DNA from: Bryoerythrophyllum caledonicum
Taxonomy: Eukaryota > Streptophyta > Bryopsida > Pottiales > Pottiaceae
Assembly (NCBI GenBank): GCA_963971425.1
Contig: OZ020514.1
Coordinates: forward strand, 14,141,218-14,205,217
DNA length: 64,000 nucleotides
Direction: 5' to 3'
Position 1 is the first letter of the stretch. Each line of letters opens with the position of its first letter. A program made the translations under genes and the position numbers. The notes below the pieces were generated by a model that searched no databases, had not been told where the DNA came from, and saw nothing but the letters and a program-made list of their open reading frames with translations. Below, one piece after another: positions 1 to 64,000 of this stretch.

Positions 1-368
1 AAGCCATCCTTCGGATCCGCCTTCTGCGCAAACTTCCCATCGACAAAGCATTCCCGGCATGAGCACATACCTTCTCCGCGGGTTGAGAATCCGCAGACTT
101 CACTCCACATTGTCGAAGTCGACTTCTCCGGCTTCGCGCGGATTGTGCCGTCGAATTCGTTGAAGATCCCATTTAGCAGCTCTCGGATGAGGGCGTCGTC
201 CCTAAAACCCCGTGGCTGCTCCCGAAACCCGAAGCATTCCATCCTCTTCAAGTCCGCATCCAACGCCTTTCGGTCACTCTCGGATTCGGGAACCACCGGA
301 ACCACATTCTGGAGGTTCACGATCGATTCGGTTGGCGCCTTGCTGCAGGTCGCCTTCTTCAACGTCAT
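1..368 (-). CDS. Partial unknown ORF running off the left edge
   Basis: A leftward reading frame opens after an in-frame TAG near 411, has an ATG at 366-368, and stays open for about 122 codons to the window edge, so its 3' end is missing. The product is hydrophilic. It has an acidic Lys/Glu-rich middle and a cysteine cluster (CSCREC) near the visible C-end, which could be the start of a zinc knuckle. I do not recognise the family. Its position beside a TATA-like box and among retroelement debris suggests a gag-like gene of an LTR retrotransposon; that is inference. Overlapping + strand ORFs here look like shadows. Confidence 0.4.
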   Translation of the reverse strand, partial: MTLKKATCSKAPTESIVNLQNVVPVVPESESDRKALDADLKRMECFGFREQPRGFRDDALIRELLNGIFNEFDGTIRAKPEKSTSTMWSEVCGFSTRGEGMCSCRECFVDGKFAQKADPKDG

Positions 369-411
369 TGCAACTACCTTCTCCTTGGATACGAATGCGG
401 ACTCTTCCTAA

Positions 412-884
412 GGGATCCGCAGAGAAATCCGCACTCAAACCCCAACCTGCAAAGGTGGCACTACCGACTCACCAAGCTCACTCTCACCACCCTCAGCTGC
501 ACACAATCGCTCACATGCTGCTAAACAACCCTGGAGATCACTAAGAAAGATGAGAGGAAGAACCCTGGGATTAACTATTTATTCCCGGTCCGGTAATCAT
601 TACCTGAATCCGAACCCGCGGCCAGTTATGGCCGTTAAACCCGGGGACGGTTCTGACCGTTAGATCGTGATCCTGGTTCCATCCAGCCAAGATCGGAATA
701 GGGCCAAAGATGCGCGGATTCTTTCTTAGTGATTTTAGGGTTTTTAGTTTTAGGCTACGAGTGCTTGTGATAGTTTTCAGTAAAACTATCTATTTATAAT
801 GGGGATGTTTCCTATTTCTAAAAAATCACCGCCCATTTGCCCTTTACTTACACCAAGACCTTAATTCCATAAGAACTAGGTTCC
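412..884. other. Noncoding, CCGG-rich stretch
   Basis: No convincing coding frame. The sequence has several CCGG-containing words like those around the gag-like ORF at 4.7-7.1 kb. It ends at GTTCCGACA (881-889), exactly where recognisable gypsy pol homology begins. The same nine bases end the solo LTR at 33191, so 889 may be the right end of another inserted element. Confidence 0.35.
791..798 (-). promoter_or_regulatory. TATA-like box for leftward transcription
   Basis: TATAAATA on the - strand, about 420 bases upstream of the leftward ORF at the window edge. It is placed as a retroelement promoter would be, but no other element supports it. Confidence 0.25.
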
Positions 885-2100
885 GACAAGCCTTTGAAGT
901 GGCACTTGGAGTCTAATAAGCTCACTGGCAAGCTTGCCTTGTGGACTTTGTTGCTTTAGGAGTGTGACTTTGAGGTTATACATTGGGCCAACATTATGAA
1001 CTTGGATGTAAAATTGGAAGGTCTATCTCGCAATCCAAATCCTTTGAAGGAGGATTTGTCTGGTGCCAGGTGGCATGGGGACTTTGACAGGGAGTCGGTC
1101 TCGAGGTGGCATGCAGCGGCTTACATCTCGTTGATGTCTGTCTCCGCATCAACGTTGCGTGATTTGGCAACGGATGAGGAACCAAATAGGGCCCAAGTTA
1201 TTAGCGGTGTGTGGGAAGACGGTCCAGTCTTGCACAAGCTACAACTTGGGACACTTCCCTTAACTCTTTGTGCTAGGGAGCATGATTGAATTGGGCACCA
1301 AATAGCAAGGTAACATAGGGAGAACGGGCTTCTATTTTGGGTGTAGCCAGATGGAACTAGGCGCATAGTTCCAAGGCTTGATCAGAGAGCTTTGTTGATA
1401 CGACAAGTACACAAAGACATAGGACATTTTGGTGTGCGATGGACTCATTCAATATTGCTTAGCGAGTACTGTTGGACCGTCATGCATCAACAGATTGCCA
1501 CGCATGTTTCTCGATTTAAGTATCTAATTGGGTTATATCCAGCTTCAATACCTTATCACCCGAATTGCGCCTTTGTCTATTAGGGGGCTAAGATACCGGT
1601 GATCTTTGGACTTTGCTGGTCCACTTGTCGTGACTCCAAGCGGAGCGAAGTATGTCTTGGTGATGGTGGAGCATTTCAGCAAGTGGATTGAGCTCTTGGC
1701 TCTCCTGCAGAACTCTTCAGAATAGGCAACCATGGCATTCCTCGATCGGGTGTTGGCTCGTTTCGGAGCTCCAACTGAGGTTTTGACAAACGAAGGGCGT
1801 AAATTCCTTGGGGCTTTCAAAGCTTTGTGTACCAAGGCTTTGATTAACCATCGTACGACTTCTCCAAATCACCTGGAAGCGGACGGTTTGGCGGAGCGTG
1901 TAGTTCAAACCGTGAAGCGGGGCCTACGGAAGTATGGATTACTTTGGGGTAGCCCCTGTGATTGGGATCTAATGATACCATGGATTGCCATGGGGTACCC
2001 GTTTAGCTGACAGGCTTCACTAGCTGCTTTTAGTCCGTATCAGTTGTTGTACGGGCGGGAGCCAATTTTACCGAGTTTTGTTCAGGAAACTTGGTTCTGA
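885..2100 (+). pseudogene. Decayed Ty3/gypsy pol: RNase H end and integrase
   Basis: This is the remnant of the C-terminal half of a Ty3/gypsy polyprotein. From 885 the frame reads DKPLKWHLESNKLTGKLA and then MNLD..GLSRNP, the usual end of gypsy RNase H. From about 1392 comes the integrase zinc-binding region (RQVHKDIGHFGVRWTHSI), then the catalytic core: DFAGPL near 1605 (first Asp), VLTNEGRKF near 1780 and EADGLAERVVQT near 1880 (Glu region), ending in YQLLYGREPILPS near 2040. The second catalytic position is Asn where family members have Asp. TAG codons (about 1580 and 1724) and frame changes interrupt it. It cannot encode active integrase. Reverse transcriptase and protease are not present to the left. 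Confidence 0.85.
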
Positions 2101-2403
2101 TTGTGCATTAGGATATCCGGGGGTGTAAACCCAATGTCTACGAGATCGAGCGGAGTTCTTCAAGCAAGGTATGCCTATGGCCATAGAGAACTTGTCTATT
2201 GTTCAACACCATGACACTTCATGGTATGCTCGCATTGGTAGCGGTGCCAACCGACTTCAACTGTGGCGTTTCTCCACGGAGGATTACGTTTATTAGCAGC
2301 GTGAGGCACCCACAACGTTGGACATCAAGGCTAGGAGCACCATTCTTTGCCTGAAGGATGTATTGCCTAGTGGCATCTTCTTGCTGGAGGGAATGATGGC
2401 CGG

Positions 2404-2641
2404 GAGTGTCATGAGCACTGTAAGAATTGTGCTCTTTGTCATTTACTTATTGATGGCTCCGTTCATCCGGAGTTTGTTGTTGTCCCTAACAGCCTCCCGT
2501 ATTTCGTGTGTGGTGAGAAGAAGGGCGCGGCTACCATGTTGTTTTGTGACCATTGCCAGCGTGGTTAGCATATGGCTTGCTTGACGCTGCCTCTTTCTAC
2601 TTTACCATCCGAGGACTGGATTGCCCTCGTTGTCGGAGGTC
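2404..2641 (+). pseudogene. Broken PHD-like zinc finger after gypsy integrase
   Basis: About 300 bases after the integrase, one frame carries a cysteine/histidine cluster (CHEHCKNCALCH), then FVCGEKKG, MLFCDHCQRG, a TAG, HMACLTLPL and LPSEDWI. After a one-base frame change the next bases read CPRCRR. The order C..C, CD.C..G.H..C, W.C..C is that of a PHD finger. Stop and frameshift show it is dead. Its position suggests it was the C-terminal domain of the same polyprotein, in place of the chromodomain seen in many plant gypsy elements. An unrelated captured host exon is the alternative. Confidence 0.55.
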
Positions 2642-3650
2642 TTCAAGCCACGTTTCACATGATGAAACAACTTGAATTCCTTGTGGACTTGTCACTATGA
2701 GGTGCGTTGCCATCTAGTTAGAGTTCCTAATTTCGATTCAGGGATAAGCAATATGAAGATTGACCAAGGAATTAGCAACAAAGTTGTGTAAGGCAATCAA
2801 AGATGGGGCTCACATTGCACTTGCCTTACCCTCTCTTTGTTAATTCCCCATATGCTTATTGATTTGGCGGCGGGAAACATCTTCGACTAGATGCATACAG
2901 TTGTTGAAGCGACATCACCGTGGCGTTTAGTCTTGTTAGTACTTTATGGTCCAAGGTGAATAGAGGGTCTCTTTATCCGCTAGAGGGGCACATGAATGTA
3001 AACTACGTATACCTTGTTTTAGTGTATGTTTTTCGTTCATTTGATGTTGGTTAGAACTCTTGATCTGTTGTGGTTATTGATCTTTCTTTACACGACAGCT
3101 ATCACGGGACGTGGTGTCGAGGGCCTCTCCGTATTGTTGTTATAGCGTAGATTAGTTTGTTACTAATCTACAAGTGTTTAAGGACAAACGGCGATGCACC
3201 GCATTCATCAGTATGTGATTTTCATCCACTTATGATTGTATACGTGCGCAAATAGCACCGCACACATCTTTGACTTGATGTCTTTGTCAAGTCAAGCTTT
3301 CTGAGTGAGTTAGAGAGTGTTAGTGATTACCTTTGCTTGAAAGTGATTGTTTATCATTAGTAAAGGCTTTGCATTCTCCTGTACTACTTGCACTCATTGA
3401 TTCTCCCTTCCTGGAGTGCGAGATGCTTGAGTACGTCAGTGGTTTCAAACTTGTTCCTTGAGAATGTATTACGTATACTTGTTTCAGTGTATGTTTGTTG
3501 CAATTTGTAGAGTGAGTATTCCTTCGGATAACACTTAGTTGTAGCTAAATGTACCCAAACTATCCGCTCTAAATTTGTTCCCACAGAGACCTATTGTTTC
3601 TTCTGTGAATGATAAGTACAACTAACTTACTACCACACCCTAATCTATTG
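2642..3650. other. Noncoding flank of the gypsy remnant, possible LTR debris
   Basis: No gene seen. A short motif resembling ACGTATACTTGTTTCAGTG occurs twice (about 3004 and 3472). A 59-base segment at 3039-3097 recurs at 7311-7369. These suggest LTR or UTR fragments. A hairpin with perfect 9-base arms (TTGACTTGA/TCAAGTCAA) lies at 3270-3295. Confidence 0.4.
3039..3097 (+). repeat. 59-base direct repeat, copy 1
   Basis: Runs from ATTTGATGTTGGTTAG to TTTACACGACA and matches 7311-7369 with only a few differences; sequence beyond the repeat differs. Probably a fragment of one retroelement present twice. Confidence 0.75.
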
Positions 3651-4676
3651 GTTAGCTTGCCTATTCATCCCTTGATCTACTCATCCGGATCCTTCCGGAT
3701 TCCGGATGTTCCTACTTTCAGCTTCCGGATGTTCCTACTTTCAGCTTCCGGATCCTTTCGGAAGCCGGACAGCTTCAAATGGAGTTTCTTTTGGAGTTTA
3801 TAAACGAGTGGCCGGGTGCCGCTGATCCTGTTTTTTGTTAGTGGCCGAATTCCCCACTATCTTGTGACTCAAAGTGGCTAGACACCCACTCTCCCTACTC
3901 CGCTCACCGGTAGTTGATTTGTTGCGCTGGACTCACGCTCTCACATCATCCGGATGGCCTTCCGGACGCGGTCACGCAGACGTCGATCCGGACTACAACA
4001 ACATTCCCGTTGTTGCTAAGTGGTTCTACTAGATGAGTGTTGCTAGTTTGTAAATAGACTTCCTTCTAGACATACACATCGCGCTTTTTCCTCTATGGTA
4101 AGGGGAAATTCCAGCCGTAACCGGAATCCGAGTTCACACGGATATTCCGTGCCCTAGGAGCTATCAGGCCCACCCCTGCAGTACACTCCCTCCCCCTCGT
4201 GCCTTCTTCCGGTCCCTCTCGATTGTCAGACTCTACCTAACCTATCCGACAGCTTTTCCGTGCGATCTCCCAATGCATGCCCCAACTGGTCGTCCTAGTT
4301 GCAACTCTTTGCGACACACACTCATAAGAACTCAACTCATGATATACTAACCACAATGGATCCGTTCACTCACAGCAAAGAAGACTCAATCACTATAAGT
4401 TCAAGAAGAGAAAATACTCTTCATGAGTGATAGATAGAAAATACTCTTCATGAGTGAAAACAAGATGATGAGCTGACTAAAGCTCATCCATTAAGTACTA
4501 ACTAAACTCCTGAATCTAGAATCCTACCCTATCTGCTCAAAATCCGGGAAATCCTATCCTAAAAGTAAAAAGGATCTTATGCCTAGAAATCCGGATTTCA
4601 AATCTCAGATCCGAAAATTATGGATCTGAGATCCATTTTTTCCGCTTCTAACTAACTAACTAGTTTAGGGTTTTCT
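3651..4676. other. Noncoding CCGGAT-rich region with small tandem duplications
   Basis: No coding frame I can support. The words TCCGGA and ATCCGG recur. A 23-base unit (TCCGGATGTTCCTACTTTC plus four bases) is repeated head to tail at 3701-3746 and partly again after. A 22-base unit containing AATACTCTTCATGAGTGA is duplicated at 4409-4430 and 4436-4457. It lies just downstream of the leftward gag-like frame, so it is probably the noncoding part of that element. Confidence 0.5.
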
Positions 4677-6836
4677 TTAGCCTATGGTTTGTAGCCAGGT
4701 GCAACCCTGAGCCCCATCGTTAATCGCTACTAATCCTAGATGACTAAAGGCCCTTCCTACGGAGTAACCTGGTTCTTCTTCCTAAGAGTGCGACGCGTAG
4801 GGGTTAGCTCTGCTCCTATTGTGCTGGCTTCCGGCCGTGCCGGAGTAACAGCTGGTGGCTCCGGTGCAGATTCGGGCGCCTGCTCCTTCGGTCCGGAAGG
4901 CGTTTCCAGATCCTCTGCTGTTGGTGTGATAGCCGGTGGAGCAATTGATCGGACTCAAAGGTCTGGTAGGTCTCGGAAGCTTCCACTAGCGCTAACATCC
5001 ATGGCAGTCGCTGTTGGGCTTTGAAGTGGAGGGGTCGTCTTCGGTTGAACCGGAGAGGGAGACTCCAACGGAATCCGGAAGGGCAAAGGAGAAACCTGAG
5101 AGGGATCTCCCGGCAGGGTACTCTGCCACTTGTGCATGCTCTCCGTGCTCGGGAAGGGTATCCCATTCCAACTCATCAGAGAGGCGAAATCCGGAGTTCC
5201 TACGAGGTCATTGAAATCTCCGGTCGTCGTCTAGGGTGTAACGGCTACAAGTCCGGATGGAGATCCGGCTGTAGGTCGAGTTGGAGATCCGGATGTTGGT
5301 CCAGATGGGGTTCCAGATGGCCTTGCTGTGGCCGATGTCGCAAGTGTTGCCCCACGGAACCGGAGCCTCAGGTGTATTTGGGGCTGCGAGAGCCAGGCTC
5401 TTCACCAGCTCCCACATCTTGCCCCAGGTTTCCTCCATCTTCCGGCCGTAATCCAGGAGAAACCGGATGATCTGGCCCCTATTGAGTTTTCCATTCTTCT
5501 CCAAGCTTTGTGTGTAAAGGAGAGTCTAGTTGATGGTGTCTACCGGAAAATCGAGGGCCACGCAAACCTCCGTCAAGGCCTAGATGGTGGTTCGGACGTT
5601 TGCTTCCGCCTCCGCTTTCGCTTGCTGGGCCACGTCTCTCGCGACCTCCGCCTGCTCCACTCGCTTCCAGAGCCGAATGTTGGTCTGGGTGAAGTTGGTG
5701 TTCTCCAGCTCTAGCTTCCAAACTGAGTCCTTCTTGGCCTTCGGCTGCTCGAGTCGCGGAAGAAGGTCCTCCGAGTTGTCTGTCCCCACTTCTTCCATGA
5801 TAGCCATGATCATGGTTGTCCGTTCCCGGATCTCTCCTTCCTGGATCCTAGTCTGCCAGACTATATGCCGGCAAAGCTCCGAAACGTCCACCGGAATGTT
5901 GCCGATTATGGTTGGAGAAAAATCTGGTCCCGGCTCTGCTCCGGAATTGAAATGTTCGTCCGCTGCTGCTTTGGGAGGTGGTGCCTTGGTCAGGCTCTGA
6001 GTCTCCATCTCTTCCGGAGGTTGGCTTGGACCGGCGGTTTCCGGAGTCTTCTGAACTGACCGGCTCCGCTTTCGGGACCTCTTGACCATGAGGGGGGATG
6101 AAAATGTCTACGACTTCAAGTCCTCCGAAACCTCCTGCTCATCGTCCGTCTCCAAACGCCTCTATGACTGAATACTGAGCAACTTGTCGTATTTGTCCAG
6201 CTCCTCCGGACTCAACATCTTCGTCTTGGCGTACATATGTGCCACATAGGTTGAGAGGGGCATTGCTGTCTTTTGGGCCTTGGGAAGGGTTTTGATCATC
6301 CGTCCTATTTGCTCCTCCATCAATGCTCCCCCGTCTACGGAGAGCTTTCCTCTCATTGCTCCCAGTATCAGATTGGCTAATTTTGCCACTATCCTCTTCG
6401 GTTTCTCTAGATGGAAGATAGGGTTAAGAAATGCGACAACTAACTTGGCATCCGGATTTGTGAGGTCGTTGAGCACGTACCCCACCTTAGGATTAGCCTT
6501 CTGCAGGAACTCGCCCTTCAGTATGTTGTCGTCGCGTTCCGCCACCTTGGCTGTCCCTGGCCGGAGATTATAGGTGTTTCTCTAGATTGCCGTGGTCCAA
6601 CCTTTTGGATGCGCCCGAATGCGTCCTTCATGTTGGCTCGGCAGCTTCCTTATGAGCTCCGCCACCATCACTTTGCTCTGGAAAGCCCACGATGTTCCGA
6701 GGAGGCCGTTGCATCCCATCACCTCCAGGTAACTTTCCAAAATCCTATAGCCCTTTTCGGAGGTTGGCCACTCCGGCGCCACCTTCTGGAGCAACAAGTT
6801 TCCTCTAGCTGGAGCCTTGCCCTTCCTTCCCGCCAT
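4677..6836 (-). pseudogene. Gag-like frame of a retroelement, nine nonsense codons, no frameshift
   Basis: One frame runs from ATG at 6836 to a TAA at 4677-4679, 719 codons. It is interrupted only by nonsense: TAG at 6584, 6164, 6110, 5582, 5528, 4994, 4988 and 4784, and TGA at 5210 (upper coordinate of each). The N-terminal third is mixed helical (KVAPEWPTSEKGYRIL, PNPIFHLEKPKR-like stretch). The middle begins with a basic segment (VKRSRKRSRSVQ), then a Glu/Lys/Ala-rich coiled-coil-like part. The end is Ser/Pro/Gly-rich. No protease, RT or integrase motif is seen. Composition and setting suggest a gag or structural protein of an LTR element; I know no specific homologue. CCGG words are dense throughout. 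Confidence 0.6.
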
Positions 6837-7029
6837 CTGGGCCCACCTCTTGGTGAATTTGCGCCTCGCAATTGTGACTGAAACCCTGCACGCACTGACC
6901 TCACCAAGTCCCTCGCTACTATACTACCTCTGTACTACAGAATCACAAGAAGATAAAACGCGGAGGAGTAGAAGAGAGCAGAGAACGTAGGAAACTCTAA
7001 AAGAATGGCGCCCTTGGCTGGCACTTGCG

Positions 7030-7036
7030 TTATATA
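7030..7036 (-). promoter_or_regulatory. TATA box upstream of the gag-like frame
   Basis: TATATAA on the - strand, about 195 bases before the ATG at 6836, in otherwise moderately GC-rich sequence. The distance allows a short leader. Confidence 0.4.
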
Positions 7037-7310
7037 TCTGACGTGATGTACGAATACCGTTGGGCGTCATGATGATGGTTCCGGATCCGGATGCCACCGT
7101 ACTCAGGTTTCCGGACCTCCGGGAAAAGGCCGTAACTGTCTCTTTTAAGGATGCCGGATTACCATGGAACCCTTATTTTCACTACAAACCTATTTATGCT
7201 AATAAAGCAAAGCTAACTACCTAATTTTTTAATTTTCTTCCACTTCTTTTAGGTTTTAGTGATAAGTTCCGAAAGCGAGTGGGAACGCCTTCCCACAATG
7301 TTTTTTGCTT

Positions 7311-7369
7311 ATTTGATGTTGGTTAGGACTCTCGATCTGTTGTGGTTATCGATCTTTCTTTACACGACA
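7311..7369 (+). repeat. 59-base direct repeat, copy 2
   Basis: Second copy of the segment at 3039-3097. The two copies bracket the gag-like element, so they may be LTR fragments of the older gypsy element flanking a later insertion. Confidence 0.7.
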
Positions 7370-9123
7370 ATTTGTAAAAGTAGTAAGGATGTAGCTTCCC
7401 GTATTACATTGACCGCTTTCATAATGATAACGTTTACTTGGATTACTAAATATAAGGAGGGAGGCATTTTGATCGTTGCCATAAATATAGTCTCTTAAGT
7501 TTTGGGCATGAAACTCTTTTGCATGCGCTCGCCGTGGTTGTATTCAATCCAAGTTCTTGTCAGAGTGTCGGTTTGACTAACAAGGCCAACAATCACTTGA
7601 TTGATTCCAAGTAGTGTATATAAAATATTGGCTACAACCTAAGAGGCTGACGTTACAACCCACCACGATGCGCCAATCCACATTTTCATGCACTACAATT
7701 TCAGCCCAAACCATAGCCATGTTTGAATATAACATGATCTTTGGCCTTACATTGTGTACACCAACGGCAATTGTGACTTCGTGATAGCAATGCGTGAAAT
7801 GAAAACTAAGGCAGCTGCTAGCAAGATCTTCCCGCCGCAGCACTGATATTTTCGCTTGGTCATTAGGCTACAATTTCATTAGGTTGGTAATTTTCACATA
7901 TTTTTTGCACGTGGTGCAAGTCCAAGTTGTTTGATCTTCATCATGCCATCCTTGTTCAGCTACACAATTGAGATCGCTCGTTTTTTTGATTGGTGGAGCA
8001 ATCGATAAGGCTTCTGGCCATATTGTGTAGCTCATCCACTAATATTGGGGTGAGTGGCGGCCCGCCCGCTATTTATACAGTCCGGGCTTGGCGGACACAT
8101 GCCCTTGAATTTCGGGCGGACCCCTTGATCAAACAGCCACAATGGATTGGATGGCCACAATCAATCGCCTGACAAACGAACGACAACAATCAACGACATT
8201 GCAATCGTGCAATGCGTGTCAAATTTGCGGTCGCTCTTGGCCGTCCACCACGCCGACCACCCCGACGCCTAGCACACAGTGACCTAGACACCATGGCTCA
8301 AAACTTGAGTCCCTTCACCTCCGACATCTCCTCTCTTTGAATCCTTTTGCAACCCAAAGGCGTAGTGTGAGACGTTTTGCAACTTTCCTTTCCGAGTTCA
8401 AAATTGTACTTGCAATCTAAATCTCGTAATACAGGCACATTAACTGCTGTACTAAAGAATGTCTTAAAAATTTGATGCTCATCTTTGAAAGATCCTTGGC
8501 ATGCACTAAAATATTTTTTAGTTCTACATGTTTTTTTAATCAAATATAAAACAATATGGGAATTTTGGCCCCACCGATGGCTAACCACTTGAAGGGTGTG
8601 CATGTCTTCAATGCGAGGGCGAGGTTTATCGCCCAGGTAGACATTCCATTCCCAGTATCCTGTGCTTGCAGTTTAGGGTAAATAATAGAATATCATTTTT
8701 AAGTTTTCAATCCTTCCACCGGAAATATGAACATTGTTGAAAGATGGCCTCTGCATGAGTTGCTTTTCTTCTTTCCCCTTTTTCTGTAACTGTTTGCCTT
8801 CATTTGAACCAAAAGGAAAGATAAATATCGAAGAAGAAAAAATGATTTATACTAGCTACATTTAAAGACGTTTGATGTTTGATGTTAAGAACAAAAAACG
8901 ATTGCAATTCATGAACATAATATTTGTAAATTTTGCATTTCCAATTTCCAAATAATCATTTTAAACAAAATTTAAAAATCAAATCAAATAATGAGTTCTA
9001 CTGCATATATAAGAAATGATGATTTATAAAATCACAACAAAAAAATAAAATAATTGTAATTATAATTTTTTAAAAATAAAAAATATATATATATTAAAAT
9101 AAAAATAAAAATAAAAATATTTA
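7370..9123. other. No gene recognised
   Basis: Several ORFs of 60-100 codons exist on both strands, but none shows a domain, a splice pattern or a coding-like composition. Base composition becomes strongly AT-rich after about 8800. Confidence 0.5.
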
Positions 9124-9151
9124 AATAATAATAATAATAATAATAATAATA
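9124..9151 (+). repeat. ATA/TAA microsatellite
   Basis: About nine uninterrupted AAT triplets inside an AT-rich tract at about 9030-9190. Confidence 0.9.
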
Positions 9152-9192
9152 TTTTTTTAAAATTAAAAAATTTATAAATATATATATACATC

Positions 9193-9456
9193 TATATCTA
9201 TAAAAAAATACAGGATGACAAACGCGTCGAATGGATGAACGCGTCGATGAAAAACGCGTCAAATAGATGAAAAACACGTCTATATCTATAAAAAAATACA
9301 GGATGACAAACGCGTCGAATAAATGAACGCGTCGATGAAAAACGCGTCAAATAGATGAAAAACACGTCTATATCTATAAAAAAATACATGATGACAAACG
9401 CGTCGAATGGATGAACGCGTCGATGAAAAACGCGTCAAATGGATGAAAAACACGTC
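9193..9456 (+). repeat. Three tandem 88-bp units rich in ACGCGT
   Basis: Units start at 9193, 9281 and 9369, each beginning TATATCTATAAAAAAATACA and ending in AAACACGTC, with few differences. Each unit contains three ACGCGT hexamers, so CpG-rich palindromes sit in an AT-rich background. A partial continuation (ACGCGTCGAGC) follows at 9458. The array lies directly before the captured gene fragments and could be a subterminal array of the element that captured them. Confidence 0.9.
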
Positions 9457-9552
9457 AAACGCGTCGAGCTTGGATGAGATGCGTCGAGATTACGATTAGG
9501 GTTTTTTTTATTACGATTAAGACGAGCTTACGATTTCCCACTAGAGCCTGCG

Positions 9553-9708
9553 ATGGGCGCCGCGTGCCGGGTTGTTGCAGCAGGCGCCGTGAAGGCATCG
9601 CCGCCGCTCGTGACGACGGAGCAGGTGAGCGAGGCGGAAGTCGGCGAGCGCCAGGAGCTCTTCAACAAGATCGCGCCGATGTACGACGCGAGGTTTGAGG
9701 TTAGAGGT
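9553..9708 (+). pseudogene. Fragment like the start of a MenG/COQ5-type methyltransferase
   Basis: From an ATG at 9553 the frame has an Ala/Val-rich leader and then RQELFNKIAPMYD, which resembles the start of plant MenG and related UbiE/COQ5 methyltransferases (RxxLFNxIAPxYD). The family methylates quinone rings; MenG acts in phylloquinone synthesis in plastids. Homology stops after YDA, where AG|GT sequences could be a splice donor. Only the first exon is present and no S-adenosylmethionine-binding motif follows. The match rests on a short motif. Confidence 0.4.
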
Positions 9709-9985
9709 GAGCGAGCCTACGAAGGAGTTCCCGCTCTAGGAGAGCGTTGTAGACCGGGAGATGGCGAGGAGATTGTTAGGCCTGTGGTTTGTTCCACAGG
9801 CTTCTTTTGAAGCTTTAGGGTGTGAAGCTTTAGGGAGGTCGGGCGGGATGGGGGTTTGAGATGGAGTGGATTTCTAAAGCAGCGACGTGCAGAGGTCGAG
9901 GCCAGCTTCTGCGTGATGCGACCGCAAGGACCTTTGCACTGCGGCCGCGAGGACCATTGTGCCCTCGATGATGAAGTCGCAATAA

Positions 9986-10300
9986 GGGTTTGCGTTGGGG
10001 ACGCGTTGCATGGCGGACAAGATTGCTATTGTGCGCAAGCTGCCGTCTATGGAGACGCTGGGGTGCACGAGTGTGATTTGCTCTGATAAGACGGGCACTT
10101 TGACGACGAATCAAATGTCGGTGGTGTGCTTGGTGGCGGTGGACACGGCGGACACGTTGCAGATGTTTCGAGTCTCCGGGACCACGTATGATCCCAGGGA
10201 TGGTGTGGTGGTGGATCTACTGGATGCGAATCTACAGTCTGTTGCGCAGATTTATGCTATTTGTAATGACGCTAGAAGACACCTCGCCTTAAGCGACCTC
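9986..10300 (+). pseudogene. Exon fragment of an ECA-type P-type calcium ATPase
   Basis: The frame reads [20 protein letters not shown], then [20 protein letters not shown], then [13 protein letters not shown] and [17 protein letters not shown]. This is the phosphorylation-site region of plant ER-type calcium pumps. DKTGT, with the phosphorylated Asp codon at 10085-10087, is intact. Preceding bases partly match the membrane segment before it but contain a TAA, and following bases lose homology after ICNDA. A single exon-sized piece, not a gene. GC-rich, unlike its AT-rich surroundings. Confidence 0.9.
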
Positions 10301-10498
10301 TCCACCAGTTAGGATTTGTGCAGTTAGGGTTTGCGCTGGAGCGGATGGTGGAGGGGCCGGACATTGTGATTTTGCAGGCGGAGGAGGTGCTGGAGGGCAT
10401 GGGCGAGTGGTGCCAAGAACACCACGCCGCAAGAGCGCTGACGGAGGGCGTGCGCGCGAGCTCCGTGACGGAGGCGCATGCAGAGTAGGAGGTGCTGG

Positions 10499-10806
10499 GA
10501 CACGTTCCGGGCGAGCAGGATCATGCAGGCGCGCGCTGGCGAAATCTAAGATTGAGGTGGTGTGGAACAGCACAATGACGAAGGCGAAGGGAAAACTAGC
10601 GCGGGTTGTTGTCGAAGTTGAAGGTCAAGAACCTGATGAGCGGGGAGAAGACGATGCTGGAGGTAAACGGGTTGTTCTTTGCGATTGGGCACGAGCCGGC
10701 GTCCAAGTTTTTTGGTGGAGAGGTTGAGACGGACGCGGATGGTTACGTGGTGATTTGGTCGAGAGTTAACGCAGAAAACCTCAATTTGAAACTTTTGACT
10801 GCATCA
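10499..10806 (+). pseudogene. Exon fragment of an NADPH-thioredoxin reductase
   Basis: DTFRASRIMQAR at 10499, then after a one-base frameshift LAKSKIEVVWNSTM, then after another frame change [13 protein letters not shown] and [14 protein letters not shown], then [13 protein letters not shown]. This order is diagnostic of the central to C-terminal part of plant NTRA/NTRB-type thioredoxin reductases, which reduce thioredoxin with NADPH through FAD. The catalytic CxxC lies N-terminal and is absent, and the final FAD-binding segment (GDV) is lost. Same strand as the pump fragment but an unrelated gene. The stretch 10315-10498 is GC-rich and open but unidentified. Confidence 0.88.
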
Positions 10807-10970
10807 GAATGATCTGGATGTCGACCTTTGTGGATAGGCAATGTTAGCATCTGCGCATTTGTTGTTCTCATCTGGAGGGCGACACAATAATTTTTCATTC
10901 AAAATCACAATTTTTGAAAGCCTGTAAAGTTCACTAATGTGTGCATTGAAAAGAGACATCCTATAGAAGA

Positions 10971-11322
10971 AACTTGTTGGAACAACGGGTCAGTACCGCA
11001 GGGGCAGAGTTGAGCTACGACAACCTTGATGACCAGATGGGCCTGCTAACCAGGGTACCTCTTCATCTTCATCTTCTTCTTTCTTTTAGGATTGCCCAAC
11101 CTAGGTTCATTTCATCAATCAAATGATTGTGTTTCTAGGTGCTTCATGCTGGAGAGGAGGCGATGGAAATCGAGCAGTTGGACGAGGATGTGGATGACAT
11201 CACACGAAACAGGGCTATTCAAAGGCATGGCAACATGAGCAGTATTTCAGGAGATGATGGCCAAGTTTACATGGAGTACAAGTGGGCGCCTCAAATTCTC
11301 TCACGGAATATTAGTGTCACCT
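10971..11322 (+). pseudogene. Two-exon fragment of an unrecognised conserved-looking gene
   Basis: Exon 1 (10971-11054) reads NLLEQRVSTAG, then AELSYDNLDDQMGLLTR. A perfect GT-AG intron of 84 bases (11055-11138, with a pyrimidine-rich tract) joins it in frame to exon 2: VLHAGEEAMEIEQLDEDVDD, ITRNRAIQRHGNMSS, then a stop at 11322. The product is acidic and helical, like part of a coiled-coil protein. A later frame to about 11518 ends YELEKKPKDFEFHMPQGGIN and may be its last exon. I cannot name the family. The retained intron shows it was copied as DNA rather than from mRNA. Confidence 0.5.
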
Positions 11323-12189
11323 GAACTAAGTATGTACTCATGAATAGTCCTAACAACTTGATGTGCAACACTGGTGGTCGTGGGAGAGGAGGCAAGGCGA
11401 AAGTGCGAGACCCAAACAAACCTTGCAACACGCTCTTGAAGAAATGTTTTACTTAGAATGTGTATGAGCTCGAGAAAAAGCCCAAGGATTTTGAGTTTCA
11501 TATGCCTCAGGGAGGAATAAATTAGTAGGTTCTCATATCAGAAACTATTAACCTGTATTTTCGAGGAGCTTCATTTTTATGGGCTATTGCTGATTACAGC
11601 TTAGCTACAAATGGCATGTTGTTTCTAAAGTCTCAATATTGTATGTATTGAGTTGAACATTCTACAGTAAGAAGTAGACGCTCTTTGTGGGGGGGGAAAA
11701 TACCTCATTGTATAGTTTGCCCTTTCTGATATAAAAAAACGTCATTGATTTTATTCACCATAAGGTTATATTACAAGGAAGAGAGGAAAGGTAGTACCGA
11801 CTAGCTAGCTCTTCATGCCGCCCTGGATGCTCTCCAGCAAGTGCACCATGCGGTGTATACAAAATTTATAAAATGGTCTTATATTGTGTCGACATATATG
11901 GTGTGGTACTTCTATTTTTAAAAAATTATTTTGCTTCACTTTAATACATTTTTTGTGCTTCAAGAGTAAATTATGTGAACGTATGTATAATCGCCCATTA
12001 ACCTCAATTGTACCTTGCAAACCTAGATATTAATGATTGTCCTTGCCGCAGTACTAACAACCATACAATATGCTAAGCTTGATGTCGGTCTGTCCATTCC
12101 GAGTAAATAAATTCATCCAACAAAAATTAAGAGGGTGCAAGAAAGGTGTCCAAAGGACACAACTACCCCACATTAGGGTTTTGGATAAA
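11323..12189. other. AT-rich flank with a possible terminal exon on the - strand
   Basis: Mostly noncoding. At 11853-11805 on the - strand a GC-richer stretch reads RMVHLLESIQGGMKS then TAG, abutting AT-rich sequence with an AG junction. It could be the last exon of another captured gene, but is too short to identify. Confidence 0.3.
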
Positions 12190-12295
12190 AGGACGGGACA
12201 ATGATGGGGACGGGGACGGGGGACAAGGGGACAAGGTCGGGGGGGAGGATGGATTGGAGGGAAAGGGCTAGGGGACGGGGAGGTGGGGACTCAAC
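12190..12295 (+). repeat. G-rich purine tract with quadruplex potential
   Basis: More than ten runs of three or more G separated by one to five bases (for example GGGGACGGGGACGGGGG), entirely on the + strand and flanked by AT-rich DNA. It meets the usual pattern for G-quadruplex formation. Confidence 0.75.
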
Positions 12296-12701
12296 ACAAA
12301 AAAATGTTGTGACCGGAGGACACGGGTAACACGGGTAACAATGATTAACTTGATGGTCTTGCATCACTTCAATTCTCGAAGAAAACATTACTAGGATTTG
12401 GAAACAGTAATCATAACTATATACATATATTTATATGTGTATTACAACGCATATAAAATTTCATAAGTAATTATTTTCCTAGTATATAAAATTTCATAAG
12501 TATTTTTCTTCGGATTAGAAAAGTGTGGGTGAAACATGATATGTCTATTACATGATGTTATATACAGTATATGTCCAAGGGATTAGAAAAGTGTGGATGG
12601 AACATGATATGTCTATTACAGGATGTTAAATAGGTGGGTTATGAAACTGTTGCATTCCAATATATCAATTTTGGAGAGATGTGAACATAGAATTCCTCAA
12701 T

Positions 12702-12731
12702 ATGCACAATTCAACTAATTTTGAACTATGG
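12702..12731 (+). repeat. Left terminal inverted repeat of A1
   Basis: ATGCACAATTCAACTAATTT and the next ten bases match the A2 left end (ATGCCATATTCAACTATTTC...) at most positions, and the B ends more weakly. It is preceded by CAAT (12698-12701), the possible target duplication. Confidence 0.65.
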
Positions 12732-13389
12732 ATTGAATTCTGGACTATGGACTGAAATAAAGATACGGAGATATGCTGGATAAAAGATAGTATAGCATAA
12801 AAGTCGATGAGTTTAGAGTACTTTTCAAGCATTAAATGCATCACTAATGACACGTAAGAAGGAAAAAATGGCCAGAGCAACCAAATTTGAGGTTAGACTA
12901 TCCGTGAATCCGAAACATGCAGTCGGATATCTTTGGTTGAATGTCAAAGTAGGCTACAAAAGAAGTACTGAGTCCTCAAAACAGAAATTGTTGGACATAT
13001 TGTACATCACAAGGGTGCCCATACATGAAATCACATGTGTGGTTGGGTATACTAGGACAGAGATGCCGATAGCAATTACTCACAATTGATCTATAGAAAT
13101 TCTAGTTTCAAAGAACAGTGTTGGCTAGTGAAACATGCAACCGGATATCTCCAAAAGAATTCAAGGTAAGAGTTCAGTAGTTAACCGTTTCATCATAAAA
13201 AAGTGTCATACAATAAATATAGGGTGGCCGTTGTAAACTAGCGCGTGTAATCTACGGAGAATTCGTAGAACTACTCTAGTATTAGTGCTTTACAGTTGCC
13301 CGCTACCCCTCCAATATCATGGATCCCATGTTTTAGATGATAGATTATAGCCTTCCTAGGATTCTTGAATGGATCTAGATCTGCAACAA

Positions 13390-14368
13390 CGACACATTAA
13401 GGCCACAAATAATGCCTTGTTCTACCATTAAATGAGGCTTTTCTAATAAGGTAGAGAAAGCTAACATAGCTAGGCTTTCAAGTGTATTTGCTAGTACAGA
13501 GAAAAATAATATATGATAAGATGTCTGGGGGCAATAACACTTTGACTGCCTCCAGGAGCCTATCTGGACGCATAGAGCACCAAATCCCGACAATGAAATA
13601 CTGCAGTAGTACTCGAATAACATCTATCGAGTCATCAAAGGAAAGCACTAGCGCGGAGCCGGATTAGGCCGAGTCTAGGATCTCGTCGGAGTAGAGAGGA
13701 CCGTGGAGAGATATGACTATGACCTGCAAATTACAAGGCACGACCATTGAATTAGAAATTGAACATGGGAATGAAGAGAAAATAAGGTGTGAGGTTGCCA
13801 AATGAAAGGAAATCGACCGGAGATCTCCAGGTGCCCCTCCCAAATAAACGTTCTGCAATCTAAAAGGTCACAAGAATATTGAATAGTGTTCAAGGAACTG
13901 AAGTATGAAGTTTAAGGTCGAGACACAAATAATAACAATTCAAAGGAATGACCTCGATAAATTACATTATTCACAAAAACATTTATCTTCAAAATTGAAA
14001 GGTCAATATCTCATAGACATTCTTGAATTGACATTTACAAAGCATATTTTTGTAAAATATCAAGTTTATTTCAATATTCTAAGGCGCCGGAATTTTGCCC
14101 GCCACCACGGCAAGGGTCATAGGGGTGGATTTGTCTACTGCTCCATAGCCATGCTTCAAAAGATTCCATCTAACATAGTCGGGAACATCTTCATCTAACG
14201 CTAGCAGTCCGGCAAGCCATAGGCGAAAACGTTGAGACCAAGAAGGTGTCATTCAAAAGCCCAGTCCAAGATGGCGGATGAATTGCGCTGAAGGGATTGT
14301 TGAGGACGTTCTTTAGTAAAGTATCGTCCACTGACAAGACATCCTTGGGAGACCTCGGTATTGCCTTG
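13390..14368 (-). pseudogene. H gene of A1, second half: end of HAD domain 1, and HAD domain 2
   Basis: From 14368 leftward the frame reads SVDDTLLKNVL, then FSAIHPPSW (HAD motif IV region of domain 1), then shifts frame before the stop near 14083. After an intron with acceptor TTTGCAG, the domain 2 exon starts near 13722: VIVISLHGPLYSDE, then FIVGIWCSMRPDRLLEAV, then VVVADLDPFKNP. In domain 2 the catalytic motif I Asp positions are absent, so it would be a pseudo-phosphatase. TAG codons break it. Its first half lies at 34989-36375, beyond element B. Confidence 0.75.
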
Positions 14369-14396
14369 ATGCCACATTTAAGTAAATTTGGACTTT
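14365..14396 (+). repeat. CTTG target duplication and left inverted repeat of element B
   Basis: CTTG at 14365-14368 followed by ATGCCACATTTAAGTAAAT and nine more bases. The right end at 34961-34988 is its inverse with two mismatches in 28, followed by CTTG at 34989-34992. The intact H gene in A2 (near 49995) has CTTG once and no insert. Confidence 0.88.
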
Positions 14397-15672
14397 TGAA
14401 AGTCTAGATTGGTCAAAGTCCAGATTTATTCAAGGAAAATCTTACGAAATATGATATAGAGGTGCTTCGTAAGATCCTATGATCTAACAAAGATGGTCAA
14501 TAAATTTTGAAAGTTAGAAGCTTCACAAGAGAAACAATTGAAAAATTATAGGAATGTGTGATGTAGCAAGTGACCTTGCAAGGATAGGAGAATCATAGTA
14601 GAAGTGACCTTGCATCACACGATAGGAAGATCCTACCATCACCATTTATTAGTAGTAGTAGAAGTGAGAAGAATAATGTATTTATTGCATCTACAGTGAG
14701 AAACAAACGTAGCATGTAAGCGGTTCCAGTAGAAACAGAAGTATTTGAGGAGAGGTAATACATTCTAAAGAAATTATGACATCGTCTAGGTTTATGTATA
14801 AAAAATATTAAACATGTGGGCATCTTACGTAGGCAACTAGAAGAAGCAGGACCGTAGGATCCTGCTATCTTGCTAGAAGAGTTTTAAGAAAATTACTAAA
14901 TAATAGTACTGTATAAATTGCATCAAATGGTAGGAAAGTAACGTAGCATACTAGCAGTTAACGGTAGGATCAAAAGTATCTGAAGAGAGCTCATACATTG
15001 TCGACAATTAATGATAACGCCGAATTGAATGCTTTATAATTAAAATAGATGTAAATATTTATCATAGACAACAAGAAGCAGCAGAATCGAAGGATCCTAC
15101 TATCTCGCTGGAAGAGTTCAAGAAAAAGATGAGTGATGAAAAAATTGTGCTATCTTGCTGGAAAACTTCTACGACATCATAAGTCATATTGTGGAAAGTC
15201 ATAGGTGGATTTCGAGGAGGTCCAGGTCACAAGATCCTACAATATTGATAGAGAACCCTAATACCATCAAGGGTCCACCACATTTGCAGCTTCAAGGTTA
15301 GCCAATGCTGCAATTCGATCCCTCTTTGGAATCGTCCGAGTCTTAGGGTTTGTTTTACTTGATGCCGAGGCAAATACGACAACATTAACATGAACTTGAA
15401 GTAGACGTTGTTTTTCCGGAACCAACGTTGCTGCCTAACAATCCTCATACTTCTTCTTGTGGTTTTTGAATTGATTTCTTGGCTCCCAGAATTGAATAAT
15501 AAACTTCCCATATTCCACATGCCCTTGTAATCCTGAAAATTCACCTTCGCAAAACACCCAAGACTCACACTAGTCTCTCCATGATTCTAAATTCTTCCCG
15601 GGATGGTCTAGCGTAAACCGTTAAGTAGTTTGTCTTTAATTGTAGGTCAAAAAGCTATCTTTCTATTGAATT
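14397..15672. other. Subterminal region of B with palindromes, no supported gene
   Basis: Variants of the B palindrome occur near 14480, 14625, 14855, 14965, 15090 and 15230. A 113-codon ORF on the - strand (15568-15227) has no recognisable motif and no counterpart seen in A1 or A2. Confidence 0.5.
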
Positions 15673-16410
15673 ACTTAAGTTTATGCACTCATTTTTAGGA
15701 AATTAAGCCTTAAAACATATCACACTTAACATTCCACTCTTAAGGTATTAATTCCAAGGATTTAAGTGCTTAGGTAGAGCCTTGCTCCTCCAAAGAGCCT
15801 TGCTCTTGAGTTAACTATGAATATGCACGTTTGTTAGTTTCCTATACTTTTGCCATCTTCGGCTCTTGGATACTATCCATTGCACTCATGGTTGATTCCT
15901 TAATTAATTCCATTTAGAATTCCCGAACTTACCTCGTGCAATTCACTCCACTTTTCATGTACATCCACGAGTCACGTACTCACGTACTCACGTACTTATC
16001 ACAAGTGTGAGTCTCGAACACCACACAAGTTAGATTAAGCCTCTAAATATTTCTACTCTAAGTCCGGACTTAAGTCTAACCTATTTATTAGTCCTTAACA
16101 CTTAAATGCAAAAAGAGTATCTTCACTCTTATACTTGCATGACTTAAGTTCTGTAACTCATACTTAAGTCCTATCGTTTATACTTAAGTTCTTTCTCACT
16201 CTGGACTTAAGTCCTTCCTCACTCTAGACTTAAGTTTTATTACTTAGACTTAAGTTCCATTCCACTGTAGACTTAAGTTCTATCACTCGGACTTAAGTCC
16301 TATCACTTATACTTAAGTCATTTTTCACTCTAGACTTAAGTTTTCTTATTTACACATGCATAAGACTCCCGTCTTATGTCTTAATACTTAAGTTTCCACA
16401 CTTGAACTTA
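15673..16410 (+). repeat. Array of 14 ACTTAAGT palindromes
   Basis: Fourteen exact ACTTAAGT octamers, mostly 15-40 bases apart from 16066 on. Several extend to GGACTTAAGTCC, a perfect 12-mer palindrome, separated by CT-rich linkers (for example TCCTATCACT). It differs from the GATC-type palindrome of the rest of B, so this block may be a separate insertion with its own motif. Confidence 0.8.
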
Positions 16411-17434
16411 AGTCTTACATCATTTACTTATGCATTCCTCACATTAATGCATTAAGTTTCTTACTCCAAATTAATTTCTAAATGCCTTACATACACTTAG
16501 AATTATTACATTAATATTCACAATGTCACTTTGACATAGTTAGGATCTTCCCTAACTTTATCTCTTGAAGTTTTAACATTATTAAGTATTCATATTTCAC
16601 TCATATGTAATACATTAAATTTAATTCATCACACACACAATTTCATGTCACATAATTAGTTAGGATAGTATCCTAATTTTAACAATGAAGATCTAAATAA
16701 ATAATTAATGCATTTATGCATAGGAATTTATTCACAATTAATACCTCATGCATATATTTGCATTTACAAAACACAATATCAAATTTATTCAATGAAGTTC
16801 AAATATTATTGTAATTATATATATGATTCAAGTCACACACAAGACTCTACACATGCAAATTCAATAATAATTATATATTAATAATTTCACACATAACATA
16901 ATACTCTTACAACATAAGAGATTTCTTCAACTACTAGCTTTTTCACCTAAGCTAGGGCTCAGTCCAATCTTCCTCCAAGGAATTTCTATGGTAATGGCCA
17001 AGAATGCTAAAAATTCAAGCTAGTCATTCTACTCAAATCCAAGAGGCACACCTCTTGGAAAAATGGTTTTGCCTATATTTAACCATTGAGATTAATTCCA
17101 CTAAATCCTCACATCTATTCATATCTAGATATGAAAAGGCACACCCTTTCCAAAGGATGCGAGTTCAACCATTTTTCCATTAATCCTTCTATCTTAGATA
17201 TGAAGAGGTACTTTTCAATTAATTAAGTACTTAATGTAAACTTAATCATTAATTATTTAATTCTCCATATATCTACAATCCTTTTCACACTTAATTTTTT
17301 GAAAAAAGCTATTTTTAGGATTTAGGCTCTACAACCCTCATTCACAATTGACTGTTGAACATGCTCTCTCTATATTTCAGGGTGTGAAGGATGGAGTAGG
17401 ATCCATGATCCCGCTCCAACATCTCGCCATGGAT
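16411..17434. other. AT-rich noncoding sequence downstream of T of B
   Basis: No gene seen. Long runs of A/T with scattered CATATATG-like words. T coding homology resumes at about 17435. Confidence 0.5.
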
Positions 17435-20400
17435 TCAAGGCGTCCTTCGTCTCTCTTTCCTTGGGCCACAATAAAGTTCAGGTTTGTCATCTTCAGGTGT
17501 GACATCTCCACTAGTAATGAGGCACAATAGAGCTGGATCTGTGGCTCTCCAATCATGAATTGGCCAGAAGCCTTCTACCAAGGCTGTAGGAGTGGGAGGA
17601 AGAGGTTTCTCCAGTTCTGCAAGTATTCCATTCCAGTATTCGATATGAGGTGGAAAATCCTTTCGAATGCCCATATTTTCAAGCATCTCGCGTTCCCAAA
17701 ATTCTATATAACCTCAAATTTCACACTTGATGAACGACCTCTTATTAAGAGCTTTGGAAACCTTCTCTCTTGCCTTCTCTGGATTGCCTGTGGAAGAAGG
17801 AACTTCATTGCCCCACAACCGCCTGAAAGGTACAGGATTTGGGAGCATCGGTTTTCCGTCAACATCCTCCTTCCAAAGACAGATAGCAGGCTTGTCTCTG
17901 GGTAGCCGGTGCGCATGAACTGCAAGTTCCTTAAATCGCATGACGGGCCACCCTTCTTCATCTACGTAGAGTTTAAAGAGATGCATCTCTACTAAGCCAA
18001 CAAGTCTGTCAGCACCATCACAAATATAACCATGGACGAAAGATTTGAAATCAGCAACCTCTTGAACAAAATCGGGCATAAAATCCAAGTCTTGTGACTG
18101 CATGAAGGACATCATCAAATCTGCGACAATATAAGTATTCTGACTCTTCAAGGTCTTGGATAAGCGGCCTTAGTAAGCATCATTATCCTCATGCGTGTGC
18201 CCGACTGATAATAAACCAACTTGGATTTCTTCGAAAATCCTTCGATAAGTCAACATCGATAAGAACGCCATGAGAAACTAGTTCTTATTGTCCTTTGCAG
18301 AGTTGTCAAGCTGCAAATATAACTTTTTTGGAAGGGGGACGGGTACAGTCGAGTTATTCGTTACCGGAGGAAAGAGGTGAATACATCTGGACTTCCCTCT
18401 GAGCATAGCTTCAAAGAAAGAATTGGCCAATTCATGGAGAATAATTCTACCTCATTCACGAATGGGTGGTTCCTCGAGACGCCAAAGCAAACTCGCAAGG
18501 GAGGAGATAGTGTAATTAGAGTCTCCTGGCCACAAGTCAGTGGAGTAGTGAGCATAGGCACCATCTTTATGATCGTGCGTGACCATACCGGTGACGTTCA
18601 TTGGGAACTGACCCAAGGGTGATGTGAGTTTGGTAGGAACTCGCATACAAGGAATAGCTGTCTTGGCTGTATCCATTTTATCGTGGATAAAACAAAGAAT
18701 ATCGCCCTTTTGCCGCTTAGACTCCTCTCTCCAGTTATGGTATACACGCCTACACAAAGCTTGGAGGTTGCAGTGGGTTTGTCTCTGCTTCACGAACGAA
18801 TTATTTTCGGCGGAACCCTTAATTGATCTGTCGATGTACTGCGATAGAGTGTCACAGAGGGTGCACTTTGCAAATGAGCTCCCAATAAGTTTAACTACAA
18901 CATTGTTGAAGTGCTCCCTCCTCATTCTGCTAACAACGGATTGCAAAACCGCAAGCAACTTGCATTGTAGATTTGTCTACTAATGAGTCAAAATATTGAG
19001 TGCGTCAAGTGAGTGCCCAGTGAGAATTGAACTTAAATCAGATTGAGGATAACCACAGAATGGGAGGACTGTAAGATTGTAGCATACCCTTGGCGATCGT
19101 AGGATCCTACCATGAACTAGATGTACAGAGCAAAGATAGAGGGTCTTTTAGCACATTATCATAACCATGAGGTGCTTAAAGTACACGTGAATGCAGATAA
19201 GTGGTTCATGTGGTGTACTATGTAGAATAATACCTTTGTGGCGTCAGCCTGGATCTTCTTCCAACTATGTCCAGAGGACGGAAACTTTAGAGTGTCCATC
19301 CGGCCTGGTACTGTCAACCTCATCTGATTAAGCATGTGATCAGCACTCTCATTGAAAATAGCCGTAATCGTACCAAGTGCTTGCACGGTTCCAAGACGGG
19401 GTCGTTTGGCGTCTTTGTTCCCGTGCGTAGAGGAAACGATGCCCTTCTTGTACTGGTCCATATATTTGTGAAACGTTGATTTCGATATGCCATGGATTTT
19501 CTACAACGCTGTAGCGCAGATATCCTGACCTAGTAAAGTGACATACTTTTTTTTCCGATTGTTGCCTATATAGCATAATTGTCCACCCACAGACCTTGCA
19601 TAATCCCAACGTTCGTCAAAGTCCTTCAGCCAAAACTTCTGGCGAATGAAAAGGATATCCTAGGGCTTGATTAAGCGCACGCATTCGTTAGAACAACATG
19701 ATTGCAAACTCACTGCTTGAATCTCTTCCAGCATAGTCTTCTTAGCGAACGCGTTGAGCTTCTCCTCAGTCTGCTTCTTGCGACGAACTAACCAGTATGG
19801 TGCTTTTGGGCAGCTACCAAGGTGCGCATTCGCATCCGGTGCTTGAGGAAGATGATTGAAATGGTCGAGCGTATCGCTAAGACTATGTCCTTTGAATGCA
19901 CACTCGGAAATGGGCCACCTCCGATGACTCATAATGTCACTAGGATCTTCGATGAAAACGTCGAATACTATGATGCCAATGTTCCCCTCCCCCAAAGTAC
20001 TATTTTCGAATGGCTCATCCGGGTAGACACAACTAATGCGACCAGAGGCCATAAGATCCCCATCACCGTTAAAGCGCTTCACAACCTTTCCCACACACTC
20101 TGCCTGAGGTACAAAAGGAGGAGTGTTTGTCGACCTAGAAGTTTCACCTAAGTCCGAAGTTAGGACAAGGCTTGCTGTCTCCCAGAGAATTGTTCTACCA
20201 ATCGATTCAGCCAAGACAGAGATGCCCTCCTGCATTGGATGAATGAGTAGACTTTGCACCATTGCATGTATCTCAATAGGTCCAAGAAGAGTCAATTCCG
20301 CAAAGGTGAGATCAATGTTGACGCCAAGCCAACACCCAGTAGGAACGGCTTCAATGACAATGGCATGTCCAACAACGCCATGTCCGGGGTAGCAAAGTAA

Positions 20401-20508
20401 AGCACTCATGTCCGGTTGATATCGGTTACGCTCGTCGTTGGCTTCAACATCAGGGTTAACGCTCACAAAATCAGTAAACTCATCGTCCGGTCTGCAACTT
20501 GAAGACAT
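17435..20508 (-). pseudogene. T gene of element B: DUF7869-like probable DDE transposase
   Basis: ATG at 20508. Exon 1 (to about 19228) holds an N-terminal domain with WLGVNIDLTFAEL, then after a TAG a helix-turn-helix-like segment, KIHGISKSTFHKY, then THGNKDAKRPR. The last exon (about 18965 to 17435) carries FAKCTLCD, CFIHDKMDTAKTA (first Asp), LYLQLDNSAKDNKN (second Asp), SVGHTHEDNDAY (Glu), and a C-terminal part ending VEGFWPIHDW and ELYCGP. Spacing matches a DD(38)E catalytic triad. The whole frame has six nonsense codons and no frameshift. It diverges from P across the spacer, as in A1 and A2. The DUF7869 name is from memory; the transposase role is inferred. Confidence 0.8.
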
Positions 20509-20624
20509 CGAAGGCAACCGGAGAGAAAAGGATCCAATAAACCTTCAATCAACCCTGCTCTTCGTTCTCCAAATGAATAGAAAATCGTAAGAGACAAATC
20601 TACAGATCAAGCCTAATGATACTA

Positions 20625-21050
20625 GATCGTAAGATCCTACGATGAACCGTGATTTCATGCTCACCCCTGATTCCGAAGTTCTGCAATCACTGCAGAGTAT
20701 CACCAAAGCGATCGTAAGATCCTACGATTATTTGGTAACTCCTAAACGATCCAAGGCGATAGTAAGATCCTACGATCATCCGATATTATATGCAACATCC
20801 AGAGTCCTCGTTTGATCACAAACCAAAGAGATCGTAAGATCCTACGATCATTCTAAAACCCGTGTTCGATCCTCGGTGATAGTAAGATCCTACGATCTTC
20901 CAGAATACTCGGGTGCACTCAAAGCCAGTTTTCATCCACCACCAAATAGATCATAGGATCATACGATCTTAACATGACCCCTGACCAATTCTCAAGGATA
21001 GTACTATCTCACGATCATCCAATATTATCATAGGATCATCCAATATCGTA
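20625..21050. repeat. Palindrome cluster upstream of T of B
   Basis: About eight copies of the GATCGTAAGATCCTACGATC type, beginning just 5' of the T start. Starts are near 20625, 20709, 20758, 20831, 20879, 20949, 20997 and 21028, alternating roughly 50 and 75 bases apart. Both half-sites are usually present. Confidence 0.9.
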
Positions 21051-22081
21051 CAATCATCATGACTGTACGGAAAGTACATTTAAGAACACAGTAGTAGCTA
21101 CTGAACCAGTTGATTTAAGCAATGACAACAATTGTTTCTACCACAAGTATACGTAGTTTACATAATATGGTATAGACTAATTTAAAACATCAAATACTTT
21201 ACAAACCACCCCAACACTTTCACGATTAAAATTAGTTTAGAATCTATGATTCTGACTCACTTACAACAGCATCAACTCTGAAAACCACCGCGGCACTTGC
21301 ATTTCCAAAATATTTCAAAACCCCAATGCATACAAAGTGGAGGAAGGAGACTGTACCATAGATTGTGACGGAACCGAAGAGAGATGGATCAATACTGGCA
21401 GCGGGGCAGCAATGAAGCGCTCGATCGAATTGAAGGTGAAGCTCAGATTGACCTGAAGGTGAAGTTGAGATCGACGCACATGTGAAGCTCCGATCGACGT
21501 GAATGTGACACTCACATTGACGTGAAGGTTATGATGAGCTTACAGCTTAAAGCTCGCTGCCTAAGCTCGACAGAACATGACGTAGAAGAGACGAAGTAGG
21601 TGAAGCCCAAGCTCGACTAAACACAAAGACGATACCGCATTACTAACACTCTCATACTCCAAGTGTCTTCAAAACAAACACAATGCTCTCAGTTCTTGGG
21701 CAAATACAACGCTCTTAGACTCTAACTCTGCTGGAAATGAACTCATAATGCTTGAACACTAAAAGCAGAGCAACCTCTTCTTGATCTAAAGAAAGTAGGA
21801 AGTACATCAAGAACAGGTTGAATCCTTGGAGAGGTTAGAATCACAATCATTTTCAAAGATGTGGAGAGCTGTATGAGTGCCACTTCGCATGTAATTATTT
21901 CCAAGACGGAAAATGACAACAACGGAGACAAGATAAAATATATTAGTGAAATTAAGCTTGAACTATGGGAACGTCCACTGATCATGAAGAACACATGTAT
22001 TTCAGTAGTAATTATGAACTTACGACAATTCGTCATGGTTACAATCATTAACCTATTAGACTAGGTTAAAAGTTCAGAGTT
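21051..22081. other. Spacer of B, T-proximal part
   Basis: No gene supported. A run of similar words near GACGTGAAGGT is repeated at 21430-21530. Presumably the promoter or leader region of T. Confidence 0.4.
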
Positions 22082-22625
22082 CTAGGTTCAGGGTTTAGGG
22101 TACAATATTATAGACTCAAGCTTCCAGGTTTAGGGTTTTAGGTTCGGGGTCTTAGCTTCAGTGTTTGGGGTTCAGGTTTCTAGGATTAGACTTTCAGGTT
22201 TGGGGTTTTTAGCGTCAAGGTTTGGGGTTCATAATGGTTGGTTTAGGGTCCTAGATTCAAGGTTTTTGCTTCAGGGTTTAGGATCCAAAGTTTTAGGTTT
22301 AGGGTCCTAGGTTCAAGGTTTTTAGCCTCACGGTTTGGGGTTCATGGTGGTTGATTTAGGGTCCTAGGTTCAAGGTTTTTGCTTCAGGATTTAGGGTCCA
22401 AAGTTCTAGGTTTAGGGTCCTTGGTTTTAGGATTTTTGCTTCATGGTATAGGTTTAAGGTATCAATCTCAGGGTTTTAAATTCAGGATTTCAGGTTTAGA
22501 GTTTAGGCTCTACGGCATAGGGTTGAAGGTCAAGGGTCGAGGATTTAGGGTTTAGGATTCAGGTTTAGAGGTTCCACGTTTGGGATATTGGACTAAAATT
22601 CAGGGTTTAGGGCAATCCTTGAAAC
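22082..22625 (+). repeat. Degenerate telomere-like repeats in the spacer of B
   Basis: Dozens of variants of TTTAGGG/TTCAGGG/GTTCAAGG, for example AGGTTTAGGGTCCTAGG. The G-rich strand is the + strand, that is, the strand opposite T. The same array occurs in A1 and A2 with the same orientation relative to T. Confidence 0.85.
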
Positions 22626-24501
22626 CCTTGTATAAATGATTCGTTGAGCTTGGATAAAACATTCACGTATTTTACACTAAACATTCAATAAATGTACTAG
22701 AATATAGCAAAACATACACCTTTGGATTGGAGATTCAACCTTTCATTTGAAGGTCATTTCAATATCTAAAGCTTATCATGCTTAAATATGACACCATACA
22801 TGTAAATAACATGACCATTTTGCAACTTCTCAACCCTAAACCTAGGTGCACTAATGATCTAAAATAAAATTGTCATGTGTCCGTGGATCAAGCTCAACAC
22901 AATTATAGGAAATTATAACTATTATATACATCATTTCCTACACCTTGTATGTGAAATTTGAATTATCAATGATCAAGTTGTATTTATCCTTCAATAACAA
23001 ATGAATTTCAACACATAGTAAATGTATGTATTGCCAATTCCTTGAGTGCCATGTATTGTTTCATCAAATAATTTTGATGAAACTTAAAGGCTATTAGGAG
23101 CTCAAGGTGACAATTTGTACCAATAGTAGGAGGTTATGATAAAAAAATGAATTCTCTCAAATGCAACACGTTAGGCCTAGGACTTTTATCATTTGTATTC
23201 CTAGTCTATGTTTTCAAAAAATTCATTACTACTCGGTCTAGGGAAATTGGAATTTTTTAAGAAGAAACTATTACTTTAGTGTGATATCATTAAAATAGTA
23301 TATAGAATCTCCTTTGTAAATGATTTTGTTACTTATTTGTCACCCATATAAAGGGAACTTCCCTATAGTTATCTAAGATTATTTCTGAAGTTCTTAGAAT
23401 TTTAAGATTTAAGTAAGGTCTATTGAATAGAAATATCTAGAATAAAAAAGTATAAAAGATTGAATAGAAATAAGTGGAATCAAAAAATAAAATAAAGAAT
23501 AAGTCTAATGAAAGATTGAATAGAAATATCTAGAATAAAAAAGAAAAATAAACAAATAGAATGAAAGATTGAATAGAAATACCTAGAATAAAAAAATAGA
23601 ATAAAGAATTAGAATGAAAGATTGAATAGAAATAACTAGAATTAAAAAATTGAATAAGGATTGAATAAAATTAAATCGTGAATTGACAATTTATGAACCT
23701 CCAGTCCTTGCACAGTTGTTTTGAATATGCTACACCCCTTCCCTACCTCTAAAAATTGGTGTATAGGGAACTAACCTCATGCTTAAGACAATGTTAAGAG
23801 ATTTAGACCTTGTGTAGTGCAAGAATATCATATGAAGTGAAGTCTAAAGAACTTGTTATTTTATTTAATTTTCAGCTCCAAACTCTGAATTAAAATTCAG
23901 TTCTTGAGTAGATGTTTTAGTCTTCACCATATAGTAATGATGACTTGAAGCATCATTAGAGCTTGATGTAGATGGCAACTCAGCCGTCGTGGAGTAGTTG
24001 TGCGACCATCATTTACACTTCTCGTTGTCTATCCCCCTCCCTCCTCCCCTCTTCCTTCAGCTTCTTGTTTTCGTCTCACTTTCGGTTTCTTCTTTTAGAG
24101 CCGTCTTTTGTGTTTTGTGATTTGTTGTATATGGTGTTCTGTGATTTGTTGTGAGTGTTATTACCATGAGTGTATGCGCGAGTGTGAGCGCTGTGAGCGC
24201 TGTGAAAGTAGTGTGAGTGTGAGTGCGTTTCAACTTCAAATCGGTGCGACTAGCGGACGCGTCGTTACGAAAGAGTACGGCGCCTTGAAAGAAACAGTAC
24301 TTTGAGGTATGAATTTTCTTCTTAGAAACTCTGATCAGGTGATATGTATTAGAAATTTGGTATTTTTAGGTCTTTGTCAGCTGAGGATGTTGGTAAGGAG
24401 AATGAAGTTGTTCGTAATTCTTCAACTATCAATGTTTTCTAGACATTGAATAGGTGTTGTTGCTGTGACTCACGAGCTTCTAACACAACGTCTCGTCTAG
24501 C
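22626..24501. other. Spacer of B, P-proximal part, with a tandem repeat
   Basis: No gene supported. At 23422-23670 an AT-rich unit starting GATTGAATAGAAATA and containing CTAGAAT is repeated five times with a period of about 53-56. The region 24100-24240 is rich in GTGAGTG/GAGCG words. The promoter of P should lie here. Confidence 0.5.
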
Positions 24502-24670
24502 ATGAAGGGCAACCAATTCACGAGGATGACAGGCCCATCCGGCAATGCAAGCGACTGGAGTGACCCGTAAGTTTCTATCCTTTCAATGATGATAAATTTT
24601 TCTTTCTCGCGTTCTGGTTTAGATGATTTGTAGTATCTTATGAATAATTCACAGATTTTGGTTTTCATGT

Positions 24671-24898
24671 TAGGTTTACAAGATGCGTAGTATGTTATGA
24701 ATGATTGTCAGATTCTGGTTTTCATGTTAGGTTTACAAGCTGCGTAGTATGTGATGAATGATTGTCAGATTCAGGTGTTCGAGTTAGGTTTACAAGGTGC
24801 GTAGTATGTTATGAATGATTGTCAGATTGAGGTTTTCATGTTAGGTATACAAGGTGCGTAGTATGTGCTGAATGTTTTCAGCTTTAGGTTTCAGGTAA
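24671..24898 (+). repeat. Four tandem 57-bp units in intron 1 of P of B
   Basis: Units start at 24671, 24728, 24785 and 24842 with TAGGTTTACAAG and contain GCGTAGTATGT and ATGAATGATTGTCAG. A degenerate unit precedes (about 24611) and another follows (about 25014). Confidence 0.9.
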
Positions 24899-25244
24899 AG
24901 TATGCTGGATCTGTACAATCTTTTGAATGATTTTCTACTAAGGCTTTCCATGTTCTGGTTTTCAAGCTCTGTTGAATGATGTGAATGGTATTCTAGCTTT
25001 GATACTTATACTCAGGTTTACAAGGTTTGTAGTATGTCATGAATGTCATAACACTCATCGAATTTTTCTGAATCGTATGTTAATCCCTTGTAGTATGATA
25101 TGCAATTTAGGGTTATTGTGTATAGTATGCAAACTTTTCACGATAGATAGAATGTAGATCTATTGTATAATATTTACACATGAAGTTATTATAAGTTGTA
25201 CATTAGTGCTGAAGTGCACCTGAAGTTCATACCATCGTCATGAA

Positions 25245-25595
25245 GATGATAGGATCTTACGATCCCCATGAGGATCGTAAGATTATACGATCTCTCAAGG
25301 GGATTGTTAGATCCTACGATCCCTTTCAGGATCGTTAGATCTTACGATCTCGTTCAGGATCGTAAGATCTTACGGTCCCCTTGAGGGATCATATGATCTT
25401 TTGCAATCCCTCAGGTCTGCTTGAACCAAAGGTCCCCTCGAAGATACGAAGGTCCTACGATCCCTTTCACAGTGTACTCTACTTATCACAACTTCTTTTG
25501 TATCCATTGTAGAATCCCATTGTAAGATCTTACAATCCTCCTAAGGTCTGTATGAACTAACCATACCTTTTTGGATGGTAGGATCTAACGATCCT
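25245..25595. repeat. Palindrome cluster in intron 1 of P of B
   Basis: About nine copies of the B palindrome. The first six are almost head to tail at a period near 28 (25245 to 25400), then near 25440, 25527 and 25575. Most keep GATCGTAAGATC or AGATCTTACGATC half-sites. Confidence 0.9.
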
Positions 25596-28500
25596 TAGTT
25601 TGATGGTTGCCCGTGATTTGGAAGGAAACCGTTGACACCTGAGTTTCTTTTATGTGTACTAAATTTATGCATTGGTATGTTCAGGGAAAACATCATCGAA
25701 CTCGAAGACGTGAATCCGGACTGGTGTCCTCTGAACCTCTATGATGTTGTATCGTGTGGGCTGAAGAACGTAGAATGTAATCCAGTTAGTGATCCTCAGC
25801 CCACCGCTTTCTTCATGGCCGACAAGGTTGTGGAATGGGATCTTGATTGGACGCTTGATCGGAAGCAAAATAACATTTTGATTGCGCCAGTGATGGCTAT
25901 TACAAATGCCGCAGCTCCTGTAGGTCCTTCATACAAGATATCAACGATGAACATGGAAGTACTAGAATTAGTGTACTTCACCGCCACCATTTTGTAATTG
26001 TCATCTCCAAGTTTGTGGCGAGTTTGGGATGTTGCAGGGTGTATAGCTTAATCATTGACAAAGTAGGTTTGGTCCCTGCACTAAACGAATCGGTCAAGGA
26101 CTGGGGATTCACTATATCAAATTTTTATCCGAGGTTTGAAGGATTGTCCAAGGCTGGAAGGAGCTGCAGGCGAATCGAGATTCATACAACAGAGACCGAC
26201 AGAAATCAGCTCCGCCTACACCTCCTACGAAGAAGCGGTTGTCTTCACTTCTTGAGGCGGAGGACCTGCCAAAGAAGAAGTCACAGAGGAAGAAGTTGGG
26301 CCCCAAGGTGGACGAACTGACACTAGCCAAGGTAGTAGGGATGACGAGCAAGACCGGACAGGGAAAACCACAAAAGAGCAGCAACTTGTGAGGACTCTGT
26401 ACGAAAGAGAGTTCTCCAAACTCCATATTTTTGGTAAGAAGCCAATGAAGGTGTCCCCGCAGGACCTTGCTGATCTGGTAGTGGACATTGGCCGCCTTTA
26501 CCGAGCTCCTGCCGGTACTCTCGTTTGTCGACCACTGGATAAGAAGCGAGTTTTATAGCTCATTGATTAGAAGCGCACGATGCCATTTCAGGCATCACTG
26601 CAGCATCTGTACGTGATGCCAGTGAAGGGTAATTATCCAGTCCGGAAAGAAGATTTCAAAGACGTGCCGCACGATGCATACGAGTTTTTCAAGGAGCAAC
26701 CAACATTGAAGGACATCGGCCCAAACACACACTATGTGGTTATAGGCGGGCAACATTGCGTGGCTGCGCACAAAGTCCTCATTGGGGAGGGTAGTCTCTC
26801 GGAAGAAGATGAGAGAGATGCCAAGAGCTTCATCGTAACAATCGTCTCGCATGATCCCAAGGACTGGAACTTGATGTTATACTACTCAAGGGTCCTCAAC
26901 CACGATCTTGCTAGCGTTAGATCAAAGGGCAACTATCTAACCTTGCTAGGTCTTGCGCGTAAGAGCTGGGTTTCAGTTGTTAGTCCACCTCCATCCAAGA
27001 ATGGATTGGCACATTCCAATGAATTCAAGGTGAGTCACTACAACATTACCCATCACGTTAATGTTTGAGTTACTGATTCATATACAAGGTATGGACGGAT
27101 AGTAGGATCTTACGATCCCAACTTAAATAACCACATGGTCGTCAGGATCGTAGGATCCTACTATCTCAAAATTTCTGTTTTTAACTTCTGACTCCCCATA
27201 TCCTTGCAGGCCTGGTCTGATAAACTTTCGGCACTGTTTTCTGACTCGGATTCAAAGATCGTTAAAGAAAGCAACATAGGAATCCCAAGATATCCACTGC
27301 TATTTGTTTCGGAGACTATTTTCCAGATTTGGTTACAGATCCAGGAGAGTTGGGTACTTGGACTTCTTCCCGATGCATTCGGGGTAACTTCGAGCTTTTG
27401 TCTCAGGTGTTGACAAGGACTCTGCAGATGACGTCGAGGACAACGAGGATAGGTTGAGGAAGGAGCGTTTGAAGCAGAAGCGATACCAGGCGAGGGCTCT
27501 AATGCAGAACGACTTGATGCCACTTTATTTCATGTGGGATAGTGAGATCGAGAAGATGGCCAACTTGGTGATGGCGAAGAAAGTCTTGGTGAAGTCGACG
27601 AAGTCGGCAAAGAAGGTACCCGTCCTTCAAGGCCTCGAGACGGCGTGTCAGACTAAGAAGAAGCATAGACTCATCAAGAATGAGCTCATGCACTACTTTT
27701 TTAAGAAGCCCCTGAGGTGTAAGACATTGAAGGAAGCCTCGTATTTTGAGGATGATAATCTTAAGGCTGCAGCGGAATACAAGGTCACCAAAGCCACCAT
27801 CAAAACGTCGTTTGAGAAGATTATTAAGGACCTTGCTGGAGAGCACTTCTTATTGAAACGAGTATCGGCCTTAGCCCCCTCAAACAAGGAGGATGACTTT
27901 CCAACTATTCTGAAGATGCTCTTCGATCATCAGAAGGCCATCTAGGAGAATCGAGTTGACAGCGCTCCAACCTCATCCGGATTGTCGCTTTCAACAAAAT
28001 ATAAATCCACGTGGATGAACAGGAAATCTGGAGACCTGGCGAAGATTCTACTGTTGGGCAGTGACCAGATGCTGCAATGGACAAAGAAGGACGCGACGAT
28101 GGTTATGGTGTACTGCTTTGTCAATCGCACTAAAATCTGATTTTTCAATCATGGAATAAGTTTTGCAAACTTTGCAGGCCATCGAACATAAGGATGATAA
28201 CTAGTTCAAAAGGGTCTGTTATCTAGGTGTGTTTATCACATATCGGGCTGGAATGGTGGAGGTTGCCAACGTTGTAGCTGAGAGGGACGCGGTCGCTACA
28301 CAAAAGCTACCTTGGTTTCACACCCCCACTTTATATATTACCCAGGGGACGGAGGGCTTCGTGAGTCCTTCATCTCTTGAACCAACGTTGCCCTTATACT
28401 TCAACTTTGTGTACGGGAACAACTTCAGTTCGGCTGAAGCAGTGTGCTTTCAATGCGCTTTTGGGAATGAAATGCCGTTCCAAACAGTGATATCCGCAGC

Positions 28501-29182
28501 AGATTTTGAGGATGCTTCCAAATAATGGGCTCAACATTCTTATCCCAATTTCAATATCGACACGATTAGCAAGTTGCTTAGCACATTGGGGGCTCCAAAC
28601 AATGTTCTTGCCAACATCGGTGGGGGTCCTTCGATTACCTGGATTGGCCTGGTAAGATGACCGTAGGATCCTACGATCTCTTTACCTCAACCCTCAATTC
28701 ATTCAAGTTCTCTCTTCCACACATGAATCTATTTTCTGTCATCTAATACAGCCTATGATTCTGTGTTGCAGACTAAAGGAGCACAAGTCATCAAAGTCGT
28801 CATCTCCATGGATGAAGTGACGAGAGCCGATGAGACACTTAACGATATCTAGGAAAGTGCTCAGACGCTAGCAACAGCGGTACCTGCCATGGCGGCCTTG
28901 ACAGTGAACAAGAGGAAGAAAAAGAAGATCGCAAGAGGCAAGAAGAAGGTCATCAACGTATCCAACTCCGAGAGTGACACCCTCAGCGACTCGGACAAGG
29001 CCCCCTCCGAGAAGGGCACTGATGTAGAGGAGGAGGAGGTCAAAGAGGCGGATCAGCCTATGGACAAGAGGCGCAAGGGCAAGTCCAAGACTCATCAAAG
29101 ATTGCCGTTGGATAACCAGAAGCAGATCAACTTCACTCTTTCCTCTTCTACACAACCCGGTGCCCATGAGGTGACCATTGTA

Positions 29183-29664
29183 TGATACACACATGCTAAA
29201 TTTTATCTCTGTCAACGGACAAACTGTTTCTAAGACGATTGTATATAACAATAACGATGTGATCTGATCAGCAATGCACTGTGGTTAATTTTTTGTTTGC
29301 ATATTCGTTGTAATCATCATCATATCCCAACTCCATGCAGGAAACTATGAAAGTTCATGATCGGCATCTGCGTACTTCATCTTTGGAGCCGCCAGTATTA
29401 ATAACATTGCTCTGCCTGTAATTTATACAACTTGGAATATATGTATTGATGGATCCATTTTACGCGATATAGTCATGAGTTACTACTTGATGAGTGCGTA
29501 TCCCTGCTCGTCTTATCTTATCCTACTATTCCTGCTCGTCTTTCCTTGTAGAGATTTATTCTTACTAGGTTCTTGTCGTTGTTGTTATGCATAGCTGCAT
29601 CGGTGCACAAAGCACTTTGTCCTTCATCCCCTTTCATCCATCTTGATCTTCAATTTTTTATTAG
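29183..29664. other. Intergenic or intron sequence between P and H of B
   Basis: No coding frame seen. The H exon that follows has an acceptor TTTATTAG ending at 29664. Confidence 0.4.
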
Positions 29665-30589
29665 GAGTTCCCGACTGGGACAACAACTTGACTGACCTTA
29701 TTTCATGGCCGCAACATCTCCAAATTGCTCATGACAATCATTTGCTGTCTACTTCAGCAGCGGCGAAGCATGTCTACGCCCATTGCCATTCACCTATGCA
29801 TGATATGGACCATGTCAATGCCAGCACAATTTATGAAGAGGAAGATAGCAGCCTTGAGGCTCTACTTAACGACTTGCCCAATGAGTGCCATGAGGACCTA
29901 AGTTGTCGAGGAGGTGAACTTTTGGAGGTGAGTTATGTTCCAGATCATGAGAGGACAATGAAGAGAAGAAGAGGTGTCGTTGCTCGCGGAGGAAGAGTTA
30001 CTTGCTCCTCGAACCAGGATGACCGTCAGAAATGTACCATCTTTAAAGCCGAGAAGATCGGACGTGCTTCATCCCCCGTCGTCCGGACCTACACCGATGG
30101 AGTTATAACCATCGTCTCATCCTTCCTCCAGCCAGGACATGGAGACTACAACGGATCCTGAGCAACACTCTGGCGCGAATACACTTGCTAGGTTACAGGA
30201 CATGATTCCGATTGTTTCACCCCCAGTAAGTAAAGCGCCGTTCGATAGGGAGCTTATCATAGGCATATTCGAGGAGGCTAGTCAGTCGCTACAGGCCTTC
30301 ATCCCTCCTAGAAATGTTTCAAATGCACCTATTGTTGAGGACTACTTGGATGACCCTTTGAATTTCAGTCAAGAAATTCAGCCAACAACCTTTAGGATTG
30401 TCCTAAGACCTGATGTTGAGGCTGATGCTGCTGAAAAGGGTCCTCCATCCGCACAACATACCGATGCAGGACCCTCTGCAGAAGGTATGTGGCTATTAAA
30501 TTCTATCATCTTGTTGTCTTTTGTGTATCTTTTATGTTCTTTGTTCACACTATTATCCTCAGGGGATATCAGGATCTTCGATCCTAACG

Positions 30590-30700
30590 GCCATGGTAGG
30601 ATCTTACGATCTCTTTGGGGAGGGGAGGATCTTACGTTCCCATTGGGATGATAGGATCCTACAATTCCAATGGGATGGTAGGATCCTACTACCCTCGAGC
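30590..30700. repeat. Palindrome copies in an H intron of B
   Basis: Four variants of the B palindrome close together (GGTAGGATCTTACGATC and relatives near 30597, 30627, 30648 and 30674), inside an intron. Single copies also lie near 27098, 27143 and 28660 in P introns. Confidence 0.85.
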
Positions 30701-31469
30701 ATTGTTGTCTCAAATGTTGGTAATGTATATGCATTCTGAATGGCTTATGGGTCGTGTATTCTTCACTAATGACCTCCTTTTTTGGGCAAGGGAGATGTTG
30801 AGGACTGCTCAACGTCGTGAGAAGGTTCTACTATCGGTGGCACATAAGGGCTCTGGTTCCTCTAGAGAAGGTATGATTCAAGACAATTCTACTGCTTCTT
30901 ATTAGTATTCTGTATTGGAGACTCATTCTTGCAACGTTGGTTTTCTGCAGGAAAACTCAGTGCACCCTCCAATAAATCAGCCCCTTGATGAGCAATGGTA
31001 AGGTAACCTTGGTATACTATTGTGCAGGACTTGAATGGATTTATGATTCACAGATGGTACGATAAGGGGCGTAAAACTATCGCTAGACCTGAGTGTGCAA
31101 ATTTTCTGAAGGTGCTGACAAATAAGGCTACTATCGTGGTATGGAGTTGCGCCATGAGGAAAAATGTTGATAGCATGTTACAGGTGGCTTTGGGTAGTTT
31201 TTCTAGTAAAGCTAGAGGACCTAACAGTTATGTCACAATCTGATATTACGGAGTCGAGCTTTCCAAGAGCGGGGAACAACGTTGAGAAGAAGTACATGCT
31301 CAAGGACCTCAAAAACGTGAAGAATATATTGACCACGTAGACCTCAGTCTGACATTGCTCATTGACGACAGCCCGGAGAAGAACCTCCTCAATAATGTGT
31401 TCAGTGCGATTCATCTTCAAAAATGGACAGATGACCTGAAGGACAAGTTCCTCATGAACACTTTGCTTC

Positions 31470-33191
31470 TGTTGGAACCTACTTTTCACCTTGGTAGCTA
31501 TTTGAATTAGTGGGAGTGTTAGGAAGATGTAGTTTTGGTAGTTTGAGTAGTTAGTCTTTGCATATATTTAGTTTGTATTAAAAGTATCGTAGTGCCCAGA
31601 CAACCAAAATCTTAAACGATAAAAGTGTTCAGGAGGGAATCCGGATATGAGGCATCGGAACTAGATTCAAGGGGTATATCCAGAACCAGAAGATGATAAT
31701 GATCACCGGTGACAATGAATAGTGAGCCAGGGAAGTATGCTCCAAACCCCTTTCTAGCTCGAGCTTGTGTCGTTTGGCAATTTTGGAAAGTAAGGGTTAG
31801 TAGCGAAAGATGTGAGTGGTTGGAATCCACAAGAAGGATTGCGATCGTGTGCGGATTAGGGTTTGGATTTCGGGTAGGAAGAGGATCCGGCCATGAAAGG
31901 TGTTCATTTGCAGGAACCGGACCAGGAGAATATTCGGATGCGAATGCAAGTTCGGATGCCGATGCAAGTTTGGATGCGGATGCAAGTTCGGATGCGGATG
32001 CGGAACCGTAAACTAGAAATCGGATGCGGAAATAGGAAGTCGGAACCGGCTCCGTGATTTATAGATCTGATTCGTGATTTCCGAATGTGGTCGGGTTATC
32101 GTTAGGAGGTCGGTTGGCAGGCTGTCAGGGCCCGTTTTGGCGTTTAGGTGGCCGTTTGAGGTTTCAAGGGACACGATTGACTTCGAGGGCCACCCCGATT
32201 TTTAGGATCTTGTTGTGTGTTGGTGTTTAGTGGGTGGTTGCGCAGCCATTCAGGTCTTTAGTGTTCCAATGGTTTTAGACCCGGGAAACTTGGGTTCTAG
32301 TGGGTAGGTCGGACGCCTTGCACAACCGCCGGTGCAGCTGGAATCCGGTTTCCGTTATCTTAGTGTTAGGAAGAGGGTTTGCAAGCACCCAACTACGGGG
32401 CACCGTTCCCTAAGGTTGCATAAGATGTACTGCCCATTTTTAATGTTATGTTTGTGTCCTTAATCTTGACACCTTTCTATCCCTTTTTGTTTGAGCTCCG
32501 AAGTGGTCCTTGTCACAAATGTACCTTATTCCAAATGGTTGTGTAACCTTTGTGAATCCTGGATTGTGGTGGAAAGCAAGAGGTGAGGGATCCGGGTTTC
32601 TTTGGGATTCCGCGAAAGGGTTAGAAACCGTAACTCGTCACAACAGGATCCGGATATTATGGGATTCCCGTCGTTGTAGTAAGTGGAGGGTTGGAATACC
32701 TCTTGCGTGATCGGCTGTCGGGTAACAACCCGGTAGTTGTGAGGAGGTAGACACCACCCTGGTGCGTGTGTTTGTCATGTGGAGAGGATGTTAGGATTGA
32801 TAGTGGAGTCTTTCGCCACTCTAATCTACGAGGGGAGAGTTTTGCACACCGTCCCTCTCCAAAGAGGACGCGTCCTCCAATAGCTAATGTCATGAGGGAA
32901 AACTAGAGTTGTTAATTGGTGTGTGTGGTTTGATATTCCCGGATCTGGACTCAAAACTGGAAACTGGAAAGAAAGGAAAGGCAATCCGCATAACCGGCAA
33001 GGTGAAGTAACCGGATTGGACCTGATTGAATAAAAAGAATAAAAGGAAGTTAAAGAAGGAATCATAACCGGATTGTGCTAACCTAGCTAGCTTCACTTGA
33101 ATCCCTGGAACGATACACGAGTCACCACTTGGGGTGTTTTGGTCACTTATACCACTCAAGGGGATGCACTTGCAACAACCATGTTCCGACA
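31470..33191 (+). mobile_element. Solo LTR, 1,722 bp, inside H of element B
   Basis: Starts TGTTGGAAC and ends GTTCCGACA, so the ends form a 9-base inverted repeat (TG...CA) with one mismatch. It is flanked by GCTTC at 31465-31469 and 33192-33196. Removing insert and duplication restores the H reading MNTLLPWLENMF, which matches FLTTIFLPWLFGLL in A2. The interior has no long ORF. It is rich in CCGGAT words and has a run of GATGC-GAATGC repeats at 31936-32005. No paired LTR or internal region is present. Confidence 0.85.
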
Positions 33192-33520
33192 GCTTCCATG
33201 GCTCGAGAATATGTTTTCCTCAAATCTCTCTATAGCCGAATATGTCCGTAACCATCCCCTTCCTGGATTTTTGGTTCCTGGAGAATTTAGGTCCATTGCG
33301 TTGGCTCAGAACATCGAAATTGGGTGTTCTCGAAAATGGAATTCCAAAGTTGGGGCATTTCAATGACTACTCACTCGTATCGGTGATGTGTATATTTTGT
33401 ATATTTTGTTTCAACATAAACTTGTAAGATGTACCTCTACTTTATCAGACACTCTTCAGTATTGAGGCCATCATCTTATTTTGATTATTATTAATCGCAG
33501 TATCTCCCATGAATTATCCT

Positions 33521-33700
33521 TAGGGTGGTAGGATCCTTCGACCCTGAGGAATGTGGTAGTTAAGGATATTGTATGATTTTTGTGATGCGGATAGCACTGT
33601 GGTAGGATCCTACAACCCTCATGGATGGAGTAGTTAAGGATCTTGTATGGATGATTTGTTTGTGGTATAGATGGCACTGTGGTGGGATCCTACGATCCAT
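33521..33700. repeat. Palindrome copies before HAD domain 2 of B
   Basis: Three copies of the GGTAGGATCCTACGATCC type near 33525, 33600 and 33682, in the intron before the domain 2 exon. Confidence 0.85.
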
Positions 33701-33738
33701 GATGTTGTGTATAACTCCTATCTTTCTCTATGATCACA

Positions 33739-34366
33739 GCAACGCAACGACTCGACTAAAGTTATCGTGTTGTCTGTCAATGGATTGCTTTGTTTCGAGG
33801 AATACGATATCTGCTCCCCGCCACGCTTCAATTGGAACAACATCATTGTTCGGCCTGGTCTCCTAGAGTTCTTCAGTATACTTTTGAGGTCCTTCCAAGT
33901 TAGACTATGGTCGTGCATGGTCCCCGCGCGCCTGAAGAAGGTCCTTGAAGTCCTCCTCCCCAAAGACATAAGGTCAAGACTTCTTTTTGGTTATGGACGA
34001 AACAAGTGTTCAAGGCCACAATTGTATCCTTTCTGTGACAAGGTTCATCAGAGACTCTCAACGGACCGGAAGACAAAGCAATTTTGTCTTCCTGACAAAA
34101 TGTTGATGGTTGATGACCAGCCAATGCGTCATGTCTTCAACGGAGACCTTGCTTGCTACTTTCCGAAGTCATGGCATGGTGAAATGACCTTACCCAACAA
34201 ATCCAATGTTATACCTAACATTGGAACATTGTTGCTTCCGTTCATCCTTCCGCTGCGATCTTACGCCTCGGTGAAGGAGTATCTCCGGGGGCACTCAATG
34301 GATGTAAAATTTAATCGTAGACTGCTTGAACCATGGCACTTTGAGCCAGTGTTACGAAGTACGTAG
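33739..34366 (+). CDS. H gene of element B, HAD domain 2 exon, intact
   Basis: After acceptor ATCACAG (33738) an unbroken frame of about 208 codons runs to a TAG. It reads KVIVLSVNGLLCFEE (motif I, with Ser-Val-Asn-Gly in place of Asp-x-Asp-Gly), FQVRLWSCMVPARLKKVL (motif II region), LPDKMLMVDDQPMRHVFNGD (motif IV, Asp-Asp kept) and ends FEPVLRST. The fold looks FCP1-like but the nucleophile is missing, so it may be a phosphoprotein-binding pseudo-phosphatase (inference). Whether it is spliced to domain 1 or is a separate gene is unclear, because domain 1 ends in a stop. Confidence 0.65.
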
Positions 34367-34369
34367 TTG

Positions 34370-34960
34370 GTTCCCTACATTGAGTTCTGTTGGCGTTGGC
34401 TTTCATCCAGCTTATTCTATGAATATATTTTTTTGATAGATATTACCCCCATTCTCCACGCCTATTTTGTTGCTTATTTTTTTTGATGTGTACTACATTG
34501 ATTGCCCTACATGTATTGTTAGACCGTAGGATCTTACTATGTACGCTATGTATCTTGAACAAGTATTACAAAGTATGTAGCCGCTTCCCTACATTCAGTT
34601 CTTTAGCGGCTTACTTTTGTTCAGTATACTCTATGAGTAAAGTTGTCAGTGGTTCTTACCCCCATTCTCCGCGCCTAATTGAATGCTTCTTTGTTTGATG
34701 TGTACTACATTGATTGCCCTACATGTGTTGTTAGATTGTAGGATCCCACTATGTAAGCGATGTATCTTGGATCGCCAGATCCCACTACATTGTTTGATGC
34801 CTTTTTATACTTCATCCCTAAGTGAATGTTGCACTTACCCTTAATCTGTAGGCTCAATCCTATATTTATTGAAATATTCCTGATGCCAATGGTAACACCG
34901 TATGATCTCATGATCTTGCTTCCTACATCAAGAATTGATCCAAAGTCTAGAATTCATTTT
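34370..34960. other. Right subterminal region of B
   Basis: No gene. Two related segments (about 34475-34570 and 34690-34760) share GTACTACATTGATTGCCCTACATG, written here as two halves, GTACTACATTGA and TTGCCCTACATG, and each carries a B palindrome variant (34523, 34735, and another near 34768). Confidence 0.6.
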
Positions 34961-34992
34961 AAAGTCCACATTTACTTAAATGTCGCATCTTG
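34961..34992 (-). repeat. Right inverted repeat of B and CTTG target duplication
   Basis: Read on the - strand from 34988 it begins ATGCGACATTTAAGTAAAT, pairing with 14369. CTTG follows at 34989-34992, then A1 H-gene sequence continues (TTATAAAC.. against TTATATAC.. in A2). Confidence 0.88.
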
Positions 34993-36375
34993 GTTTTATA
35001 AACTTTCACGTCGTTCACAAAAATTGGCTTCTTTGGATGGTTTGGGTGCTCAAACGATGATTTATAGCATGGGGCATGCGTTAAGACTATGACGTCTTCC
35101 AGTATGAGAGCATTGTTCCTACGCAACTTGTTAATATTATCCACCATAATTTTCTCCAACACACTGCTCCAGAATGAGACCATAGCCTTCTGCCTGACAA
35201 AGTTAAGAAGGTCTGTGCAACGAGGCCTTACTTTGATGTCCCTTGGTTGTCCCTGTTTAAATTCCCCCATGTGCACAAGAACTCCATTGAAGTCAAACAC
35301 GACATGATGAACCTGTTGTGTCGTTTTTTAATCCTCGTTTCTAGGCTCTCGGACGTTCCAATAAGCATCTTTGGACTTGAACCCAAAATACAAGTACGTA
35401 GTCTGAGATGAGGAACTTGTATAACTTAAAAAAACTGCAAATATACATACATAAGTGTTTCGCACTAACAATACTAAAATGCTTGGTGGAAGACTCAACA
35501 CTATATACACAATGGCACATGAGTATATCTGTACACATTAGGCACCTAAGACAATAGGTGAAGTATTCCTAGAGGTCTGAGCTACACCAACGACTTTAGC
35601 AGTCTGTGTGGGATATCGGTCACCGTCATCCTTCAACTATGCTGACCCTGCCAAAACCTGGATATCAATAATGAAGTAGTCAGAATACGGTCTGCATAGA
35701 GTGAACTGTCATCATAACAAGCAAGAAGGTTTGATCGACAAGTATTTCTTCACCTTATCGTTTTGGGCCCTTGTCCGAATAGGAATCGGATGTAGAGGTA
35801 CTCTTGACCCAGGATTCCTCGCGCATACCTTCTTCTATTTTTGAGGCTGCTATCTTTGGTGACGCGGAGGGCTGCGCGGAGAGCTCAAGACTTGTAATTC
35901 AAGCATTGTTTGTTCCATCAATACCTCATCCATCATGTGTTCGATGTCACGCATCGTCAGGTCCTCAGCACTCTTGAACACAGCTCCATGTTCAGGAGGC
36001 GTCATCGTAGGCACGACCTGCAAGAGATCTTCGGCTGCTCAATGGCTGTCGTCGAAGTTCAGGGAACCGAATATTGCGGTGTCATCAAGGAATTCTTGCG
36101 CTAGGTAATGCCACCCATGTGAATGCAAACTGGATTCTTCTGGAGAAGGACGCAATCGTGCGTCCGGAGTCCGGACTAGGTTCGCTTGTCGAACTTTGCG
36201 AGGCACCATTGAAAGGATGAAGTGGTTCATCATTGTTTAACTCTATGGGGTCGCTTGAAGTGCCCAAATCCAGGACCTCCACGCTTGCAACCAAGGACTC
36301 GAATCTAAGGTTGGTAACTGATAATGGAGTCGTTGCATATAGCAAATCATCTTCATGCACCCCATGAGCAGCCAT
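34989..36375 (-). pseudogene. H gene of A1, first half: charged N-terminus and start of HAD domain 1
   Basis: ATG at 36375 (MAAHGVHEDDLLYATTP) begins an acidic, Ser/Pro-rich exon. It contains GTSSDPIELNNDEPLHP and decays by frameshift near 36100. The HAD exon reads RVMMFDFNGVLVHMGEFKQG-like sequence (motif I DFNG near 35290), RPRCTDLLNF, AMVSFWSSVLEKIMVDNI (motif II) and KPIFVNDVKVY (motif III Lys). It is cut at 34989 by element B. In A2 the residue after GEF is a TAG codon where A1 has CAG, so A1 shows the original Gln. Confidence 0.75.
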
Positions 36376-36591
36376 CTACGTCATAGTGACAAATTAATAT
36401 GAAAGAAATGAAGATGCAATGAACAAAGAATTGGCATCATACACCCATAGATCTCTAGTTCAATCTAGTCCATGTCTATAGGGCGTACTAAATTTAAACA
36501 TCACAATGAATGAGATGAGTTCTAAAGCATCAAGGGCGTCCAGAACAAATGATCAGCTGCAGATCTCCGGCTTATGAAAATGCCGTAGCCA

Positions 36592-39500
36592 TCATATCTG
36601 TTCGGTGGAGTTCAACCTCGGCATGACACGTGTTTGAATCCCTTCACCTTGGATTGACTCACTGATGTCAATTGCCTCAGCGTCCTCGGCAGCGCCGTCG
36701 TTAGCATTGAGTACGATAGTCAAGTGGTACTTAAATATCTCTTTTGCATCAGAGTCGGCTTTCACTTTGCCATCTTTGTTGTTCACAAACTCAAGGACCC
36801 GCGCGTCGTGCGTTTGCAAAGAAGACACTTCAATTATGGCGACATCTAAAAAAATATACCACTATATACAGACACAAAAATCTTGGAGAAAGGATTGCTT
36901 GGGAAGGATGTTGTGTTTACCAAGCCAAGATATGTTAAATGTGTTCCTCCTTTAACATTTATGACCACCATATCCTCTTTGATAAACCTCGTGAAGAGCT
37001 AATGAAGGACCAAGATCCTCAGCTGTGGGACACCGGGCCTCTACCAACGCTTAATGGATTTGGCATGTTTAGCGGCTGAAATGAAGGCCAACATTTTCTT
37101 GGGGTGGCCTTTGAAGAGCCTCTTGAATGACTGAGCAGGCCTCTTGCTTGCATCATATTCATACAAAAATACAGAGTATATTGTCGCCCCCACACCGATA
37201 TCTAAGGTTGGAAACCCATCAGCTTGGCCGGGGAAGTAGTAGACCACATGCGTTGACCACAATCTCGCCTTGCTTCTGGACTACCTTTGTCGAGTTGCAA
37301 TGTGCGTGATTATCTCGAAGAATCCTGCTCAGTTTGTGATAAGAACCGACGGTGATCTGACTCTCGTCCGCCAATCCTATATGTCCACTTTGAGATGGTT
37401 AAAAATTTTACTGCACTCGAAGAGATCTAAGACCTGAGCACAATATTTTGAGTCTTTCACACAATAGAGGAAATAGAAGTAAAGGTGGGTGTCTTTGACA
37501 TTACGCCATGCTTGTATGTCCAGGTGAATAAGTACCTCAACGACCTCGCCCCTATTGTCGGGCAAAACCTTGTAGATGTATTTGAAGTTGAACAATGACG
37601 TGTCATCACTGGAAGTGGCTTCGTCAGCTTCATCTGGAATGTGTTGTTTCCAAATAGACACAAGAACGTCTTGGGTGGTGTTGATCTCCTTGTTAATTGT
37701 CTTCAATCAATCGTTCAGCCAAGCTTTACCCTTGGCCGAGTGATTCGCGGCGTCCACCCAGGACTCGAGCTGGGCCTGTCCAATCCTCTTCTCTTCCGCA
37801 AATTCGTCCCAATGTTCTTTTGTGTATGGGACAAAGTCCGCAGACTTCAAGGTAAGGGGGTGACCCTAATATTCAACATGAGTTCACTCTTCATTGTTCG
37901 AATTCTCTTCTCTCAATTTGCACCATTCTCGAGAGTCTCAACCTGTCCCAGCAAAGTACCTTGGTTTGCCGCTTTGGATGACTTCACAGAGACCTTCTTC
38001 ATAAGCACTAAGTCTGCGAGGTAGTTGAGGTCCTCAGCGCGTATTTTATAAAGTGGCTTGAGATCGTTTTGCACCAGAGGATTCCGCTTCAACTTAGTAG
38101 GATCGCACGTCTTTCCGTTCGAGTCTAGTAGGAGTCCAGCGACATACATCTTGTCAATTCGGATCCACTTCTAGACAACCATGTCATCCATCTCGAATAG
38201 AAGGGGGACCTTTGCATCTTTGGGGTCCGTTTGACCGAGGTGCATGAAAACCGTAGGCACTACTTTCCGTTGGAATGCCTGCAATCAGATATAATTCAAT
38301 GACAGAGCAGCCCGAGATCTCCAATTGATTGATTTGGTTACTATGAATAAAGAGCACATCAATGGAATACTATTAAGGTTGAGAACTGAATCTTACCGAA
38401 AATGCCTCAGGTTGTAGACGACCACATAGTTCGAGGGGAAAGTTTTCCGAATTCATATCACTTCACTCTACACGTTTGCAGCTGCTCACTGAAACTTTGC
38501 TCCTTCCGCAGACCCGTCAGGTCTTGGTTGAGAGCGCGCAAGAGTTGTAGCAGGATCATATCTCTGGGGTCCAATTTTGTCCAAACCGGGATGACAGAGA
38601 AGTGGGAGATTTCTTTGAGCGTCCACGTAGATAGCAATTCATGTTCCAAAATTTTGTTCGCCTCCACAGTATGCTGACCACCAATAATGTCCTTCAGGTA
38701 GTCCTCCTTCGTTGGCTTGGTTCCAAAGAACTCCACCTTACTTCCTTCAGGTTTTTTCGTCAACGGCAGGACTCACATATGAATCTCACATGTTGTTGCC
38801 TTCGAGGACGCGTAAACTGAGTTGATGATTCCCTCAAGCTGTTCTTTTTGCATGCCCCTTTATACTAATCCTCCAAGGGGGCCATGTTCACGTTGTTGAA
38901 ATGAACAAGCTTAAGGACATCCTTCTTCGTGACAAGGTCTTCTACCGTCAAAGGCTTATTTTTGTGTATGTAAACAATTTTGAACGCGTCGTCGAGAACC
39001 TTGCCAATAGCTTCGACTTCAGTCCGCTTCATTTTGGTGAAGTCAGCTTGTGTGAAGTTCAAACACTTTTCAATCGTGAGGCGTGGCTGATCGGCCTTCA
39101 CTTTCTTCCCCTTCTTCGTCTGCGATGAGGAACCAAGGGTTGCAGTCTTCAAGGTGGTCTTGAGTTTTATCTCAATGCCGATGCTGGAGTCTGAGACTAT
39201 ATGGGAGTAGGGGCCGGAACGAGCTTTCCGGCATTTGCTTGTGCTCTGCCATCCACTTCCACTGCTTCCTAATGTACTCCGGCGTCCAAATATCACCTAT
39301 AGGAGGAGGAAATAAAAAGTTCTCATTCTGGCAGGTCTCCACTAACGCTTCCGATATCTTCAATGTGTCCAAGATCAAGCCGTATATGAGAGTATTGGTG
39401 GAAGAGTCCGAGTTCTCTTGGATGACAAGGAGACAACCTCGTCATCAAGACCCTGGAGACCAATGTCGGGGTGTCCTTGTCTACCAAGCCTAAGCTGAGG

Positions 39501-40779
39501 GACAAATTCCCAGGCTCCTTCAGGGGTTTTAATTAGCTTGATGCCCCAGTTGGTCATGTTTGGATGGCATATGTATACGTAGCCGACATTGTATATCCTT
39601 TAGTAGACAAACTTGGAAAGCTAGTACTCCACAAATGCCCCAAGTTCCCCGGGATGGCTTTCCGTCAGAAGTGTGGTTGACCATGAATCCCTACGAGAAG
39701 GTTTTGAAATAGCACACCCGTAGTTAGCATTCGGAGATAACATCTGGTGAGCTTTGTAACATCCGGAGATCTCGGGCTATGTTCCTAGAGAAGGAATACA
39801 TGGAAGGCGCTTCCAGTTCCATGACACAATGACAATAACCGGAGATCTCCGGCCGATTCGTGAATCTACAAAAACTTGTGCTACTCATGATTTCTAATCG
39901 CCTAAAATATCTAGCTCGTGCTACAGCCGGAGACCTCCGGTTCATAACCCAAAACCGAGGTTCACAAATTCTGCCATCGTCATCAGGGAGTATCGCAACT
40001 CCCTTGTAACATCCCGAGATCTCTGGCTTTGTGTCAGAATCAGAACATGGAAGAATATTTTAGTTCCATGCAAAAGCAAAAGCATCCGGAGATCACCGGC
40101 TAATTAGTAGAACTCTAGAAAGTCGTCCTAAAAAGTACCTCTAGTCTTTAGAAGGATCCATTTCAGGCAGCAACCGGAGATCTCCGGTTGCGGCATGACT
40201 GGCTTTAAATTGCAACTATTGCAAAAGACCATCAAGCGTGAATTCACAACCATTCACAGAAAACGTCAGCATATGATTCAGTAAAAGGCCGGTATGGAAC
40301 AACTCTACATGGATTACTCAACTGACGCATTCTATAGAGGTCAAACATCAAAGGCCGCAACATCGAGTTCTCTATCCCAAAATTTTCGAAGAATCATCAT
40401 ACCATCCAGCAAGAATTCATTACCATCTTCAGTATACTTAGACAAATGATTCTATGAAACGCTGAAATGTAACAATTCTACATGGATTACTCTTTTCACA
40501 TTCAAAGTGAACTGGAATCAAAGGACTGAATATGGAGAAATTCATTTGAACCTTCAGGGGAAAACCAAAATCAACAAAAAACCAATCAACTATAGACAAC
40601 CACACTTTTGTATTCTAGTATTGTATTTTTGAGGTTTTTCATATTCATGCAAGTGTTCAACATTGTCATACACCTGGTCGGTAACAAAAGAACCAATTTT
40701 GAACTGACACCAGACAAGAAACCCCACACGGCCGCACAAAATGAATTTACCCTCCCGCGTAGCCTCGTTTCCTGTCCAT
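36592..40779 (-). pseudogene. P gene of A1: ParB/Srx-like multi-exon gene
   Basis: Exon 1 (40779-40751) reads MDRKRGYAG with a GTAAAT donor in phase 2, as in B and A2. Intron 1 (about 1 kb) holds the palindrome cluster. Exon 2 from about 39698 includes WGIKLIKTPEGAWEFVPQL and IWTPEYIRKQWKWMAEHK, then NFTQADFTKMKRTEVEAIGK. The ParB-like part has IIGGQHTVEANKIL (GGQH codons 38671-38682) but lacks five residues present before it in A2. Then NPLVQNDLKPLYKIRAEDL, a frameshift near 37900, VVYYFPGQADGFP and SFKRLFKGHPKK, and a last exon THDARVLEFVNNK. Nonsense and frame changes make it a pseudogene. Confidence 0.75.
39762..40187. repeat. Palindrome cluster in intron 1 of P of A1
   Basis: Six copies of CCGGAGATCTCCGG or one- to three-base variants, starting near 39762, 39839, 39927, 40012, 40085 and 40174, so 73-89 bases apart. 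The cluster is at the same place as in A2. Confidence 0.9.
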
Positions 40780-43185
40780 GGTGAACCAGCTGCGCTCTTC
40801 CAAATTCTTCCAAGTTCAAATGCTCTCTTCCAGTCATGCTCTCCGACATTCAAACGCTCTCCAGCAAACACTCCAAGCTCTCAACTCACGCTACCGCGAG
40901 CGCTTCTTCAAACTCTCTCACAATTCTCCACAAAAATCTCTCGACGTTACGCTCAATGCCGGCACTCAAAACCACCCTCACCGCTCATAGACCATGCTCT
41001 CAGCCTGCGCTGAATGCCTATTTCACTACATATAGCCCGTCCTCAAAGCCTCCATCATTGTTTTTGCAACTGCGCAAAAACAACAATTGCGGCCACTTTC
41101 GCTCACTAGTTACAAGAGTACGAAGACACAAAACCTTATAAAAGACAAGAAGAGATGATGACCGGGTTTCCCTAAACCAATGTGGATAAGCAGGACTGCT
41201 CAAGGGTGTGATGCCTCATGACAGAGGAAGAAGTCACAATCAGCTGTAATCACGTACATATACAACGTGTACATTTCACAATCATGACATTGTCAATGTC
41301 GTGAGCATGCGTGACAAGACACAATGATACCCGGCTTTAGGGGTATTAGAAATGACTATAGTAGATACTTGGGTTCACCGGGTATTAAAGTAATAACTAT
41401 ATTTGAATTTAATACGACATAAATGAAAAAGCTATATTAACACGAATTTAACGACATAAGTGAAAATATAAATACATCATTACTATCATTTGTAATTCTA
41501 TTCCATGTGGAATATTATACATCCATATTTTTCATCCAGATCTTGCATACCTATTTATGAAGTCATCCATCTTAGTCATTCACAATAGATGTATTCAACA
41601 CCGATTCTCATTTTACGCCATATAATTTACCATAAACTTTAATGGATTGTCCGTGACAACCTCATCCTTTTTATTCATCATTCATGAACCAGAGATATCC
41701 TAGAGAGGAATATTAGAATGTTGTTTCTTTGTTCATTATATTATAATGTATCAAGTTTTTAAATCAGTATAGGTGGATTCGTTCGCGGGGAAAGACTGTT
41801 TATATGAATGCCACTATGTTATTGTCACGATTGATTATACACTTGCTTCCTAACTTCTCTTAACAATTATCAACACTCAATCATCCTTTCTTTCATCATT
41901 CTAAACCTAAATATTCTCCAATTCTCCATTCTTCATTCCTCATGATCTCATAATCATGTCAATTTCTATTTTCTTCACTGTAATCACAATACAGTGTGTT
42001 CAATAATACGTGATTATCTTCCTTAATCACTTTTAATAACCAATTCTTTCACAGAGATTACAATCTCTTCACATTCACAATTCCATTCTCTAACTGTTCT
42101 ATCTTCACAATTCTCATACAATACTCATAACTTCGCTTCCAATCACACACTCACACTTTCTTAACTCCAATTCCATTCATACTTCATCTAATTACAATCA
42201 TACACAAAGAAATAGAAAAATCCAAAGGAAAATAAAGAGGTAGCACCAAGCTTGCCCCGGCTTATGACTATCACAGTCTGGCCTCAAATCCATCTTCCAC
42301 TAAGTCTTTATCCAAAAACTAAACCTAACTTCCAGATTCCAAACGTCACATTTGCTTCTTAACCAACTTTTCACGTTACTTCCCAATCTTACTACTGAAC
42401 TACAAAACTAACTTGCCAACTTCCGAAACTAACCAATTCAAATCCGCATGTGAACACAAAAACTAATTACACATTCTACAGTTATCGTCGCTAAATCAAA
42501 ACTAATCTTCCTCTCCCAACTTAAAATTATAAAGTATTCCTCACTACTTCATGTACGCTCCCTCTTCTTTATGATTTTTATTTAATTGTCCCACACTACC
42601 TCATCTACCGTCGTCCTACTCTCCATTTAGTTCATTATCCCTAACTACCATTCTTTTGTAAGGATTACTCCTAATCACCTCTTCTTTTTAATAAATGTTC
42701 CATTAACCAGAGATTTCCTATAGAGGAATATTAGACATGTTGTTTCTTTGTACATTATATTATAATGTATCAAGTTTTGAATAGATATTGTTCAATTCTT
42801 GCTAAATCAAATCTAATCAGCCTGTCCCAAATTAAAATTATAAAGTATTCCTCACTACCTCATGTATCCTCCTTCTTGTTTATGATTTTCAATTAATTGT
42901 CCCACACTACCTCATTTATCGTCTTCTTACTATCTTTGTAATTCATTTTTCCTTACTACCATTCTATTTTATGGATTACCCGTAACCACCTCATTTTTAT
43001 TTAGATTTTCCATCAACGGGAGATCTCTTGCAAAGAGATATTATATATGTTGATTTTGTTTTCGTTATACTCTATTGTATCACATTTATTGTAACATTTA
43101 AGGTTATTGATAAATTTAAGGTTATAGTTTATACTTATTAATCATTTTAATTTATAGATTTATAGGTGATATAAGCTTTGAACCT
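40780..43185. other. Spacer of A1
   Basis: No supported gene; + strand ORFs at 40741-41141 overlap P exon 1 antisense. At 41283-41303 a hairpin sequence (CATGACATTG/CAATGTCGTG) is conserved at 56646-56666 in A2. At 42520-43090 a segment of about 309 bases is imperfectly duplicated (AAAATTATAAAGTATTCCTC at about 42524 and 42833), and a motif TATTATAATGTATCAAG recurs at 41750, 42760 and, in part, 43070. Confidence 0.6.
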
Positions 43186-43400
43186 TCATCCATGAACCCT
43201 GAACTTTCAACCGTAAATCGTGAACCCTAAACCTTCAACCGTGAACCGTGAACCGTGAACCCTAAACCATGAACCCTAAACCATGAACTCTAAACCATGA
43301 ACCATGAAGCGTGAACCCTAATCTGTAAACCGTGAACCCTGATCTGTGAACCGTGAACCCTAAATCCTTAAACCTAAACCCTAATTCCTAAATCCTTAAC
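43186..43400 (-). repeat. Degenerate telomere-like repeats in the spacer of A1
   Basis: Many ACCCTAAACC, GTGAACCCTAA and CATGAACCCTAAA words. The C-rich strand is the T coding strand, as in B and A2. Confidence 0.88.
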
Positions 43401-44871
43401 CATGATGCATAATTCAACCTGAACACGAAAGCTGAACCTGAAGTCATAGTACCCCCTTGTTGTGGTTCAAAAAGTATCTGCACAGAAATTTGTGCACGTA
43501 TGTTCTCAAGCATCCATAATACTACTGTAAAACTAGGGAATATTGATGAATATTCTATTTGGTGATGAATGCCAAAGTTCTACTTCCAGATAAAGGTGAT
43601 TAGTGGGCATAAGAGGGCCGACTCTTTTCCTAGGGTAGGATATTACTTCATTCACAAAAGTGAATACCAAAAGTCTAATACGATTACATTATTTGGTATT
43701 AGTCTAAGACGGTAATGGCCCTAGTTTAATCAAAAATACATCATGGGGCATACTTCATCTTCTGTTTTCGAATTAGCAACACTTTGGGAATAACATGGTT
43801 TTCTTAAGATACGGTCATCCGAAGAGTACGAGCCTTTAATTATCATCAGTGCTATGTGGCCTTGGTCGTGGGAACGCCAAAGAATGCGCACTATCATGAT
43901 GGTGTACAATAGTTAGTTTGAACAAGCATGCATGTCCAAGATCCGGTTCAAATTTGAGCGCCTGAATTTTCCCTCCAAAAGGTGTTGGGAAGGGTTGATA
44001 AGAGTATCCTTCAACTCAGCTCTCATCATTTATTTCTCTGGAGGTTTGGGATATTGTGGGAGCTAAGCGAGTCATAGAGAGCGTTCGTGTACACAAAAAT
44101 TTGTGCTAGTAAACTGTAAGGCAACAATTTGACATTATTCAAGGAATGCTACGTATGTTTCTTCATATGATTCCGTATTGGCTGTCTTTTTGTGAGGATT
44201 GGTGAAGATTGTGTTGCATTCTGAACTTTTAGTCGTTCAGCAGCTGTCGTGTAGTGCTTCTGTAACTAATTTGTCTTCGAAGATACTGTCATGCCCTGGA
44301 AGTCCTAATTTTTTTTACTCCAGATTTACGAAGATGGAATTGCTTGGCGCGTGCTTCCGTATTGTTGTCCGCTCGTTTGAAACCAAACCCTGTGCCTATT
44401 TCGTAAATTTTTTGTACGGCATGTGCTTCTTTTATGACCTCAACATACTAACAAAAGCCAAACAGAGATCTCCGATTGTTCAAGCCGTGCTAGTCTGGCT
44501 TCTCCCTAGCTCGTTTGCTAACCACGGCTACTCCCCCTGCAATGGATGGCCGTCATTTTGGTCTCATGCACGATATCCGGAGATCTCGAGCAGCTGTAGT
44601 GTGGAAAACTCTGCAAAAGTGTGCTCGGTAACCAGGTTCTAATTAACCGGAGATCTCCCGTTGGATACGCCTAGAACTTTGAGCTCCACCTTACTCCATC
44701 GTAGACAAACTACACGATGTGGTTGTAGGTCTTTCTACGGTCATCCAAAGATCTCCAACTAGTCTAGCCTTTGACATTGAGCTTGATCATTGAGTTCATA
44801 TCCACATTCACTCATACTCCCATTGAAGGCATCTCCCACCATCCAAACATCCATCGATGTAGCACAAAAGT
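43401..44871. other. T-proximal spacer of A1 with palindrome cluster
   Basis: Aligns with 58471-59947 of A2. It contains AGCATCCATA.. and TACATCATGGGGCATA blocks conserved between the two. Palindromes lie at about 44463, 44575, 44645 and 44747, within 410 bases of the T start. An open frame at 44199-44642 is not kept in A2, so I do not call it. Confidence 0.65.
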
Positions 44872-47155
44872 ATGTCTGACTTTGAGTCGTGGGAGCATGA
44901 CCTTGGCGTCCTTGCCATAGTCGCAGCTAAGTGCCCTGATGTAAGACATGTGAATTACACCAAAGATAATGAACCATCCCAAGAGTCTACAGGAAGTTTG
45001 GAGCTTCGTTGGTCAGGAATGTCCGTGAACCTTATGAGGCCGGGTTTTGGCAAAATTGGTGAAGCATGCATTGTTGAGGTTCACCTAGTAGGACAATGGC
45101 TTGGAGTCGACATACCAGTGGGTTTGAGGGAGTTTGTATTACTTAGACCGAGGGCCATAATGTCCACGTCCGAAGAATTACCACTCATTCCCTTGCAACG
45201 TGAATACGATTCACTTGTTCATACACACTCTAGCGGACCGTCTTGTGGAGAAGGGCAAATGTCATGATTCCATCCGGAGATCTCCGGTCAGATAATTTCC
45301 CATTTGTACCACGAGAGCCTTGCGTTGGACTTGAAGTGCAACGATTAACAGAAATGGGTTGCTGCTCTGCTTTGAAAGAATCATGGCCGCGTTATGAACG
45401 GATCATTTCTGTAGTGGTTGGTTGGGTGAAGATAATATTGGTGTAACGGTCCTAGACGTTTTTGTTGGGGACACAGAGAGAATCATGAGTCATGAATCAT
45501 GGCCCATTCTTGAATGTTGTTTTCCTTCTGGGCGGTCTTTGAAAAATACAATTGATCATTTCGCATCCAAGCCATTACAACATGATTCTGATGCTCATTT
45601 GGGCGGTCCTTCGAAGGAGCCATACCGCTTCATTTCCCGACAGCAGGACCTAAACAAGAAGGAATCCTTGTATACTTCAAGGACTACCGACGACGAAATT
45701 TGCAAGGTGAGCTCGGAAAGGTGTTGTCCAAAACGTTGCTGCCAATATTCTCTACAATCCCAAATTCTTTCTGTTAGGCAATATTCTATGGCATATCCTT
45801 CGAAGACAGAAAGGAGTATGCGATCTTGGTAGGCGGGCAGTTTCACTCCATTCATGGAGACCGGAAGAGAAGATACGTCACGCTCTTGGAAACAGAGGTC
45901 AGCTCCGTTGCATGGTACACCATCCATGGAATACAAAAATCTACGTTTCACACTTATATGGGACAATTCAGTAGAGGAATCATCTATGCTACTCACGGTA
46001 ACAAGGGCATCAAGCGCCCACGGCTTGCCTTTTTGCAAAATGCAGTAGCTGCGATGAGTTCAATCGATTCTTATTGATGACTCCAAAGGAAATGCCTGCG
46101 TACGAGATATTCTATAGCAACGGGCAGGCTCACTTGAAACACCAACAATCATGTCGGTAGCTTTATGAGACATCGAGAGAATAGTCGAAGGCGAAGCCAC
46201 TGACCTTTATTTATGTCATTCACGACAAGATGGACACTGCAAAGACGGCTCTTCCACGCATGTGGAGGACAACTAAGGCGACATCTAGTCTCGGACAGAT
46301 TCCCATGAATGTCACTTGGATGGTGGCTCACGGTCATGTTGACGGAGCGTATGCACACTACGCTCCTGCTTTATGGCCTGGAGATTCAAACGGCACCATC
46401 TCCTTCTGGCAAAACTTTTCAACGCCTTGAGGGAACACCTTTACAGAGGCGTGCGCTCTTCGAGCACTCACCTCCAAACTCAATGTTCGCAGCGCTCATG
46501 AGAGGGAAGAGCAGGTGCCTCGACGATTAAGAGCCCGTGGAGTCAAGTGCTTTTAAGGGACCGAAATCGTTGCCACTAAAATTGTTTCTACAACTTGACA
46601 ACTCAGCAAAAAACAACAAGAACCAATACTTGATGGCATTCTTATCACTGTAAACTGCTCGAGGTGTTTTCAAGGAGATTTTTCAAGTTTCGAGCACCCA
46701 CCTCCAAACTCATTCGGAAACTAAGATGTTGTCAAAGACAAGGCCACAAAAGCGACGGAACAAAAATTTCATTAGACGGGGCTCTGGTTGTACGTCGACT
46801 ACTGGGCATCTGGAATGTCTAAGTGCGTAGGGTATGCTGACTCCATCCGCCCTTTTCTGCAGTATTGGAAAGACGTCATCGACGAGCTTGACAAGCCACT
46901 TCCTGAGATGCCCTCCAAATTTAAAGAGTGATTCTGGCTTGGCCATGATTGGAGAGGCCCTCACAAGGGAGGTGGAGATCCCCTAAAATTGCTTTCACAA
47001 ACATTCGATGTTACTCCCGAAGATGAAATTTGAGAGCCTTACTACGGACTCGCCAATGAAGCTCCAAAGTCCACTTTTAATCGTTGGCGTGACATTCGTA
47101 AGGGATTTTGGGATTTAGTTAGACCTAGTTTTGGGAAAGCAAACGCCGCTATTTC
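44872..47155 (+). pseudogene. T gene of A1: DUF7869-like gene with three internal deletions
   Basis: ATG at 44872 (MSDFESWEHDLGVLAIV) and a good N-terminal domain (WLGVDIPVGLREFVLL). Frame changes occur near 45250 and 45430, then GEDNIGVTVLDVFVGD. Relative to A2, one deletion near 46033 removes the end of exon 2, the intron and the start of exon 3. A second near 46690 removes about 445 bases, including the GHTHEDID motif. A third near 47135 removes most of the C-terminal module. The first-Asp motif (HDKMDTAKTALPR) and LQLDNSAKNNKN remain. TAG codons lie near 46162 and 46192. It cannot be active. Confidence 0.85.
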
Positions 47156-48374
47156 GTGAGGATAGACCATTTTCTCTAGTTGCTCACACTCATCTTGTAA
47201 TAACACGAAGAAGAGAAGAATTGCAGAGAGTCTTTCATTCAATGAGTTAGGGATACAGTGAGCAGTCACAGTATCCAAAACTTTGTTGAATAGAAAAAAA
47301 ATCTCGAAGAGTCAACCACGACCTCGCGGAAGTGCACCGAAGATGTCCGACTATGAAGACAATTGAAGTTCAGTCCCGAGTTCGACATCCCTCCCTTCAA
47401 CTCCCGCAAGTCATCTTGAAGATAAACGGAGCCGTGCTCTTGCATTCACTCCCATTACAATACGTAGAGTAGTGACACTGTCACAATTGTCTGGTGTATG
47501 CCAACGGAATACCGAAAGGCCTGTATGTCCCGCCAGAAGCTTACCGGAGATCTCCGACTGTTTATATTGTAGAAGTTCTACTTCTCCCTGACTTCCATAG
47601 TTGACAACGGCTGTCTAAAGGCCAGATGTTATCTTCAAGAAATGTGGATGAAAGGACTTCCATATGCTGCCATGTACATCTGGTCAAGATACGATCGGAG
47701 ATCTCTGGATAGGAGAATCACATCTATTATTCTCTAGAATGGGGTCTGTAGTTGAAAGTGAGCCTACGATCATGACAGTACATAGGTGTATTAGAGAGCA
47801 CATAATCAAATTCAGAGATCTCCACTGAGTAAGAAACTGCAATTCATCCGTAGATGGTACTTTGACCGGATCATAGTGAGTACCTACGTGAATGATTTAG
47901 TCTCAAGGTCCAACGGAATTTGCTATCCTCAAGTCCACAAGGGAGTTGCCTCCTTCATTGCTTTGAGAATAGTCCTCATCTTCACGTGGAAAACTTCGCA
48001 CATAATCGCAAATCAAAAAACTTAGAGAGCACTTGGGCTTTCTCCTGTCAGGTTCCTTTGGAGATTTCAAACAGGCCACTGCTAAAATGGAAAGGGGCGG
48101 TCAAAGAACCAGTACATATCCATCATCCAAGTACCTCCTTATGATTCAAGTGATGCTGAAGGCTGGCGGTGGAGATAGTACTTCCGACATTATGACGGTA
48201 CGCATGACGCGTGGCTCACCATGCTTGATTTCCCATAATGTTGAGTCATGACCGTGGAATCTACCTTGAATTATAACAATCTCGGTGTAATGACGACTCA
48301 AATCAATGACACTTCCTCTACCTACGCTCGAGAATTGTAATGAATGGGTGAATAGGGAGGAAAGTATAAGAGAG
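47156..48374. other. Right subterminal region of A1 and A1/A2 junction
   Basis: No gene. CCGGAGATCTCCGG variants near 47543, 47694 and 47812. At about 48246-48276 the sequence resembles the inverted terminal repeat in poor condition (TTGAATTATAA), followed by CAAT (48277-48280), the tetramer found before the A1 left end at 12698. A2 begins 98 bases later. Confidence 0.45.
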
Positions 48375-48404
48375 ATGCCATATTCAACTATTTCTGGACT
48401 ATGA
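48375..48404 (+). repeat. Left terminal repeat of A2
   Basis: Matches the A1 left end at most of 30 positions and the B ends at about three quarters of 28, including the outer ATGC and the inner TGGACT. Confidence 0.65.
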
Positions 48405-48974
48405 GGTGAATTCTGGACTAAGGACTAAAAGAAAGATCCGGAGATGTGCCTCATAAAAGATAGTGAAGCATAAAAGTCGAGGAGTTTAGAGTATTTTTCA
48501 AGCATTAAATGCATCACCAATGACACTTATGAAGGAAGAAATGGCTAGAGCGACCAAATTTGAATTTAGACGATACGTGAGTCCGCAGCATGCAGCTGGA
48601 TATCTCCGGGTGAATATCAAAGTGGAATTCAGAAGAAGAACCGAGTCCTGAAAACAGAAATTGATGGACATACTGTACATCATAAATGTGTGGTTGGGAA
48701 AAATGTGGTAGGGGAAAATGGGACAAAGCTGCGGACAGAAATTACTCGCAATTGATAGAACATGCAACCAGATATCTCCGGATGAAATCAGAGTAAGACT
48801 CCAATACTAAACTGTTTCATTATAAAAAAGTGTCATACAATAAATAAAGGGTGGCCGTTGGTAAGAGGTGCGTGTAATCTACGGAGAATCGATTCAACTA
48901 TTCTAATTCAAGTGCTTTACAGATGCCCTCTACCCGTCCTGTATGGTGTCTCCCAAATGTTAGATAATGGACTA

Positions 48975-49352
48975 TAGCCTTTCTAGGATTCTTGAATGGA
49001 TCTAGATCTGCAACAACAACAGATTTAGGCCACAAATAATGCCTTGTTCTAGGATTAAATGAGGCCTTCTTAAAGATGTGGAGAAACCTAACATAGGTAG
49101 GCCTTCGAGTCTATTTGTTGGCATAGCAAAAAAGAATATCAGATAAGATGTCTGGAGGCAATAACACTTGGGCCGCCTCCATGAGCCTATTTGGATGCAT
49201 GGGAGACCAGATCCCGACATTGAAATACCGTAGTAGAATTCGAATAACATCTGCCGTGTCATCAAAGGAAGGCAGCTGCGCGGAGCGGGACTTGGCCGAG
49301 TCAAGGACCTCGTCCGAGCAGAGAGGACCGCGGAGAGATATGATTATGACCT
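48975..49352 (-). pseudogene. H gene of A2, HAD domain 2 exon
   Basis: Acceptor TTCACAG at 49353, then VIIISLRGPLCSDEVLDSAK (motif I without either Asp), FNVGIWSPMHPNRLMEAAQVL, LLPPDILSDIL, then a TAG after CYANK. The frame continues to VVVADLDPFKNP in the motif IV position. It is the counterpart of the intact exon at 33739-34366 in B. A CCGGATATCTCC-type palindrome variant lies downstream. Confidence 0.65.
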
Positions 49353-49700
49353 GTGAATAAGATGGCACGACCATAGAATTAGAAATTGAACATTGAAACG
49401 AAGAAAAAATATGGTAGGAGGAATTCAAGTGACATCCTTGATCGGAGATCTTTGGGTGCCCCTCCCAGACCAACGTTCCGTAGTTGAAATGGTCAGGAGA
49501 ATATTCAATAGTGTTCACAGATATTGGAGGGTGAAGTTTGGGGGCGAGACACTAACAATAACAAATAAAAAGGACCTCAACAAATGACGTTATTGACAAC
49601 AACATTTATCTTCAAAATTGAAAGGTCAAAATCCCACTGACATTCTTGAATTAACATTTACAAAGCATAGAGTTTATAATATCTAGTATATTTCATTGTT

Positions 49701-51354
49701 CTAAGGCGCCGAAATTATACCCTTCACCATGGAGCGGGCCTTAGGGAAATTCTTGTCTACAGCATCACTGGCAAACCTCAATGGATTCCGTCTAACAAAG
49801 TCGGGAACATCCTCATTTGACGCTAGCAGTCCAAAGAGCCATGGGAGAAAAATGGTGGTCAAGAAGGTTTCATCCGAAGAGCCAATCCATGATGGCGGAT
49901 GAATTGCGCTAAAGGGATCGGTAAGGACGTTCTTTAGTGGGGTATCGTCTACAAGCAAGACATCTATGGGAGACGTGGGCGACGCCTTGCTGTTATATAC
50001 TGTCAGGTCCTTAAGGAAAATTGGCTTATTTGGATGGGATGGGAGCATATATGATGTTTTTGTGCAATTGTCCTGCGTGAGGACTCTGACGCCTTCCGGA
50101 ATGGCAGCACCTTTCTTGTGCAACTCCTTGATAATATCCACAATATTTTTTTTCAACACACTGCTCCAGAATGAGACAGTAGCCTTCTCTCCGACGAAGT
50201 TCAGGAGTTCAGTGGAACCAGGCCTTACTTTGATGTCTCTCGGTTGTCCCTATATAAATTCCCCCCTGTGCACAAGAAGTCCATTTAAGTCAAACATGAC
50301 ATGATAAACCCGTTGTCTTCTAACCTGATCCTCGGTTGGAGGCTCTCGGACGATCGTAGTAAACTTCTTCGGACCTAAACCCAAAATACGAGTACGTAGA
50401 CTGAGATGAGGAAGTTGTTCAGCACAGAGAAATTGCAATTATACATATAGAAGTGTTCCGCACTCACAATCCTGAAATGCTCGATGGAAGAATGAGCACT
50501 ATATAGATGATGGCACGTAAGTATCAATGTACATATTAGGCACCTGGGACAGTAGGTGGAGTATCCCTAGAAGTCTGAGCTACACCAACGACTTGAGCAG
50601 TCTGTGCGAGGTTTCTGTCACCGACATCTTTCGACTGTGTTGATCCAGCCGACACCTGAATACTTGTAATGAAGTGGTAAGAATACGGTCTGCATAGAGT
50701 GAAGTGTCCTGAGAACAATCAAGAAGGTTTGATGGACAAGTTACTGTTCACCTTATCTTTCTGGGCCCTTGTCCAAATTGTAGGCGGAGGAGGAGGAACT
50801 TTCGGCATAGGATTCTTCGCGATTGCCTTCTTCTTATCTTTTTGAGCCAGCTGCCCGTGGCCCCGCGGAGGGCTGTGCGGAGGGCTCATAACATGTAATT
50901 CATGCAATGTTTGTTGCGCCGATGCCTCATCCATCGTGTGATTGGTGTCACGCAACGTCACGTCCTCGGCATTCTTGAACACAACCTCCACTTCAAGACG
51001 CGTTGTCGAAGGGTTGTCCAGCGGGAGATCTCCGGTTGCTCTGTGGGTGTCGTCGTACTCCAGGCGATCGGACATTGCCGTATCATCGTCCAGATCTGGC
51101 GGAGGAGAACTTTGCCTTTCGGAATGCGAACTGGTTTCCTTTTGAGAGGTACGCCGTCTAGCGTCCGGAGTAGAATTTCTTGTCGAACTAGGCGAGACAC
51201 GCCTGATAGGAAGAGGTGGTTCATCATCGTTTACCTGCATGGGGTCGATTGGGGTGCCCGCACTGATGATCCGCGCGGCTGTGGCCAAGGACTAGAGTCT
51301 AAGGTTGGGAACCGCTGATGAACTCGGTTCATACCGCACATGAACATCAAGCAT
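49701..51354 (-). pseudogene. H gene of A2: charged N-terminus and HAD domain 1
   Basis: ATG at 51354 (MLDVHVRYEPSSSAVPNL), a TAG where A1 has Glu, then a long disordered Ser/Pro/Asp-rich exon ending in a Lys-rich, Pro-rich part (KDKKKAIAKNPMPKVPPPPP) with a donor near 50754. The next exon (from about 50407) is the FCP1-like domain: VMFDLNGLLVHRGEF (motif I, codons 50280-50291), TAG, then ATVSFWSSVLKKNI (motif II), KPIFLKDLTVY (motif III), VLLVDDTPLKNVLTDP (motif IV, VDDT 49941-49952), SAIHPPSW, and a natural-looking TAG at 49701. Only two nonsense codons. A palindrome sits inside the N-terminal exon (51021-51034), coding for TGDLPL. Confidence 0.8.
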
Positions 51355-51588
51355 CGTGGCATCAGTCGTTTGCGTCACATTGACGAAATCAATGTGGAAA
51401 ACATTAAGATGCAATACAAAAGAAAATGGTATCATACACCTGGAGACTCTGGTTCAAAGTCGTCCTTGTCTACCGGGCGAACGAAAATTGAACATGGCAA
51501 TGATAAAGAAGAGTCCTCAAGCATGGAGGGCATTCAAATCGTATGAACATCCAGAGATCTCCGGGTCATGTAGTTTCCGTAGGCGTCA

Positions 51589-54500
51589 TACCTCAACGGT
51601 GTAGTTCATCCTCGACATTGCCCGTGCTTGAACCCCAGCGCCAGGGGTCGACCCAGTGATGTCAGTCTCCTCTGCCTCCTCGGCAACAACGTCGGTAACG
51701 TCGGCTAAGATATTCAAGTGGTACTTAAATATTTGTTCAGCGCAGGATTCGGCCTTCGGTTTGGCATCTTTGCTGTTCACAATCTTGAGGACCCGCGCGT
51801 CGTGAGTCTGCAAAAACAAACCTGAGTAAGGCGTCATCCAAAACACATAACTGTATTCGGACCGGAAAACTTTGACGTTGGATTGCTTGGGAAGGATGTC
51901 CTGCTTACCAAGCCGAGGTATGTTAAATGTGATCCTCCATGAACATTGACGACGACCATACCCTCTCTGATGTATCCCGTGAACAGCAAATCGAGGATGG
52001 AGATCCTCAGCTGTGGAACACCGGTTTGCTTCCAGCGCTAGATGGTTTCTTGATGTTGAGCGGCTGAAAAGAAGGCCGGGATTTTTTTGGGATGTCCTTT
52101 GAAGAGCCTCTTGAATGACTGAGTAGGCGTTTCGCTCGAATCGTATTCATACAGGAATACGTAGTATATTGTCTCCTCGACCCCGATTACTGGAATCGGA
52201 AATCCATCACTTGGGTGAGGGAAGTAGTAGACCACATGCGTTGCCCACAATTTCACCTTGCCTCTGGACTCTCTCTACCAAAGAGTGATGTACCTCTTCA
52301 ATTCAACGCATCCCGCGACGTCGGTAATAAGAACTGACAATGATCTGACCCTCGTCCGCCCGTCCTTCGTGTCCACTCCGAGATGGTCAAAAATGGTTAT
52401 GAAGTCCAACGCATCCAGGACCTGTGCACGGCATATGTCGTCTTTCACGCGATAGAGGAAGAGGAAGTAAAAGTGAGGGTCTGTGACGTTACGCCACTGC
52501 TGAATGTTCGGCATGATAAGTACTTCGGTGATCTTGCCCCCTCTGTCAGGCATAACCCTACATGTTTATTTGGAGTCGAACAGGGACGTGTCATCCGTGG
52601 ATGTGGCCTTGGCAGAATCTTCAATGATGTGTTGACTCCAAATGGACACAAAGACGTCTGGGGTGGGGTCGGTTTCCTTCTTAATCGCCTTCAGTCGACC
52701 CTCAAGCCAAGCTTTACCCTTGGCACAGTGATTAGCGGTGTCCACCCAGGACTCGAGCTGGACCCTTCCAATATTCCTCTCTTCGGCAAATGCATCCCAC
52801 TGCTCCTTCGTGTATAGGACGAAGTCTGCAGACTTCGAAGGAAGGGGGTGCGAGTTGTAATTTAACATCAGTTCATTCTTCATTGCCCGGATTCTCTTCT
52901 CCCTGTTCGCCGCGTTTTTGAGAGTCTCCGCCTGCCCTTTCATAGTACCTTGATTCGCCGCTTTGGAGGACTTAACACAAACCTTCTTCGCAAGCACTAA
53001 GTCCGCGAGGTAGTCTAGGTCTTCAGCGCGCATTTTGTAAAGTGGCTTGAAGTCATTCTGCACCAGAGGTTTCCGCTTTAGCTTAGCTGGGTCCCCCATC
53101 TTCACTTTGGAGTCTGGTAGGAGTCCAGTGACGAACATCCTATCAATTTGGATCCACTTTTGGACCACCGCGTCATCCATCTCGAATAGGAGAGGGACCT
53201 TCGCGTCTTTGGGGTCTCTTTTACCGAGGTGGGTGAAAACCGTTGGCACCCCTTGCCGTTGGAACGTCTGCAATTAGAAAAATTACAGGGTGTTAGCAGC
53301 AGGAGATCTCCAGTGATTGGTTTGGTTGCTGTGAAGAATGAACGCATCGACGAAATTAAAATCTATTCAGGTTGAAAATGTAAGCTTACCCAGAATGCGT
53401 CAGATTGTGGATGACCATATAGTTGGGGTAGGTTTTCCGAACTCAAACCACTTCACTCGGCACATTTGAAACTACTCTGTGAAACTCTGCTCCTTCCGCG
53501 GACCCGCCAGATCTTGGTTGAGAGCGTGCGAGAGTTGTAGCAGGGTCATGTCTTTGGGGTCCGGTTTTGTCCAAACCGGGATGATGGGAAAGTGGGAGAT
53601 CTCTTCGAGCGTCCACGTTGATGGCAATTTGTGTGACAAAACCATGTGCGCCTCCACAGTATGTTGACCACCAATAATGTAAAAGTGTGTCGAGTCCCTT
53701 AGGCACTCCTCTTTTGTCGGCTTCGTCGCGAAGAACTCCACCTTACTTCCTTCAGGTTTCTTCTTCAGTGGCAGGACTCGAATGTGAATCTCAAGTGCCG
53801 TGGCCTTCGAGGACACGCAAACTACGTTGATAATTCCTTCAAGCCGTTCTTTCTGGATGCCCCTGTATACTTATCCTCAGGGAGGGCCCGATGCAGGTTA
53901 TTGAAATGAACGAGCTTCACGATATCCTTCTTCGTGACAAGGTCTTCTACTGTTAAAGGCTTATTCTTCAGTATGTTAACGTTTTGAACACGTCGTCCAG
54001 AACCTTGCCAATTGCTTCCACTTCAGTCCGCGTCATTTTGGTGAGGTCAGCCTGTGTGAAGTTCAGGCACTGTTCGATTGCGAGGCCAAGCTCATCGGCC
54101 TTCGCTTTCTTCCCATTTTCCGCCCGCGACGAGGAACTCGGGGTCGAAGTCTTTAAAGTGGTCTTGCGCTTTCTTGCCGGGCTCGAAGCTGGTATTAAAG
54201 AAAGATTGGGAGTTGGGTCCGGAACGCGCTTTCGGGACTTTTCTTATGCTTCTGCCATCCACTTCCACTGCTCATTAATGTACTCCGGCATCCAAATATC
54301 ACCCGTGGGAGGGGCATATAAAAAGCTCTCATTTTGGCAGGTCTCCACCATCGCATTCGGAATCTTAGATGATTCTTGGATGAAGCCGTATATGAGAGGC
54401 TCGGTAGATGAGTCCACGTTCTCATGGACAACAACGAGACAGACCTCGTCATCAAGACCCTGCATCTCCAGAACCTGGAGGCCAATGTCGGGGTGTCCCC

Positions 54501-55743
54501 GTTTGCCAATCCGAAGCTAAGGGACGAATTCCTAGGCTCCTTCAGGGGTTTTAATGAGCTTGATGCCCCACTCGGTCATGCTCCTTCGGCATATGTATAC
54601 GTAGCCGACATTGTGAATCCCTCTGTAGAAAAACTCAGGGAGCCAAAACTCTACAAACGCCCCAAGTTTCCTGGGACAACATTCAGTCGGAAGTGTGGAT
54701 GTCCACGAATCCCTGCAAGATGATTTTGAAAAAACACACAGGCAGTTTGAAATCACTGCAATTATCCGGTCTTCAATGTGAAGTTCTATTTCATTTGAGC
54801 CTATCGCGAAAGTAGCCGGAGATCTCCGGCTGATTTGTGGAAGTCGAGTGCATCCGTCCAGGAACGAATCCTAGCTTCTCAGACGGATCCATTTCTGTCC
54901 TGAACCGGAGATCTCCGGTTGATCACCCCAAAGTAGAGGTTCCCGATATTCACATGTCCATCAACGCATAACTCCACTGCTTCAAAACATCCGGAGATCT
55001 CCGGCTATTTTCGAGAATTACTAACGCCTGTATGGCTTTTTAGATTCATTAGACCGCGACATCATCTGGAGATCTCCGGCTGAATATTGGAACTCCGTAT
55101 TCAATTTGGGATACAGCCGGAGATCTCTGGCTGCAGCAAGTACAACTTTACATAGCATTAATCGCATCAGATCATCACGCGTTTATTCACAATCATTCAG
55201 AGAGAATTTTGACATATAACTCAGGAAGTTTGACATTCTCACAAAGCAAGTTACATAATAGAGAACACAAAGAAATGTATCAAAAGCTCACACAATTCTT
55301 TCAAAACTCGACCTACATACAAGAAATAGAATTCAAAAATGTTTCGATGGAACGCCAAATTTGACGATTCTACATGGATTACTCTTTTCACATTGAATCG
55401 AACCGGACTTGAAAGACTCCATATGGACAAACACATTCAAACGTTCATAGAATACCTAAATCACACGCATATACATGAATAGATATACAATTATGTTCAC
55501 AGGACAACAAAAAACCAATCGGCTATAGCCAAACAGACTTCTGAATTCTAGTACGCAATTTCTGAGGTTTCTCTTAATCATTCAAGTGTTCGCCCGCTCG
55601 GTAACAATAGAACTAATTCGAAACTCACTCAAATAATGGAACCCCACCCGGTCGCTTGCAATGAGCACAAACAGTTCAATATTGTGGACTTACTGGTTTC
55701 CATGCCACGAAGTCTTACTCGACGTCCCTGCTGTAGTCGCCAT
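51589..55743 (-). pseudogene. P gene of A2: ParB/Srx-like multi-exon gene, best A copy
   Basis: Exon 1 (55743-55694) reads MATTAGTSSKTSWHGN, phase 2. Exon 2 (54717 to about 53394) has DSWTSTLPTECCPRKLGAF, WGIKLIKTPEGA, a basic Ser-rich region, then ALEIHIRVLPLKKKPEG, HFYIIGGQHTVEAHMVL (GGQH 53661-53672) and LQLSHALNQDLAG. The order I(H)xR...GGQHxxxA...LNxDL fits a ParB/Srx N-domain. Exon 3 (53272-51912) has PLVQNDFKPLYKMRAEDL, a Lys-rich helix, VVYYFPHPSDGFP and SFKRLFKGHPKK. Exon 4 (about 51811-51589) is THDARVLKIVNSK. Stops at about 54534, 54246, 52565, 52274 and 52040, and one frame change near 53985. Confidence 0.78.
54816..55130. repeat. Palindrome cluster in intron 1 of P of A2
   Basis: Five copies, three of them perfect CCGGAGATCTCCGG (54816, 54905 and 54991) and two with one change (55065 and 55117), so 52-89 bases apart. 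Confidence 0.93.
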
Positions 55744-58289
55744 TTCCCAACCTCCTCCAGGAACCGCTCTGGATCAAAGCGTATACACAGCTCTGTAATA
55801 CATCAACATTCAACAACTTAGAACTATAAACTCTACAATTACTCAGATGCCCTAGAATGTAAGGTCGAGTTCTTATTGACAAGAATTCGGCGGAATAAAT
55901 TTCAACACTGCATAAAATACTCATTTACAGCCCTTCTAAACTGAATGTACAAAACACCTGAACCCTTTACCCTAAACTCACAATTCCGCTCAAACGATTA
56001 AAAACATCCATACTATTCGAGTCTCTCAAACCCTAATGAAGCTTACCGAACCCTACACCTGCTCCAGTGATGATTCTAAGCAGTCTTGAGAAAATTTGAC
56101 TGCAATAACACTGAAAGCCATTTTTGAGACGTTACATACCTCTTTACTTGCCAAATCGGCGCACATGTACGTCGTGGTCGTTCGTGTCGATGCCACCCTC
56201 AACCGCAGCGTTGTTTGCTCTTTGTTGGTAAACCTAGGCGCTCTTCAAATTTCTTCCTAATTCAATCGCTCTGTTTCAGTCCTGCTCTCCGACCTTGAGT
56301 CTATATCCAGAGAACAACCTCTCGACGGTACGCTAAAAGTCCCTCACTTAAATCAACACTCACCTCGCACACCAACGGCCTCTCACAGCGCATACCAACC
56401 TAACCTAATGCGTCGACGTCCACTCCGCGAACCAAGAAAGATAACCCCTCCCACCACTTCCGCTCACTACCTTCGACATTACAAAGACAAAATCATAAAA
56501 AACAAGAAATGGTTGATGCTTGGAGTTCTCATAATCCAAAGAGGACAAGCTGGACGGCTCAAGGGTGTGACGGCTCATGATGACAGTGGGTGAAGTAAAA
56601 AATCAGCTGAAATCACGTACATCTACAACGTGTACATTTCACAATCATGACATTGTCAATGTCGTGAGCATGCGTGACAAGACATATTGATACCCGGTTT
56701 CATGGGTATTACATATGCCTAGAATAGATACTCGGGTTCACCGGGTATTAGAGTAATCATTATACTTGAATTTAAAATGACATAAGTGAAAATGCTTAAT
56801 CTCCCTTTCCGTTACTCCCCCTCCCTTCTTTCCCTCACTTATTTTTCTTATTTTTGTTTTACTCTCCCCTCCTTTTCCATCTCCATCTCTTTTTTAATCT
56901 TGATTCTGATATTTTTTAGACTCCCCGTGATTTCAATAATAACACATTCTTAAATTAACTTACTACTCTAAAAAAATTCCCTTATTCTCCCTCTCTTACT
57001 CTTCCTCTCCTTTATTCTCCCTCCTCATTTCTTTTTTACATTTGATTTTCTTTTTAGACTCCCCTTTTTACATATTCTAAAAATATAAACTACTCTAAAA
57101 ATAAATTCTTCAAGTCTCTCCCTCTCTTACTCTCCCTCTCTTCCTTAATGTCCGTCCTTTGCTGTCCCTCCTACTTGTTTTTTACTTATTTTAGTTTTAC
57201 TCTCCCCTCCTTCTCCATCTCCATCTCTATTCTACTTTTGAATTTTAATTTTTTGGATTTCCCCTTATTTCAATAAATTCACATTCTCAAAATAATTAAC
57301 TACTCTAAAAAGCAATCCCGCACTCTTCCTCGCTTACTCTCCCTATCCCTTACTCTCCCTCCCTTACTCTCCCTCCCTTACTCTCCCTATCCCTTACTCT
57401 CCCTCCCTTACTCTCCCTCCCTTACTCTCCCTCTCTTCCCTACTCTCCCTCCCCATCCCTTTTTACATTTGATTTTCTTTTTAGATTCCCTTTTTTATAT
57501 ATTCTAAAAATATAGACTACTCTAAAAATAAATCCCTCAAGTCTCTCCCTCTCTTACTCTCCCTCTCTTCCTTACTCCCCCTCCCTTACTCTCCCTCCTT
57601 CTTGTTTTTTATTTATTTTAGTTTTACTCTCGCCTCCTTCTCAATCTCCATCCTTTGTTAATAATATTCAACCATTGTAATAGTATGTTTTTTTCTATTC
57701 TATTCTATTACATTATTAAAATTAATGCATAGGTTTCAAAGATATATTTATATTTTATGTAGATTGTTGTTACCTTTTTTCTTAAATATTTTGTGATATA
57801 AAAACTACATTAAAATGGTTGAACTATTGCGTTGCAAACCAAGCGCCAACTCCTAGTCATACTACTAAAATCATAATTTGCGCAGTAAACCACGGAGTGA
57901 ACTATTGCGTAGTCAACCATGCAGTGAACTACAAAAACGCTACAGTCAACCGCGTTGTCAACAATATAGTGAACCATTCCACCTTTCATTTTTTAATACT
58001 TTTTAATATTAAAAATACATAACAATGGTTGGGCTAATGCATTGCAAAGCAAGCGCCAACAACTAGTCTACTCTAAAATTAAATCCATTACCCTCCCTCT
58101 CTTCCTTATTCTCCCTCTAACTACATTATAATGTATCAAAATAAATAGTAATTGTTCAATTCTAGCTTAATTTCCTTACACTCCATTGTATTCAATTTTT
58201 TTTTAAAGTTATAGTTATCGATAAATTTAAGGTTATAGTTCATACTTTTAAAATAATTTTAACTTATAGATTTATAGGTCATATAAGCC
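55744..58289. other. Spacer of A2, with pyrimidine-rich repeats
   Basis: No gene supported. The conserved hairpin sequence lies at 56646-56666. From about 56790 to 57640 the + strand is strongly C/T-rich; at 57320-57440 TTACTCTCCCTCCC-type units are in tandem, and the segment TTTTTACATTTGATTTTCTT recurs at about 57034 and 57461. This tract is absent from A1 at the equivalent place. Confidence 0.6.
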
Positions 58290-58480
58290 CTCGACCTTCA
58301 TGAACCCAGAACCTTACACGGTGAACCGTGAACCGTGAACCCTTAATTTTCAACCCCAAACCGTGAACTAGGAACCCTGAACCCTAAACCTAAACCGTGA
58401 ACCCTAAATCCTGAACCCTGAATCCTAAACCCTAAAACCGTGAACCGTGAACCCTAAACCCTAAACCCTAAACCCTGATG
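58290..58480 (-). repeat. Degenerate telomere-like repeats in the spacer of A2
   Basis: GTGAACCCTAAACCCTAAAC-type words, several consecutive perfect CCCTAAA units near 58448-58470. C-rich on the T coding strand. Confidence 0.9.
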
Positions 58481-59947
58481 CACAATCCAGCCTGAATACG
58501 GAAGCTGTACCCGAATTCATAGGACCGGGTTGTTGTACTTCTAAAAGCATCTGCTCAGTTATTTGTGCACGTATCTTCTCAAGCATCCATATAACTTCTA
58601 TCGATCTACAAAGTATTGGAGATTATTCTAATTGGTAACGAATGCCGACGTTCTACTTGAGTCTTGTAATGCTAGATGAACAATACTAGTAGGCAGTAGA
58701 AGGCCGACTCCTTTCTTTGGGTCGGGTATAATTTAATTCACAAAGGTGAGTACGAGAAGTCCAATACGATTACATTATACTGTGATTTAGTCTAAGACGT
58801 GATACGGCCCTAGTATATTTAAAGATACATCATGGGGCATATTTCATCTTCCGTTTTCTAATTTGCAGCACTCTGGGAACTAGATGATATCCTTACAATA
58901 CGGTCATCCCAAGAGTACGAGCCTTTCATTATCATGAGCGGAATGTGGCCTTGGTCGTGGGCACGTCAAAAAATGCGCACAATCATGATGGTGTATAGTA
59001 CTTAATTTGAAGGGGCATGCATGCCCAAGATTCGTTTCAAATTTGAGCGCTTGAATTTTCCCTCCAGGAGCTGATGGAAAGGTTGAAAAGAGTATCCTTC
59101 AAATCAGCTCTCATCATTTTTTGCTCTAGAGGTTTGAGATACCGTGGGAGCTGAGCGAGTTAGTGAAAGTGTTCGCGTGCGCGACATTGTGCTAGATAAC
59201 TGTAGGGAAACGATTCGACATTATTCCAGGAATGTTAAATATGTTTCCTCGTAAAATTTCGTATCCGCTGTCTATTTGTGAGGACTGGTGAAGATTGTGT
59301 TGCATTTTGCCCTTTGAGTCGATCGGGAGCTGTCGTGTAGTGATTCTGTAACTAATTCGTCTCCGGAGATACAGTCATAGCCCGGAAGCAGTAAATTAAT
59401 TCGACTCAAGAATTAAGATGACGTAATATCTTGGCGTGTGAATCCGAACTGTTAACCGGGTTTTGCAACTGAATCACACCGCCATACCCGCGAATATTCT
59501 GTACGGCTCCTGTTTCGATCAAGACAACAAAAGCCAACCGGAGATCTCTGGCTGTTCATGCCGTGCTAATCTGGATTCTGCCAAGATCGCTTGCTAACCA
59601 CGATTGCTACCCTTGAATCTAGTGGCTGTCATATTCTTCGAATGCAGGATCCCCAGAGATCTCCGGCTACTCTTGTGTGAAATGTTCATAGAAAGTTTCC
59701 TCGCCAGCCTGGTTTTGATTAACCGGAGATCTTTGGTTAGATACGAATGAAACTTTTAGCTCCACCTTTCTCTTCCTTACTTAAACAAGAAGTCGTTGTT
59801 GTTGATCATTCTCCACTCAACCGGAGATCTCTGGCTAGCCCAACCGACGATATTGACGTTGGTCATCCAGTTCAATTCTACATGCACTCAATTTCTCATT
59901 GAGGGCATCAGCCACCAACCGAACATCCAATGATGCAGCAAGGGAGT
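58481..59947. other. T-proximal spacer of A2 with palindrome cluster
   Basis: Aligns with the A1 equivalent. Palindromes at about 59539, 59651, 59721 and 59819, all within 410 bases of the T start. No coding frame is conserved with A1. Confidence 0.7.
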
Positions 59948-62900
59948 ATGTCTGACTCACATTGGTGGGAGAGTGACTCAGAAGAACTACACAGAAGAAG
60001 ATGATCCATCCCAAGAGTCTACTGGAAGGTCGGAGGTTCTGTGGTCAGGAATGTCCGTGAACCTTATGAGGCCAGGTTCAGGCAAAATTGGAGAAGCGTC
60101 CATTGTTGAGGTTCATCCCATGGGACAATGGCTTGGAGTTGACATACCAGTCGATTCCAGTGAGTTCGTATTACTTAGACCAACGGCCATAACGTCCACG
60201 GCAGAAGAATTACCACTCATTCCCTTGCAACGCGAATACGATTCACTTGTTCATACACTTCGAAGGACCGTCCTGTAGAAAGGGCGGATGTCATGATTCC
60301 AACCAGAGATCTCTAGTCCGACGACTCCACATTCATACCACAAGAGCGATAGGTTGGACTTGAAGTGCAGAGGTTGGACGGAAATGGGTTGGTGCACTGC
60401 TCTGGGAGAATCATGGCCGCGTTACCATCGGATCATTTCCGAAGTGGATGCTTGGGAGAAGATAATATTGGTGTTACTGTCCTCGACGTTTTTGTGGGGG
60501 ACACGAAGAGAATTATGAGTCATGAATCGTAGCCCATTCTTGAATATTGTTTTCCTTCCGGGCGGTCTTTGAAAAGCACAATTGATCATTTTGCATCCCT
60601 GCCTTTAGAGCCTGATTCTGATGCTCATTTAGGCGGTCGTACGAAGGAGCCTTACCGCTTCATTTCCCGACAGCAAGACCTTAAGAAGAAGGAGTCCTTG
60701 TACAGTGTACACCAAGAGGACTATGGATGACGAAATTCGCAAAGTCAGCTCGGAAAGGTGCTGTCCCAAACGATGCTGCCAATATTTTCAACAATCCTAG
60801 ACTCTTTCTATTAGACATAAATTCTATGACAAATCCTTTATAGACAGAAAGGAGTATGCGATCTCGGTAGGCGGGCAGTTCCACTCTATTTATGGGGACT
60901 AGAAGAGAAAGTACGTCACGCTCTTGGGAACGAAAGTCTGCTCCATTGCATGGTACACGATCCATGGAGTTCGGAAGTCCACGTTTCACACGTACATCGG
61001 ACATTTCAATAGAGGAATCATCAATGCAACTCACAGTAACAAGAGCATCAAGCGCCCACGGCTTGCCACTATACAAGCGATGGTTTCAAACGTCCATTAT
61101 TAATGACAATGCGGATGAAATGCCTCACCAAATGCGGAGTGTCGGGAATGGTCGGATTGACACTCTCAAGTATCTTCCTGCGGGAAACAACTGGAAGCAA
61201 ATTCGAGCCAGCGTCAATGATGTACGTTAGACCCTCCATATTGCTATGGATTTGTAATCTCCTTCCTTAGTCGACCGAAGTCCTAGTTTCAGAACCGGAG
61301 ATCTCCGGCTGGGTCAGCGTTGACATGCATTGACCTTCAATTGATTAACTCTGTATTCTGCACTATCTGTTGGATTGTTCTTCTAAAATTCTCCTCTTAC
61401 TAGGTTATTATTTCACTTTGCAGACAAACGACTCCTACGGTCTCCCTCTTGTAAGTCAATCCACAGTTAGCAGGGTTAGAAAGGAATTCTTCGGGAATGT
61501 TGCTATTAAGCCATCTGGTAGCACCTTTGCAAAATGCAGTACTTGCGATGAGTTCAATCAATTCTTACTGACGACTCCAAAGGGAACGCCCGCATACGAG
61601 CTATTCTATAGCAACTGGCAGGCTCACTTGAATCACCAACAATCATGACGGAAGCTTTACGTGACATGGAGAGAGGAGTCGAAGCCGAAGCCGTTGACCT
61701 TTCTTTGTGTCATTCACGACAAGATGGACACTGCGAAGACGGCCCTTCCACGGATGTGGAGGACTACTAAGGGGACATCTGGTCTCGGACAGCTTTCCAT
61801 GAATGTCACCGGAATTGTGGCACACGGTCATGTCGACGGAGCGTATCCTTACTATGCTCCTTCTTTATGGCCTGGAGATTCGAACGCCACCATATCCTCT
61901 TTGGCAAAACTTTTTAGGCGGCTTGAGGGAGCACCATTACATGAGACACGCGCGCTCTTTGAGCACCCACCTCGAAACTCGATGTTCACGGCGTTGATGA
62001 GGGAAAAGAGCAGGTGCATCAACGCTTTAGAGCCCGTGGACCCGAGTGCTTTTAAAGGATCGAAATCGTTGCCCCCGAAATTATTTCTGCAGCTCGACAA
62101 CTCAGCAAAGGACAACAAGAACCAATACTTGATGGCATTATTATCACTACTAACTGCTCGAGGTGTTTTCAAGGAGATTCAAGTTGGGTTCTTGGTGGTC
62201 GGACATACGCATGAAGATATTGATGCTTACTTTAATCATCTATCGAAAGAACTGAAGAAAAGCAATACATATATTCTAGCGGATCTCATGAAGGCGTTCA
62301 TGAAGTCACAAAAATTAGCCTTCATGCCCAAAGTTATCCCAGAGGTGGCCGACTTTAAATCGTACGTCGATGGCTACCTATGCACCAGGGCGGCACGTCT
62401 CGTGGGAATAAATGATATGCATCTTTTCAAGTTCTACGTTGACAATGACGGTGTTCCGGTCATGAAGTTCAAGAAATCTGCCGTTGATGCAAAGTGGTTA
62501 TCCATGAACAGAGAGCCGATAAACCTCTGGAAGGTAGATGACTGCGGACGCCCCATGCTTCCAACAGGGTCTTCCAAGCCCATTTCTTTCAAGCCCATAT
62601 GGGGTAACGAGGAGCAGAACCCGGTCGGAAACCAAGATGTTGCCAGAGACAAGGCCAGAAAAGCGACGGAGAACAAAAACTTCATAAAGACGGGGCTTTG
62701 GAAGTACATGGACTACTGGGCGTCCGGAATGTCTAAGTGCGTAGGGTATGCAGACTCCATTCGCCCATACCTGTACTACTGGAAGGACGTCAACGACGAG
62801 CTTCAAAGGCCACTTCCTCATACGCCCTCCAAACTCAAAGAGGGATTCTGGCATGACCATGATTCCAGAGGCCCTCATGAAGGAGGTGAAAATCCACTAG

Positions 62901-63361
62901 GATCGCTTCCACAACCATTGGATGTCACTCCCAAAGATGAGGTTCTCGAGCCTTACTGCGGACCCGCCAATGAAGCCCCAATGTCCACTTTTAATCCTTG
63001 GCATGACATTCGTCATGGGTCTTGGGTTTTAGTAAGACCTAGTGATCCAAACATCTATCATGTCTGGCAGGGTAGAACAGTTTCGGACGTCGTCAGGGAT
63101 GAGGGTAATGTCAACCACGGAAAATTCCTTGTTAAGTATTGGGAGCCTGATAATAAGCAGAAGAATTTGAAGAGGAAGTACCAGGACTGTTGGGAAGCCA
63201 CTTGGATTCCGGACCAAGAAAAGCATGTATGGTGTCATGTTAGTTCTGTGTTGTTTGCGACTTGGTCAAGCAAAGTTAACCAACTTACGAGGTCCATTCC
63301 ATGTAAAATGAAGGAAGCAAGGCTTGTGAACTTAGAGAAAGCAAATGCCGTTGATCCCTGA
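59948..63361 (+). pseudogene. T gene of A2: DUF7869-like probable DDE transposase, near-complete
   Basis: ATG at 59948 with an early frameshift against A1. Exon 1 carries WLGVDIPVDSSEFVLL and, after frame changes, GVTVLDVFVGD. Exon 2 has GVRKSTFHTY and ends SVND at donor 61222. After a 202-base intron, exon 3 (61424-63361) is open except for one TGA at 61646, where A1 has TGT (Cys). It has FAKCSTCDEF, CVIHDKMDTAKTA (Asp codon 61718), LFLQLDNSAKDNKN (Asp 62096), VVGHTHEDIDAYF (Glu 62213, Asp 62222) and a C-terminal barrel-like module with FLVKYWEPDNK and WEATWIPDQ. The 38-residue gap between second Asp and Glu fits RNase H-fold transposases. Longest open frame in the window (566 codons). Confidence 0.85.
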
Positions 63362-64000
63362 TATGGTGATCAGTCTCAATATCTTAAATTCTGTTGTGTG
63401 AAATTCTGTTTGTGGAAAATCTTGAGAGTCTCTACATCCTCACGGAAGAGCACCGGAGATCTCCGGCTGTGAAGACGATTATTATCTGGTCCCGAGTTTG
63501 ACATCCCTCCTATCAACTCTTGCCAGTCATCGTGAAGAGAATCGGATTTGTGTTCTCCCATTCACTATTATTAGGATACATAGAGAATTGACAGAATCAC
63601 TATTGACTGGTTTATGCCACCGGAATATTTTCAGACCGGCATGTCTCTCAAAAAGCTTACCGGAGATCTCTGGGTATGGAAGTCATATTTCGTGGACGGA
63701 AGGATGTTCGTGTATTGTCATGTTCAAGTCGGTGAGATCTACCCGGAGATCTTCGGATAGGAGATTCACATCCACCATTCTTAACAATGGGGTCCACATT
63801 TCCCAATTTTGAGCGTACCTAGGTGTTCTGAAGAGTATTGTATCATATCCGAAGATCTTCATTGACTACGATACTGCAATTTATCTCTCGATGGAACTTG
63901 TTTCAAAATATCAGAGACCTTTTGGACATTCTCCTAGCTGGTTCTTTCTTAGATTTATGACATGCTACTGCCTAAATGAAAATGGGCAGTCAATTACACA
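63362..64000. other. Right subterminal region of A2
   Basis: No gene. Palindromes at about 63452 (perfect), 63661, 63742 and 63849. It aligns with 47300-48110 of A1; the terminal repeat is not reached. Confidence 0.7.

Follow-up and report, generated by a model that had tools for sequence, protein, structure and literature searches.

Large DNA transposons of a moss carry a DUF7869 transposase gene, an orphan gene family and dispersed palindrome arrays

Three nested elements at the locus

The stretch of DNA that we analysed (the window; 64,000 nucleotides, C1:14141218-14205217 in the 437-Mb genome of the moss Bryoerythrophyllum caledonicum) contains three related DNA transposons, which were recognised by self-comparison and termed A1, A2 and B (Table 1). 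An earlier note on this DNA had claimed three copies with a common gene content and order, and the self-comparison confirmed this: H2, H1 and P lie on one strand and T on the opposite strand in the A copies, and the same order is found inverted in B. Two details of that claim had to be corrected, as the right end of A lies outside the window, where it was found in another copy, and each element carries two NIF-like genes, H1 and H2, rather than a single H. Introns are located at corresponding places across the copies, and stops or frameshifts were present in the genes that we read of A1, A2 and B.

Table 1. Elements, genes and palindrome arrays in the window (positions counted from its first nucleotide)
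Feature	Position	Strand	Remarks
A1 left segment	12702..14368	+	begins ATGC; carries H2 and 3' part of H1
B element	14369..34988	-	20,620 bp, two ends present; T on -, P/H1/H2 on +
GATCGTAGGATCCTACGATC-type palindromes in B	14465..34915	.	37 sites, <=6 mismatches; two overlapping pairs (8 bp apart)
T (B)	17373..20508	-	broken, approximate limits; tblastx to A2 T
P (B)	25686..28850	+	broken, approximate limits
H1 (B)	29595..31483	+	N part and HAD domain, D-x-N-G at 31028
H2 (B)	33734..34366	+	NIF-like, Ser in place of motif I aspartate
A1 right segment	34989..48374	+	remainder of H1, P on -, T on +, right arm to A2 junction
P (A1)	36600..39560	-	broken, approximate limits
T (A1)	44706..47130	+	broken, approximate limits
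A2 element	48375..64000	+	left end (begins ATGC) to window edge; right end beyond 64000
CCGGAGATCTCCGG-type palindromes in A2	48596..63756	.	20 sites, <=3 mismatches; clusters upstream of P and T, also introns
H2 (A2)	48900..49520	-	HAD-like, motif I aspartate absent; matches B H2 (33878-34033, tblastx)
H1 (A2)	49701..51291	-	N part and NIF/FCP1-like HAD domain, motif I D-x-N-G
P (A2)	51586..54680	-	broken, approximate limits; GGQH motif in N-terminal exon, VNxxGG/VNxGG motif in central and C-terminal part; orphan
T (A2), last large exon	61649..63361	+	DUF7869 (Pfam PF25273, 5.5e-44); earlier exons about 59900-61600

Because CTTG flanks B on either side (14365-14368 and 34989-34992) as a 4-bp target-site duplication and the insertion site is uninterrupted in A2 (near 49986-49992), A1 was interpreted as a single copy split by B, which is nested inside the A1 H1 gene. 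The ends of B form an inverted match of 29 bp that is 93% identical. The left segment of A1 is 77.5% identical to A2 48382-49992 and also matches the left end of a complete A copy that we termed e1. A2 is located in the right arm of A1, with the junction at 48374/48375. Overall, identity between A1 and A2 was 76-78% over the three longest matches, reaching 86% in part of T, and A2 was 85-90% identical to e1 over long matches.

The complete copy e1 is 16,949 bp long, has ATGC at both ends and is flanked by duplicated ATTT; its right end lies approximately 1.1 kb past the point corresponding to that at which A1 meets A2. We then predicted both ends of ten further A copies from the gene positions of P/T pairs and analysed 801 bp at each end; the pairs were hand-chosen from the genome-wide lists described below, and in every one P is encoded by the minus strand. 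ATGC...GCAT was present at both ends in all ten, approximately 30 bp or less from the predicted positions, and the 4-bp duplication was exact in nine, with a different target each time, and matched at three of four positions in the tenth. The shared ATGC-starting inverted termini proposed earlier were thus recovered in every chosen copy. TGGACT-type subterminal repeats are common to the A and B ends. With sizes of 17-21 kb, the elements are apparently autonomous, large TIR DNA transposons, and the A-family unit is abundant and, because of its open frames and intact ends, probably recent. A retroelement or virus origin was rejected, as a non-exhaustive scan of A and B open frames revealed no such domain and the ends and duplications are of the transposon type. 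The right end of e1 is adjoined by a longer perfect palindrome, ATTTCTGGACTTTGCAAAGTCCAGAAAT, that holds the end-repeat motif twice.

Several repeats were observed between P and T. Degenerate, plant-telomere-like 7-bp repeats of the CCGTGAACCCTAAACC type are located at 43155-43420 in A1 and 58284-58500 in A2, with related repeats in B (22072-22465), and A2 additionally contains pyrimidine-rich tandem repeats of the CTCTCCCTCCCTTA type with a strong strand skew (56859-57652). The left flank (window 1-12700) contains scattered open frames (e.g., 6162-6581 on the minus strand, 139 residues), five of which were scanned with Pfam without a convincing match, and a 93-bp direct duplication that is 97% identical (9188-9280 and 9364-9456). 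An Rfam search returned no match.

Genes of the elements and their genome-wide linkage

The naming of T as DUF7869 was borne out by a Pfam match of 5.5e-44 to the last large exon in A2; in B, the region 18452-18976 matched the same family, PF25273, at 2.4e-05 (24.5 bits, below the cut-off of 26). A structure search with the T model showed that residues 1-224 match DDE transposases by fold, and the model contains the RNase-H-like catalytic fold of DDE/D transposases, in agreement with the earlier description of T as a transposase. DUF7869 thereby gains a role. In an alignment of 51 T sequences, many of them fragments, H186, T187 and D190 were invariant and E189 and D192 nearly so, and the consensus contained the motifs HD.MD and QLDNS. 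Neither the viral contigs nor the phage records searched contained relatives of T, and DUF7869 as a name was not found in the literature searched. Downstream of T in e1 (element position 15921-16382), we observed an acidic open frame of 154 residues that may be a fifth gene.

The FCP1-like HAD identity proposed for H was supported by Pfam for H1 of A2 (49701-50249; PF03031, 6.1e-10, 39.5 bits, cut-off 21.8) and of A1 (23.5 bits); H2 of B scored slightly below the cut-off (2e-4, 21.5 bits), and the A2 H2 piece 49111-49551 had no Pfam match. The catalytic motif I of NIF/FCP1-like HAD phosphatases is DxDx. H1 instead reads D-x-N-G at this position in A1, A2, B and e1, and H2 is without the aspartate in A2, B and e1. 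A comparison of H1 with PDB sequences returned no match up to an E-value of 0.1.

P is an orphan. The earlier label ‘ParB-like’ drew on a short motif, GGQH, and could not be substantiated: comparisons with Pfam, NCBIfam and PDB sequences gave no significant match, and the ParB match in PHROGs had an E-value of 0.04 and covered only 26 residues. One of seven P exon proteins matched a PmgC-like head morphogenesis family in PHROGs (E = 0.0057), which we did not take as significant. An hhalign comparison with a phage ParB-type protein gave a probability of 2.6%, and the 21 aligned columns do not include the GGQH motif, although the score of the same alignment (22.0) was higher than those of all 150 negatives (best 20.5). 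The structure model of the N-terminal part (pLDDT 34) yielded no usable fold. The ParB label should hence be held back. Reading of the VNxxGG/VNxGG motif gave the impression, unsupported by the searches, that the C-terminal half of P may come from a degenerate DNA methyltransferase. When 120 viral stretches with 2712 open frames were scanned for reference proteins, the methyltransferase motif occurred in none and the ParB motif in one, the protein used in the hhalign comparison.

We searched the genome with P and T of A2 and listed the best 150 of 864 P candidates, many with an open frame of 479 residues, and the best 76 of 4147 T candidates. A listed P was located within 25 kb of 62 of these 76 A-type T genes, the window's own copy included; all 62 pairs were divergent and 8.1-18.3 kb apart, compared with approximately 1.3 pairs expected by chance. 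The B queries gave lists of the best 150 of 822 P and the best 150 of 2277 T candidates, in which at least three P genes were entered as two pieces. For 92 of the 150 P places, a T from the list lay no more than 35 kb away, in divergent orientation in 86 cases and not in six. The corresponding chance figure of 3.6 assumes an even density and, by our estimate, is nearer 10 once the crowding on C1 is taken into account. On the basis of these counts, we rejected a chance association of T with P, and the divergent clustering that the earlier note had anticipated was found. Its view of T, P and H as one mobile unit holds for T and P through this linkage and for H through adjacency, as H was present beside P/T at every locus looked at (A1, A2, B, e1 and the further locus L206).

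The search with the P gene of B also revealed further P groups at approximately 50, 47 and 42% identity to B, from which we sampled one copy each (families C, D and E). These copies had a divergent listed T at 11.8, 9.1 and 22.2 kb, respectively. In the GGQH exon, B to E are 48-62% identical among themselves, and A is 35-40% identical to B to E.

A second DUF7869 population in the genome consists of single open frames of about 1066-1090 residues, of which several are probably recent copies because their scores are identical. Of the best 150 DUF7869 hits, 60 were compared with P lists comprising 20 of the 150 A-type and 101 of the 150 B-type P places, and none had a P within 25 kb in these lists.

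The P/T elements concentrate on C1 (65 of 437 Mb; 15% expected), which held 59 of the 150 listed A-type P copies (p = 3e-13), 28 of 76 A-type T, 89 of 150 B-type P and 90 of 150 B-type T copies, whereas the best listed DUF7869 hits were scarce there (8 of 150). Possibly, C1 does not recombine or is a sex chromosome, and the elements raise the question of why such transposons crowd on one chromosome.

Palindrome arrays in five P families

The most unusual part of these elements, absent from the earlier note, is an array of dispersed palindromes. All five sampled P families (A to E) carry arrays of a related, mostly GATC-centred palindrome of approximately 20 bp. In e1, CCGGAGATCTCCGG was present in 15 exact copies and at 23 sites with up to three mismatches (Markov mean 0.5), and at the latter threshold we found 19 sites in A1, none in B and two in the 12.7-kb left flank. 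Genome-wide, there were 2718 exact copies versus three for the reversed control. The 37 sites of the B motif, GATCGTAGGATCCTACGATC, compare with a Markov mean of 0.4, and its 12-bp core with three mismatches occurred 45 times versus 8. The A palindrome was found in viral contigs once per contig among the matches listed, which is uninformative.

For the remaining families, we analysed 10-kb stretches surrounding P in an additional B copy and in the single copies of C, D and E. The C motif was scanned as GATAGGAAGATCTTCCTATC and refined to GATCGGAAGATCTTCCGATC, with some sites centred on ATAT rather than GATC; the D and E motifs are GACCGGAGGATCCTCCGGTC and TATCGTAGGATCCTACGATA, respectively. 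In a cross-family scan allowing up to five mismatches over 20 bp, own-version matches numbered 22 (A, in e1), 22 (B), 19 (C), 13 (D) and 14 (E) against Markov means of 0-0.2, which corresponds to 13-22 sites per 10-17 kb. The C, D and E versions matched the B stretch 11, 5 and 20 times, and the B version matched 3 times in C, 11 in D and 15 in E. Because of this cross-matching, we count four versions (A, B/E, C and D) rather than five independent motifs. The left 12.7 kb of the window contained one match (C version).

Placement was analysed using approximate gene starts and coding intervals. In e1, the 500-bp stretches upstream of five gene starts make up 15% of the length but contain 12 of 23 sites (p = 3e-5). 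For B, with four gene starts considered, the same stretches make up 10% of the length and contain 20 of 37 sites (p = 2e-11), although the one upstream of H1 contains no site. The B sites cluster upstream of T (20625-21045), P (25245-25593) and H2 (33524-33697) and also occur in P introns. Only 2 of 23 sites in e1 and none of 37 in B fall in coding sequence. With P introns placed by eye from protein matches, sites were found in P intron 1 in all five sampled families and in P intron 2 in B, C, D and E. Across 28 A copies, three sites at the P locus differed from the consensus at 0.9% (10 of 1092) of positions, compared with a divergence of 2.6% at other non-coding positions and 1.8% in coding sequence. 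Because of their symmetry, conservation and placement, the palindromes are candidate protein-binding sites.

The protein in question could be a host factor, either a transcription factor or part of the silencing machinery, whose sites the element exploits or suffers. The promoter placement is typical of transcription-factor sites and the B, D and E versions are similar enough to cross-match, but the A version has no match in the B to E stretches and no other version matches the A stretch, which is hard to fit to one host protein. Furthermore, the 50 CCGGAGATCTCCGG sites listed of the 2718 form four clusters, all of which coincide with a P or T copy from the lists. We regard a host factor as quite improbable and favour a protein encoded by the element itself.

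Within the element, T is one candidate, with the palindromes as internal transposase sites that extend the subterminal repeats. Large plant transposons are known to use repeated subterminal sites, and in e1 palindromes are also located near both ends (222, 394, 16572 and 16809). Against this reading, which we consider unlikely, the sites fill promoters and introns across the element, beyond its ends, and the A and B ends share TGGACT-type repeats even though their palindromes differ. In addition, 30 distant DUF7869 loci (L001-L030; 107.5 kb) gave no match for any of the five versions, and a palindromic 10-mer was repeated in only one of them (L008, twice). These loci are short and coding-centred, but the matching e1 window holds five sites; their T, however, also differs (22-30% identical to A2 T). 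The terminal TGGACT-type repeats are better candidates for T than the palindromes, for which T stays a candidate binder. Because the motifs occur where P occurs, and the 60 checked DUF7869 hits had no nearby P in the compared lists, we infer that P is the more probable binder.

Known transposons and a possible mechanism

The earlier note had considered this gene set to match no described transposon superfamily, a claim that is weakened by Sola. According to the published descriptions, as far as consulted, Sola elements generate 4-bp duplications, encode a DDD/DDE transposase, have highly variable termini, occur in the moss Physcomitrella and in some cases exceed 15 kb (PMC10741241, PMC9033089); Sola2 elements with 4-bp duplications carry Fanzor1 as an additional gene (PMC3627910), and giant Sola-1 elements are reported from Ectocarpus (PMC12477816). 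Among other groups, duplications of 3-4 bp are given for AcademX and of 4 bp for Ginger1 (PMC10045372). The moss elements share with Sola (Sola1) the 4-bp duplication (exact in nine of ten copies, plus ATTT in e1 and CTTG in B), the predicted type of transposase, variable termini, occurrence in a moss and large size, and judged by features rather than sequence Sola appears the likeliest home for T. These Sola descriptions, which were the basis of the comparison, do not mention the P/H1/H2 gene set or palindrome arrays in the portions consulted, and the titles and abstract openings of the papers listed on moss transposons, Sola, ParB with eukaryotic transposons, and palindromes with ParB-like proteins described no such element. 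The dispersed palindrome arrays are new here.

Could this be a standard Sola-type transposon in which the additional genes are passive passengers and the palindromes are by-products of repeat turnover? The 4-bp duplications, the moss occurrence and the Sola elements above 15 kb (PMC10741241, PMC9033089), as well as giant Sola-1 in Ectocarpus (PMC12477816), would fit, yet the linkage and divergence of P and T are kept across several P families, the sites are depleted in coding sequence and enriched upstream of genes in two families with different motifs, and P intron 1 contains them in each of the five families sampled. We therefore consider passive passengers very improbable, and active roles for the element's genes remain our preferred reading.

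Other systems share single features with the moss elements. KDZ transposons are set apart by name only, as their transposase differs from T by name. En/Spm (CACTA) elements are large TIR elements with short, repeated subterminal sites bound by TnpA, an accessory DNA-binding protein, and are characterised by CACTA termini and a 3-bp duplication. The moss element is likewise a large TIR element with repeated short candidate sites and a putative accessory DNA-binding protein, but its termini are ATGC...GCAT, its duplication is 4 bp long, and its sites are spread over the element and its introns, whereas those of En/Spm are located at the ends alone. In bacterial ParB-parS systems, short palindromic sites lie beside the gene of the partition protein. 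The moss palindromes similarly adjoin P, whose GGQH motif resembles the ParB/Srx motif; in contrast, the comparisons gave no significant sequence or structural link between P and ParB, and the moss system is a eukaryotic transposon with many sites over 17-21 kb.

On balance we think it probable, with modest confidence, that T moves the element, that the palindromes are bound by one of the element's own proteins, for which P is the best candidate, and that H1 and H2 adjust host phosphoproteins. Because of the ends, the duplications and the fold, T would bind the element ends and act by cut-and-paste, with cuts staggered by 4 bp. P would occupy the palindromes in dimeric form over the length of the element, and this binding could coordinate the element's genes, or coat and mark the element. 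H1, a possible phosphatase, and H2, a putative pseudo-phosphatase, might adjust phosphoproteins of host transcription or chromatin in the element's favour. The palindromes look like a built-in control or tagging system. In a more specific version that we put forward tentatively and hold to be rather doubtful, P would serve site-specific DNA tagging by recognising the GATC-cored palindromes of approximately 20 bp before most genes and in introns. The letters flanking the core would have changed as the families diverged, such that each version (A, B/E, C and D) mainly addresses its own set, and the C-terminal half of P would possibly be a former methyltransferase. If true, P would be a methylase turned into a parS-like coat or a mark of self and non-self.

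Most cut-and-paste transposons are short and carry one or two genes. Here, several genes have stayed joined in a 17-21-kb unit throughout diverged families, with operator-like sites along its length, and the elements thus offer a natural system for studying by what means a transposon identifies its own copies, keeps its genes coordinated and may withstand silencing. In family D (L205 4214-4609), the sites upstream of P are located approximately 66 bp (or 132 bp) apart, as though the array had grown by duplication.
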